Shown here piece after piece: positions 1 through 64,000 of a DNA stretch of 64,000 bases (the first letter of the stretch is position 1; every line of letters begins with the position of its first letter). A model generated the notes under the pieces. It searched no databases, had not been told where the DNA came from, and was given only the letters and a program-made list of their open reading frames with translations. The position numbers and the translations under genes are program-made. Source of the stretch: Scenedesmus sp. ARA3 (taxonomy: Eukaryota; Chlorophyta; Chlorophyceae; Sphaeropleales; Scenedesmaceae); assembly GCA_004335835.1 (NCBI GenBank), contig RWJK01001652.1, positions 48,434 to 112,433 of the forward strand, in the 5' to 3' direction.

Positions 1-537
1 GGAGCCTCCTGAGGATACTCTGCAAGGTAACACAGCAACCAGCTGGAGCCCCAGGACCCTACACCAGCGACGCACTGCACACGCGACAGCGGTATCGTGT
101 CCTGCTGCCGCTTGGCGCCAAGCCTGCGGCCTGCTAGACTTGGTACTACCAATTGGTGGTACCGTCGACGTCTTTCATAACATGCGATGGCTATCGTATG
201 CAGCAGTTGCCACCTATGAGCAGCAGCCGATTCTGCAAGCTCTGTAGCACTGGACCCAGTTACCTTTTCACCTAGGTTTTCACAGGCCTGTGATAGCCAC
301 AGCCAAGCAAGACCACACACCAAACTGCACCAGAACAAACCCATGCCAACCCAGCCTGGGAGCACGGCAACAAAAAAATATGGGAGCACGGTGGGAGCAT
401 CAACGTCTGACGTGATTTAAATCAAAGCAAGCTATTCACAACCTGGGCACAGCAATTGAAATCAAAGAGGAGAGCCATCAGCACTGCCAGAACTCACTAA
501 ACCAACAAGTTTTCATAACCAGGCTGTTGCGCCACTC

Positions 538-585
538 TAGCCCGCCCACACGTCCTCCAGGTAGCGCTTCACCTCCAGCTGCTGG
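538..585 (-). repeat. Echo of the P450 fusion's terminal codons and stop
   Basis: About 40 bases nearly identical to 805-850, covering the last codons and the TAG stop of the P450-reductase gene. It lies about 260 bases past the real stop. It is best read as a tandem duplication that spanned the stop codon, so the reading frame ends in the original copy. Confidence 0.7.
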
Positions 586-597
586 ACTCCAGGTAGG

Positions 598-664
598 TGC
601 ACTCAACAGCCCAGGGATTTGCCCTCTCACACACATGAGAGGGCAATGCCCTGGGTTGAATGCA
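598..664. repeat. Long imperfect inverted repeat (hairpin)
   Basis: Two arms of about 30 bases pair around a 6-base loop (CACACA at 630-635). The inner 11 bp, TTGCCCTCTCA against TGAGAGGGCAA, are perfect. The outer part pairs CCCAGGG with CCCTGGG, then TCAAC and TGCA, with small mismatches. A second short palindrome (GCATTTT-AG-AAAATGC) follows at 662-677. It falls beyond the predicted poly(A) signal of the P450 gene. It could be a small inverted-repeat element or a small-RNA hairpin. Confidence 0.7.
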
Positions 665-733
665 TTTTAGAAAATGCAGCCCAGCTCAACAGCCTGGCAC
701 CTAGCTGGCTGTTTCACAGCATTGTCATCAAGC

Positions 734-738
734 TTACA
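734..738 (-). terminator. Poly(A) signal TGTAA for the P450 fusion gene
   Basis: Read on the minus strand this is TGTAA, the usual chlorophyte polyadenylation signal, about 67 bases after the TAG stop at 805-807. The motif and distance are seen; its use is inferred. Confidence 0.55.
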
Positions 739-804
739 GTAGCGGATGGCTGTGGCATGCAGCGTCAATGCATGCTGCGCCATTTTAATGCCGTGCAGCG
801 CTCT

Positions 805-3800
805 CTAGCCCGCCCACACGTCCTCCAGGTAGCGCTTCGCCTCCAGCAGCCCGCCCATCCAGCTCTCAGCAGCAGCAGCGTTGCGGCCACCACACGACTT
901 GGCCATCTCCTTGAAAGCATTGCGCACATCTGGCGCCATGCGGCGCGCATCGCCGCACACGTACACGTGCGCGCCCGCCTCAAATAGGCCCCACAGCACG
1001 GCGCCCTGCTGCAGGATCAGGTCCTGCACGTACACCTGCAGGGGGGATGTAACACGGAAAGTAACAGAGAAGGTAACAACCCTAGTCTGTGTCTGTATGT
1101 CTGCCACAGCGCGGGACCCTGCTGCAGGATGAGGTCCTGCACATACACCTGCAGGGGTGAATGTAACAGAGACAGTAACAGAGAAAGCAACAACCCTAGT
1201 CTGTGTCTGTATGTCTGCCACAGCGCAGGGCCCTGCTGCAGGATGAGGTCCTGCACGTACACCTGCAGGGCGGATGTAACATAGAAAGTAACAGAGAAAG
1301 TAACACCCTAGTCTGTGTCTGTATGTCTGATACAGCGCGGGGCCCTGCTGCAGGATGAGGTAGCCCTCCAGCTCAGCCCCAAGGCACCCAAACCCACTGG
1401 CCATCTAGCAGCTTCAAATGCCTGGCCACACCCTACAGCAGCCGTTCAAGGTCAATCTGTCGTTTAACAAGCTGCAGCAGCTGTCTCCCTTGCTCACCTT
1501 GCTGGCCCCTGGCTCCCTGCTGAAAGCGACATGCAGCCCAGCCAGCACACCACTCTTGACATAGCCCTCCAGCTCAGCCCCAAGGCACCCAAGCCAACTG
1601 GCCATGTAGCAGCAAAACATGCACTACCACTCCTGCAGGGCTTCAAATGCCTGGCCACACCCTACAGCAGCCGTTCAAGACCAATCTGTCGTAAAACGCT
1701 GCGGCAGCTGGCCCCCTTGCCCACCTTGCTGGCCCCCGGCTCCCTGCTGAAGGCCACGTGCAGCCCAGCCAGCACGCCACTCTTGACGTAGCCCTGCAGC
1801 TCGACCTCGGCAAACCAAACCGGATGGCCATCTAGCAGCAAAAAATGCACGGCAACCACTGCAGGCCTAAAGAAGCCTGCAGCAGCCGATCACTTTCATT
1901 CAACACACTGCAGCAGCAGCTGTCTCCCTTGCTCACCTTGCTGGCCCCCGGCTCCCTGCTGAATGTCACATGCAGCCCAGCCAGCACACCCAAAGCCAGG
2001 CAGCCCTCCAGCTTAACCTCAACAAACCAAACCGAATGGCCATTTCGCAGCAAAACACGCACGGCGAACTGCTGCAGGCCTAAAGAAACCTGCAGCAGCC
2101 GATCACCGCCATTCAACATACAGCAGCCACAACTGCCCCCCTTGCTCACCTTGCTTGCGCCCGGCTCCCTGCTGAATGCCACGTGCAGCCCAGCCAGCAC
2201 GCCACTCTTGACATAGCCCTCCAGCTCAGCCCTGTAGATGAAGTCCTCCACGCTGCTGCGGCAGCCAAAGAAGAGGTGCGCGGGGCCCAGGGCTGCACCA
2301 CCAGCAGCGAGTGCGGCGCGCTCCTGCAGGAAGCCCATCATGGGCGCCACACCAGTGCCTGCACAGCCACAGGTGCGGAAACCAGGTTACTTTATGGTTT
2401 AGGTATTTGGGTTACAGAGTTTCAAAGGGTTTGTGGCAGCCAGTGCGACGCGCTCCTGCAGGAAGCCCATCATGGGCGCCACGCCGGTGCCTGCACAGCC
2501 AAACGTGATGTAGGTCGGGTTTAGGGTTCCAGAGTTAGGGTGTTTGTGGCAGCGAGTGCGGCGCGCTCCTGCAGGAAGCCCATCATGGGCGCCACACCGG
2601 TGCCTGCACAGCAACAAGTGGTACAAGTATATGTGCTTTAGGGTTGCGATCAGATCAAGGGTTTGGTGGCAGCCAGTGCAGTGCGCTCTTGAAGCCCTCA
2701 TCATGGGCACGGCGCCGGTGCCTGCACAGCCAGCCGCACAGCACGCGGTCAGCGCAGCACATAGTGCCTGCAGTAGCGACTGTTGTGACGAAGCATCCAC
2801 ACACTCTCAAACATGAGGAAATGCATCAGCATGTTCGCAGTCTCCCCTCACCTGGCCCAATCATGATGACAGGCACAGCAGGGTCCTTAGGAAGCCTGAA
2901 GCTGCTGCTCAGCTTGCGCACACAGCCCAGCAGCTTGCCGCCCACAGGCGTGGCGTTGATGGTGGCTGAGGCTGCGCCCCTGTGGAGCCGCCCGCTGGGT
3001 GTGGTGAATGCCACCAGGCCCACGCTGATGCTGCAGGTGCCGGGGCGCGCCAGTGGGGAGCTGCTGATGGAGTAGTAGCTGCAGGGCAGGCAAGGCAAAC
3101 ACAGCGCAGGGATGGGTGGCAGAGGGACAAGTACGCATGGTGCTGTATGCAGGAAGTAGGCTCAGGCTGTGTATGCAAAGGAAAGGAACCACCGGGGGAA
3201 TAGCTGCGGTACACCATGCCAAGCAGAGAGCTGCTGATGGAGGCAATCATCATCATGATGGAGCACTGCTATGCGGTGCACATGGAGCCACAACCAGAGT
3301 TTTGTTATGCATCTGATGAGGTGACAACATGCATAGTTATGGCAGCGCCATTATGCAGCATGTGGCTGTCGCAGTTGCGTGCTCACCGTGGCCCCATGCG
3401 TGGCAGCAGGTTGGCCAGCTGATCCAGTGACACGCTGAGCGACTGGAACTGGCCCAGCAGCTCAACCAGCGTCAGGCGCTGACCAGACACCTGCAGCCAG
3501 CCAGCAGCAGCAGGTGTTTGACGGCCTATCGAGAACGCCTTGCCCAGCACGACACAGTACAATGAGGAACAGCAACCACAGGCAGCCAATCGAAAGCAGC
3601 ACCCAGTCTTGATCTGCTGCACTCAATCCCCTCCACTACACACATGCCCTGCCAAAGCTTCTTGAGAACAGCTCACCCTCTCCTTGTACCCCTCCTCTGT
3701 GGCCAGCTGCCTGCTGCTCTAAGCCGCGCTGCACGACAAGACTGGCGTCGTGTCCCGCGTAGCACCATGTCAGCGCTCCTTTTCTCATCAAATTCAAAGC

Positions 3801-6800
3801 AATAACGTTGTAATGCAGGACAATGATGCCAAGGAGCCGCACCTTCTCTTTGTAGCCCTCCTCTGTGGCCAGCTGCCGCAGCGCCGCAGCCTCAGGCGGG
3901 CAGGGGCAGGCCTCCGCCAGCAGCGACACGGTGCGCTTGCTGGGCACGGCAGCCAGGTCAACCAGCCACGTCAGCGCGTCAGACACTGACAGGATCAGGC
4001 TCAGGCCGCCGCTGCTGCCCAGGCTGCGCGCACTGCCGGAGCCGCCCTCAATGTTGGCGCGCCACTGCACGCGCTCCGAGCCTGCAGCCAGTGAATGACA
4101 CCAACGTGGCAGCCAGCAGAGGGCGGATGGTACAAATTGAATTAAATAGTGAATTTGCTATTTGCGTCGCTCCTTCTGTGCGCCACTCCACGCACTCAGC
4201 GCCTGCAGCGGCACCAGACAAGAACCGCATGTTAGTGAGGCAAGCAGCAGCAGGCAGGAGGAGTGACAAGCCAAGCAAAGAGCACTGCCGGAGCCGCCCT
4301 CGATGTTGGCACGCCACTGCACGCGCTCCGAGCCTGCAGAAAGCGGCAGCAGGCAAGTACCGCATGTCAGTGAGGCGGTGCTCAGCAGGCAGGAGGAGTG
4401 GGATGCCAAGCAGAGAGCACTGCAGGAGCCGCCCTCAATGTTGGCGCGCCACTCCACACGCTCCGAGCCTGCAGAACAGGCACCAGATAAGTGCCTCATG
4501 TCAGTGGGGCAGGGAGCAGCATGCTGGAGGAGTGACAAACCAAGCAGAGAGCGCTGCCGGAGCCGCGATCAATGTTGGCACGCCACTCCACGCGCTCCGC
4601 GCCTGCGACATCACCAGAAAAGTGCCGCATGTTAGTGAGGCAAGGAGCAGCAGGCAGGAGTTACAAAGCGAGCACTACCAGAGGCACCCTCAATGTTGGC
4701 GCGCCACTCCACGCGCTCACCGCCTGCAGCAGAGGCACCACACATCAACGCGCAAGACATGTTCAGGGCATGTTTGTATGGCAGCAGGCTGGAATAATCC
4801 AAGGCAAGCAAGCAGCCACGATTGCAGCTGTGAAAGATATATGTCCACGCCATCACCAAACACGTCACCACGCCCTGTCTACAGCTGAATAATGCAGCAT
4901 CATTGTGACAATCTCACTGCGACTGCCTGCTGCTCCCACCTGTCAGCCCCAGGCGCTTGAGTGCAGCCGCCACCAGGGCCTTGTCATTGTTGCCCATCAC
5001 CTCCAGGTGGTCGCCCGCGCTGTACTGCCCCGCCTCCCCTGCAGGCAGCGCCAGCTGCACGTGGCGCGTGCTGCGGCTGGCGCCGGGGCCCTGCAGCTCC
5101 CGGTTCTCCAGCACCTGCAGGCAGCAGCAGCAGCAGCAGCAGCAGGTGTTCAGTGCACAGCAGGCACATGACAGCTGCGGCTGGCGCCGGGGCCCTGCAG
5201 CTCGCGGTTCTCAAGCACCTGCAGACAGCAGCAGCAGCAGCAGCAGCAGCAGGTGGTGTTCAGCACTAAACAGGGGATGTAATGGATGCTTGCAGATGAC
5301 TGTTGCAGTACATAGGTGGAGAGGAAGACAGGCATGTGCTCACAGAGCGCGCATTGAGTGGCACCCTGTTGTTTCCCCTACGCAGCCACCTGGCTGTTAC
5401 ATGTCGTTGTGTAACAAATCGAACGGTTCTCACCTCCAGCAGGTGATAGCCGTCCGGCTTTGCAGCCCTCAGCTGCGCAATGACCGTCTCCACACTGAGC
5501 GCCTGCCCAGGCTCACTGGCCTCCAGCAGCCGCAGCTGCAGCCGAGCCTTGGCCTCGCCTACAGTAGCAGCAGCAGCAGCAGCAGCAGCGCAGCTGTCAC
5601 AGCATGTGCGTGGTGTATAAGGCGTGATGTACACGCATTGCAGTACATCGGCACCTGTACCAGGCAGGCTCATGTCAACACGCAGCAAGCTGTCGACAAA
5701 ACCTCAAACTCATGATGCTGCCGCACCTGCCGCCGCGCCGCTGTTGACTGCAGCCACGTATGCCTCTGGCGGGTTGACTCCGAACGTGACCAGCAGCCCC
5801 CGCAGCACCTCGCGCTGCCACTCGTCAAAAGCCTCCATCCAGTCGTTGCTGTCCACGTCGCTGCAGCGCATCTCCATCACCTGGGGTTTTCAAGGTGTGC
5901 ATGTTTGGCAGGCAGGGCATGCAACCACAGGTCAAGCACTCACATCAAAATCCCAAGGCGGTCAACATACTTTCATTCTGAATTGGTGTTGAGTGCAAGC
6001 AGCAGCAGAGTGGTTGGCACCAGCTGCAGGAACCGTACATATGTTGCGCGCATGGTTCCCACCTGTGTCGCGCCGGCGCGCGCCAGCCCCAGCGCCACCT
6101 GTGTGGGGAAGGCCTGGTAGGTCTGCGCCCACTGGCTGTTGCCCACACCAAACACGCTGAAGGTCACCTTGGACAGCGAGCCTGCAGAGGCAGCAGCAGC
6201 AGCAGCGCAACGGTGTTCAGCAATCAAACACCGGTCTTTCACGCTCTGTTTTGCAAGAAGCATGCTTCCATTCTTGAACGCTGCTGCTGCTGCTGCTGCT
6301 GCTGCTGAATATCTGGCTTTTTGTTCAAAGCAATGTGCAGGGCTCATCCCTTGCTCACCGTCCGCCTGCTTGGGCAGCCAGCGCGCAAACTCGGCCGCAT
6401 TATCAGGCGGCGTGCCATTGTACGTGCTGCTGATCACCAGCAGGGCCCCCGCCTCTGGCAGAGCACCGCCTGCTGGCCCTGCAGGTGTGGCCATCACACT
6501 GTCCAGGCTGGCCGTCTTGGCGGCAAAGCCTGCGGCTGCGGCTTGGCCAGCCAGGCTGGATGCCAACTCCTCACAGGTGCCTGCAGGTTGGGGGAAAAAA
6601 GCGGCAAAACATGCTCTACGGTGCAGCTGTGGCTAGCACAGAGGGCGTGGGGGTGTTGCGGCAGGCGCTTGGCAGACAGCAAGTCGCTTGACAGCTGCAC
6701 TTTCACAGACAGGCGCTGATGGTGCAGTACTACACGTGTCTCATGGTGAAGTGGTGAAGCCGCAGATAAGGGCCACAGAAGGCATCATGAACTCTGCCAG

Positions 6801-9067
6801 CAGCAGGGGCTGCTGCCATGCCCCATAAAGTGCACGCTGAAGCTTCTGCAGCAACATACTGCAGCGCAAGGCTCAGCAACGCTACTACTGCACCAACCAG
6901 CAAAAAAATAGGACACCAAGCAGTCAGTCACGAGCATGCGCAGCAAGCCTCACCTGTGTTGGAGCCGTACAGGATCAGCAGCGGCGTGCCGTGCGACGCC
7001 TCAGCCGCAGCAGCAGCGGCTGCAGGCGCGGCGTCATTCTGTGCAGCTGCAGGGGCGGCGCCCTTCTGTGCGGCTGCGGGCGCTGCTGCTCCTGCCTTTG
7101 CTGCTGCCACTTGGCTGCTGATGCTCTGCACATGCGCATGAGCACCACAGTACCACAGCCAGTGAGGCGTCAGCAGCGCATTCTCAACACTAACCCAGCC
7201 ACACTGTGTTTGGACGCGCAGGATATGCTGCAAGTTTTCAAATTCCAGGTCATGCACTGTAGCCATGTCACAAGCTGCAAACATAACGCTCGCACCTACC
7301 TCCAGGACTGCGCCGCTCTCCTTGCGCTTCCAGATGCGCAGCGCCAGGTGGTGCGGGGTGGGCGCGGCACCACCGTCAGCCGTGCTGGGCAGCGGGCGTG
7401 CAAAGCCCTCCGGCACACGGAACCTAGTGGTTGTGATGATATTCAAGGCAGCAAGCGCAGGAGCAGGCGCGAGCGGTGTGTAAATGCTGGGGTGGGTTGG
7501 GTAGTGAGCCATGCTGGGCAGCGGGCGGGCAAAGCCCTCAGGCACGCGGAACCTGGCGGGCGGGTGCAGCATGAGGGCAACAGGTGCAGGCATGTAGCGT
7601 GTCCGGCTTGGGATGAGGCGGGCTCGTCAGGTGTTGCTGGTGATGGTGGCAGTCAGTTGAGGCGCTTGAATGTGGCGCTGGTGCCGTCTGATGATACGTG
7701 GACACAGCGCGTGCTGGCTGGCCGGATGTGAGTTGGCAGCAACAGCCGCGAATAAAACAAGGCAGGCGTCCCAGCAATGCCTTGCTTCATGCAGCTTCCT
7801 ATTTGCAGGCATCCTTCTGCAGTTGGTTTGTTGCGTTTTTTGCATCAGTAATCAGCCAGTGCTGCAGCTCACTTGAAGCAGCGCAGCACCATGCACAGGA
7901 AGAGCTTGCCCTCCCACAGCGCAAACTGGCTGCCGATGCACGCGCGCACGCCAAAGCCCCACGGGTTGAACGCGTTGGGGTGGCGGCCACTGGCCTCCGC
8001 AGCACCTGGCCGCGCAGCAGCAGCAGCAGCAGCAGCAGCAGCGTGAGGGACATGATATCGCCAAATTAATGAAGCCAGGAAGCAGCACAGGCACCTTGCT
8101 TGCACAGAGCTGGACACATGCATGGGTTGACGTAATCTGTCTGCCCAGGCGCTTGCACCACCTTCAACCTTCAAGCACATGGCATGAAGCGCTCCAGGCT
8201 ACAGCGGTTGGTTCACCAAACAGCACGAGCTGATCACTCAAAACACTCAACTGCAGTACAGCGCATGGCTGGGTCAGCCGCACCTGGCATGAAGCGCTCA
8301 AGGCTACAGCGTTGCGGTCTCCAAACAACACCAGCTGGTCACTCAAAGTATCCTGTTTCACCAAAGCCGCACCTGGCATGAAGCGCTCGGGGTTGTAGGC
8401 GTTGGGGTCCCCGAAGCTGCCTCCCCACTGGTCCTCACGCCGCTGCAGCGCCACGTTGTTGATGTCCACGCGCTGACCCTTGCGCACAAACCAGGTGCCT
8501 GCACAGGTGGCACAACAGCGCCAGCACATAGCAGCACAAAAACAAGGTATCAGCATCAGCTGATACGTCACAACATGCAGCATGTCCACGCGCTGACCCT
8601 TGCGCCACAAACCAGGTGCCTGCAAGGCAAGGTGTACAGCAGCACCGCGGCGCAACAATTTGCCTGAGCAGTCACCAGGCTGACAGATGTGTGACAAGGT
8701 CGTATGTGGCAGCAGCTGCTACAGGTGGCAGACAGGTCAACTGACCATCAAGTGTGGTGTCAGCATTCACAGTGGCTGTGCCTAATGCGGCCTGTCAGCT
8801 GTCAACAATGTACCCCGCAGCTCATCAGTCATAATTTGTGGCATGACAGACGCATAAGCACATGTTTTGGCTCACCCTTGAGTGTGGTGTCAGCATACAC
8901 AGTGGCATGTATCTCGCAGCTTATTTGTCGCAAAATGTGGCAACACGAAGGCAGCTGCTGTTGCTCACCCTTGAGTGTGGTGTCTGCGTACACGTCGCGC
9001 GTGACTGTGCCCACTGCGGGGTGCAGCCGCAGCGCCTCCCTGAAGCACGCCTCAAGGTACAACTGGT

Positions 9068-9099
<32 letters not shown>

Positions 9100-12000
9100 T
9101 GCAGCAGCACAGGCAGGCAGTTCACATACTCTGGCAATGTCGGAACACTCAACAATGATCAAGCAGCACACGCGCTACCGCTGGTTCATCTGCCTGACCT
9201 TCCAGTGCTTGATGTGCACATCAGCATGTGCATTACGCGCAAAAGCGCGCTGGCCTGTCACGTGTGCAGCTCTCAGGCAAGCATGTAGCAGCTCGAACGG
9301 CGCCTGGCATCAGGGCTCTGGACACTTCAGGTAACGGACCGCTGGAAGATGCCAGCTAAAAGTTTTGTTGAACGTTTCCCCTGGGAAAGATAGCTCTGAA
9401 AACGGTGATTCAAGGCTAAAACATCACGCACCAGCTTGGGCACGTCGTCAGCTCGTGGCTCGCAGCGCTCCCCCAGCACTGTGCTGATCTCCGCCAGCGC
9501 CTTGGCCTCCACCTCGGGGTGGGTGGAGATGTAGTACAGCGCCCACGCCAGCGTAGCAGCAGTGGTCTCGTGGCCTGCAGCACAGCACAGATGGACAAGC
9601 ATCGCGGGACTTCAGGACATCATCGTGTGCGTTGTTAACATGTGAATGAGGTGCAGGCAGAGCTGTTACATGTGATGGTAGCGCCGCTTCCTTTGTGTTA
9701 CTCCGCAGCCGCATAATGTTTTGCTGCTCAGATGCCAACACTACCACGCAGCAAACCACAAAAGACAACAAGCTGCACATCACGCCTGGCAACACACGTC
9801 TGCCGCTGCGTGCGGCACCGCATCTGCTGCTGCAGTGTTTCCCAGCCACGCACCGGCGATCATGAGGTTCATGACCTGGCCGTAAATGTTCTGCAGCCGC
9901 ACGTAGTCCCCGGTGGAGGGGCTCACGTCGTTCAGCATGGCACTCAGCACAGACTGGGGGCCGCCAATCTCGCCCTGCAACGGTTAAGCAAGTGTATTGG
10001 AGCAACAGAGGTGTCTAGAGCGCAACAAACAAGACCGCTGCCTTGCAGTGATATTCTTGTCGAGCAAGTGTGTATGCAAAGCAGTGCTGTTGGTTGTGTG
10101 TTTGAAAATGCAGCAGTAGGCTTGCCAGCAGCGCAGCCATGGCGACAACAGCACGTCTGCCTGCCGCAGGGACGGCACAGCACAGGGCTGTGCGCAGCAC
10201 CAACATCCACCACACAACTGCAAGATCAGCAGCTGAACAACCAGATTATTTGGTGTGCCGACTAATCACCTTGCGTGTGCGCTCCAGCAGCTCGCTGACC
10301 ACGTCGTGGCTGGCCTGCAGCGCAGATGCCTTCTTCTTGGCCAGAGCAGCAGCGCCATCAAAGAAGGGGTTCCACGCCGCCAGGGAGCCAAACTCGGACT
10401 CAACGGTGGCCCTGGTGGTGCGGGTGGCAGCGGCAGGATGCTATGTGAGGGGGCAAACACACACACACACATGTGAACACACATGTGACTTCAGGTAACA
10501 TGTTCAACAGGAAGACCATGCAGCATGTGTTTCCTGCAGCGTGCACAGCCACACGTCAGTGCATGCGGCAATTGAGAAACTTGATGATCAGGTGCGGCCT
10601 GGTACCATAAGACAGGAGTCCAGCTGAGAGGATTGCTGGCTGCACAGCTGCCCAGCGCCGACTCCAGGCAGCATCTCCAGATCAAGCCGAAAGCAAAACC
10701 AATAAAAAACCGGCCACATTGCCGCACACGCAGCAGCTCACCTGCCCAGCGCCGACTTGAGGCAGAAACGGAAGGCGTCGATGAACTTGTGCAGCGGCTG
10801 GCCCGCAGCCTTGGCCTCCACGTTGCCCATGTCCTGGCGCAGCAGCAGCAGCAGCAGCAGCACTTACAATCGGCAGTTGCGCCAGCAGCAGCAGGCCGTG
10901 ATGCATGCATGCACACCACCTGCATGCATGCACCCCAAGTGTCACTGTAAATACCCATGAGCAGCAGCAGCAGCAGCAGCGCCAGCCCAGCCGTCTCACC
11001 ATGCCCATGGCCGCCTTGACCACCGCGTCAGCCGTCATGCATGTCAGCCAGTCGCTGACGCCCTCAATGGTGCCGCCCTGAGGCATCTGCGCCCACGCCG
11101 CCACAAAGCTGCGCGTCTTGTCCAGCAGCACCTGCCAGCAGCAGCAGTAGCGGCAGTAGCAGGGGCAAGGGCCATGGGCACATGCACATGTTGACTGCGC
11201 GTGGGAACTGTGCCACGCATTGGGCGCATCACAAACTAGCAGCGTCAGAGCTCGCAGAGAGCAAGCCGAGCTGTACCATACAGCACAACGGCGTGCACGG
11301 ATACACTCAGCACTGTGCTATGCGTTTGCACCGGCGTGCACACTCCACTTCTTGTCTTGTGCTCACCCCAAAGTAGTTCTTGATGCGTATCTGGTTGAAG
11401 GCGCGTGGCAGCAGGCCGTGTGCCACCTGCCAGTCCTTGTCCAGGGTGCTGCTGGTGAACAGGCCGTTGCCTGGCAGCAGCAGCAGCAGCAGCAGCACAA
11501 AGAACGTGTCACGCCGAGGTGATGTTTTCGCTGCTTCAGCTCAAACTCTTGTACATACAGGCCCATGAGTGGCCGCAGGACATGCGGTGCTGGTGCACAG
11601 AAAGCCCCCCAGCACGGCACGGCGCCCAGACATCAGCAAACACTCACAGACCAAGCAAGAGCCTGCACCATTGCACTGATGAGCTGCAGCAGCACGGCTG
11701 CTGATGCTGGCTGGTCACTGCCTGCTGCTGCCTGTAATCCACCACCGGAATGCTGCTGCATGCCCATCCCCATCGCTGCTGCCGCTGCCGCTGCTGCTGC
11801 TGCCGCTGCCGTGTCGAGCAGTCGCCCTCACCTGCCACCGCCTGCAGGCTCCGCTCAGCCTTCCTGCGGCCCCACAGCTGCACACAGACAGCAGCAAGCA
11901 GCAGGAGGTATTAGCATGAGGCACAGCCCCAGTGAGTGCCCACATGCAGGCTGTGCTGCTGGCATGTTGCAGCGATCATTGCTTCTGCACGCCTCATCTG

Positions 12001-14052
12001 TGCCGCTAGCAAAACAGGTTCGTAATTTGATAAAAAATGTGTGGTGTCCTGGTTGCGTTATAACATAGTTCAAAACCAATCAATAGTCACCTTTGGAAAA
12101 TCCTCCTGGCGCGCCAGCAGCTCTGCCACCACCTCAGGGTCACACGTGGCAACAGCATAGTCCAGCAGGCCGGGCTGCACGTCCTGCAAAAACAAAGTGA
12201 CCACAGCAGAGTGAAGACATTGCAGCGGCAGAAGAGGGCCACCAGGAAAAGGGTCGGGGCTGACAGCGCAGAGCAGCATGCCATGATCACTCTGCAGGTG
12301 CTGGCTGCATGCCTTGGCAAGAGGCATTTGCAGGCACTGCAGGCAGAGTGTGGAGCTGTGACGGCACTGCACATGAACTCAGCCTATCAGGCTGACAAGA
12401 GTTCAAAAAAAATTGCGCCTCAAGAGTGTGCCAGCTGCGCCCGTGACCCTGCCCTGCCCAGTGAGCTGCGTCCTGCCAAGTGCTGCCAGCACCACCAGCA
12501 CTGAGCTGCTCCCTCCTAGCATGCTGCTGCTGCTGCTGCTGCTGGCATCTGTATACTGCCCGCGGCCCACCTCGAGCACCTCCCCTTCAGGCCCATTTGA
12601 GCCCGGCAGCAGCAACAGCACTGTGCAGCGCTATGTTCACCTTCTGCTGCTGCTGCTGCTGCTGGCATCCATGCAGTGAGCTCACCTTGAGCACCTCCCC
12701 ATCAGGCCCACCCGAGTGTGGCAGCACGATGAGCACCGTGTCGCCCCACACAGCACGCTTCTCAGGCGCAAACACGTTGGCCGCAAAGTTGTATGCGGGG
12801 TGACCCCGCCCGCCCTGCTTGTACAGCAGGAAGCTGCCTACCAGTGGCAGCGGCTTGGGCCCTGGTCAAACGCGGTCAACCACAGCATAACATGTTACTA
12901 CTTGTCACTTTGTGCTGTCATATTTCATCATGCGCTGCCGCCCAGCACTGGAGTCCAAAGAGATGCTGCGCAAAGGCTGCATGCAGCATCGTGCATGGTC
13001 CGTCAAACTTTTCCAAGCTACGGTCAAGCAGATAATATTACCTGCAGGAATAGGCAGCAGCTTTGGGGCCTGCTGTGCTGTGCTGCTGAGCGGCTGGCTG
13101 TCTGCAGTGGCCAGCAGCAGCAGCACGCCTGACACGCGCAGCGCGGGGCTGGCCAGGGCTGCTGCCAGCTCAGCTGAGCTGCTCAACTCAGGCCTGCCCT
13201 CAGCCTGAGGAAGCATAGACACACATGCAGCAGCAGCAGCAGCAGCAGCAGCAGAGCTCAGTCGGATGGGGTGGAGTGTTGAACAGAAAGAAGCACATGC
13301 CTGTGGAGGTTGTCTGATGAAGTTTTAGTGGTCATCCAGGAAAGGCAGTCTTGCAGGTGTCAGGGGTGGGGCAAGGATGTTTGCAGTCGGTTGCAGCGGT
13401 TGGCTGGTGCAGGCGAGACAGCTGCACATGGGATGCATGTGACAGCAATACATCATGAAAGTAGGTGGCCACTGCACCCAAACGGCTGCAAAAACCTTTG
13501 AAGCAGCAGGCGTGGTGGTGGTGGGCACCACACTGCTGCTAATTAGGCAAACCCTGACAAGCAGGTGCTGCAGGTGCTGCTGCAAACTGGTGCTGTTATG
13601 GACTGTAAGGAGAGCAGTTGAAGCAAGCTTACTAAAGGCCACACATGCATCACTCTTGAGCAATGGTTTGGCCATACAGTAGCGAACACAGCAAGCAAAG
13701 CAAGCAGCAGCTGATGCATGACAGGTGAGTGGGTAGTGACTCTGCTGCTGCATGCTACTGCTCCAAGGCACTATCGCTAGTGCCTCATGCCTGCCTCCCG
13801 CAGCCACCAACACACCTGCTCAACGAACAGCCTGCAATCTTCTATGTGCAGCTTTTCCTCCACTTGGCCCTTCAGCTCGTCGATGCTTTCGCACTTGCCC
13901 AGGTGGATGCCATTTTTGCTGCCATCCAGGAACACCACCACCCCTTGCTCACACGTAATCTTGTTTGTGTACACATATGCAGCTGCTCCTGCTGCCGTGG
14001 CAGCAAGAGCTGCACCGGCCAGCAGGCCGGTCTTGCCTTCAGGTAGTTGCAT
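805..14052 (-). CDS. Self-sufficient cytochrome P450-NADPH reductase fusion (P450 BM3/CYP102-like)
   Basis: A heme monooxygenase and its diflavin reductase in one chain; by family it would hydroxylate fatty-acid-like substrates with NADPH. ATG at 14050-14052; TAG at 805-807. Exons with agreeing phases include 13816-14052, 13042-13204, 12686-12861, 12091-12183, 11832-11877, 11367-11470, 11000-11131, 10742-10833, 10270-10411, 9854-9974, 9432-9574, 8969-9062, 8373-8498 and 7873-8005. Order: novel N-terminal extension (about 130 residues); PLPLVGS; C-helix GNGLFTSSTLDKDW; I-helix AGHETTAAT; ExxR EALRLHP; PERF; heme loop WGFGVRACIG. An Ala/Gln linker leads to FMN LLILYGSNTG, FAD YYSISSSP and NADPH GTGVAPMMGFLQER with C-terminal DVWAG, as in BM3. 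Trp replaces the conserved Phe before the Cys ligand. Many introns hold exon-edge duplications. The fusion is certain; exact junctions in the reductase half are not. Confidence 0.9.
1035..1365 (-). repeat. Exon-edge echoes of the last reductase exon (113-114 bp period)
   Basis: The 5' edge of the final exon (YVQDLILQQG, true copy near 1000-1040) with its CTGCAG acceptor is repeated upstream near 1095-1150 and 1210-1265, with a truncated copy at 1335-1360. The period is 113-114 bp. Each complete copy keeps the acceptor and about 45 exon bases, then runs into copied intron. Confidence 0.85.
1440..2010 (-). repeat. Exon-edge echoes of the NADPH-domain exon 3' end
   Basis: The exon 3' end encoding YVKSGVLAGLHVAFSREPGASK with its donor (true copy about 2140-2225) recurs downstream three times. 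A fixed landmark (CCTTGCTKGC on the plus strand) falls at 1498, 1724, 1937 and, in the true copy, 2149. Periods are 212-226 bp. Copies diverge by point changes and small indels. Confidence 0.85.
2445..2740 (-). repeat. Exon-edge echoes of the NADPH-binding exon 5' end
   Basis: The exon start encoding GTGVAPMMGFLQER (true copy about 2320-2365) with its acceptor is repeated upstream at about 2451-2505, 2565-2615 and 2685-2735. The period is about 112-134 bp. The most distant copy is the most degraded. Confidence 0.85.
4175..4740 (-). repeat. Five upstream echoes of a FAD-domain exon 5' edge
   Basis: The exon start encoding ERVEWRANIEGG (true copy about 4040-4083) with CTGCAG acceptor recurs upstream near 4187, 4305, 4440, 4575 and 4695. 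Period is about 115-135 bp. Each unit also carries copied intron with a GGCAGGAGGAGTGACAA-like segment. Confidence 0.85.
5110..5250 (-). repeat. Exon-edge echo and two (CAG)n tracts before the FAD-binding exon
   Basis: One upstream copy (about 5173-5222) of the exon start encoding VLENRELQGPGASRS (true copy about 5065-5115). On the coding strand each copy is directly preceded by a (CTG)7-8 run that ends in CCTGCAG or TCTGCAG, so the triplet run sits where a polypyrimidine tract is expected. Confidence 0.8.
7378..7554 (-). repeat. 129-bp in-frame duplication of an AGGT-containing coding segment (candidate new intron)
   Basis: A coding segment of about 48 bp (RFRVPEGFARPLPS) occurs at 7507-7554 and 7378-7425, exactly 129 bp apart. 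Each copy begins, on the coding strand, with AGGTTCCG. Splicing from AG|GT of the upstream copy to AG|GT of the downstream copy removes 7424-7552 and leaves one copy. The 129 bp are also open in frame, so non-spliced mRNA would gain 43 residues. Confidence 0.75.
8180..8335 (-). repeat. Downstream echoes of the PERF-motif exon 3' edge
   Basis: The 3' edge (YNPERFMPG plus GTGCGG donor, true copy ending at 8373) recurs downstream at about 8186-8235 and 8285-8345. Several substitutions have accumulated. A separate single upstream echo of the same exon's 5' edge lies at 8581-8625. Confidence 0.75.
8745..8910 (-). repeat. Downstream echoes of the ExxR exon 3' edge
   Basis: The end of the exon encoding YADTTLKG with its GTGAGC donor (true copy 8969-9000) recurs at about 8873-8905 and in degraded form at about 8747-8780. 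Direction is again downstream of the exon. Confidence 0.7.
10622..10660 (-). repeat. Single downstream echo of a P450 exon 3' edge
   Basis: A copy of the end of exon 10742-10833 (CAGCTGCCCAGCGCCGACT on the plus strand) lies about 115 bp downstream of the true exon end. A similar single echo of the exon 12686-12861 end (EGEVLEV) lies at about 12570-12610. Confidence 0.65.
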
Positions 14053-15115
14053 ATCTAAACGCTAGCACACTGTCTGGGATCCTGTTGCTGCTGTAGGATC
14101 CCGCTCAATGGGCGAGTGAGGAGCTCGGTCCGTCGATGTGATGATGCCAACGGGTCGCACACCTCACGGGGCAGCAGACACCCAGTCCAGTCACTTCCCT
14201 GCGGTGTGATTTGCTGCAAGTTTGCTGCGAACTCTTGAAACGTGGCGCATATTCCTCGAAGAGACTAACTAGTATTTTCGGCGCCATCGGCGATCACACC
14301 TCCCCGTGGTCTCGCGTGAGCATGCCGCAACTTCCAACCTGAAGATTATGTCATCTGGTTCTGCCAGACGCTGCCGTTTTCGCACGCACACCAACTTTTT
14401 GAATATTGCAATAACCCACAGTTCTACTTTCGCAGCGGACGCGTGCAGACCAGGGCCGTGCAGTGCAGAACTCGCGCTCTCAGCGTACACCACGATGCCT
14501 GTGCAGCAGCTGCTGGCAGGATGCAGGCCAGGGGCTGCGTCTGTCGCGGCATGTGCTTTGCCACACACTAAAAAACAGTGATCTTGCTTTTCACCAAGCT
14601 TGCTTGACAAAAAGGCTCAACAAGCAGCTGTGAATTACCCCACGTGTCGCATTGCATCCCGTCTGGCAGTAGATCAGACACACTCATGCTGCTTTGGACA
14701 TAATACCACAGATCACAACCTATCACCTGCTAGCTATGTATTGTGCACAACAGGCAGACCTCCAAGGTGCAGCTGCCTGAGCCTGTGCTGTGCCTCTGAC
14801 TCTTGCAGCCACTGGCAGTTGCACTGGCTATGAGACCAGCCAGGCTCCATGAACTGCACCCTGCTCACAGCCCAATGCACGCCTGGGCAAGGCATCCTGC
14901 AGCCGCCATACAAACCACTGGCGCGACTTTCTGCAGCCGAAACCTTAGAATCCTGAGAGCTGTACTAAATACCTATTCTAGACGGTGCCGCACCGTCAAA
15001 GCATAATGCCGGCTCTATGACGCTGTGCTGGTGTCGGTGAAAATTGCACAGCGTAGTCCAATGATGAAACCCAATAGGCGCTGCTGGAGCTGCTGCAGCC
15101 TGCACTCCGCGGCGT
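14053..15115. other. Intergenic: P450 promoter side and ATPase 3' flank
   Basis: No convincing gene. It must hold the promoter and 5' UTR of the P450 fusion and the 3' UTR of the upstream ATPase gene, both on the minus strand. A 60-codon minus-strand frame at 14105-14287 (starts MAPKILVSLFEEYAPRF) ends just before the P450 ATG. It may be an upstream ORF in the leader or chance. Confidence 0.5.
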
Positions 15116-18100
15116 TCACTGCTGGGCGCCGGTCCATGCCAGCAGCTGTGCCCTGCGCTGTGGCGGGACTGACGGCGTCACTTTGAGGAAGGCCGCCTCA
15201 AAGTCGCGCATGCAGATCGCTCGCCGCGCACGCTGCAGGACACAAGCAGGAGGGCACACCACGGCCGTCAATGCAGTGCGATGGTCATGCCAAGACCAGC
15301 AGAAGCATGGGTTTGCAGTGCAATGAAGTTTACGCTGAGTTGTGCATTGTGCTGGGTTTGGGTGGCAGCAGGGTGCAGGAATGCACTCTGTGAGATGTAG
15401 GCGCTACGAATACATCATCATCATCATGTTACCCATCAAGCCATAGTGCTATGAATACATCCCGCAACAAACGCCATGAGCTACCAGCCCCACAGCTGCT
15501 CACCTCCTGCAGTGGGCGCATGGCTGCCTCAGTGCACAGCTGCAGCAGGTCGCTGCAGCTGAAGCCTTCAGTGTCCCTGCAGGCACACAAACGCAGGCAC
15601 ATCGATCAGCAACCACAGAAACAACACACCCGCAGCCAGCCAAGTGGGCAGGCACTGCAGATCCCGGCAACTCAATGCAACACCGCACTCCACAGCTCAG
15701 CACACCTGCAAGCCGCACAAACAGCCGGTCATCTCATGATGGCACCACACATCACCCTTCCCCCTCCCACTCTCACATTGCATAAGTGCAAGACACCAGC
15801 ACAGCCTTCGCAAGCGATACTCTATGCTCACTCACCGTGCCAGCTGCTCCACATCATTCACGCCCACCGCCGCCTCCTTCTCCATCAGCCACGACAGCAG
15901 CAGCTCCTCGCGGCTCTCGCCAGCTGGCACATCCAGCAGCAGCCGCAGCTGCAGCAGGCCCAGCAGGCTGGGGTCCAGCGCCTCAGGGTGCCTGCTGGCA
16001 AACACCACCACCACTGGCCCGCCCAGGCTGGCGTAGCCCGGCTGCTGCTGCTGCGGCAGCAGCAACACACACGCAGCAGAGCAGGCCACCTTCCTATCAG
16101 GCACAGCTATGTGTGAAAACAAGGCTGCATACACCCTGCATGCACACATGCGCGTGAACACACCGTGTGCTGATGCAGTGTGTATAATTTCCTGCAGTCC
16201 CACCATGTCCTAGCTCACACACATCCCAGCGTACCAGGAGAGGCCCGACCCATAGCAAGCTTACTGTTCACCAGTTGCACACACCTTGGCACTGTGCTGC
16301 CTCTGCACCTGTTCTTCTGGTTTCTGCTGCTGCTTGCCGCCCTGCACAGCACCCCAAGCGGGCCGCGGGCCCTTGCTTGCAGGAGACATCAGGCCTGGCG
16401 CATCTGCCGCGCTGCCGCCTCCGCTGCCGCGCTGCTGCTGCCGCTCCTGCAGCTGCTGCTGCATGTCTGCCAGCTGCTGCAGCTGCACCGTCAGCTCCAC
16501 CAGCATGCGCTGCTGGCTGGGGGAGCGGCTGCCTGCAGGGAAGCTCCTGTGCGCGTCATCAAAGCACACCACGCACGGCGACACGCGGCGCGCCACCTGC
16601 AAGGCATGAAGGCACGCATTTGGTCGCACAGATGGGTGTGCTGTAGGATGATATGGCTTGCAGCGCTCAGCAAACCGTGTGCAGCACGCTGTGCAGGCAA
16701 GCCTCCTCAGGCATGCCGCAGCCGCGCCTTGAGCAGGGGACAACAATTGCGCAGCTGGTGCCAGTTGATACAGCGATGCTGGCACTGCAGCTTGCTGTGG
16801 ATAGGGCGCGGCTCTCACCCTCATGATTGCCCTCAGCAGCCGCTGGCTCTGCTCCTGGCAGCTCTTGAGCAGGTCACCTGCAGCACACATTTTGCCAAGT
16901 GTTGATGAGCTGGGGGCTAGGGGAAGGACCAGTGCTGCAGGGCTGGCAGCACTGCTGTGTCAATGCAGGGGGCAAACACCACCAGGTGCAAGCACAAAGC
17001 CCTGGCCGACCGCTGCGCAGTCGCTGTAAACGCAGAACATGTGAGGACTGTCCCCACATCCCCACAGCCGTAAGCACTCCTAGACCCACCAGCAGGGATG
17101 TACAGCAGGTTGGCGCCCATGTCCCTGGCCAGTGCATGCACCAGCTCCGTCTTGCCACACCCTGAGGGGCCATACAGCAGCAGGGACTTGTGGCAGTAGC
17201 CAGCCGCAGCGCAGATGCTGCTGCTGCTGCTGGCAGCGCCGCTGCGCGCTGCTGCTGCGCGCTTGAGCGGCGCGGCAATGTTCTGCTGCAGCCAGCGCTT
17301 AGCGGGCTCTGGGCCATGCAGCAGAGACTCCGGTGCATCTGCACAGCACAGGCAGCGTTGTTGGCATAGCACAATCAAATTTGGAAGCACACACGGCAAG
17401 TGCGTCGAGTGCATGCACTTGCTGGCTCATCTGGATGCAAACGCTGAGGTAGCCAGGCTGACCTTCACAGCCTTGCACAGCCAGCTGCTTACACAGCATA
17501 CATACACATAATCAGCTGCCCTCACCTGGGTTGGCAATGCGCAGGCAGCGCTCCACCAGGGCCTCCAGCTGCTTGTCGCTATCGTCAATGCTGCGCTCGT
17601 CAACTGTGCGGCGTGCAGGCTTCTGCAGCGGCGTCGGCGGCGGCCCAGGTGCTGCTGCTGCCAAGCTGCCCGCAGCAGAGGCTGAGGGAGCAGGCCCAAG
17701 TGAAGCTGCTGCTGCTCCTGCTGTGCGTGGTTGCGTAGACACCACGCGCCTGGCAGAGCCAATGGCAGCCATGCGTGGAGACATCAGTACAGCAGCAGCA
17801 TTGCCAGTCGCTGCTGGAGCGTCCACGTTCAAGCGCGGCACAGAGGCACCAGACCCGCGCAGGGGCGTGACTGCACGGTTGGCACCTGGCGCAGCAGTGC
17901 TGCTTGGTGCTGCACCTCGCAGTGGAGTCACTGGCCGGTGTCCTGCAGGCTGCTGGCTGGCTGCTGTTGTGGCGACACGCAGTGGCGTCACAGCTCGGTG
18001 GCCAGATGGTGCAGCAGTGCTGGCCGTTGTTGCACCGCGCAGGGGCGTTTTTGAGCGGTTGGCACCTGGCGCAGCAGTGCTGGCTGATGCACCGCGCAGT

Positions 18101-19856
18101 GGAGTCACGGCGCGGTTTCCTGCAGGCTGCTGCCGGCTAACAGCTGCTGCAGCACCATCTGCGGCCCTGTATGCGCCTATCTTCTGCCTGGGAGGCGTGA
18201 CAGCTCCTGGCCGGCTAGCTGTGGGCATGCTGCTGCTGCTACTGCTACCTGGCTGGGCTGCCCGACTGCCTGTCTTTGCTTGCCCTGCTGCTGTTGCTGC
18301 TGCAGCTGCTGCGTAGCCGCTGTCCTTCACACGCACCCGCATGGGCGTGTGCAGAACATGGCCTGGCACGGCAGGCGCCTCAGTCTGCTGTTGCCGAGCA
18401 TGCTGCTGCTGATCTTGCTGCGGCTGCTGCTGCTGTGGTGCTGCTGCTTGCACGGGTGCTGCAGGCGCCCTGCTGGTTGAGACTGTCCGGCTATTGCTGA
18501 TGTTGCTGCTTGTTGCTGTGCGGTCCTTGCGCAGCCGGTCAGGCAGCGCAGCGGCTGCAGGGGAAAGCAATGGACACAGCGGTGCAGCAAAGTGAGACCA
18601 GCATGCTTCTGTAAGCGTCATCATGCAGGTTGTAGTCGCGGTTTCAGCAAAAGCAGTACAACAAGGAGAAATGACTCACCCTTTGCCGAGTTCTTGCTGC
18701 TTGTTGTGCTGTGCAGTGCACCAGACTGTGAAGTTTTGGAGCTGCCGCTTGAAGTTCTTCTGCTCAGTGGTTGCTGGGTAGCTGCCTTTGCTGCTGTTGC
18801 TGCTGCTGCTTCTTTCACAGCAACAGACTCATGCCTGCTGTTGGGGCCTGCTGCTGTTGTTGCTGAAGGTAGGAAAACTGTTGAGTTGCTGCTGTCTAAT
18901 TTAGGTGCCAGTGCCGCTACTGCAGCGGCAGGTGGTGCCTGCATGGCTGTTTGCCAGCTTGGCTGCCTTCCTGCAAGGCTGACGTGGTCCGATGACAGAT
19001 GTAGCTGCTGCAGCAGCTCACATGCCTCACCTGCTGCTGCCGCTGCTGCTAGCTGCTCCTGCCGGCTGTCATCCCATGTCCGCCTGCGACTGCTATGCGC
19101 AGGGGCAGCACTCTGGCCAGGAGCCACAGCAGTTGCTTGCCGCTGCTGCGGCTGCTGCTGGTGGTGCTGGTGGTGCTGTTGCAGCAGGTGCGCTACTTCA
19201 GCCAGACCAGGCAGCATGATGTCTTCCTGGTCCTTGGTTGACAGGCCGCTTGTATCTGGCACAGCTGCTGACACCATGCTGACGCTGATGCTGCTGCTGC
19301 TTGTCCGTGCGCTGCTCTGTGCAGGAGCGGCTGCACCACCAGCACTAGCTGCCTTGCCCCCACCGCCAGTGGTGTTCCTGCGGGGCTCTGCATCACAGCC
19401 TGCAGGACACGTCACAGCGCATGCTGTTAGTTTAGGAAGAGGCTAAAATTAACCAGCATAATCTCCACAGGCACACCAGCACAGAGTATCTGAAGTCTAA
19501 TGTACTGCCATGTACTGCCTTCATTGCATGCTTGTGGAGGCTCACTTTCAGGGAAGAACTCTGGAAAAGCTGCTTGCAGTAATGTCTCAATGATGTCCGC
19601 ACTGCGTCCATTCGCCCTGATGCCCTCTGCAGCCAAGGGTGACAGGTTGCGGGGGCACACCAGAGTGAAGCAGCAGCAGCAGTACCAGTCATAAGAGGTC
19701 AGCTCGCCTGTGCCATGCACATGCACGCCACACTGTGCTGATTAATATCGCACATATGAATGATGTACCTTGCTTTGCCAAGGATTGCAACTCCTTTCGC
19801 GTGAGTGCAGCGAGCTCTACTCGCATCTCCTCCATCTCGTCTCTTAACTGCTCCAT
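15116..19856 (-). CDS. SAP-domain and AAA ATPase protein with TPLRG repeats
   Basis: Starts at ATG 19854-19856 (MEQLRDEMEEMRVELAALTRK) and ends ...RAQLLAWTGAQQ at TGA 15116-15118. Exons 1 and 2 join in phase to give a SAP-like motif (LTRKELQSLAKQ-EGIRANGRSADIIETLL), a DNA/chromatin-binding helix pair. Then comes a long Ser/Ala/Gln-rich region with five TPLRG-type repeats (17840-18130). The AAA module follows: Walker A YGPSGCGKTEL (about 17150), Walker B VVCFDDAH with a second Asp instead of Glu (about 16570), a Gln-rich insert, sensor-1 region VVVVFASRHPEALDPSLL, and a small lid DTEGFSCSDLLQLCTEAAMRP. The usual arginine-finger RRF is replaced by LGLLQL. Subfamily (katanin/spastin/PEX-like) is unclear. 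SAP plus TPLR repeats recall NuSAP, which is only a resemblance. Confidence 0.75.
17840..18140 (-). repeat. Coding 20-residue TPLRG repeats in the SAP-AAA protein
   Basis: Five copies of R(A/S/P)(V/K)TPLRG (one reads TPLRV) at about 60-base spacing (near 17860, 17918, 17978, 18038, 18095), separated by Ala/Thr/Ser linkers. Degenerate relatives TPPR and TPMR lie near 18190 and 18340. Thr-Pro followed by Leu-Arg resembles proline-directed kinase sites, so cell-cycle phosphorylation is possible but unproven. Confidence 0.7.
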
Positions 19857-21070
19857 TGATGCGTGTTAATCTATCTTTATGGTTGTTTTTATTTACTGTC
19901 GGTGCGGGGTGCAGGTTTTGAAATTACAGAACTACATCTACTGCACTGCACTGATCCTGTATAAACAACAGTCAGTTTCAATTGGTGATTTTTTTTTGGT
20001 GCTTCAAGAACTACAATGCCTTGAGCGCACTTGCCCAACTTGACAGCTAGGTCAAATGACCGTTGGCGGTGTTGTTCTGACCGTGCGTAACAGATGAAGC
20101 CGGTCTGCCGTTTCTCCGTGTTTGATGCCTACACAAGGCCTCCATTGCCTCCTTCATAGCATTGTGCGCATGCTGATGATGTTGATGATGTCCTTGCACT
20201 GTCATCACTCAGCAGCGTGTGCACATGCAATCAGTGCATGCAGTGCACATGGCGCCCTCAGCAACCTTCTATGCTGGCCTCCTGCTAGCCAATCAAGAAC
20301 AGTTCCAAGCAACTACAAGCAGGCTTGCACTCACAAGCTGTGACGCCGGCTGCCGTCTTAGTGGCAACGGCACCGTGCTGCCAAGCAACAGCCAACAGTG
20401 GAGGAGCCGTCTTGCCCAACAAGACTGATAAGACAGTTACAGGTGATAAGAGAATGCGCCTCGCTTCGTGCGCCAGGCACTGCTGCCTATATTCCACACC
20501 CACAAAACTCGACAACAGCATAAGGGTGAAGCATACAAGCCGGAACCACAGACAGCATGGCAATCATTAAAAAAAACAGCATGTTCTTGTTGGTGCAGCG
20601 GCGCTTGCAAGCAGAGTAGCAGTAGATTAAGACATACTGCAATGAATTGATCAGCAACACCACTGGCGGTCCACAAGATGACTGCACACGATGCGACAAA
20701 GCGCTGTGCATTACGCCACAGCTGACACCCCTGTCAGCAGAAGCATGAGCTGGCCTGCATAGATACTGCACAAGCACCACAGCTGCTATAAATGAACATT
20801 GAACGCAACCTGTCAGCACCCCATACAACTCAGCAGCAGGCTACAAGGAGCCTGCTGCACGCCCCAACAGCAGGTCCAGCTGTTGCCCGCCAATTCTACC
20901 TATCCCCCACCCTGCAGCAGGTGTGTTCTGCCACTTGTGCACGCAGCATCTCATGCTGCTGGTATATGCCTGCTATGTATGCCCACTGCTGTCCCTTATG
21001 CTGTGTGCTATCCTCATCGCTGCGCTGCGCACAAAGCAGCAGCGCTGCTGCTGCTACTGCTGTTGCTGTC
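19857..21070. other. Intergenic between SAP-AAA gene and PDI-C gene
   Basis: Promoter side of the SAP-AAA gene and 3' flank of the PDI-C-like gene. It contains a T-run near 19988. No frame shows family motifs. A minus-strand TGTAA near 20437 could be a distal poly(A) signal for the PDI-C gene but is more than 600 bases past its stop. Confidence 0.45.
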
Positions 21071-24000
21071 TCACCCCTGCTTGCCCAGCTCTATCTTCTT
21101 GGCCATGTTGAAGCCTGTGTACAGCATACTGTCCAGGATGCCAGCCACAGTGAACACGCCTCCAATAACTGCAGCAGCGGAGCAGTTACAAGGCAGCAAG
21201 GACAAAAGCAGCAAGTGAGCAAACACCTGATGCTGTTTCAAAACACAGCCCAAGCAAAGCATGCCAAAAGTGATCTTGGCTTGCATTGTCAATTCACATG
21301 TGGCATGCACGCATAGCATTGACAGCTTGCGCACATTCACTGCAGCTGCTACTGCTTCTCACACTGTGCCATTGGCAAGGGCAGCAAGCCACACAGCTGC
21401 AACCCCTTGGCAAAGGCAGCAAGCCACGCAGCTGCAACCCCTTGGCAAGGGCAGCAAGCCACGCAGCTGCAACCCCTTGGCAAGGGCAGCAAGCCACGCA
21501 GCTGCAACCCCTCCATCCCCCTCACAACCCACCTGCGCACAGCGTAGTCAGGAACTTGTACCAGTGCTTGGACTCCTCGCGCACCACCACCTGCAGCAGG
21601 CACAGTAGGCAGAGCACACAAATGCAGGTCAGCCAAGTCTAAGCAGCGGTGAGCAGACTACAGCTTCGGCTGATGCACATGGCCCTTATGCTCCTGTCCT
21701 TGCCCAGCCTGCTACCATTCAGGGCTACACAAGTACAAAGTTTTTCATGCTAGACTGTCCATCTTTACAAACCAGAAAGCTTTGCATTTTTCATGCTAGG
21801 CTGTCCATCTTGAAAAACCAGATCCTTGATTGCTGTGTAAAACTGCTGCGCATGCCGCACCTGGATGGGCGACAGGTCGTACGTGAACTTGGCTGTGGGC
21901 TGGCTGTCGCTCATGTAGGTGTGGCTGTGCGCGGTGTACTCGAATGCATCGTAGCCGGCGCCCTTGCGGCCGCCCTTGGGCTCAATGCTGGTCATCACCA
22001 CCTGCAGCACACCCAACAGGTGGAGTTACGCAATGACAACACCTTGCAACAATTTGATGAGCGGCATACAACACAGCGAGTGTGCCAGAGCTAGGCATGC
22101 ACAAGTCAAAAACATCGTCCGCCTGAGGGATGTGCTGTACCCACCCTGCGATGCGCTGTACCCACCCACCCCACCACCACACTGCAGCCTGCCAGCCCTA
22201 CACACCTGCAGGTAGTGCTCGTGCGTGTGCTGCGGGTGCTCCGAGAAGAACTGCTGCCCGTGCAGCTTGTCCAGCCACTCCGGGTTGAGCCCCAGCGGGT
22301 GCAGCTTGCGGAGCTCGTAGTACTTGCGGGGCGTGGGGCGGCTGCCAAAGTAGAGGCCGTGCACCACGTGCGTCATGTTCATCCAGGCGTGGTCAAAGGA
22401 GTGTCCCTCCGCGCGCGCGGTGAAATGCAGCGTGCCAGGCACCTTCTTCACCAGCACAAAGCCTGCGGCAAAGTGCGCAGCAGTGCTTGTGTTGGTAAGT
22501 ATGATGGGTGGATAGCTGGCGCAGAACTAGACACGATTGTAGAAGTGCAGCACATGCCAGATAACTGCACAACCAGTGAGTGAGCCAGCATATCCAACCC
22601 ACATCCTGAGCAGCAGCAATGCATACAGCGTCACATCAGCGCAGCCGCCTGCCTCATGCCTCACCTGCCACGTTGCAACCCGGTGTGCGCGGCGCCGCCT
22701 TGAGCTGGCCGTGGCGCAGGTGCGGCTGGCCCGCGCTGGGCACCAGGCTGTCAGCAAATGTCTCCAGCGCCTCCTTGGTGCGGTCGCCCATGTACGCCTG
22801 CAAGACCCAGGATACAACACAGGGTTCGAAGGCACGATTGCAAGACACACAGCGTGACCTTTATGAAGTCAGCGAGCTGGGCAACATCAGAGACTCGCGG
22901 CGCTGCCGTGAAGAACTGCAAAGGGCCAGTTGCTGACTCAGCAGTTGACGGACGCATTCAGCTGCACTAGGCGTTGCTGCTGCTGCTGCTGCCGCTGCCG
23001 TGCCCCGCGCACCTCGTGCTCGTGGTGGCCCTGAATGTAGATGTCGTCGTGTGCGCGCCTGAACACGCGGATGGAGGGGAAGGCCGTGATGAAGTGCTGC
23101 CGGCACAGGTCCACCTCAGCAGTGCAGTCCACCTGCACACCAGCACACACAAGGAGGAGGCACAACAACGTACATTAGCTTGTGAGCTTGACTGGCTGCG
23201 GCGAGCAGCGCTTACACAAGCAACTGACCAGCTTGTGAAGTTAGCTGCAACACCTGCATGCATCGCAGCCAACATAAGAAAGCAAGCAGATGTCATACAG
23301 GCGCAAAATGCACCCTCGCATCCCTACGCACCTTTGCCATGCGGATGCGGCCGTCTGCTCCCTCCGGGTACTTTTCGTGCACCGCCTTGGTGGCCGCCTC
23401 CCAGGCCGGCTCCAGGCGCTGGCACCAGTGGCACCATGGCGCGTAGAAGTTGACGACCACGATGGGGTAGCGGTTGAGCGTCTGCATGAAGTTCTCGTGG
23501 TTGATGGGCTGCGTGAGGTCCAGGTGGTCCCACTGCAGAACACATGACAGACAGATGACAACATACGCAGAACGAGGATGAGCAGCTGGAACAGATGCAA
23601 TCACTGAGGCTGCCACAGAGCAGTAGCGGCAAGCAAGCCCCTGCTGCTTGCTGCAGGGCCGATGCAGGTGCAGAGAGCTTGGAACATGCCAGAGTGCTCT
23701 GCTCGTAGTGAGTGGACGCTGCAGATTACTGCCTGCTGCTGCTGCTGCTGCTGCGCCAGTCTGCCAGGCGTGTCGCGTCCTGCTGTGCAGGCAGCTGCTT
23801 GACTGCGCCTGTGTCAACCCAGCACGGGCCGGCCCCACAGGGTGTGTGTGGGCAAGCCGAGTGAACACTGTTGCAGCCACCTGCAGCACCTGTGCCCAGC
23901 GTGGCCACCCTTCTATACTTGCAGCTGCACTAAGAGCATGCTGTTGGCGTGCTGTGCTGTGCAGGGAGTGCCGTCAACAAAGCATTGCATACCGTGCGAT

Positions 24001-25415
24001 GCCATGCAGTTGTTTGGCACTACACCATATTTTGATCCACTGCTGTGTCAGCAGCAGCACAACACTCAGCCGCACCACGCCACTCACCCACATGTCCTCA
24101 TCGTCGTACTTGGGGTCGTGCTTGTGCGTGTCCTCGTACGCTGCCCCCTGCCTGTCCATGTTCAAGTCGATGGGCGCTTTCCGCACCGTCTTGGTGAGGT
24201 TCATGCGTTTCTGCAGGCATAGGAAATAGGAGATATAGCCACAAAGCCAGATATGCAAGGCCCGACAGCCACCATGTCCAGGCATGAAGTGTAGCTTGCT
24301 GTTGACGCCTGCACAGCAACTGGGCTGGCGAGGCTGCACAGCAGAGTTGTCTGCTGTTTCTACTGCTGGCTGCACTGCGTGATGGCAGCTCTGGTTTCCG
24401 CGTGAAGAGCAGCAGTTTGCCAGCAGCTTCTGGCAATATGCTGCTGCTTCACAGATGCTTTGCAAGGATACTGTCGTCAGTGCGCCTGCTGCAGTGCTGC
24501 TGCCAAGTAAGCCGACGTCAGCTGCTGCAGGCTGCTGCTGCTGTTTGCTGCTGCTCACCGTGCCCAAAGCGTCGCTGACATCCAGCGTTGCAAACTCGCA
24601 TGATAACGCTGGGAAGCTGCAAGCAAACATTGATGCGGCAGATGAGTCATGAGCGAAGACAGCAGCAATCTGCTGCAGCACAACGGTTGAAATCAGTACT
24701 GCAGGCGAACAGGTGACAATGACGTGAAACCAGCTGCACGCCGCTGTTCCTACAAAAGATCTTCTACCATTTGCACTGCCTGTGGGGTTTGACCAGGACG
24801 CGACATGCTGCCAAGAGCAGCGGCAACAGCTGTGCAAGCAACTGCTGCATACCTGACATTAAATGTGACCTTCAGCAGCTCATTCTGTGCACTTCTGTCA
24901 ACTACCAGCTCTGTGGTTGTCCTAACAGACAGGAATGAAGACAGCTCCTGCACATGCATGGGCCAGAAAGGTGAGTTGGTTGGAGTGGAGGCAGTGTGGG
25001 TTAGCTCGGTTGGACTGCCTGCTTCCCAACAGAGGGCTCGCCTGTCCTGCAAGCCCGGAAGCAAAACTTTGCCATAGCCTTCTTACCAATATCAACAGAA
25101 TAGTGATGAGAGCGGCAGCTGCTATCGAGATCCATGCCCCAGTAAGCGTTGCCTCCGTAAGATCACTGCAATGTGCCAATCAAACAGTATACGAGTCAAC
25201 TCGCATATGGCTTTCGGCATCACTGAGGTCCGCACAGGCCTTTGGTGTGATCCCCGGCTGCAGCAGCTGGGTGAGCACCACTGTCCCCGGCCGGCTGTGC
25301 TCAGCTGGACCGAAGTGCGCTGCAAAAGAGTAGCGAGCGTTCTCAAGTTGCACCTGGGAATCTTTTTGTAGAAGTCCACGCTCTTCAGCCGTGAGAGTGC
25401 TCTGCTGGGAGCCAT
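21071..25415 (-). CDS. PDI-C-type ER protein: thioredoxin domain within an ERGIC/ERV framework
   Basis: Resembles plant PDIL5-3/5-4: an N-terminal ERGIC segment, one TM helix, a thioredoxin domain, a COPII-coated-ERV domain and a C-terminal TM helix. ATG 25413-25415 (MAPSRALSRLKSVDFYKKIP); TM1 in exon 2 (WISIAAAALITILLIL, near 25100). The thioredoxin exon (about 23338-23535) has APWCHWCQRLEPAW, followed by VDCTAEVDLCRQHFITAFPSIRVF. The ERV part has HAWNMTH-like HAWMNMTHVVHGLYFG and FTYDLSPIQ. The last exon encodes VIGGVFTVAGILDSMLYTGFNMAKK and a short tail ending KQG at TGA 21071-21073. Likely role: disulfide chemistry on cargo cycling between ER and Golgi. Unlike plant members with a single active-site Cys, as I recall them, this one keeps a full CxxC. 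Family call firm; cargo unknown. Confidence 0.85.
21380..21510 (-). repeat. 35-bp minisatellite in a PDI-C gene intron
   Basis: About four near-identical 35-bp units (start GCAGCAAGCCAC, end CCCCTTGGCAAGG) in the intron before the last exon. Copies two and three are identical. This is a plain intronic tandem repeat that does not include an exon edge. Confidence 0.85.
21730..21815 (-). repeat. Intronic tandem duplication (PDI-C gene)
   Basis: Two diverged copies, about 55 bp apart, of a segment reading TTTTTCATGCTAGRCTGTCC on the plus strand. They lie inside an intron. Unlike the echoes in other genes it includes no recognisable splice junction. Confidence 0.65.
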
Positions 25416-26203
25416 GTTTGCACAGCAGCACCTGGAGCACCAGACCTGCTCGCGGTGTTCCTACAGATGCGTGATGAATCAGGCGAGACGGGCATGTGTT
25501 CAGGTGGGAGCCACCGCTGTCATGTGACCCCAGGTGAGTGAGGTGTGGGTGTGACAAGTGTCAGTTAAGTGAGGATTGGTTTTTCCACCTGGGTTGGGAT
25601 TAGTTTTGTCGCGCTTGCACCCGAGCGACACAGAAGAGATGATCAACAAACATCTTGCGATATTTGTAGCACCTGAGCACGACTGCTGCTTCAATTCCAC
25701 CGCCATGTTGCATGCCCATGGATGCCATCCACTGTGACGGTGTTGCACACAGTGAGCCACAGCAGCAAGGGCATGCCTGCTGTTGGCTCGCATGTCACAA
25801 TCAGGTTGCACTATTTAGACACTATTGCACGTTTCTTGGTGATGGATAAAGCTTGCCACAGCCCTGACGCTGGACAGAGCTCTGCATCCCGTCTTGCCAT
25901 GAAAACCTTGATTGCTGTCGGTGCGGGATCGCCCAACGCACGCAACTGGCACCTCGTTCCTTCAGTCAATAAATTTGACTCAGCCTAGAACTGCAGGCAG
26001 CCCGTGAACCCCCGGCTGATGAAAAATGTGAGCATCACTCATGTGACGACGACCAACTTGAAGTTGGTCCCGGACCAACATTGGCAATGTTCCAGAATGT
26101 TCACGGTGAAACTTCGGCTTATTGGGGTGCAAGCAGCAGCAGCATTGGTGCATTATGGTCACTTCCTGTCGTGTGTTGGTGATGAGAAGCACGTGTAAGT
26201 GGC

Positions 26204-26440
26204 ATGACATTTGCCAAACCATTGCCTGTACATGAACGCACCAGTCGTTATGGTGGCAGGCGAGCTAATGGTGATACAGCATGTCCGGCGTGTGGTGCTG
26301 GTGTGGTGTCATTGTCACATTTGTTGTTTGATTGTGCTGCGACGTCTGTGCAAAGAGATGAGATGTTTAATGAAATTAGGGCTTTGTCTGGTTGCGCTGC
26401 AAAATTGCGTAACTTGTTGTCTACTAGCAGTTTCCCGTGA
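26204..26440 (+). mobile_element. Fragment of a LINE-like retrotransposon ORF2 C-terminus
   Basis: The frame reads LPVHERTSRYGGRR then CPACGAGVVSLSHLLFDC and QRDEMFNEI. This matches the zinc-knuckle region (C-x2-C...H-x4-C) that follows the reverse transcriptase in many plant and algal LINEs. It ends at a stop at 26438-26440, and no upstream reverse-transcriptase motif is visible, so it is a truncated relic. It lies just left of the gap, where repeats commonly break assemblies. The 'M' at the frame start need not be a real start. Confidence 0.5.
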
Positions 26441-26543
26441 CTACGTCACTCCTATCTAGTAATTACGGGAGGCACCCTTTTTGCTCAGGGCAGCAGTTGC
26501 AACACCTGCAATCTTAGAAGCCACCCATGATCATCCCTATCCC

Positions 26544-26752
26544 NNNNNNNNNNNNNNNNNNNNNNNNNNNNNNNNNNNNNNNNNNNNNNNNNNNNNNNNN
26601 NNNNNNNNNNNNNNNNNNNNNNNNNNNNNNNNNNNNNNNNNNNNNNNNNNNNNNNNNNNNNNNNNNNNNNNNNNNNNNNNNNNNNNNNNNNNNNNNNNNN
26701 NNNNNNNNNNNNNNNNNNNNNNNNNNNNNNNNNNNNNNNNNNNNNNNNNNNN
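26544..26752. other. Assembly gap (209 N)
   Basis: A run of 209 unknown bases. Flanks show no shared sequence I could match by eye. Confidence 1.
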
Positions 26753-27288
26753 CTGATTTTTTTGAAAAGGCTTGGGGTGTGCGTAATGCTTGCAAACACG
26801 AGGGTGTAGTTGCCGGTCCATTGGGGCGCGGGGCCGATGGCGTTGATGCTATGGCTTGATGAGTAACATGAAACCATTGCCTGGAACATGATGCGGCGTC
26901 TGTCGGCCTGAGACACAGTGTGGAGACATGATGCATGCACGCAACGCAAACGCTTGATGTGTACACCAGCGACACAGTGACGTGGCCAATCCTAGCCAAC
27001 GATCTTCAAAGCTCCAACCACACAAGATTGGACCGTGTAATGGCGTAAGGATGTCATGACGCCATGTCACCACCTGTACCCTACCACGCTTTGCTCCTGG
27101 GTGCAGCCAAGCCAGCCTCTTACATGCAGCTGCACCTAACACATTGTGAAAGGTGCATCTCGCAAACGCTCACCCTGAAGCTCCCAGCCTCAAGGATCCT
27201 TGCATCTGACTGCTTGAGACACGCCAGCAGCAGCGTTGGCATCAACAGCACTGCTGAGCAGTAGCAGCAGCAACAGCACGCTCCAGCC

Positions 27289-28852
27289 ATGTTGCGCCGC
27301 TGCCAATGCACCACTGGTACTACACGCTGGAGAAACGTACGAGTGCGAGATGGAAAGATGTACGTGCCTTCTGACAGGTACGTGTGTTGCGCCAGATCGC
27401 GACACAGACCTGGGACCTTCGCCTACCCGCATACGCACATGTTTCTACTGCATACACACCAAGCTGGTCCTCGTGCCTATGTTATGTTTAGTTGAATGGT
27501 TGTAGTGCTGTTTTGCTGGCTGGTCAGTCTTCTGGTTGCTGCTGCCAATCAAAAAGTCAATTGACGTTCCTGCTCGTAGTTTCGGAGGCCTTTCTCCTGA
27601 GAGGAAGGCTTCCCAGGCTTTGCAGAGTCTTTTTACATTCATCTCAGCCAAGTAAGCAGGCAGGACGTACCCTGACATAGTCAAGGCAGTACCTGTGCAC
27701 ATCAGTACCTAGACTGCCATGTTGGCGCTTTATTGGTATCAGGCTGTCTGCTGTATGCTCACAGCCAAGCTGTCACCATTCGAACACACAAGGAACCCTT
27801 TACATGTGCATGGAGCAGCTCATCACACAAGTCGGCACCCGCCATCTGTGATGTCAATCTGCATACGGCACAGCCTGAATGCGTATGGCCTGTGCAGAAG
27901 CATGCAAACGCTGGAGCGCCTTTGTGTTGTGCTTGCAGGATTGTCTTGGCACAGCTTGAGGGCAGTGGCCGGGGAGCCCTGGCATCATACAACCAAGAGC
28001 AGTATAAGGCCCTGTTCAGCCACTTGCAGGAAGCGTCTCTGAGCGACCCGCACGCATGGCTGGAGCAGCTGATGCGCAAAGACAAGGCGCTCGGTGAGCA
28101 GTAGCAACAGCAGCAACCGCTGCTTGGTGGCAATACCTGGTGCTGCACTGGCATTAGCATGTGCAAGACCTTGTAATGGCACTACATCAGTTGCACAGTC
28201 ATCAAGGATGTTGATCGTCTGTGACCGCTGCTGTCTCGTTGCAGCGCTGCGCTTGATGGAAGTGCGTGCTGCTTACAGCAAAACAGACTTTGAGTGGGAC
28301 CAGCTGCAGCGGCTGTCAGTGGAGGCTTTGAACAAGTCAAACCTGCAGTTGATGCGCGAGGCTGCAACAGCCAGCCTGCAGGCAACAGCAGCGGCAACCG
28401 CGGAAGTGGCAGCAACAAGAGAGACAGCAGAGAGCATACTTGAGCAGGAACAGCCTGCCACAGCAGTCACAGCACAAGAGCAGCAGCAGCGGCAGCAAGA
28501 AGCGCCAGAGCAGGAACAGCAGGCGCAGCCTGCAAACACTGCACCAGCAGCAGAGGCTAGCAGCAGCAGCGCTGAATGCGAGGACACGTCAAAAGGTGCG
28601 AGCAATGTGGTTGCTGCAGATGCTGTACATGGAGACGTCCGCTTACACAAGCTGCACAAATGCCATGCTGTATGGTGTGTATGGTGTACGTTGTGTGCAA
28701 CATCTGCTGCCGTGCTCAGTTGTATGCTTGTTGTTGTCTGAGCTGCTGATGTGCCTTCCACATGCTGTACTGCAGAGGCAACAGTTTCAGATTCAGGAAC
28801 ACAGACACCTAGCAGCAACAGTCAGGAGCTGCAGCAGCAACAGGAACAGTAG
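27289..28852 (+). CDS. rbcX: RbcX-type Rubisco assembly chaperone
   Basis: RbcX binds the C-terminus of newly folded Rubisco large subunits in the plastid and stabilises dimers for L8 assembly. Exons join in phase: about 27535-27650 (SFGGLSPERKASQALQSLFTFISAK), about 27940-28093 (IVLAQLEGSGRGALASYNQ ... HAWLEQLMRKDKAL), about 28244-28593 (ALRLMEVRAAYSKTDFEWDQLQ ... SNLQLMREAA) and about 28774-28852, stop TAG. The helical core is complete. After it comes a roughly 100-residue Ala/Glu/Gln-rich tail, longer than in plant RbcX as I know it. The first exon is uncertain: ATG at 27289 opens a 30-codon Arg-rich frame suited to a transit peptide, but I could not find a phase-matching junction to 27535. 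No echoes are seen in its introns. Confidence 0.8.
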
Positions 28853-29072
28853 CAGTAGCAGTAGCAGTAGCAGTACTAACAGAGCACAGCAGCTCACACC
28901 ATCAGCAGTCAAGTAGAGTGTGCAGTGCAGGGTTGTGCAGAGTTGTATGGGCAACACACCGGTTGCAGTTCTGTGTTCTTGCAGGTTTGCTTCTTGTGCT
29001 TTCACAGATAACTCTTCTGGTCAGTGTGACGCCAGTCAACAGCTAAGTAACAAAGATCTCTAGAACGCCTTC

Positions 29073-32000
29073 ATGACAGCACCAGCAGGCGCCCAGCAGC
29101 AGCTGGCAGCAGCAGGCATAGGGCAGCAGGAGGAGCAGCAGCAACGGCAGGCGCAGCCTTCTGACTTGGATGACAGCAGCAGCAGCATCAACAACACAGA
29201 GCTCCCTCCTGTTACAGCAGCGACGGCCGTGGATGCACCAGCAGCCGACTCTGATGCTGAAGCACGCGTGCTGCAGCTGCTGCCTGGCCTGTCGCCAGCG
29301 GCGGTGCCTGCAGTCGCTGCGCGCATGCTGGATGGTGCTGCTGTGACCATGGGGCGGCGCCTGGGCTGCGGCGCGTTTGCGACGGTGTACGAGGCGCAGC
29401 TAGCGGGCAGCAGGGCCAAGTGGGTGGTCAAGCGCCTGGACCGTGTGGCGCCGGAGCACGCGCAGCAGGTGCGCGGCAGGGACATGCGGCATTCGTTGTG
29501 GGTGTCCTGCAAGCGCGCATGCATGTGGTGTGAAACATGGTCTGCATGCAGCTTCTGTTGCTGTATGCACTGATTGTGGCATCGCCGGCATCGGCTGTCT
29601 GTCTGCTGCCCTGTGTGCTGATGCTCGCCTGCTGCGCTGGGCTGCTGCTGATGCTTCTCCTCTGTTGCCGCTGCACCTGGTCAGGTGTCCAACGAGGTGG
29701 AGGTGCTGACGGCTGCGGGCAGCCACCCCAACCTGGTGCCCTTCAGGGGCTGGTGGCGGGACGCAGGCGGCGTGCTGTGCCTGCTGTTGGGCCACTGCGA
29801 AGGCGGCACGCTGGCGGCGCTGCTCAAGGTAAAGCTGCGTTCTCCGGCGCTGGATTTTGTAATTTGGGGCGGCAGCTGGTTTTTGAGTGGTATCGACACT
29901 TGGGACAGCTACAGCTACGACGATCAAAGTGCCAGTGTGCCAGCTCTGTGTGCAGCAGCAACTTGGGTTTGCACTGCACCCCGCGCATCACTCATGCTGC
30001 CACATGTGTGCGATGCCGCTGCGCCTGCAGAGCCGCGCCGGCGGGTCGGAGCAGGGCCTGTTTGAGGAGGACATGGTCATGTGCTGGTTTGTGCAGCTGC
30101 TGCTGGCGCTGCACCACCTGCACTGCCGCCGCGTGCTGCACCGCGACTTGAAGCCCGACAATGTGCTGCTGTCCGGCAACCTGCGCGTGGCGCGGCTGGC
30201 GGACTTTGGCGTGTCCAAGCAGCTGGAGGCGGGCGTGGGGCTGGCGGTGACATGCCTGGGTGAGTGGAGTGGTGGATTGCTGGGGGGCTGCAGCAGAGGG
30301 TGAAGCCGGTAGTGTGGTGCTGCTTATGCGTATTGGTGGATGCTTGGGATGGTGCAGATATGGTGGGAACTGGCGCGAGAAGTAGATGCAACTGCAGCTG
30401 ATGTGACCTGCCGTTTGCGGCGTCATTGCAGGCACGCCGCACTACATGTCGCCCGAGGTGATCACGCACCGGCCCTACACCTTCGCCAGCGACATGTGGG
30501 CCCTGGGCGCGGTGCTGTACGAGATGGCGGCGCGCAGGCCTGCCTTTGACGCGCGGGGGCTGCCCCAGGTGAGGCTGGTGTCACTAGCGTGCAGTCAGGC
30601 CAGCGCATGCAACAGCTGCGATGTGAGGAGAGCTGTGACCACGTACGCATCATCCTGAAATTGAAGAATGGCTGCTCCACCGTCACTGCAACGAGGCAGC
30701 CTTCCTGCACGCATGTGTCAGTTTTGACAGCGACGCGTTGAGAGTGAGCAGGGTGCAACCGCTTGCAACAATAGGGAGTGAAAGAGACATTTTCACGGCA
30801 CTGTTGCGCTCACTGCGCTTCTGCCTGTGCCTGTGCCCCCATGCAGCTGGTGGTGAAGATCCTGCGCAACGCGTACATGCCGCTGCCGCTGAGCTGCAGC
30901 AGGCCGCTGCAGCAGCTGGTGGGCATGCTGCTGCGCGCTGACCCGGACGACAGGCCCACCACGGCAGACCTGCTGGCCACCTCACTGGTGCGCAAGCACT
31001 TGCAGCTGCTGCTGGGCCTGGCACAGGGCGTGCACCGCGCACCAGCCGCAGCATCAGCAGGGCCAGCAGCAGCAGCAGCAGAGGTAGAGCAAGCTAATGC
31101 AGCAGGTGGCAGCCGCAGCGGCACTCCCGAGGTGGGCAAGCGCGGCAGCAGCAGCAGCAGCAGCCAGGCAGCTGCGGCAGCAGGTGTTACGGCGGACAGC
31201 AGATCAGCAGCAACTTCCATGCAGCAGCTGGAGCAGCAGCAGCAGCAGCAGCTGCAGCAGCAGGAGGAGGACGACGCGGCTGCTGAGGAAGTGCAGCTGG
31301 GAGGTGGGCTGTCGCTTGCGCTGCGTGACATGATGCTGGCCGTCAAGCGCATGGCTAAGGTGCCTCTGCATGCAGGAGGTAGCAACAACAGCACCCCTCC
31401 TAGGCGCCGACGCGCAGCAGCAGTAGCAGCAGCAGGGCCCGTTGTTGCTGGGGACGGCAGCAATGCTCCGGCTGCTGATGGCAGTGCTGACAGCAACAGC
31501 AACAGCGGTGAGCAGCCCAGCAGCAGCAGCCCTGCATGTGGTGAGCGGCAGGCTGGCGGCAGCAGAGGCGGCGCACGGGCACGGCAAGGCAGCGACAAGC
31601 AGCAGGCGCCACCAGGAGGCAGCAGCAGCGCTGATGGGCTTGACGCAGAACCAGCAGCGTCACGCAGCACATCCGTCAGTGCTGGCGCAGCTGCATATGC
31701 TGCGCTGCCCACGCCTGTTGCCGTGCCAGCCACGAAGCGGCCGTCGCTGCATGCGTGGGATGCCAGCGCCGCGTATGAGGTGCAGCAGAAGAAGCGCGCG
31801 GAGGCGCGCTACCAGGCGCGCATCATGGAGCAGCGCATGGCGCGGGAGCAGGTGGGCGGGGTGATGGCAGCAGGCTGCAGTGAGGATGAGCTGGCATGAC
31901 AGCAAATGCAAGCACATGTTGCTGGCAGCAGCCGGAGCACTGGCCAAGTTGAAGTACTTGCATGGGTGGTTTGGGCAACAGGTGGGATTGTGTCAGGATG

Positions 32001-33203
32001 CTGTGCCTGCCTGCATTGTGAAGGCTGCAGCAGTGGCGTGTAGCTCATGTTCGCATGAAGCAGCCGTGCAGGACCAGTGCTGAATATCTTGCTGACGTTG
32101 CTGCTGCTGCTGCTGCCCCGTGCTGTGCAGGCTCGCCAGCGACGCAAGGAGCTGGACCCCGCAGCAGCAGCCAGAGCAGCAGCACAGCAGCAGGAGCTGG
32201 ATCTGCTGCAGGAGGCGCAGCGCCGCGGCCGCCAGGCAGCAGCAGCAGCAGCAGCAGACAGCAGCAGCGGCAGCAGCGAGCCGCTCAGCTTGTCTGCAGA
32301 GGCGGCAGCAGCTGCCGCAGCAGCCGTGCAGGATGAGCAGCTGCAGCTGCTGCTGGAGCAGCTGCGCGGCAATGCGGCGGCAAGGGCGCCTGGCAGCAGC
32401 AATGCTAGCAGCCCGCTGCCTTGGGTTGCTGCAGGCGATGTGGCTGATGATGTTGTGGGTGATGGCGGCGGCAGTGCAATGGGCTCGAATGATGAGGAAG
32501 TGGAAGAGGAGTTGGGCTTGGATGATGGGCTGGACTCCTCTGCAGATGCTGTTGGTGATGATGAGGACTATGCACAGGCCCTGGCACTGGTTGCAGCAAG
32601 TGAGGGCAGTGCGCAGGCAGCGGCTGATGCCGCAGCAGGCAGCACGGCAGTGCGCCAAGCAGCAGGCAGGGCGGCCGCAGCGGCAGGCAGGGCGTGGCGG
32701 CTGGTGATGGCTTCGCTGGAGGACGAGGCCTTTGCAGCACTGCTGCCACCATGCAAGGCCTCCGCCTTTGCACCAGAACCACCTGCAGCAATTGTTGCAG
32801 CAGCAGCTCAGGCAAGCCCATCTGTCTCAACTCAGCAGCAGCTGGATGGCGCAGTAGGGCCTGACGTAGTTTCTGCTGTTGTTGATGACGCCGTCGCTCC
32901 GATAAGTCTGGAAGATGATGACAGCGGCCTGCCGCAGCTGCTGCAGTCGCCTGACAGCCCTACCAGCAGCCCACGGCACCGCAACAAGCAGCAGCACGGC
33001 AGCAGTGCAGCCATCAACCTGCAACAGCAGCAGCAGCAGCACATGCAGGAGTTCAACAGCTTGGAGCAGCAGCTGGAGTCGGCGCTGCAGCAGTCTGACT
33101 CAGCAGCAGCGCAGCAGCTCATCAGCAGCATCTACCGCATGAGCCTGTCGCTCAAGCCAGCCAGCAGCAGCAGCACGCAAGCTGCATCAGACGCTGACCT
33201 GGA

Positions 33204-33237
<34 letters not shown>

Positions 33238-34260
33238 CAGCGGCCAGTGCTGACGTCATTCAAGCGCGGCGCCAAGAAGCGGCCCAAGTCAGCGGCAGAG
33301 GAGGAGCGGGACAGGCGGGCGAGTGAGGCAATGACACATGTAGTGAACCAGATGATTGGCAGTGTGCTGCTGACGCCTGCTGGAGGCAGTGCCAGCAGCA
33401 GCCGCACTGGCAGCAGGCGGGTCAGTGGGCAGTTAGGAAGCATTGCTGAATCAGAGACAGGCGCAACAGCAGCAGCAGCCACTGAAGGCAATGTAGCCAT
33501 GGGCTTGAGTATAGACCGTGGTGGCAGCAGCAAGCTCGCCAGCAGGAGGACCAGTGCTGCTGCCACTGAGCAGCAGCCCAACATGGCTGTTATTGGTGGG
33601 CTTAACGCATCTCGGCCAGCTTCAGGTACTGCAGCAGCAGCGCCGCCAGCGGTACAAGTGCCCAGCTTTTTGGTGCCGTGGCAGCCGAGTGGCCACGATA
33701 CGCCTGGCTCTGCTGGCAGCTGCAGCAGCTGGAAGCACACCCTGTCTGGCGGCACGCCTCGAGTGGATGATGCGCTGAACCAGCTGAGAGGGCAGGGCCT
33801 AGCCGGCAGCAAGAGCAGCGGCAGCAGCAGCAGCAAGCGAGGGCAGTTGACGGCCGCAAAGGCAGCACCTGTAGCAGCTGGCGGTGCCAGCAGCTCTACT
33901 CTGCGCGTCAGGGCAGATCCAGGCAGCAGCAAGGCTGCTGGTCAGCTAGCCAGCAGTGGCCGTTTGTCAGCAGGCAGGGCATCTGCTGGCAGTGCTGGCA
34001 GTGCTGCGACTGCTGCAGCAAGTCAGCTGCACATAGCAGGCTCGCACATTGATGGCAAGAGCAGCAGTGCTCGTGGCAGTGGCAGTGCTGCCAGGCCTAG
34101 CGGTGCCGGCAGCAAGCCCACCACTGCTCCTGCTGGAGGTAGTGTTGGTGGTGCTGCTGCTGCTGGTGGTCAGCAGGGTAGTAGAGCTCGGCCCCTGTCT
34201 GCAGCAGCAGCAGCAGCAGGGAGGATGGCAGCGACAGCCAGGCCAGCAAGTAAAGGCTGA
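29073..34260 (+). CDS. NIMA-related (NEK-type) Ser/Thr protein kinase with very long low-complexity tail
   Basis: ATG 29073; TGA at 34258-34260. Kinase subdomains are in order across several exons: Gly loop GRRLGCGAFATVYEA, catalytic Lys WVVKRLD, helix-C Glu SNEVEVL, catalytic loop HRDLKPDNVLL, DFG (ADFGVSK), GTPHYMSPEV, then SDMWALGAVLYEMAARRPAF and DDRPTTADLL. The loop and C-lobe wording (WALGAVLYEM, LPQLVVKILRN) is typical of NEKs, which act in mitosis and cilia. The catalytic set is intact. From about 31000 the chain is Ser/Ala/Gln-rich, with charged helical stretches (about 31760-31850 and 32130-32350) and an acidic patch near 32500; the last exon alone exceeds 2 kb. Donor CAG|GTGGGC near 31850 joins GTGCAG|GCTCGC near 32131 in phase. 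Introns show no echoes. Confidence 0.85.
33206..33240 (+). repeat. Poly-serine AGC triplet tract inside the kinase tail
   Basis: About 11 AGC codons in a row encode Ser. It is one of many in-frame triplet runs in this gene; the phase is always AGC (Ser), GCA (Ala) or CAG (Gln). Confidence 0.8.
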
Positions 34261-35258
34261 TGCCCTGTGCTGCCTGCTTCATGCGCATGTGCGCTGGGCC
34301 AAACCAGCGTGCTGGTGCTAGATGTGACACAGAGGATAATGGCTATAGCAAGCAAGTCGCGACGATCGGCGACAATGGAAGCATATCCTTCAAGAACCAT
34401 AGGCAGGTGATGCCGCATGGCGGCTATGGTCTGATTGGATGGAGTCACTAGTGGTGGCCAAAGTGTTGGTGCAGGGGATATGCCAGTCACTCTGGTTCTG
34501 ATTCAGGGACATGACAGACATGAACAGGAAACCGTTTCCTGCGCATGCGGCATGCTGCACCTGGGGGCAGTGGTGTCACTGTTGTGCGGCAGCAGCGCAG
34601 GGGTCTTTTGGAATCAACGAGGTGCACGGCTTGCTCAGCCCAACATGCACCGGTAGGGACCTGCAACAGTGCAACGCCTGAGTTTGCAGCAACTGTTGTA
34701 CGCTGAATAGCCGTGCGTGATGTGGTTTTTGGATCCTTGCGCCGTCTGGTGAGCAAAGGCAACCGAAATTGTGTGGCACGCACGCACAAGCATGAGATGA
34801 TGCATGCGTGGCGCGTTGCAGCAACTTATCACCCCGTGGTACACCGTGACGGTCACCGGGCCGGTGTAGCTACAGTGAAGCCCGGCCCGGCCCCCTCACG
34901 GTCCTTGTGAGGGTTTTACGCTGTAGTAACAAATGTGTTCTCAGGAAAACTAAACAGATCGCTAGGCTGATCGTGTTCTGCTGCAGGTTACCACTGGGGC
35001 GTAATCACGGCACTGGGGGCGTAATCACGGAGCGTAAGTAACAGTTTCGCTGCTGCCCTTCACACCTGCCGGGCACCACGTGAGCCCCATACATGTTAAC
35101 GTTGCATTTACTGGTCTCTGTTGTCGTTTTTGAATTCAAGCCTGCAAGCTACTCTGCAGATTCCATGCACCAAATCCACGACTCTCGATGATACGAACGA
35201 ACTGCAGGCCTCTGAGGAGTCCAGTGATGATAAACGAACCGCTAGACGCTCACGACCC
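34261..35258. other. Intergenic between NEK kinase and beta-helix protein genes
   Basis: No convincing gene. Contains GC-rich inverted segments near 34840-34910 and a 19-20 bp direct repeat (next entry). A frame running into the downstream gene from 35121 begins with TTG and is not used as its start. Confidence 0.5.
34992..35030 (+). promoter_or_regulatory. Tandem 19/20-bp direct repeat upstream of the secreted-protein gene
   Basis: CACTGGGGCGTAATCACGG is followed immediately by the same sequence with one extra G, about 230 bases before the predicted ATG. Repeated non-coding words at this distance can be transcription-factor sites; function is inferred only. Confidence 0.35.
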
Positions 35259-35697
35259 ATGCAAATGACCCACAGCACCGACCACCCATGGTCCGTGTTG
35301 GCAGCAGCAGCGCTGCTGCTTGTGAGCAGGCTCTGTTCTGCCCAACTGCTGCAGGCCAGCACTGCTGCTAGCACTGCCTGCCAAGGAGTGCCCATCCTCG
35401 TTGCCAGCCCCTCTCCGCATGTTATTTTCAAGCCAGGTAACGCTGACACGCTTCCGCCTGGCACGTACACCATGGCTTCTACTGTCAAGGTGGCAGATGG
35501 CCAAACACTGTGTATCACTGGCAGTTCAATTGCGAGCAGTCCCTCCATCCTGCTGCCCCCCAGCGCTCCTGCAAGCAACAGCTCCAGACTGAGGTTGCAC
35601 TTTCTGCTGGAGGGTGGCTCGCTGCAGCTGAGCAACCTCACACTGTCAGGGGCTGTTGGGGGCGCAAGCGCAGGTGGTGGTGGGGTGCTCATCAGGC

Positions 35698-35731
<34 letters not shown>

Positions 35732-38605
35732 CGGAAGCGGCGGCATTGACGGCAAGCTGTCAGCATCAAGCCTGACAACAGACAGGGTGACATTCAGGCA
35801 AGTCCAGTGTCGGGCGCACTTGTCAACACCATGACATTCCAATTCCGCAACAGGTTGGTGCGTACTACGCCAGCTGCAGTGATCTGCAACAGCACTGTGG
35901 CAGTTGCTCCCATGCACGTTGTCAACGCTCTCTGCTTGGGTTCACCTGCCATTGGAGGTATAGCGACTGTGCTGCTGCTGCTGCTGCTGCTGCTGCGCCG
36001 GCTGCCAACCGTTGCGTGCTGGTGTTCGCTGCAGTCGCATCAGCCCCCGTGCTGTGGTCAACACTGATGACCCTGCTGCCACCCTTGTCTTCAAGGATGC
36101 AACATTCTTCAACAACAGCCACGCAGGCAGCACCGACTGTTATTGGCAGTCATCAATGCATGATGCATGGGTAGTGTGCTGCTCCCAAAAAGTGAGTCAG
36201 GGGAGCCATTGCAGTATGATGCAGCATGGCATGCTTTGCTTGCATAACGCCTGCAAGTTGCACGCCACAAGATTTGTGTGCTGAGCATATTGCATGGCAC
36301 ACACGTCTGTTGATTATGAGCAGTGTGCTGCTTCAACATACTGTTGTTGATCATGGGGCGTTGGGAGGGAGAAAGGAGCAGGCTGCACCATTGGAGCATT
36401 GAAGGAGACTGCAATGATGCTGATACACAAGGGGCATTTATAGCTGACACTAGTGCATATTGCAGGGTCGTTTGTCTGGCTGCAGGCAGATGAGCAGCAC
36501 GCTGTTTTGAATCTGCAACTCAGCACATCCGCAATGCGCGGCGTGCATGCCCGCTGCCCTGACCTTCCACGCACTGGCAGGATGAGGCCGGCGCTGCTGG
36601 CCTGACCACTGTGTCGAATGCCACCTTCAAGGGGACCACCAGCTTTGTTGGCAACAAGTGGGGAGCTCTCGAGAGCAGGCGAGTGCATCGTCACTCATGC
36701 CATGCAAGAATGTGCCAGGACCCACATGTGATTTGCCTCAAACAAGTTAGCGCGGTACAGCAAGATAATTTCCACTGCGCAGCGTGTTGAATGTTGCAAT
36801 TGAACTGACATGCAGGGAATGTGCAGCTGGTTTGTGTCAGGCAGTCGTGCAGGCCACGGCGTGACCGGGCCGGCCGCAGGCTGCAGCAGTGACTGAGGCA
36901 ATCGCACTGCTGGCTGCTGTTCACAGCCTGTTCAAGTGCACAATGCTGAAGCTAGAAGCAGTGACAGCTTGATCAGTCCTGCATGCAAGCTTAAGGAACA
37001 ACAACGCCTGAAGCAGCAGCTGCGCGGGACTCCACCCAGGGACCCTGTACTGTTCATTCAGTGCTGCCAGTTGAACCAGGTTGAAAGGCTTTCCAGACAT
37101 GTCTCATGCCGACTGCTGCGTGTCAAATCTGTAACAGTCTCTGCACTGACAATGTGCCTTCCTGCAGTGCGGCAAGCAGCAGCAGTTCTGTCTGGATCGT
37201 GTTTGATGGCCCGCTGCTGCTGCAGCACAACTCCAAGTCAGTTGATGACTGCATCCGCAAATACAGCTACATCAGCGGCGACATCAGCACTTTCCCTTGG
37301 GAATGGGCAAACACAACGCAACTGCAACTGGAAGACGCCGCGTCCGGTGTGCAAGCAGCAAACACCTCACTGCTGTTCAATGGTCCAGTGCAGCTGCTGG
37401 GCAACACACAAAGGGCATTTGCTGTGGCCAACAGTACAGCCATCTTCAACGGTGCAGTAGCTGCAGCAGACAACCTTGGAGGTGTGATGACTTTCAAGAA
37501 GTCAGCCGCAAACTTCAAAGGGCGTCTAACCTGCAGCCAACATGCCTAGTCGTCAAATGGTACGGCTGCTCAGCAGTCACATCAGGAAAACAGCAATGCT
37601 AACTGCATTAATGTGCGGAGCTCCACTGTTGTTTTCCATGGCACTGTTACTGCCACAGACGGCTTGCAGGTTGCTTGTCCTAGTGATTATTACGGACCTT
37701 GTGTTGATAATGGTGGCGCGGCCTTGAGCTGCGACAAATCCAGTGTCCATCTCACAAGCCACGCAACCTTCTCCCGCAACACCCAAAAGAGCATCAACCA
37801 AGGACTGCCACCAGGCACTTTTGGCATTGATTCTGTAGGGGGTGGTGCTTGGCACCTGAAAGGCTGCAGGGTAGTGGCAGAGCAGCGGGTGCGCTTCCTG
37901 AACAACAGTGCAATAGGTGGAGGGGGTGCGATACACGCTATGCAAGGCAGCTCGCTGGTCTTAGCGGGAGGGCTCGAGCTGTCTGGAAACTCTGCGTATG
38001 TTGGTGGAGGGGTGCATCTTGGTGGGTCCAGGATGCAGCTGACCGGCGGTCGCATGCTGTGCAGGAGCAACATTGCAGGGTACCAGGGTGCATGTATGTA
38101 TGCTACTGCTAGCAACTGGCATGTGTTTGATGCCAAGGGGGGCTACCGAAATATGCAAGGGGAATCGGTGTTGCTGTGGAACAGCTCAGCATCTTGTGTC
38201 CAAGGTAACAGCATAATCAGCGGCAGCATGTACAGTGATGCTGTGAGTTCTTATGACATCATAGACGTTGGCCCGGCTGCGGTTGTCCTTGCTGGCAGTA
38301 GGCTGCGCTTTGATGGCTCTGGGCATAACTTTGGCGGCAACATTGCAGAGGGAAACAACAGCTGTGATATAGTTAGCGTCCCAAAGTTTGCAGGGGAACC
38401 TTATTGGGATGGTGGGATCAAATACCGTGGCGCCAACTACACGGGTGGCTTTGGGTGCAGCGGGCGTGCGACGCACCATGGCACATACGCCGCCCCATAC
38501 ACTATGCGCGTGGAGGGTGATGTGTGCGGCGTTTCCTGCAAGGGGCCCACCTGCAAGTGCAGCTTGGGCAGCAAGTGGTCCGTGGCTGACTGCAAATGCG
38601 TATAA
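35259..38605 (+). CDS. Secreted or surface beta-helix-like (Pmp-like) protein
   Basis: ATG 35259 is followed by a hydrophobic signal segment (WSVLAAAALLLVSRLCSA), so export is likely. The body has repeated beta-strand-like turns typical of right-handed beta-helices and chlamydial-type Pmp repeats: LQLSNLTLSGAVGGASAGGG, LVFKDATFFNNSHAG, NATFKGTTSFVGNK, SLLFNGPVQLLGNT, AIFNGAVAAADN, VRFLNNSAIGGGGAIHA, LELSGNSAYVGGGVHLGG. Many Asn-x-Ser/Thr sites suggest glycosylation. The C-terminus is Cys-rich (CGVSCKGPTCKCSLGSKW...CKCV) and stops at 38603-38605. At least five exons; the last, from about 37560, is about 1 kb. The junction after the poly-Ser tract near 35800 may use a GC donor (CAG|GCAAGT). No membrane anchor is seen at the C-terminus. 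Substrate or partner unknown. Confidence 0.65.
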
Positions 38606-39447
38606 GCTTGGGTGCTGCATGGAGGCGCGGGTGCACTGTAGTGCCGGGGTGTGGTGACGTCAGCAGAGTGACAGCGCTTGCTGCGCCTGGGGTTTTGCTT
38701 AGCCGGCTGCGCTGCTGTCAAATGAGCTGGTTGGCTTGATGCAGTGTGTTGGGTGTTTCCAGGCTGAAATGACACACACCTACGGCAGTTTTGCATATGC
38801 ATGAGGTTTGAGGGAACTTGATAGTTATTTAACTGCTGTGCGGTGCATAGGTGTTAACATGGAGTTTTCAGAGTGTGAGTGAGGTGTGTTTGGCGAAGTT
38901 CCAAAACTGTCTGTGCCAGCCTTGGCCCTGCAGGCGACGGCTACGGCATTTGTGTAGCACCACAGATGCAAAGTCACTTTGCAAAGTCACAGATGCAAAG
39001 TTTGCATGTGCACCACGTGCACGCTGATGGAGGACTGTGTGTCTAAGTTTGTCCTCATGGTGTGTGCCAGACATATCTCTACCATGTGTCGCATGCATCT
39101 GTGTAGCGTATCCTGTTTGCAGCAAGTGTGGGTTGTCATGGGTGGTGTGCTTGTTCGTCATCTGTCACAGTGACTGTGTGGAAACTAGGGCTTAGGCTTT
39201 GCTGACGTGTGCAAGTTTGCAACTCAGGTCTGTGAATTCGGAGAAAGAATAAGACGAAAGAATTTGCTGAAACATCAATTGCGTTCGTTACGGAGTACAA
39301 CAACAACGGACGTGTTGGATGTCTCGGACCCTGAGATCACTTTCTGCATTTGGCGAACAAAGAGGATAAATGCATCCTGAACTCGACAATGATCCTAACA
39401 AACAATGAAGAAGTTGAGTGTAATAAACGGATAGTAATTGAAGCACA
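38606..39447. other. Intergenic between beta-helix protein and K+ channel genes
   Basis: No gene recognised. A short direct repeat (CACAGATGCAAAGT, near 38962 and 38988) lies in the middle. TGTAATAAA at about 39419 would be a good poly(A) signal for the upstream gene, although it is 800 bases past the stop and only about 25 bases before the next predicted ATG. Confidence 0.45.
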
Positions 39448-42400
39448 ATGTTGGACTCCACGTCACCTCTGCTGGGGGAAGAGGGGCCATCTCAACGAAG
39501 GTGGAGCTTCAGACGCCGAACAACAGCCACATCATTGGAGGATGCATGGTCAGAGCGTGGTGGGTGCTGCAAGCACTTTCCAGGGGATCTGCCTGCTGAG
39601 AATGCCAGTACTGCTGCACCCGCTGCTCCTGCTGCTGCGTACACCAAACCTTTGGCCGCGCCCGCTGCTGATACATTGTCCAGTGCATGCACTTCATTCT
39701 CACTACAGTGAACTTGCATGCATACAACCCTCTGCAGCTTAGGCTGCTGCCAGTCAGCCGGCCCGTCAGTTCCGGCTTGTTGTATGCAGCAGCAGCCGCT
39801 GCTTTGAACGCTTCACCTATGCACAGAGGCCCAGAGGGCTGCACTGTGCTGCGACAATGCATCTCTGCTGCCCTGCACTGCTCCTTATATAGCGATGCAC
39901 TGCTGGCCCTTGCTGCAGAGGCTGAGGAGGCAGCTGGCCCCGAGGACTACACCTCCATCATCTTCAACCTGCACGCCTGGTCCTACCGCCTGTCACAGCA
40001 GGCAAGCAGCAGGCAGGCAGCAGCAGCAGCAGCTTCACAGCACACTGTCAGCTAGCGGTCGGCTGAGCGGGACGTGCGGCATGTGCTTGTTGTCCTTTGA
40101 GCGCAGTGCCACGGCCTTGCCCAAGTTTGCAGCTTGCCTCCATGCTTTCCTGCCGAGACCTTTCACAGCAGCTATCCAGCATCCACATGTCAGAGTAATG
40201 CACTTCACAATGATAGCACGAGTGAAGCGCCTGCTGCCTCGCCTCTGAAAGGGTCACCAGGCACTGTTATGCCTGTAGGAGTTCTCCTATGAGCGCCGCA
40301 AAGTGCACCGCACAAGGCAAGCACATGTCGCAGCCCAGCCATGATGCCATGCCGCGCTGCCTGCAGGAGTTCTCCTACTATGAGCGCCGCAGCCAGCTGC
40401 GCCAAGCGGCCCGCAGCTTCGACCCACGCCACCTCAGCATGCTCTTCAGGGCGGACCAGCCACCACCACCAGCAGCAGCAGCAGCAGCTACAACGCACAC
40501 TGCAGCAACAGCAGCAGCAGCGCCAGCAGGGCCCAAGCCGCGCCGCTACGTAGGGTTCAGCAGGACCCTGCGGCGCAGCGGTTCAAGCGCTCTTAAAACC
40601 CCAAAGCCACATTCCTGGTTAGGCCTGCCAGTGCTGCCAGTGAGCCACCCAGCCATGGCTGCTTGGAGTGCGCTGATGCTGCTGCTGGATATGAGCTACA
40701 CTGCGGTGCTGCTGCCGCTGCTGTTTGCGTTTGGGCGCATGCGCCCTGGGGCCGGCGTGTACTGGCTGAGTGTTGGGGTGGGCTTCCTGTTCCTGGCTGA
40801 CATGGTGGTGGTCATGCACAGGTGGGCTGATACTGGATCGCACTTCTTCAATGTGACAGGTTTGGAGTGTTATGCAGCCCATGCGAGCAGTTGCAGTAGT
40901 GAACCCTGCCTTGTGTTGTAGGGTTGTTGAAAGCTCCCTGCAGCTGCATGTCCGCATGACACTCAGCCGATTGCATGGCAGCAATGCAGTGCTTCCAGCC
41001 AGCAACCTTTTCTTGAGGAGCCCTAATGACCAGCAGCGCCCTCTGGTCTTTGAAGGACCTGCAGAGCACGCGTCACCTCTCCTCCTCATGACTTGTAAAG
41101 CTGCTACCCTGGCATCAATTGACTGTTGATGCATTGCCGCTGCACGGATGTGGTAGTGCGCTACCTTGACAAGCACGTGTACATCGACAGCCCGCGCGCT
41201 GTGTTCCATTTCATCAAGTTTGTCACCACCATGGCATCATCTGATTGGCTATGCATTGCATCTGCAGGGGCGTGGTGGTGCGCTACCTTGACAAGCACGT
41301 GTACATCGACAGCCCGCGCGCTGTGTTCCATTTCATCAAGTTTGTCACCACCATGGCATCATCTGATTGGCTATGCATTGCATCTGCAGGGGCGTGGTGG
41401 TGCGCTACCTTGACAAGCACGTGTACATCGACAGCCCCGCTGACGTGGCGCGACTGTACCTGGGCCATGGCTCCTTCTTATCGGACCTGCCAGTGGCACT
41501 GTCAGGGCCGCTGCAGCTGCTTGCGCTGCTGCCGGCAGGGCACGCGGGCTTGGTGGAGGGCAGGTGAGCCGATCACCTGACAGATATATAGCTGCTGCTG
41601 TTGCCGCCTCTGTTTCTGCAGCTGCTGGCGCTGCTGCCAGCAGGGCACGCAGGCCAAGTAGAGGGCAGGTGAGCCAACAACCCCCTGACAGATACAAACA
41701 TGTTCGGCTGCAGCTGTTGACGCTGCTGGCAGTTGCGCACACGTGCCAGGCGGACAGCAGGTGAGCCGGCAGCTGCGCACACTTGATACATGTGCTGCCT
41801 CTGTTGCTGCAACAGCTGCTGGCGCTGCTGTTAATGCGCATGCCAGGTGGAGAGCAGTTGAGGAAGCAGCGTCATACATACAACATGGTGCGCCTGGTTG
41901 TGCTGCTGCTGCTGCTGCTGCTGCCGCCAGAGCATGGATTGAAAGTATCGTTGCAAGAAGCCTGCTCATACTGCGCGCTGTCTCTTGCACCCAGCTCACT
42001 GCTGCAATGCGCCCTGCCCCACTGTGTTGCGCCTTCTTCTCCTGCCCTGTGCTACTGCCCTGTGCAGCGGCATCAGCCTGCTGGTCAACACGGCCGTGAT
42101 GCTGCGCGGGCTGCGGCTGGTGAAGCTGCTGCTGCTGTCACGCGAGCTGTTCTTCGGCAAGATGGGCTTCAGGTGGGGGCAGTAGCAGCAGCGGCAGCTG
42201 CAGGCGGCAGCAGCAGCAGCAGAAGAAGCGGCTCTGTGGCAGCGAGCAGGCTGCTGTCTGCCGGTGTGTACTGCTGGCAGCCAACATGACATGAGCGGCA
42301 TTGGTGATGTTTACTGCTTGTACTGCTGCATTGCAGGCAGCTGGAACTGTCACTTTGCCGGTGATACAGCCCCAGGATCGTGTACATGCTGTGTAGTAGT

Positions 42401-45400
42401 ACTTGGGGTCGTTGTCGGCTGTATCAATGTACTGCCTTACTGCTGCGCCTGGGTACTGCAGGCACATGGGTCCCTCACTGTACCGCTGGTACGGGCTGAG
42501 CCTGGGTACGCGCTGGCCGTCACTGAATGTTGTACCACTGTACTTCTGTACCGTTGTACTGCTGTACCGCAGGCACATGGGCCCCTCGCTGTACCGCTGG
42601 TACGCCCTGAGCCTGGTGTACGTGCTAGGTGTGCTGCTGCACTGGCTGGGCTGCTTCATGCTGGGGGTGGCACGCATGGGCGAGGGCCTGCAGGGCAGCT
42701 GGCTGGCCGATGTCAAGGTGAGGGTTTAAGGCTTGCCACGCTGGAGCTTAGGGTTTAGGAAGTGATATATTGGGGCCAAGAAGGTGGGCGGTGCTGTTGC
42801 GGTGGCTGGGCTGCTTCATGCTGGGCGTGGCACGCATGGGAGAGGGCCTGCAGGGCAGCTGGCTGACTGATGTCAAGGTAAGGGTTTATGGTTCAGGAAG
42901 CGGGGTGATGAACCTAGGGCCTACATGTTGCTTGATGTGCTGCTGCCCTGGCTGGGCTGCTTCATGCTTGGAGTGGCACGCATGGGAGAGGGCCTGCACT
43001 GGCTGGCCGACGTCAAGGTGAGGGCATGAGATCTAGGGGCTGGTAAGCTGAGCACTGCTGCGCAGTCGGCCACCTCAAGAAGCGCCAGGCACTTTCTGCA
43101 AGCCGGAACCCGGCTGTGGCTTTTCTGCCAGTGGCTCTCTGCTATAGCAGCTGCGCTGTACACCTGCTATTGTTGCAGGGCCATGACCTCACAGCAGCAT
43201 CAGCCGGCCAGCAGTACATGGCTGCTTTCTACTGGATGCTCATCAGCACTCTGACACACAGGCTGCTGCTGCTGCTGCTGCTGCTGCCGCCACTGCTGCT
43301 GCTGCTGCTGCCGCGGCAGGGCCGTGACCTGACAGCAGCATCAGCCAGCCAGCAGTACATTGCTGCTGTCTGTTGATTGCCGATCAGCACACCAACATAC
43401 CTGCTGCTGGGACTGCTGCTGCTGCTGCTGCTGCTGCTGCTAAATTTCAGGACCACGACCTGACAGCAGCACCCGCCAGCCAATAGTACATGGCAGCCTT
43501 CTACTGGATGCTCATCAGCACTCTGACACAGGATGCTGCTTGCTGTTGCTGCTGCTGCTGCTGCTGCTGCCGCAGGGCCACGGCCTGACAGCAGCACCCG
43601 CCAGCCAGCAGAACATGGCTGCCTTCTACTGGATGCTTATCAGCATGCTAACACAGGCTGCTGCTGCCGCCGCCGCCGCCGCTGCTGCTGCTGCTGCTGC
43701 TTCGCAGGGCCACGACTTGACAACTGCCCGAGCCAGCCAGCAGTATATTGCAGCCTTCTACTGGATGCTCAACAGCACACTGACACACAGGCGGCTGCTG
43801 CTGCTGCTGCTTTGCAGGGCCACCACCTGACCACTGCCCCCGCCCGCCAGCAGTACATGGCTGCTTTCCACTGGATGTTGATCAGCACGCTGACACACAT
43901 GCTGCTACTGCTGCTGCTGCTGCTGCTGGCGCTGCTGCTGCTGCTGCTGCTGCCGCAGGGCCATGACCTCACAACTGCCCCCGCCAGCCAGCAGTACATG
44001 GCTGCCTTCTATTGGATGCTCATCAGCACACTGACCATTGGGTATGGCGACATCAGCGCCAGCACACCCCTGGAGCAGGCGGCTGTGGTGGCTGCTGTGA
44101 TCACTGGTGTGCTGTTCATTGGCTATGCCATCAAGGGCATAACTGACATCATGGCTGAGGCAGCAGTGCAGGTGGGTGCAGGTAGCGGTGGGTGCGTGTG
44201 GGTGTGCTGGTGACTGCTGTGATCACGGGTATGCTGTTCATCGGCTATGCCATCAAGAGTATAACTGACATCATGGCTGAGGCAGCAGTACTGGTTGGGC
44301 ATGTGGCAGTACTTGTGGCAGCATAACAGGTGGATGCATCTGGCTGTAGATGATGGAGGGGTGGCTGCTGCCAGAACAGGGGTGCTGTTTGTCGGCTATG
44401 CCATCAAGGGTATAACAGACATCATGGCTGAGGCACCAGTACAGGTTGGGGAGCGGTTCTAGGTTGCAGAGGTTGAGTGGTTGAATCCTTGGGGTTTTGG
44501 TGGGGGCGCAGGCTGCTGCATGTGACAGCATAGGCGGCAGCACAAGTCAACGTGAGGTGTATCAGCTAAATGCACGCTGCACTGCCATGATTCGGCTATG
44601 TCATCAAGGGCATAACTGATATCATGGCGGAGGCGGCAGCGCAGGTGCAGTATGGTCATGCATGTAGTTGAAACACACACTGCCTGGCAGCTACAGTTCA
44701 TATGTGTGCTGTGTTTGCTCTGCTGCCGTGGCCATTCGCTTTTGAATCGTGCATGCATACACTGCATCACTTGCTGCCAACTTTGCAGCCGCAAACAAGA
44801 GCAGCATGCATTACTCTAGTACATCTACACGGACTTTCAGGTATGCAACGCATTTCGTATGGTTGCACCGCGCCAGGACAAGCACAAGCAGAGCATCACG
44901 CTGCTGTGCATTATCCTATGACGCATTCATGCATTCGATTTGCCGCGCTGCACGCAGGACGAGTACAGCCAGCGCATCACGCTGCTGCGTCAGCGTGCGG
45001 GTGAGCTCAAGGTGTGGGCGGCGTGGCAGGACCTGCCCACGGCACTGGAGGAGCCCATGTTCAGGTGGGGTGGCGCTGCTGCTGCTGCTGCTGCTGGAGT
45101 CGGGTGGTTGGTGTGCATGTGTTGTTGTTTGTCTTTTGTGAGCATGCGTGAATGACATCCAACAGGTTCACTTGTGAATGCGGCAACCCACAGCTGCCCA
45201 TTGCTTGGCAACAATTGCTGTTGCTGCTCAACTGCTTAGCTTGATCTGTTCCGTCGACCTTGCTGCTGCTGCTGCTGCCAGGTACTTCATGGGCCCGTGG
45301 CTGACGCAGCAGGTGGTCACACGCCACTGGGGCAACGTGCTGCAGGACCTGCCGGCTCAGCTGAGGGGCCAGGTGCTGGCCACTCTGCTGGTGGAGCGGC

Positions 45401-46605
45401 ACAAGGTGGGAGGCGGCAGCAGCAGCAGGAGGAGGATTGAGAGGATATTAGTGTTGATCTGTGAGCCGCTGCCCGTGGCACCATAGGCAGTGCCCCAGCT
45501 TCAGCTGCCCTCTGCTGCTTGCCTAACTTGGATGGTGGCAGTGTAAACAATTAGGCACTTGTGCTTGCCTTGTTGCGCAGTATCGAGTCATGATGGCATC
45601 CCGCTGCTGCTGCTGCTGCTGCTGCTGCGCTGCAGGAGCTGTCCCCGCTGGGCAGCCGTCTGCTGGCTGGCGTGCCGCTCACCTCACGTTGGCACGTGCT
45701 GGCGCTGCTGCAGCCTGTTGCTCTGGCCCCTGGGCAGCAGCTGTGCTGGGAGGGACAGGCGGCAACGCACATCTGGCTGATGCAGGTGTGTCTGGGACAC
45801 ATGGGGTGGGACTGGTGTGATTGTGGGACACATGCATGAGACACATGCATGTAGCCGAGGCAATGTGGAAGATTTTGCGGGTGTGGGACACATCTGGCCG
45901 CCAGTGGTGCTGGTGGAACACACAGAGCTCTCTGAGGCAGGGCAGGGGACCCATACCCAGGGGGTGATGATGCTGGCTGGTTGCGCTGCAGTGATATGCA
46001 GGCATGCAGCTATCAGCCGAGTGTGCAGCCCCATGGCCCGAATGTACTAGCTACTGGATGCAGTTGCCATGATCAAGCTGTGCTGGTGCATGGCGTTTTT
46101 GTTACATCTGTGTTGGCTTTTGAGCAAAAACATGCCGGGCATTTGGTTTGTTGCTGTTTTATGTCTGCAGGAGGGCTCAGTGGTGTCGCTGGATGGTGTG
46201 GTGCCACGCCTGGACTCCTTCAATGCCTGATGAAGTCATTGGTCTCATACTGCAGTGTGTCGTTCTGTTGAGGAGAGCTCAGGTGTCGGATGGCGTGGTT
46301 CCTCACCCACACTCCTTCATGCCTGATGTAGTCAACGTAAATGCTGAACCAACCTGTTTGGCCTTTTGCAGGAGGGCTCCGTGGTATCGCTAGATGGCGT
46401 GGTGCCCCGGCTAGACTCCTTCAATGACAGCCCAGGCATGCTGCTGGCCTTTGATGCACTGGCATGGCTGCAGCAGCAGCGCACACGCCTGCAGCAGCGC
46501 CAGCAACAGCAGCAGCAGGCTTGGCTGGACACACATGCGGGCAATGGCACCAGCAGCAGCAGGCAAGGTGACAGTAGGGAAGCTCAACCCAGCATGCAGC
46601 AGGGT

Positions 46606-46637
<32 letters not shown>

Positions 46638-47046
46638 TGCTGCTGGGGACAGGCAGACCAGTCATCCCTCAACGCGCTACGTCAGCACCAGCAGCAGCAC
46701 CAGCAGCAGCACCAGCAGAGCCGCCACCCCCATCACCAACCCCACCAGCCCCACTGACCCTTCGCTGCCAAGCCCCAGCCCCAGCCCCAGCCCCAGCTGT
46801 GACGCGTCACTGTCTGCAGAGCCGTCACAGCAGTATGCGGCAGCAGCAGCAGCACCCAGCTCCACTGCAGCAGCAGCAGCAGCAGCAGCAGCAGCGCCAC
46901 GGTACACAGTGAGCTACCAGGCTGTGGGCAGCAGCTTCTTCTGGGCGCTGCCGCTGCAGCAGCTGGGCCTGGCCTTCAGTGGCAGCGATGGGCCGCGGCT
47001 GCTGGACAACTTTGAGGCAGAGCTGGCAGCAGCAGGACGTGCATGA
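39448..47046 (+). CDS. Voltage-gated potassium channel with C-linker and CNBD-like region
   Basis: Family: CNG/HCN/KCNH/AKT-type six-TM channels. Predicted ATG 39448; TGA 47044-47046. Visible parts: an N-terminal Ser/Arg-rich segment; S1-S2 (MAAWSALMLLLDMSYTAVLL and YWLSVGVGFLFLADMVVVMHR, near 40650-40820); S3 region (YLGHGSFLSDLPVALSGP, near 41460); S4-like MLRGLRLVKLLLLSREL with spaced Arg/Lys (42098-42150); S5 (VLGVLLHWLGCFMLGVARM, near 42620); pore helix and filter STLTIGYGD (about 44020-44050), K+-selective; S6 (ITGVLFIGYAIKGITDIM). A C-linker (YFMGPWLTQQVVTRHWGN) and cNMP-fold strands (WHVLALLQPVALAPGQQLCWEGQ) follow. The usual FGE...R phosphate cassette is not visible and a Gln/Ala/Pro-rich stretch interrupts the fold, so cyclic-nucleotide binding is doubtful. 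It holds the densest echo arrays of the window. Confidence 0.85.
40272..40305 (+). repeat. Upstream echo of an S1-exon 5' edge
   Basis: Copy of the exon start GCAGGAGTTCTCCTA...GAGCGCCGC (true exon near 40367), about 95 bp upstream, with one codon-sized deletion. Confidence 0.65.
41135..41390 (+). repeat. Two upstream echoes of the S3-exon 5' edge (122-bp period)
   Basis: The segment encoding VVVRYLDKHVYIDSP (true copy from about 41392) is repeated at about 41148 and 41270, exactly 122 bp apart and nearly identical. The echoes then continue as FHFIKFVTTMASSDW-coding intron sequence, while the true exon continues ADVARLYLGHG. Confidence 0.9.
41600..41865 (+). repeat. Three downstream echoes of the S3-exon 3' edge
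   Basis: The exon end (CTGCAGCTGCTTGCGCTGCT...GAGGGCAG plus GTGAGCC donor, true copy about 41507-41567) recurs at about 41618-41675, 41709-41765 and 41803-41860. The first two keep a consensus GTGAGC donor. Divergence grows with distance. Confidence 0.85.
42455..42515 (+). repeat. Upstream echo of the S5-exon 5' edge
   Basis: Copy of GCAG|GCACATGGGYCCCTC...CGCTGGTACG, about 100 bp upstream of the true exon start near 42562. The echo loses the frame after SLG. Confidence 0.75.
42790..43030 (+). repeat. Two downstream echoes of the S5-exon 3' edge
   Basis: The segment encoding LGCFMLGVARMGEGLQGSWL plus GTGAGGG or GTAAGGG donor (true copy about 42640-42725) recurs at about 42798-42890 and 42940-43025. 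The second echo carries a small deletion (GLHWLAD). Confidence 0.9.
43175..43905 (+). repeat. Six upstream echoes of the pore-exon 5' edge with CTG-tract acceptors
   Basis: Copies of the exon start encoding GHDLTTAPASQQYMAAFYWM (true copy about 43958-44035) lie at about 43180, 43318, 43452, 43577, 43708 and 43819. Each is preceded by a (CTG)n run ending in CAG, and each ends after about 80 exon bases, just before the codons of the TIGYGD selectivity filter. Only the last, true copy continues through the filter. Confidence 0.92.
44210..44655 (+). repeat. Three downstream echoes of the pore/S6-exon 3' edge
   Basis: The exon end encoding GVLFIGYAIKGITDIMAEAAVQ (true copy about 44105-44172) recurs at about 44225-44292, 44385-44445 and 44598-44645, with increasing truncation from the 5' side. 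Confidence 0.9.
46160..46335 (+). repeat. Two upstream echoes of a cNMP-region exon 5' edge
   Basis: Copies of CAGGAGGGCTCMGTGGTRTC...GACTCCTTCAAT (true copy 46371-46425) at about 46168-46230 and, degraded, 46280-46325. A weaker echo of the C-linker exon start lies at about 44873-44908. Confidence 0.85.
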
Positions 47047-47194
47047 GAAGCCACTTGTTCCTCGCTTTCTAAAGATGTATGGTGCTGTGTGGGTTCGCTG
47101 GCAGCAGCAGCAGTACTGCTGCTGCTAGTAGCGGGCGCATCAGCAGCTGCGGCGGCATTGGAAGGCTTTGCACATCTTACAGCAGCTAGCGCTG

Positions 47195-47268
47195 GCTTTG
47201 AAGGCAGCGATGGGCCGCGGCTGCTGGACAACTTTGAGGCAGAGCTGGCAGCATTCCACAGCCCCTAG
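47195..47268 (+). repeat. Echo of the K+ channel's last codons beyond its stop
   Basis: About 55 bases encoding GSDGPRLLDNFEAELAA copy 46980-47035, placed 150-220 bases after the stop. This is the mirror image of the echo beyond the P450 stop at the left end of the window. Confidence 0.9.
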
Positions 47269-47287
47269 ATCCGCACAGAATAAACAG

Positions 47288-47331
<44 letters not shown>
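47288..47331. repeat. (CAG)n microsatellite, about 14 units
   Basis: Uninterrupted CAG run downstream of the K+ channel gene. Among the longest perfect triplet runs in the window, together with those at 55987-56044, 56343-56381 and 52693-52732. Confidence 0.95.
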
Positions 47332-47332
<1 letters not shown>

Positions 47333-47520
47333 GTGGGTCTTTGAGCAGCCAGCAAGAAGCCAGTATGGACGTAGCTTGGGTATGCATAGAGGGTGTCAGT
47401 GGCTGGCTGTCACATGACAGCAGACCAGTTAAGTTAAGGGAGGGGGCGTGTGTGACGATGAGGATACCCCATGCGCCTTCACACCTCCTACCATAGCTGC
47501 AGCAGTACCCTGCAGTAGAC

Positions 47521-47656
47521 ATGGGCCTGCCGGAGCACTGTGCGCGCTTTGTAGATGCAGCTGACCTGCTGCATATCGCATACCTGCTGCGTCCACTTTC
47601 TGTCAACATCGCAACAAACGGCAGCACTCGTGGGTGTGATGCGCCAGCTAGTAGCG

Positions 47657-47689
<33 letters not shown>

Positions 47690-48491
47690 GCAGCTTTGCT
47701 GTTGTCTTGGCGCGTGCTGTGCAGTACGCCTGCAGGCAGCTGCAGGTGCTCGCAGGCATGACAGAAGCCAGCATAACAGATGCAGCAAGGTACCTGCGCA
47801 GATGTTTGGAGAGCAACGGCCTGCGCAAACAGTGGTGAGTGCTGCTCTGTGGGCATTAGGCCAACAGTTGCGGCGGCTGCATGACACGCCTGGGGTGCAG
47901 TCACCATCACCATCTACAACAGCAGCATTGCGGCATGTGCTGACCGAGCTGCTGACAAAGCATGAACAGCTGCAGCGAGACTTTTACGCGGCAGCAGCAG
48001 CAGCAGCAGCGGACCCAGGCAGCTGGGAGTCGTTGACAGGCAACCTGCAGCGTGCAGGGCAGCTGCTAGGGCAGCAGCTGCTGCAGCAGGCGCAGGCGCT
48101 TGCGGAGGGCGTGTGTGCCGCGCTGCCGCTGCGCCACTGCTGCAACAACCCGCGCTGCCTCAACCTGGGCGGGCTGAGTGAGGCAGCGCTGGTGGCGGGC
48201 GCAGGCAGCAGGTGCAGCGGCTGCAGGGCGTCCTACTACTGCAGCAGGGAGTGCCAGCTGGCGGCGTGGCGGCTGCACAAGCCGGTCTGCAAGCGGCTGC
48301 AGGCAGCGGCAGCAGGTAGTTCAGTCGATGTGGCGGCGTGTTGCGTACCACACCAGCTGCAACAGCATGTGCCTTCATTGCCGTTCATAAACCGTCAGTG
48401 CGCTTCTGCAGACTTCGACAAGCTGCTTCGACAGCACATTTCCTCATTGTTCTGGCTGAGGCATGTCTGGGTTGATGATGTTTTGCCATAG
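47521..48491 (+). CDS. MYND zinc-finger protein (with apparent frameshift)
   Basis: ATG 47521 opens [23 protein letters not shown]..., helical and Leu-rich, with a Ser run. The frame meets TGA at 47836-47838, right after NGLRKQW. A different frame covering the same bases continues naturally as [22 protein letters not shown] and runs to TAG 48489-48491. A one-base loss (or sequence error) near 47828-47833 would explain this; a spliced alternative would need an intron of about 25 bases, which is implausible. The C-terminal part has a MYND finger with Cys/His in the expected order: CNNPRC, RCSGC, YYCSREC, HKPVC (about 48140-48290). MYND fingers bind Pro-rich partners, often in chromatin or proteostasis complexes. 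Partner unknown. A short tail follows the finger. Confidence 0.65.
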
Positions 48492-48912
48492 GCAGGTTGC
48501 TCCTGTGGGGCACTGGCCGTACCTTGTGCAGAGTCTGTTGAAATACAGTAAAGAAAGAATACAGTAATCCGCCAGTCAATGTTACGCAATAGGCTTCACT
48601 GCCATGCACCCCAACCAACAGCAACAGCTGCGAACTCTTCTCACGCCTCGTTCAGCGTGCGTTAGATAACTACACCACTGTACTGCAAATTCCGTGGGCC
48701 ATGCATATGCATGCATGTGCAAGTACTAACCTTCAAAATCAATATTGTTTGAGGCTCTGGGCTAGCTTCCGGTGCATTGTGCACCACGAGAGTGCTCAAA
48801 CCCCACAGAGCCCTAGCTAGGCCTACACACAGCCCATGCATCACACCACTTGAGACCTGCCTGATTAAAAGCCTCCAAAGTCTACCTAGCTATTCAACAG
48901 CCTGACTACAAT
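48492..48912. other. Intergenic between convergent MYND and subtilase genes
   Basis: Shared 3' flanks of two genes pointing at each other. No feature recognised beyond an AT-richer stretch near 48540-48570. Confidence 0.5.
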
Positions 48913-51900
48913 CTACTGGCCTAACTGCGTGCGTTCGTCTGCATCTAGCGCGCCAGCCGCCTGGCCCTTGGCACACGGCTGCCGTGCCAGGTACTCAAAG
49001 GCTGCCTCAGCCTGCACCAGCCCGTGCCCAAACTGCACATCCTTGCCCTTGGGCCCCAGGTCCTTGGCCGTCTGCTCAAATGCAGCGCGCACGATGGTGG
49101 CGGGGCAGTTAGGGTACACTGCCCACACGCGCGCGATGGCTCCAGTGACGTGTGGCACTGCCATGCTGGTGCCTGACAGGTACTTGTACGCGCCGACCTG
49201 CAGGACAACGCAGAGCGGTGAAGAGCAGCTGCGGGTTGGTATGTTGTATCTTGAGAGTGTTTCAGTGACGTGTGGCACTGCCATGCTGGTGCCTGACAGG
49301 TACTTGTACGCGCCGACCTGCAGGACAACGCAGAGCGGTGAAGAGCAGCTGCGGGTTGGTATGTTGTATCTTGAGAGTGTTTCAGTGACGTGTGGCACTG
49401 CCATGCTGGTGCCTGACAGGTACTTGTAGGCGCCAACCTGCAGGAAATAACGCGTGGCAGGCAATGTCGGCAAGTTGATATGAGCGATTGAATTTTTGTG
49501 CCTGGTTGACGTGTAGCACTGCCATGCTGGTGCCTGATATACATTTGTACGCGCCGACCTGTGTGACGGCGCAGCATGATACGGACGAGGCAGCAGTGTA
49601 GCTTGCAGTAGATGTGTGTACTGGTCGGGTGCGTTCTGCAGCTGAAGCTGTGCATAGCCATGCATCATGCTGCAACTCCCTCCACGACACACCATAACTC
49701 CACTGTGTCCACTGCCGGATAACAGGGGTCAATGCAATAGGAGCCAACGTAACAGAACAGTTGAACCCGTTGAACCCTCCAGATCAAAACGGCACCCCCC
49801 AGCACCCACCTTGGACTCCACCGTGCCGACAAACTGCCGCCGCGCCTTCTTCGCAGCAGCCACCGCAGCCTTCACTTCCTCGTACTGCCTCAAACTCAGC
49901 CCAGCAGCAGGCAGCCGCGCAGTGTTCTTTATGCGGCCCCAACAGCTGCACTTGGCGCTGCTGCAGTCGAATGTGGCAAACACGGGCGAATCCTGGATCC
50001 TGCTTGTCACGTCAGCGCGCGTCATGGCGTCTAACGTCGCAAAAGGCACGCCATAGAAGCCGCTTTGTAAGGGGGGGTTTGCCACCAGCATTGCTTTTGC
50101 GCCTTGCCGCATGCAGAACTCCATTGTGTCACACAAGAACTTGGTGGGCTGGGGGAGTACCCCGCGTTGCACCCCGCGCCCCTGCTGCTGCTGCTGCTGC
50201 GGTGGGACACGCGATGCACTGCTGTTGCCGCCGCCAAGCAGCCGCGACGCCAGCGCACCCACAGTCGCCCTACCACGTGTTGCGGGTGGGTTTGACGGGT
50301 TTGGGGTCTGCTGCTTGTTGATCTGAGGGTCGTACTGCACCATGCAGATGGAATCCTTGGCTTCCGGGCAAGGTGCAGAGCCGGTTCCGCAGTCCGCGAT
50401 CTTGCCGGTGACCTTGCCGGTGCCGCTGCTGCCGAGCTGGCTCGACCGCGGGCCCGCGGACTGCACCCGGATCCGCGGCTGCACCGAAGTAAAGCCGGAA
50501 GCCATACTGCCCGGCAGCACGTCGTTTCGTGAGGCCGTCGATAACGTGTGCAGCCCGGGAGCTGCCAGATCCACCGAGGGGTTTTTCTGACTGAACGGAG
50601 CCAAATTGTTCGCGCAGTCGACCGCCGAAACGGCAATGACTTCCGGATATGAGCCGGGGTAGTTGCCGGGGTTGACGTCGGTGGTGAGCTCGCCGTCAGC
50701 CAGCATGGTGGGCGAGGAGCCGTTGTTGCCGCTGGAGGCCACGAACAAGATGTCGCCGCGCTTGATGGCCTCCCTGCATCACAAAATACATGTGCAGAAT
50801 TTGATGCAGGGTACGCCAGTCAAGGTGTATACATCTGCATTGTACGGCCGTTGTTGCCGCTGGAGGCCACAAACAGGATGTCGCCGCGATTAATGGCCTC
50901 CCTGCAATTATACAATAACTATAAAACATAAATATAGGCTCAATTCAGGGCACACGGACTAGCTGTACCGCGGTCTTGTTCAGTCAGCGATCGCCGGTCG
51001 GCTGCTACATGTTGTGTGCCAGCCGCCAGCCGTCAGCCGCCGCATCAGGCGCATGTGTATGCCTGCTGCCGAGCTGCCTCCTACACTGCAACTCGCATGT
51101 GTTGTGTCGCAGCTGCTCGCATATACATACTCGGCTAACACCCCTCAGCATGATCACCGCCTGCTGCTGCTGCTGCTGCCGCTGCCACCGCTGCTGCTGC
51201 TGGCCTCCACCTGAAGTACATGCGCTCGATGGTCAGCGGCCCGGGCGCCCCCAGGCTCATGGACACCACCATGCGGTACTGCTTCTCAGGGTGCGCCACC
51301 TGCAGCAGCAGCAGCAGCAGTAGTATGTCAATGCAGGCTCATGAACACTTCCATTGCCACTGCTGCTCAAGCCGCGCCACCAGCCCTGACACGGGGTGAC
51401 TGGGTGACACCACACCCAACAGTCACCTCATCCACCTACCTGCAGCGCTGCAAGCCTCCCGCACTGCGCGAAGGCCAGGATCACTGAGCTGCCGTACACC
51501 AGGCCCTGGCCCTGGTTGACGTCACCGGAGTCGTTGTACACCCAACAGCTGTCACCAAGTGTCAATGAGTGCAACTGTGCTTTGCTGTTACTACAAGTCA
51601 CTATTTGTCACTGCATTGACCACCATCAGCCCACCTGCAAGGCCGCCAGCCTGCCTTCGCACTGCGTGAAGGCCAGGATCACAGTGGACCCATACACCAG
51701 TCCCTGGCCCTGGTTGACGTCCCCGGAGTCGTTGAAAACGCGCACAACGTACAGCTCAGCAGGGCCTGGGATGACGCCCACCACGCCCTCGTTGTTCCTT
51801 TGAGCTGCAATGGTGCCTGCGGTGTGGTGACAAAAGGCAGGCAGATGGCATAGTGGTACAAACTGTGAAGCTGGCTGCGCTGCAATGATGCGTGCAGGAA

Positions 51901-52696
51901 GGCAGTTACAGGCAGGGGGCCATTACAACGTTCAGGATGTAAGATAGACAATGCAGCATGGCGCGTACAGCTCAGCGGGCACTGGGATGACTCCCACCAT
52001 GCCCTCGCCGTTGCGCTGCGCAGCGATGGTGCCTGTGGCGCGACAATACCAGCAAGCGGATGAGCCTGCTGGTTGCTGCTGAATCTACTGCTGCTGCTGC
52101 TGCTGTCGCGCGGCAGCCTGCTGCCACCAAACTGTGGCACAATACCAGGTTTGCAAGCTGAAGTGCCTGCTGGTCACTGCTGCTGCTGCGGCTGCAGCAC
52201 TGCATGCCGCTCACTAAGCAGCTGCCGGCCCGTGCACGCACCTGCCACGTGTGCGCCATGGCCCGCCGGGTCCTGCTGCTGCTGCTGCTGCTACTACTGC
52301 TGCTGTGCAGCACTGCACCGCAAAGCTCACTCTGACGCACCCCTGCGCTGGGTGCGGTGCTGATCTCAATGCGCAAGATTCCTCCACACACCTGCCACGT
52401 GTGTGCCGTGCCCCACCAGGTCCTGATCCCACTTGAAGGGGCAGCCGGCTGGCGCAAAGCTGTCCTCAAACTTGCAGCCATCCAGCGTGTCACCGCGCAG
52501 GTCTGGATGGCCTGCGTCCATGCCTGCAGCACACAACATCAAAAGGTAAGCAGCAGCAGCTTGCTGTAAAGGAAGCTGGAAGTCGTTGCCTCGGGCGATG
52601 CATTAACCCCAAGACTGGCTGAATGCTGGAAGGTCAAGCCTAGAAAAGGAGCGCTTGCTTGGCCACAGAGTGATGCTTGCGCATGCATTTGTGTGG

Positions 52697-52734
<38 letters not shown>

Positions 52735-53258
52735 GTGCATGGTGTTTGCTAAAGCCACAGGCTCAGCCAGGGGTGTCTTGACGCTTTTCAGAGGCTGCTC
52801 AAATGCACAGCTACAGGTGGCTCTTCCGGCATGCCGCTGCTGGAACCACGACACACTCAGAGCAGCTGCATGTCCGGGGTCAGCTGCTGGAGCTGGAGCT
52901 TGAGTTGCTGCTGCTGCTGCTGCTGCTGTCAGCTCACCGGAGTCGATGATGCAGATGAGCATGCCCTTGTCATCGGTGCGGTTGGTCAGCTTGCTGCTGG
53001 TGGCCTGAATCTGTGCAATACCGTACGGCTGCAGGCAGGAGGGCAACGCAAAGCAGACACTTGTCAGCTGGTGCGACTGACAGGTCTCAGATGCTTGGTG
53101 TACGCTGCTGCTGCTGCTGCTGCTGCTCTGCTGAGCAGGGCATGCCATGGGGGACACAAAACAGGTGACACCACCCAAAGCAGCCCCACAGCACTGCTCA
53201 CCTGATACTCCGGCACTGGACTGTCTGACAGCGGTATGCTCCTATCCTTGCATTCTGC

Positions 53259-53295
<37 letters not shown>

Positions 53296-53654
53296 GCTGC
53301 TGCCTTGGCGCCACCTGGCCCCTGCTGCTGCTCAGCAGTAGGCAGGTGCATGTAGCGCGGCAGGTCCTGCTCTGCATACTGCACGCCTGGCCAGCTGCGG
53401 GCCCTTTCTAGCAGCTTTTCTACTTTAGCTGACTGTAGCTGAGTTTTGCCCTGACTCCTGAGCACCGTTAAGCCGGGTGTTTGTGCTACCGGCAGTAGTT
53501 TGAGTCTGCTGGCCTGCTGGACCACCGCAGCTGCGGCATCTGGATTGTGTTTAACAATGATCCGTTGGCAGTAAGTTTGGGGGTATACGATCGCTAAAAG
53601 CAGCAGTGTCACCGCGAAGCAGTGTTGGCCTTTGCTTCGACTGCAAGTCCTCAT
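48913..53654 (-). CDS. Secreted subtilisin-like serine protease (S8) with PA-type insert
   Basis: ATG 53652-53654 with signal peptide (CFAVTLLLLAIVYPQTYC), then an I9-like propeptide (RIIVKHNPDAAAAV ... WPGVQYAEQDLPRY) and a Gln run. Catalytic Asp is in MLICIIDSG (exon about 52936-53035); His in LVGHGTHVAG (exon 52392-52523); oxyanion Asn in VASSGNNGS and a long exon 49810-50773; Ser in GTSMAVPHVTG (final exon 48913-49197), stop TAG. Between Asn and Ser lies a roughly 200-residue insert with CGTGSAPCPEAKDSICMV and AKAMLVANPP, resembling a protease-associated domain, with a Gln/Ser loop. All four key residues are present, so an active extracellular or vacuolar protease is likely. Echo copies surround five exon edges, including one that repeats the Ser motif. 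Confidence 0.88.
49198..49560 (-). repeat. Upstream echoes of the catalytic-Ser exon (120-bp identical units)
   Basis: The true exon edge encoding VGAYKYLSGTSMAVPHVT lies at 49141-49197. Copies occur at 49261-49317, 49381-49437 and, degraded, about 49505-49560. The blocks 49143-49262 and 49263-49382 are essentially identical over 120 bp, which implies very recent duplication. The unit is open in frame (40 codons). Confidence 0.95.
50840..50910 (-). repeat. Upstream echo of the oxyanion-Asn exon 5' edge
   Basis: Copy of the start of exon 49810-50773 (EAIKRGDILFVASSGNNG) about 125 bp upstream, with three to four substitutions, including Lys to Asn. Confidence 0.85.
51440..51540 (-). repeat. 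Downstream echo of a subtilase exon 3' edge
   Basis: Copy of GDVNQGQGLVYGSTVILAFTQC-coding sequence (true exon about 51640-51822), roughly 195 bp downstream, about 85-90% identical by eye. An upstream echo of the same exon's 5' edge lies at about 51963-52040. Confidence 0.85.
52238..52278 (-). repeat. Downstream echo of the catalytic-His exon 3' edge
   Basis: A degraded copy (reads AGHGAHVAG) of the LVGHGTHVAG exon end (true copy about 52392-52425), about 140 bp downstream, donor region kept. Confidence 0.7.
52693..52732. repeat. (CTG)n microsatellite in a subtilase intron
   Basis: About 12 CTG units on the plus strand, CAG on the coding strand, in the intron between the Asp and His exons. 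A second run (52902-52927) lies just after the donor of the Asp exon. Confidence 0.9.
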
Positions 53655-55042
53655 GGCTGCTTATACAAATCTATAGTGCTGCAACAATCCAGTTTGACTC
53701 TTGTGAAGCTGTTCTCGTTTTTTGGGTGATGCTGTGCTTGGAAAGGAAGCCCGCAGGGAATGTCACCCCCACCACGACATGCCGTTGTCAAACAAAAATA
53801 GCCGTCAGCACGGACCGCACGCAAGTACAACTACAACTAAACACAAATGAGATGTTGCAGTGATTTTCTGCAGGAGGGCACGGCATATGTGTCACAAGGA
53901 AGGCCACCCGCGCGCTGCATGAACCTGCCTACGAAGCTGCGGTCATAGTTTGGCAGCAAATCTGTTACCGATACTCCTACACCGGTTTAGTGATACTTGC
54001 CGGTAGTAATAGTTCTGTGCTAGCGATCATGGTCTTTGAGTTATGCCAAAGCTGGGAAGTTCTGCACAGCATGCACACTGCGCATGATGCCCCTTGGTGC
54101 CTGCAGTGCTGCTGGCTGCTGCCAGAAGTGGCATCCACGCTGCATCAAGCTAGTGTGTAGGAGACAAGTGTCACGGTTTTCAAGGTTGACCTGCACAGCC
54201 CTGCAACAACCTGCACATGGCATTGATTACCTCCCTCAACATGAGTACAGAGCACAAGCCGCTGGCAGCAGGGGTTGCGCAGCAGCAAGTCCAAGCCTCC
54301 CGCTGATGCCTACAGCACTGCGAATCGCGCACACCATTTGTTGGCATCAGACAGCCGCAGCCACAGCGTGGTAGTCAGCTGCACAACTCCGTGCTATGTA
54401 AAATTAATGCGGGTGTCCTTTGTGCTGCTCAACCAACACCAGCAGCAGCCATCACTCAGTATCAGCTGCAGGGTGCAGCTGTGACAATGCGACCTGCTGC
54501 CCACGTCATTTGACAAAAGAGATTCAACCTTGGCAATCATAAATTGTCACGTAATCCTGCAACAGTCAAGCAAGCCTCCGCAGCCTCAACACCAGCACGG
54601 CACCAGTGCTGCCGCAGCACTGCGGCAGTGCAGCTACTGCAACTCTTGATGTGCGATTGCTTCAGTTGTGGCTGCTGCCAGCAGCACCACACTAGAGCAA
54701 AATTGCGAGCAGTGCAGCACAGCATTGACCAGGCTGTGATGCATCCATCTGCACACACCACAACCAGCTGTACACAGCAGCCACCCTGCCACTGCTGCCC
54801 GTCAAACTCAGTCAAACCCAGTCTGCAGTCAGCCGCACAAACCGCCACCGCTGCGTTGAGTCAGCTGCAGCTGCTGCAGCATGGTCAGTGCAGCGCGCAT
54901 GCTGTGGTCAGACCTGATCAGACCAGAGCCCAGTCTACCTGCTGCACCCCTGCTATTAGTGGTAGCTGCTAATGCTGCAAACTGTGGAAACTGCACATCA
55001 GCCCCAAGCTCGGTCAACCCTGGTCAAACCTGGTCAAACAGC
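53655..55042. other. Intergenic between subtilase and Toc159-type genes
   Basis: Promoter side of the subtilase and 3' flank of the Toc159-type gene. Open frames here (for example 54036-54374) lack recognisable domains and conserved style; I do not call a gene. Confidence 0.45.
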
Positions 55043-55985
55043 CTACCCCCTTCCGCCCATGAGCTGCTGCAGGCCGCCCGACTGCATCAGCTGCTGCAGC
55101 ATGGCCTGTGCATCAGGCCCGCTCATGCCCTGCAGCATACCAGCCAGGTCAGCGCCACCTGGCATCATGCCGCCCTCCTCCTCCTCCTCCTCCTCCTCGA
55201 TCTCAATCTCCTCCTCGGCGCCCTTGCGGGAGCGCAGCCGCCTGCAGGACGAGCAGCATCAGCAGCAGCAAGGGCGTTTTAAAGGAGAGCGCTGCATGTC
55301 ACCATCAGCATGATGTCCAGCCTGGCGCACACTGCTGACTGTGTAGGCCAACGGGAGCTGCTGCAGCAAGCTGTCCCAGCTGCACAAACAGCTCAACAAA
55401 CATTGCATGCACAGAGCTCTGTACGCCTGGACCACATTGCTCATTGTGTTGTTGACGCACACAATGTATGTATCTTTGTGATGTCATCACGCACACGCAC
55501 TCAGCCGCGCACCTGATCCAGTCCTTAGCGTAGTTCACGAAGGGCAGCAGCAGCAGCCAGCTCAGCTTCCAGTCGCGCGCAGAGAACACGTTCATGTCCA
55601 CGTGCATGATCTCGCCGCCTGCAGCAGCAAAGAAACACAAAACAAGTGCGAGTATGATGGAAAGGTCCAGCAGCAGAACACGTTCATGTCCTCGTGCATG
55701 ATCTTGCCACCTGCAGCAGCACATCAAACAAACAAACGAACACACAGCATGCGATTACATGGCTCGAGGTCCAGGAGCAAGACGCGTTCATGTCCACGCA
55801 TGTGACCATAACACAGTTTGTAACGCACCTGACACCCAGTCCACCTCCACGCCCGCGGGGTAGCCGCCAGGCAGGTCAAAGTCGTAGGCCAGTGCAGTGG
55901 CCCAGCCGCCGATGGTGGATGACTCATCCTTGGTGCGCTCCTGGTACCAGTCAAAGTTCATGGCCAGGCCCTGAAGGTTGAGTCG

Positions 55986-56020
<35 letters not shown>

Positions 56021-56339
56021 GCAGCAGCAGCAGCAGCAGCAGCGGCAGTGTAAGGCAGGGTTAAAAAAAACCATTCAGCAAGGCGTGCAATGTTCACCAT
56101 GATGCAGCAGTTGGGGAGTCACAAGGGTTTGAAAGCCTGCAGAGGCAAAGCGGCAGGCTCTGCACACAACGTGCGCTAACTGGCTAGCAGCATGCCAGAC
56201 ATGCCAGGTGCATGAAACCAGCATTGAACCAGCAATGAATTTCAGCTACCAAGCCTGCTCACCGGGATGTAGTCGTACAGCACGAAGGCGCGTGCCCCCC
56301 AGCCCTCATCGCGCCCCCCCATGGGCGTCTCGCCGCGCA

Positions 56340-56381
<42 letters not shown>

Positions 56382-59300
56382 CAGTTGGCCAGTGATCAGA
56401 TGACGATGCACATGCATCAAATTAGATGCGAGCTGCTTAGCCGTTCACCTAATGCTAGCCGTTTACCTAATGCTGACCAAAGCTCGTTCTGCATGTCCTT
56501 CCACCCGGCCTTGACCACCAGTGCACAAGCGTCTACCAAGAACCTTCTGGGCAGCTTCTCCCCTTCTTCAAAACATCATCATACAGCACACACATGACAT
56601 TAGCCGCTCACCTGCGCCGCCACTGCCTCAACCTTGAATGGTCCAGCGCGCATCGCCTCCTGCAGCATACCCAGCTCCATGCCCCGGAAATTACACGACA
56701 AAATGCAGCAGCGTGTGCATGGAAAAGCAGAACAGCCTCACCTGCGCCGCCACTGCCTCAACCTTGAAAGGCCCCACCCGCATCGTCTCCTGCAGCCGCA
56801 CGCCCACGCCCACGGGCCCCTTGCGGATGTGCCCGCCCTCCGCCATGCGCGTCAGCATCAGCCCGCAGCCCGCGTGGTCGTTGCCGGTGAGCAGCCCGTC
56901 CTGTGTAGTGTGTATGCAGCACGCAGCAAGGCAGCAAAGCAGCAGAAATATGCGTCAGCTGGGCGAGTCGTGGTTGCTTTGCAGAGCACAACCTGCAGCG
57001 CTTTCCACCTGCACTTGTTGAAATGCACATTGAGCAGCAGCGTCGAGCATGAGCAGCACTCTGTGCCATGCTGCTGCTAGTTCTGCCTGCCCAGTTCCAA
57101 ACCTTACAGATGTTAGACCTCCTGCGTGTACAGCAGCATGCAGTGCCCAGCAACAGCAGCGGCACGCATTGCGAACTGACGGCAGCAGCCCCCACACCCC
57201 CGGTCACCTTGAAGGTGTTGACCTCCAGCGTGTACAGGATGTCCTTCACATTGGGACGCAGCAGCTCCAGCGCGCCACCAACCTGCAGAAAAGCGAAAGT
57301 TGTTTGCAGGTTTTGTTCAAGTGTCTACAAGGGGCAGTGCAATGTAGGACAGCAGCAGACCCTGCTCCAGAAATGCTTGCAGCAACTCGCAAACGACACA
57401 TGCCCGCATGCATCTGACTGCATGCTGGCAAGCCAAGCTTGTAATTGCAAAAGCAATCTCACACAATTATTCAGTGTTACATATATATAATGACATTGCA
57501 TTTGACATCAGACATTGTTTACAATGTGCGTGACGCGGCGGCTGCTGAATGGCACCACGCTGTGAATGACGCTGGCGTTGGCCTCACACCATGCAGACAA
57601 TATGTTTTTTGTAGCATGCTATCATTACATGTGTCATCGTGCAATCCCACCTGGGTGACGTGGCGGCTGCCGAATGGCGCCACACTGTGCACGATGCTGG
57701 CGTTGGCCTCAGCCTGCAGGCAGGTGGTAGTCTTGTCCTTCTCAATGGTGGCGGTCACGTCCAGGGGCACACCACCCCAGCCGTCCCTGTTGAAGGGCTG
57801 GGCGCTGTACTCGGCAACGAAGCCTGCAGCAGCACAAAATGGGCAAGATGAGGCGTGCATTAAGTGTTGGGGCTTTGTGGTGAGGTACAACACGGAGTTG
57901 GGGGTGGTGGTGAGGTGAGACAACAATTTTGGTGTTTAGTGGCGACATAGGCAAGGATTCAGGGTTGGTGGTCTTGTCCTTCTCAATGGTGGCAGTCACG
58001 TCCAGGGGCACGCCGCCCCAGCCGTCCCTGTTGAAGGGCTGGGCGCTGTACTCGGCAACGAAGCCTGCAGCACGGTGCATGTTGGGTACAGTCGTTTAGG
58101 GATTTGTCAAGAGGTCTGATAGAGGGTTGAGGTCGTGGTGACGCCTGACAAGGGTACATGCACTCAAGGACAGCCACCGAAAGCCGGGATTTTGCAACTG
58201 GATTTCTTGGCACCAACTCAGATACGTGGCAGCTGCTTCTACCATAACCGTGATTCAAATGTTATCCACCCGTGATGGCATCTTTGTGCTCGAAGCCGTA
58301 GTAACCCGGTGTGGGTATGATGCTTATGGGGCTGTCAGCAAAAAAAACCCAAATCCCCTAAAACCCTTGACCTCAAACCCAGTGCTGAACCCTCACCCGT
58401 GATGGCGTCCTCGTGCTCGAAGCCGTAGTAATCCAGTGTGGGCATGATGCTCACGGGGCTGTCAGCCACCACGTACTGGTAGCGGTGGTCAGTGTTGTCC
58501 TCAGGGTCAAAGCTGGGGCCCAGGTCCAGCCCCTCTGCCACGTAGCCCTGCAGCACAGAATAACAGAATAACAAGTTAGTAACAATAAGATGTTATCATG
58601 CTGTATGTTGCCATCCTCAGGGTCAAAGCTGGGGCCCATCTTCAGCCCCCCTGCCACATAGCCCTGCAGCACAAATTCAACTATAATGGTTACGAAGTGG
58701 CATGTTTTCATTCACAGTGCAAAGCACCGTCATCAGCATCAAACGCTGGGGCTGAGGCCCAGCCCTTCTTCCACGTAGCCGTGCAGCAAATGTGGGAGTA
58801 ACACAATTTGAAAAAAATTGCCGTTATCATAGTAGCATGCTGTCATTGAAGGTGCAAGCGGGAATCCTCCGGGTCATAAGCTGGCCCAGGTCTGTCCCCG
58901 CAGCGACGCCTTTGTCCCAGACGCCACCTCAACAATCCTTCTGCTTTTACCTTTCACCAGCAATCCTTGTGCTTTAACCGTAGCAATACCCACAAAACCT
59001 TCGTGCTAAGCCCCAAACCCTCATAAGTGCTCAAAACCGCACCTCGTAACCGTACGCCGCCAGTGTCTCGATCTCCTCATTGTCGTAGGCCTCCCTGTAG
59101 GCCTTCTTGGCCTTGTCCAGCCGCCGCAGCCAGGCGCCGTACTCCTTCTGCGCGCGAGGGTCGCCCTGCTTGGCCATTGCCAGCATCAGCTTGTAGTAGC
59201 TGCGGCAGGTGCGGCAAACAGTTGAACCAATTTGATGCAGCAGGTGAAAGCCTGGAAAACAGGGAAGGCGGACAGGTGAAACAGAGCATGCGCCGCCCTG

Positions 59301-61622
59301 CTGGGCCAAGGCCAGCATCAGCTTGTGGTAGCTGCAGGTGGCATAGACAGGACAAAAATAGAAACAAGTAAAACAGGGAAGATTGACAGGTGACTACAAC
59401 TGCTGCATTGCCCTGCTTTGCCAAGGCCAGCATCAACTTGTAGTAGCTGCGGCAAAACAGGTGGAAACCATGCCGTTCGCACACCTGAATTGTACAGTTG
59501 TACGTTTCACGGGAATAACATGTTACATAACAGTGCTCGCGTGTGCCTGAACTCCTCGGCCTCATCATCGTCTGTCTCTTCGCCAAAGGGATCCTCCGGC
59601 ACCGCCCATGCATCCGGCTTGGTCACTCCCTCCACCAGCCAACATCAGGCGACATAACACAAACATAACATGTTACATAACAACTCACATGTGCCTGAAC
59701 TCCTCGGCCTCCTCGTGTCTGTCTCTGCGCCAAAAGGATCCTCCGGCACCGCCCACGCATCAGGCTTAGTTACACCCCCAACGCCAACATCAGACGATAT
59801 AACACACAAATAACATGTCACATAACAACTCACATGTGCCTGAACTCCTCCGCCTCCTCGTCATCTGTCTCTGCGCCAAACGGATCCTCAGGCACCGCCC
59901 ACGCGTCCGGCTTGGTCACTCCTTCTACCAGCTGCTCCACAAAGTAGCTGGTGGGCGGCAGCCGGCTGCGCATCATCTGCTTGAACATGTCCTGCGGGCG
60001 TTTTATAACATGTTACATAGGCAGTGGCAAAGCATTGTGAGTGAGTGGCAGGGCAGCGGGGCGAGGTGGTGGGCGCAACGCCTTGCCAGCAGCTGGGGCT
60101 GAGCTGCCGGCCATGCATTCCTTGCTGCACACATGCTCATGCAGCCTTTCCCCAGCATCAACTGGCACATGACGTGTGCAGCACACTGCAGAACAGAAGA
60201 TGGTCCTTCTGCAACACTGCGGCTCTCCCCGCGCACCTGCTGCTTGGCGCCGCCCGCCGCCTTGCCCTTGGCTGCCTTCTTCTGCAGCAGCTCCTGCGCG
60301 CTCTCGTAGGCGTGCAGCCCCAGCAGCATCACCAGCAGGTTCTGGCGCCACGGCACAGCGCTCAGGCTGAGCATGCCCACCTGGTGAATTGAAACAGTGA
60401 GAAAACACAGTGCTTTAGTGGGATCTACTGATACATAGACAGAGAAGTAGCATTTGTGTGTTGATGCAGCATCACCAGCAGCTTCTGGCGCCACTGCACA
60501 GCGCTCAGGCTGAGCATGGCCACCTGGCGGAAACATCAAGATGACAAGGACGTTAAAAAACTGAAGTGGGGTTTCGACCGGCGAGCGCTATGCTGAGGCA
60601 AAGCTCTGCAGGGGCTCCTGTTGCTGGTTGGTCTTGAGGGATCGCACCATCACACCAATCAGATGTTGTTCAGGACAGTTGAGGACATTTCTACCACCAA
60701 GCCAGCTGCGCATGCCCACCTGGTCGAAGATGAGCGGCTGGCCAGAGGCGCTGCGTGGGCACTGCAGCAGCAAGCAGCAGCAATGGCAACAGAAGAAATG
60801 GCAGGTCAGTGTACACGGTTTACATGATGTGATTAGCTAGCTCAGCTCTGCATGACGGCCACCACAGATGCCACCAGAGGCTAATTCTTACCAAACAACA
60901 AAGACAGAAAGCAAACTCAGGTCAGCATTCATGGGGGTGCGCAGTTGCACTCCCCACGCCTGCGCCCGACCTTCAACCCTCTTGCCCGACCATGTGATTG
61001 CTGCTGGGCTCAACCCAGACCAGCCACTCATGTCGGGGTGCAGATCCACCATGTGCAAGGGCGTGGCAACTGCACTCATTGACGATGCTGAACCCGCATG
61101 TAACGCACCCTAAACCTTGAACCACTGTTACATAACAACACTCATGTCGGGGTGCAGGTCCACCAGGTGGAAGAACGTGCGCAGCTGCACTCCCTAACAT
61201 ATCGACTCCTTCAAAACCCACACTATTCAAACCACTGTTACATAACAACACTCACGTCTGGGTGCAGGTACACCAGGTGGAAGGGCGTGCGCAACTGCAC
61301 TCCCAGAAACATACTGACCCGGTAAAACCCCAGATTCTCAAACCACTGTTACATCACAACACTCACGTCTGGGTGCAGGTACACCAGGTGGAAGGGCGTG
61401 CGCAGCTGCACTCCCGAAAACATACTGACCCGGTCAAACCCCAGATTTTCACCAACCACTGTCACATAACATCGCTCACGTCTGGGTGCAGGTCCACCAG
61501 GTGGAAGGGTGTGCGCAACTGCATCTCGCCCGCAGCTTGGCGCAGGATGTTCTGCAGGATGTTGCGCCGCTGCTTGCTGACAGCAGCATACTCCTTGCCC
61601 AGCTTCTCGCGCGCTGCGGGGT

Positions 61623-61653
<31 letters not shown>

Positions 61654-62314
61654 GCAGGTGCAGGCACAGCAGTGCTGGTGAGGGGAGCAGAGGGAGGGGA
61701 CTGGCTGGGAGATGCCAGATGCACTTGCATGTAAGCTGTGCACGATACAGTGAGCGTGCACGGCTAAACTTATGCTGTGTCATCATGTTACGCACGTAAT
61801 TGTTCTGTTCGCGCACCTGCCGTGAGCTACCACTACTCACAATCGTGGCTGTCACAACGAAAGCCCAGGGTGAACTTTTTGCTAGTGTCTCTGGATTTCC
61901 AACACAAATCACACCCCTCGCCCCGCACCTCCGTTGGCGTGTGTGAGCACCACCAGCGTCTGCTTCCACACATTCTGGCCCAGCGTGGCGGTGATGTTGC
62001 TGAGCAGGCTCATCTCACCAAAGCCTGGCCGAGCAGCGTCCAGCCTGGAAACAGGCAGGATCAACAGCAATGGCAGGAAAAATGCAAGCAAGCAGTGCGC
62101 AGCGTGGCAGCGACTTTGCTCAGGAGCAACATCTCACCGAAACCGGGGCGCGCAGCGTCAAGCCTGCGGCCACAAGGTGCGGCAGCAAGCAGTAAGCGCC
62201 AACAATCACGGGCTCAAACGTTTCCCACACGCGCGCCAGGTGGTTTGTGTTGCACATGAAGTCCTGCTCCCTGCTGCAACCCTCCAGCTGTTGCTGTTGC
62301 TGCTGCTGCTGCTG

Positions 62315-62348
<34 letters not shown>

Positions 62349-63991
62349 AAAAGCAAGACAAGACAGCTGCAGCAGGCGCACCTGTCCGCGTAGAGCACAA
62401 AGTGCGGCTTGCGCGCACTGCCAGCGGGTGGCCTCCAAGGCGCAGCCAAGACATGGAAACTCAAGCCACAGCGAAGCAAAACACAGCTATTGCGCCGCAC
62501 CTGTCGACATACAGCACGAAGTGGGGCTTGCGCGACTGGTAGGCGCGCTTGATGGCCTTGAGCGTGCTGCGGTTGGCGGACTGCGCGTCGCTGCTGGCCA
62601 GCAGCCCGGGCGTGTCAATGGCAGTCAGCGACACACCTGCAGCAGCAGCAGTGGCGGTCGAGAGAATGTGTTGGAAGCCGCATGGAGTCACTCAAGGTGG
62701 TCGACGCCAGGAGCAGCACGGCCAAACACATCCCGTTGCAAAAGCATGCTCTGCTTGCTTCTGCTGATGCCGCTGCTTGACTGCCAGATCCATCCTCAAA
62801 GTATGGTGTTTATGAAGGAACAATGCTTAACAGGCTCTGCGCACCTGCCACGTTGCCCTTGACAACGCGCACGCGTCGTGTGCTGTCCCTGAAGGCGCTG
62901 GTGCTCAGCACGGGGCGGCCCATCAGCGAGTTGATCAGCTCGGACTTGCCTGCAGAAAACAAGCACAGAAGATAACAAGGTGATAACACAGCACATAACA
63001 GGGTGACGACACAGCACATGACACAGAAAAGCATCACAGCAGTGCTCAGCACGGCGCGGCCCATCAGCGAGTTGATCAGCTCAGACTTGCCTGCAGTTAG
63101 CAAAGTGACATACAAGTTGACAGGGTCTGAACACAGCATACGTAACACACAGTGTAAAGGAGCATTGCACACTGTGTGCCCAGAGGTCGCAATTCAGAGC
63201 TGAGATGCCACATTTGCAGCACACGGCATAATAGCGTTGGGAAACGGCTGCACACCAACGGTCAAAACACGCCCTGTCCAGCTGACAAAGCTGACAAAGC
63301 TGACAAAGTAGCAGCAGCAGCTGCAATATCTTCAAAACGCACCTGTGCCAGTCATGCCCACCACCATGATGTGCAGGTTGCTGCCCACCAGTGCATGGCA
63401 GCATTCATTCCTTGCATCAAAACAGTTGCAGCAAGCCCTGCGACGCTGATGCACGCACCTGTGCCGGTCATGCCCACCACCATGATGCGCAGGTTGATGC
63501 CCAGAGAGGAGTCGGGCGCCTCGCGCTCGTTGCGCTCCTACAAGCAGAGAAGATTGTGCGGACGAGAGTGGACGGGCAGGGCCGTCAGACAACAGAGGAC
63601 CCAAGGCATCAGGCAGTGATATTGTAGCGGTGGGAGCTCGTCCCTGGAACAGCTACGGTGCCACAAGCAACATGGCTGACACCCAGCTACTGGTTCCTGC
63701 CCTGCTATCACATGCCACGGCCTCCTGCAGTGCCAGCTTGCGCGCATCACCCTCCAGTACACAACACAGCTGCCGCAGCAAACATTCAAGGTGTGGACAC
63801 ACCATGATCCCTGTACCCAAGACGGCCTCCTGCAGCGCCAGCTTGTTCATGTACCCCTCCACGACAAGGAATTGCGCCAAACTAAACCTTCCGCCGTACT
63901 GAACCCTAAACACCAGCTCTACACCCACCATGGCCTCTTGCAGCGCCAGCTTGTTCACATCACCCCTCGCCCGTGCCAGTGGCGCCTGCAC
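55043..63991 (-). CDS. Toc159-type chloroplast protein import receptor GTPase (N-terminus beyond window)
   Basis: Outer-envelope receptor that binds preprotein transit peptides using GTP. The gene continues past the right edge. G domain: GINLRIMVVGMTGTG|GKSELINSLMGRPVLS, a P-loop split by an intron (63459 to 62945); Walker-like IDTPGLLASSD (about 62600) with KPHFVLYVDR; and the Toc-type LGQNVWKQTLVVLTHANG (about 61950-62040). Then ILRQAAGEMQLRTPFHLVDLHPD, GQPLIFDQ, an acidic linker (DPFGAETDDEEAEEF) and the membrane domain: LGPSFDPEDNTDHRYQYVV, GFVAEYSAQPFNRDGWGG, LLTGNDHAGCGLMLTRM, FDWYQERTKDESSTIGG. The C-terminus has an EEEIEIEEEEEEE stretch, then MQSGGLQQLMGGRG and TAG at 55043-55045. A Glu-rich run at this end is unusual; the acidic domain of plant Toc159 is N-terminal. 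About fifteen exon edges carry echoes. Confidence 0.85.
55650..55805 (-). repeat. Upstream echoes of a Toc159 membrane-domain exon 5' edge
   Basis: GGEIMHVDMNVF-coding start (true copy about 55580-55622) recurs at about 55670-55715 and, truncated, 55775-55800. Confidence 0.85.
55987..56044. repeat. (CAG)n tract before a Toc159 acceptor
   Basis: About 18 CAG units with one interruption; on the coding strand this is (CTG)n placed shortly before the CTTCAG acceptor of the GLAMNFDWYQ exon. A comparable run at 56343-56381 abuts the next acceptor upstream. Confidence 0.9.
56612..56672 (-). repeat. Downstream echo of a Toc159 exon 3' edge
   Basis: Copy of QETMRVGPFKVEAVAAQ-coding sequence and its donor (true copy about 56738-56792), about 126 bp downstream. 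Confidence 0.85.
57515..58080 (-). repeat. Echoes flanking one Toc159 exon on both sides
   Basis: The exon at about 57652-57827 (GFVAEYSAQPFNRDGWGG ... VAPFGSRHVTQ) has its 3' edge echoed downstream at about 57520-57595 and its 5' edge echoed upstream at about 57965-58075. The 5' echo is about 95% identical by eye over 100 bp. Confidence 0.9.
58262..58800 (-). repeat. Echoes flanking the next Toc159 exon on both sides
   Basis: True exon about 58395-58550 (GYVAEGLDLGPSFDPED ... GFEHEDAITG). Its 3' edge is echoed downstream at 58265-58345. Its 5' edge is echoed upstream at about 58612-58670 and 58730-58790, with a further remnant near 58860. Confidence 0.9.
59285..59770 (-). repeat. Echo clusters in one Toc159 intron, one from each flanking exon
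   Basis: SYYKLMLAMAKQG-coding 5' edge (true about 59160-59205) is echoed upstream at about 59300-59335 and 59415-59455. In the same intron the 3' edge of the preceding exon (PFGAETDDEEAEEFRHM, true about 59830-59900) is echoed downstream at about 59690-59765 and 59540-59610. The two arrays grow toward each other. Confidence 0.9.
60975..61425 (-). repeat. Four downstream echoes of a Toc159 exon 3' edge
   Basis: The exon end encoding LRTPFHLVDLHPDV plus donor (true copy about 61483-61530) recurs at about 61370, 61250, 61140 and 61030, each with the intron word ACCACTGTTACATAACAAC. Period about 110-120 bp. An upstream echo of another exon edge lies at 60465-60530. Confidence 0.9.
62095..62420 (-). 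repeat. Two single echoes around the Toc159 G domain
   Basis: About 62100-62165 repeats the 5' edge of the LDAARPGFGEMSLL exon (true about 61990-62047). About 62380-62420 repeats the 3' edge of the SRKPHFVLYVDR exon (true about 62503-62545). Confidence 0.85.
63035..63385 (-). repeat. Echoes of both halves of the split P-loop
   Basis: In the intron that splits the P-loop, GKSELINSLMGR(A/P)VLS is echoed upstream at about 63040-63095 (true 62895-62945), and LRIMVVGMTGTG is echoed downstream at about 63341-63380 (true 63451-63510). Near the window edge, NKLALQEA is echoed at about 63826 and 63716 (true about 63940). Confidence 0.9.
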
Positions 63992-64000
63992 CTTCTCCAG

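Follow-up and report, generated by a model that had tools for sequence, protein, structure and literature searches.

We analyzed a 64,000-bp stretch (the window; G000:C1256:48434-112433) of the genome assembly of Scenedesmus sp. ARA3, which comprises 87.27 Mb in 1567 contigs. Window gene names were partly taken from motifs and are what we presume the genes to be. A P450-NADPH reductase fusion gene lies at 820..13988 (minus strand); its exon model came from a gene finder, its spliced model matches protein P0005 at 98% over 100%, and its 3' end may extend below 820. The exon model of a voltage-gated K channel gene at 39919..47268 (plus strand; last exons uncertain) was based on the gene finder and proteins P0001 and P0002. 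It matches the protein of record Sobl393, with about four aligned residues differing. Downstream of it, the stretch 48090-48320 is cysteine-rich and resembles by eye a MYND-kind zinc finger. The exon model at 48913..53394 (minus strand; gene finder and related loci) belongs to what we take, from a motif, to be a subtilisin-like protease gene. A Toc159-like GTPase gene at 55047..63537 (minus strand) has 17 exons in its spliced model, which equals P0125 of Tetradesmus obliquus at 100% (rounded) over 716 aa, one residue differing. The K channel and GTPase matches place the genome in T. obliquus or very near to it. CAG/CTG triplet runs are common in introns across the window and are present in coding stretches too.

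In these four genes, exon edges are repeated together with their splice sites in the adjoining intron, and we call such copies echoes. The P450-reductase gene (minus strand) has single echoes of donor edges 12686 (12571..12625), 8969 (8876..8900) and 3843 (3677..3711), and of acceptor edges 8498 (8583..8619), 7423 (7504..7552) and 5114 (5174..5218). Two echoes of acceptor edge 2358 lie at 2436..2603, three of acceptor edge 1035 at 1104..1374, and an array of four echoes of acceptor edge 4081 at 4282..4723. Echoes of the donor side near 1937 occupy 1498..1937; the modelled exon 1937-2071 is a copy itself. In the K channel gene (plus strand), two echoes of acceptor edge 41390 (41146..41318) consist of nearly identical 122-bp units. 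Single echoes belong to donor edge 41563 (41616..41668), acceptor edge 42573 (42462..42515), donor edge 42717 (42791..42877; a further copy at 42929-43024 was miscalled as an exon by the gene finder) and acceptor edge 46372 (46171..46225). An array of six echoes of acceptor edge 43959, each copy different and with incompatible sites, covers 43179..43894, and three echoes of donor edge 44171 lie at 44208..44644.

The subtilisin-like gene (minus strand) carries three echoes of acceptor edge 49197 (49263..49558; unit 120 bp) and single echoes of acceptor edges 50773 (50847..50901), 51299 (51333..51380) and 51797 (51964..52013) and of donor edge 51635 (51440..51539). In the GTPase gene (minus strand), single acceptor-edge echoes were found for 55618 (55671..55710), 57823 (57962..58064), 60380 (60466..60523), 62044 (62097..62163) and 62949 (63042..63090). 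Single donor-edge echoes belong to 56742 (56612..56666), 57651 (57526..57597), 58397 (58270..58339), 62501 (62382..62419) and 63459 (63343..63387). Two echoes each were seen for acceptor edges 58547 (58609..58780) and 59199 (59294..59446) and donor edge 59834 (59541..59777), and four, in units of about 111 bp, for donor edge 61480 (61032..61414).

Edges were counted in one genome and 21 sequences: the window and, from each of 20 random contigs, bases 10,001-20,000 (fewer where the contig was shorter), together 233,957 bp. A home-made gene finder was trained on these sequences with general splice motifs as seeds. The typed seeds stayed a small part of its splice model, which converged on donor CAG/GTGAG and acceptor CTGCAG/G (the slash marks the junction). 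Its models, present in 18 of the 21 sequences (the window and 17 of 20 stretches), contained 292 introns no longer than 2500 bp. Exon models are the gene finder's own, independent proteins having been used as a check for three genes only. Two models fuse neighbors (P450 with AAA, GTPase with subtilisin), and at least two exon calls kept in the models are echoes themselves; 46 predicted exons were discarded as echoes. The strict edge test used 60 exon bases and a score of 44, the looser test 150 exon bases and a score of 40.

In the strict test, 96 of 584 edges were echoed, versus 1/584 with the reverse complement and 0/584 with shuffled sequence as controls. The looser test gave 109/584 echoed edges with 166 copies, 1 to 6 an edge. 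Acceptor and donor families numbered 56 and 53, and 90 of the 292 introns contained echoes. A first-pass annotation of the window had described about 40 echoed edges in four genes and proposed comparing introns with their flanking exons. This comparison confirmed the echoes (36/184 window edges) but not their restriction to four genes, since the random-contig stretches had a similar density (73/400). Within the window, 10 echoed edges fell in the P450-reductase gene (one of them, 1937, being a copy mistaken for an exon by the gene finder), 7 in the K channel, 14 in the GTPase and 5 in the subtilisin gene. In the looser test, no echoes were found in the window's kinase gene (0/22 edges) or thioredoxin-like gene (0/14), and the AAA part of the first, merged gene model held none of that model's ten echoed edges; the kinase and AAA neighbors had already been described as almost echo free. 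Echo density was uneven among genes (chi2 85.9 versus 28.7 permuted, 0/2000 permutations as high).

The repeats are local. Self-comparison of the window and the 20 stretches, with a cutoff of 50 bits, found 253 direct repeat pairs no more than 700 bp apart; the following two bands of 700 bp held 7 and 4. Among the window's direct pairs (n = 77), none was separated by 2-10 kb and 2 by more than 10 kb, a distribution different from that of introners or mobile elements. A genome search with one stretch matched its own locus only, among the best candidates. When pairs near genes were labelled (253; at least 40 bits), 81 ran from intron to acceptor edge, 72 from donor edge to intron and 29 from intron to intron, 20 of the latter being echo to echo. 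Wrong-way pairs numbered 6/253 (five intron to donor, one acceptor to intron), purely exonic pairs 2/253, and pairs with both edges of an exon in both copies 12/253; the remainder had mixed labels.

Direction was scored in 231 internal exons of at least 60 bp. Copies of 5' edges lay upstream in 38 cases and downstream in 1, and copies of 3' edges downstream in 41 and upstream in 3. Of these four exceptions, two are copies miscalled as exons by the gene finder. These counts agree with the direction rule formulated at first pass, but the rule is mostly geometry: whichever copy is continuous with the exon body is by definition called the exon. Because a junction-crossing duplication can only look this way once the fused copy is the exon, the rule is no independent evidence of an active mechanism, and we rejected it as a sign of one. 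The initial thought of a further mechanism or role was sensible, though on grounds different from those first offered. The nearest copy was spaced at 100-150 bp in 73 of 109 families.

Echo units are arranged head-to-tail. Step length was constant within an array (mean difference 7.8 versus 18.7 permuted, 0/2000; 30 arrays) and differed between arrays, as in minisatellite-like loci. Since the units are head-to-tail and of fixed length within an array, tandem duplication is their source. The recent cases at 41390 and 49197 are whole-unit tandem duplications in which the intron half is identical. In lower-scoring cases, the recognized intron half is still about the period minus the exon part, with more gaps. 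An intron-like element inserted between copies was rejected: for periods <170, GT...AG at both spacer ends was not seen by eye.

These data can be read as plain tandem duplication followed by neutral decay, in which splicing skips the extra copy, a frozen exonic copy prolongs recognizability, and odd substitutions reflect unequal mutation rates. From this reading, the direction and the balance of acceptor and donor families follow, and the recent copies at 41390 and 49197 agree with it. It also bears on the preference for exon edges, as 109 edge families were found versus 9 purely intronic pairs, 8 of which lay within genes. A placement model predicted that 44% of duplications would be confined to introns and that 30% would span an edge and include 25 or more exon bases. 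By the intron half alone, 15/109 families were visible, so that the excess falls to 15 versus 8; arithmetic from the placement model then gives about 17-22 expected intronic pairs versus the 8 seen. Much of the edge excess is thus a visibility effect, and the remaining bias is two- to three-fold. Given the results below, we regard neutral decay by itself as possible but rather doubtful.

Among the few purely intronic arrays, one at 21372-21512, in an intron of the thioredoxin-like gene, has a 35-bp unit repeated four times (97% matches). Light-harvesting paralogues provided further observations. In L050:1-2401 (G000:C1476:10800-13200), an exon that is continuous in the paralogues L048 and L049 is interrupted by an additional intron, about 248 bp long, which contains a repeat pair of about 62 bp. 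The latter two are tandem paralogues; one of them carries a purely intronic duplication with a period of about 104 bp, of which the other has a single copy, and their alignment ends at the stop codon. No shared echo by which arrays could be dated was found among the light-harvesting paralogues compared.

Two gene products lack the extra copies. The spliced P450-reductase model has 24 exons and encodes 1162 aa in one open frame, and P0005 (1300 aa) aligns along all of it with every edge present once; the contigs of P0005 are at most 4480 bases, a size that suggests a transcript origin. The GTPase model without echoes corresponds to P0125 along its whole length, again with each edge once, and P0125 is an annotated protein from an independent assembly (6.1-Mb contig), not RNA. 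On the evidence of these two products, a contig of transcript size and an annotation, the extra copies appear to be skipped in splicing. A different situation may exist in P0018 (T. obliquus OEZ85_011289), a paralogous P450 protein, 46% identical, from an assembly with a 7.6-Mb contig. It contains an in-frame 24-aa repeat (residues about 84-132) that is missing from three aligned relatives and is placed at an exon junction of the window gene. This may be an echo annotated as coding and hints that such copies occur there too.

Although apparently untranslated, the copies carry a translated history. Exon halves had a mean identity of 90% to the exon (variance 0.00221 versus a binomial 0.00180), and echo-exon differences at codon positions 1, 2 and 3 amounted to 6.8, 5.2 and 17.6%. 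Single-base codon differences comprised 452 synonymous and 217 nonsynonymous changes and 5 stops, an omega-like ratio of 0.21 (0.17-0.25) in 97 of 109 families. The 12 families left out were one of low complexity, one with a mis-called exon and others with too short an exon beyond the copy. In 29 families at protein-validated window edges, the ratio was 0.23 (0.17-0.33). Echoes contained 6 stops in 2988 codons, versus 14.9 expected if neutral at the position 1 and 2 rate.

Families with at least two echoes (n = 37) allowed the exon and echo branches to be separated. Branch lengths (positions 1+2 / 3) were 0.014 / 0.075 for the exon and 0.040 / 0.096 for the echo. Single changes on the echo branch were 120 synonymous, 88 nonsynonymous and 2 stops, versus 59, 146 and 4.9 if unconstrained. 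The omega-like ratio was 0.08 (0.02-0.16) on the exon branch and 0.29 (0.16-0.49) on the branch of the most similar echo, where neutral non-coding duplicates are expected near 1. Simulated neutral echoes, with ages that we chose, gave 0.56 pooled and 0.96 (0.48-1.52, 20 runs) on the most-similar-echo branch with the same code. The third-position excess also held for the same base (C, 0.086 versus 0.045). Both results argue against plain neutral decay. Serial snapshots of the exon that then evolve neutrally were rejected as well: by arithmetic on the branch lengths, they need an exon replacement rate equal to the neutral rate and a synonymous rate several times neutral.

The coding-like pattern could also mean that echoes are used, as alternative exon ends or as splicing elements that need exon-edge sequence plus a splice site, and are under selection. 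Echoes without a recognizable intron half keep consensus sites (AG in 36/43, GT in 28/38), and by reading, the slow-changing stretch stops about where the splice-site consensus stops. However, P0005 and P0125 contain no echoes, and the presence of stops speaks against a coding role today. Alternative coding ends were rejected, as periods show no bias to multiples of three (31, 26, 39) and the 93 alignment gaps between echo and exon are mostly of 1-2 bases (81/93; multiples of three, 9/93). Copies with such short gaps still look constrained (0.33 versus 0.20 in gap-free copies). Constraint should moreover tie exon-half identity to the age of the intron half, which it hardly does (see below). 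Use of the echoes is therefore improbable in our view.

If both halves of a unit aged together, similar exon halves should come with recognizable intron halves. Across exon-half identity classes, the fraction of copies with a recognizable intron half was nearly flat (0.32, 0.29, 0.28, 0.42 and 0.33), whereas the neutral model predicts a rise from 0.29-0.39 to 0.90-0.96. Among long, very similar copies, the intron half was recognizable in 4/8, versus 0.87-0.92 in the neutral model. The neutral prediction that intron halves age with exon halves held weakly: nearest copies with a recognizable intron half were slightly more similar (0.926 versus 0.901). The two halves are thus largely, yet not fully, decoupled, and the exon half says little about a unit's age. 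Renewal of the exon half fits this decoupling better than constant constraint or simple ageing.

The neutral simulation also failed on recognizable intron halves (0.68-0.70 versus 0.32 observed), on gaps per copy (1.4-1.8 versus 0.56) and on the ratio of third to other position differences (1.5-2.0 versus 2.9). The simple explanation offered at first pass, junction-crossing tandem duplications that survive because splicing skips the copies while exonic ones are removed, hence keeps its duplication step, the apparent skipping and the rarity of exonic pairs, but its neutral predictions on omega and gaps fail.

The amino acids in the echoes provide a further view. At edge 4081, three of four echoes encode Glu, as does P0005, where the exon has Gln. 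At 1035, all echoes encode Pro-Ala, as in P0005, and the exon Ala-Val. At 41563, the echo encodes Gln like P0001 and the exon Leu, and at 3843 the echo follows the exon. By reading, these four clean edges show the relative's residue in 10/12 position-copies where the exon differs. When all edges were used, poor alignments included, the echo equalled the relative at 15/41 positions where the exon does not. Among 131 residues differing between echo and exon, the relative had the exon's residue at 104, the echo's at 15 and neither of the two at 12, so most changes are private to the echo. These 104/131 private changes, with the 0.926 versus 0.901 similarity above, lean toward plain neutral duplication. 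Site pairs that conflict with a tree-like history of the copies numbered 40/71 versus 6.2 simulated (1/300 simulations as high), which hints at exchange; of these incompatible pairs, 37 of the 40 came from one array (43959) of 12.

Strain-specific residues might also result from the assembly, if pieces from diverged haplotypes or strains had been fused at exon edges, where haplotypes remain alike, leaving the second allele's edge in the intron. Such a mosaic would account at one stroke for the coding-like differences, for residues specific to a strain at some sites and for intron flanks that are unrelated, and the nearly uniform divergence of the exon halves agrees with it. But unit length is array specific, not technical, and as many as six copies, all different, occur at one edge. 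N runs were few in the 21 sequences: one in the window (209 N, 26544-26752), one of 50 N (L003) and a single N (L005); with its single run in the window, an artefact at gap edges was rejected. For the three stretches tested, the best candidates in the genome included no second copy. In addition, the GTPase model equals the protein of an independent assembly, and the repeat in P0018 hints at copies in another one. We consider an assembly mosaic unlikely.

The explanation that breaks the fewest observations, and that we tentatively prefer while judging it somewhat less than probable, is that junction-spanning tandem arrays are tolerated by splicing and that functional exon alleles renew their exon halves. 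The first step would be the tandem duplication, across a splice junction, of a unit of about 85-150 bp that is part exon edge and part intron. Duplications would be tolerated because splicing takes the copy attached to the exon and drops the others, which lets arrays last and expand. In each unit, the intron half would then drift freely. The exon half may be overwritten again and again with functional edge sequence, by unequal exchange or gene conversion with the exon, most likely with exon alleles of diverged haplotypes. Exchange would be limited to the exon half because only the exon is still similar enough to recombine. Tandem units, coding-like differences, largely decoupled decay and the lack of the copies in two products are observations; the exchange and the allele pool we infer.

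Several results speak against renewal from exon alleles. With 37/40 incompatible pairs in a single array of the 12, direct evidence of exchange is thin, and at most differing residues (104/131) the relative sides with the exon. The decoupling is incomplete, and the 93 gaps, 9 of them multiples of three, represent real non-coding decay too. The explanation requires diverged haplotypes, for which the differences observed are those between proteins (P0005, 98%), and tracts of about 50 bp are unusual for gene conversion. A stronger version appears distinctly unlikely to us: introns would be a standing archive of splice-ready alternative exon-edge alleles, and archive and exon would swap roles by recombination, cassette-like. 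If true, exon edges would be overwritten from, and stored into, the intron, with splicing tolerance maintaining the cassettes.

The echo pattern was not described among the literature matches listed. Internal gene duplication, reportedly treated by Gao and Lynch in 2009, and tandem exon duplication share with echoes head-to-tail coding copies within a gene. Echoes, however, mostly copy an exon edge and not a whole exon with both edges (12/253), and the copy is missing from the checked products. Minisatellite arrays with concerted evolution are similar in having a unit length fixed per locus, here with an edge plus one to six copies and a hint of exchange. Unlike minisatellites, echoes are anchored at splice junctions, with an exon half that is coding-like and near the exon and an intron half that drifts.

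Intron gain by tandem genomic duplication turns an exonic segment with AGGT into a new intron (PMC3443670). It resembles the echoes in being a local tandem duplication in genes that is harmless through splicing. By contrast, the echo unit spans a junction that was already there, makes the present intron longer and is found repeatedly, in arrays; duplicated segments within exons were rare (exon-exon 2/253, versus 81 intron to acceptor and 72 donor to intron). For human coding sequence, tandem alternative splice sites are described, in which duplicated sites lie 3-9 nt apart (PMC2279118). Echoes likewise place duplicated splice sites close together, but at a spacing of about 120 bp and mostly with 25-100 copied exon bases.

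Echoes mislead gene prediction: 46 exons predicted here were removed as echoes, and the in-frame repeat of one public protein may be such a case. With near-identical splice sites spaced by about 120 bp, they also allow site choice by the spliceosome to be tested in a natural setting. If exon halves do exchange with exons, the arrays would be a record of past exon alleles, and recombination at exon scale would become measurable. Echo arrays are also a route for harmless intron lengthening. By a rough sum, they make up about a fifth of the sampled intron length (23,577/116,183 bp) and so help set gene structure in this lineage.
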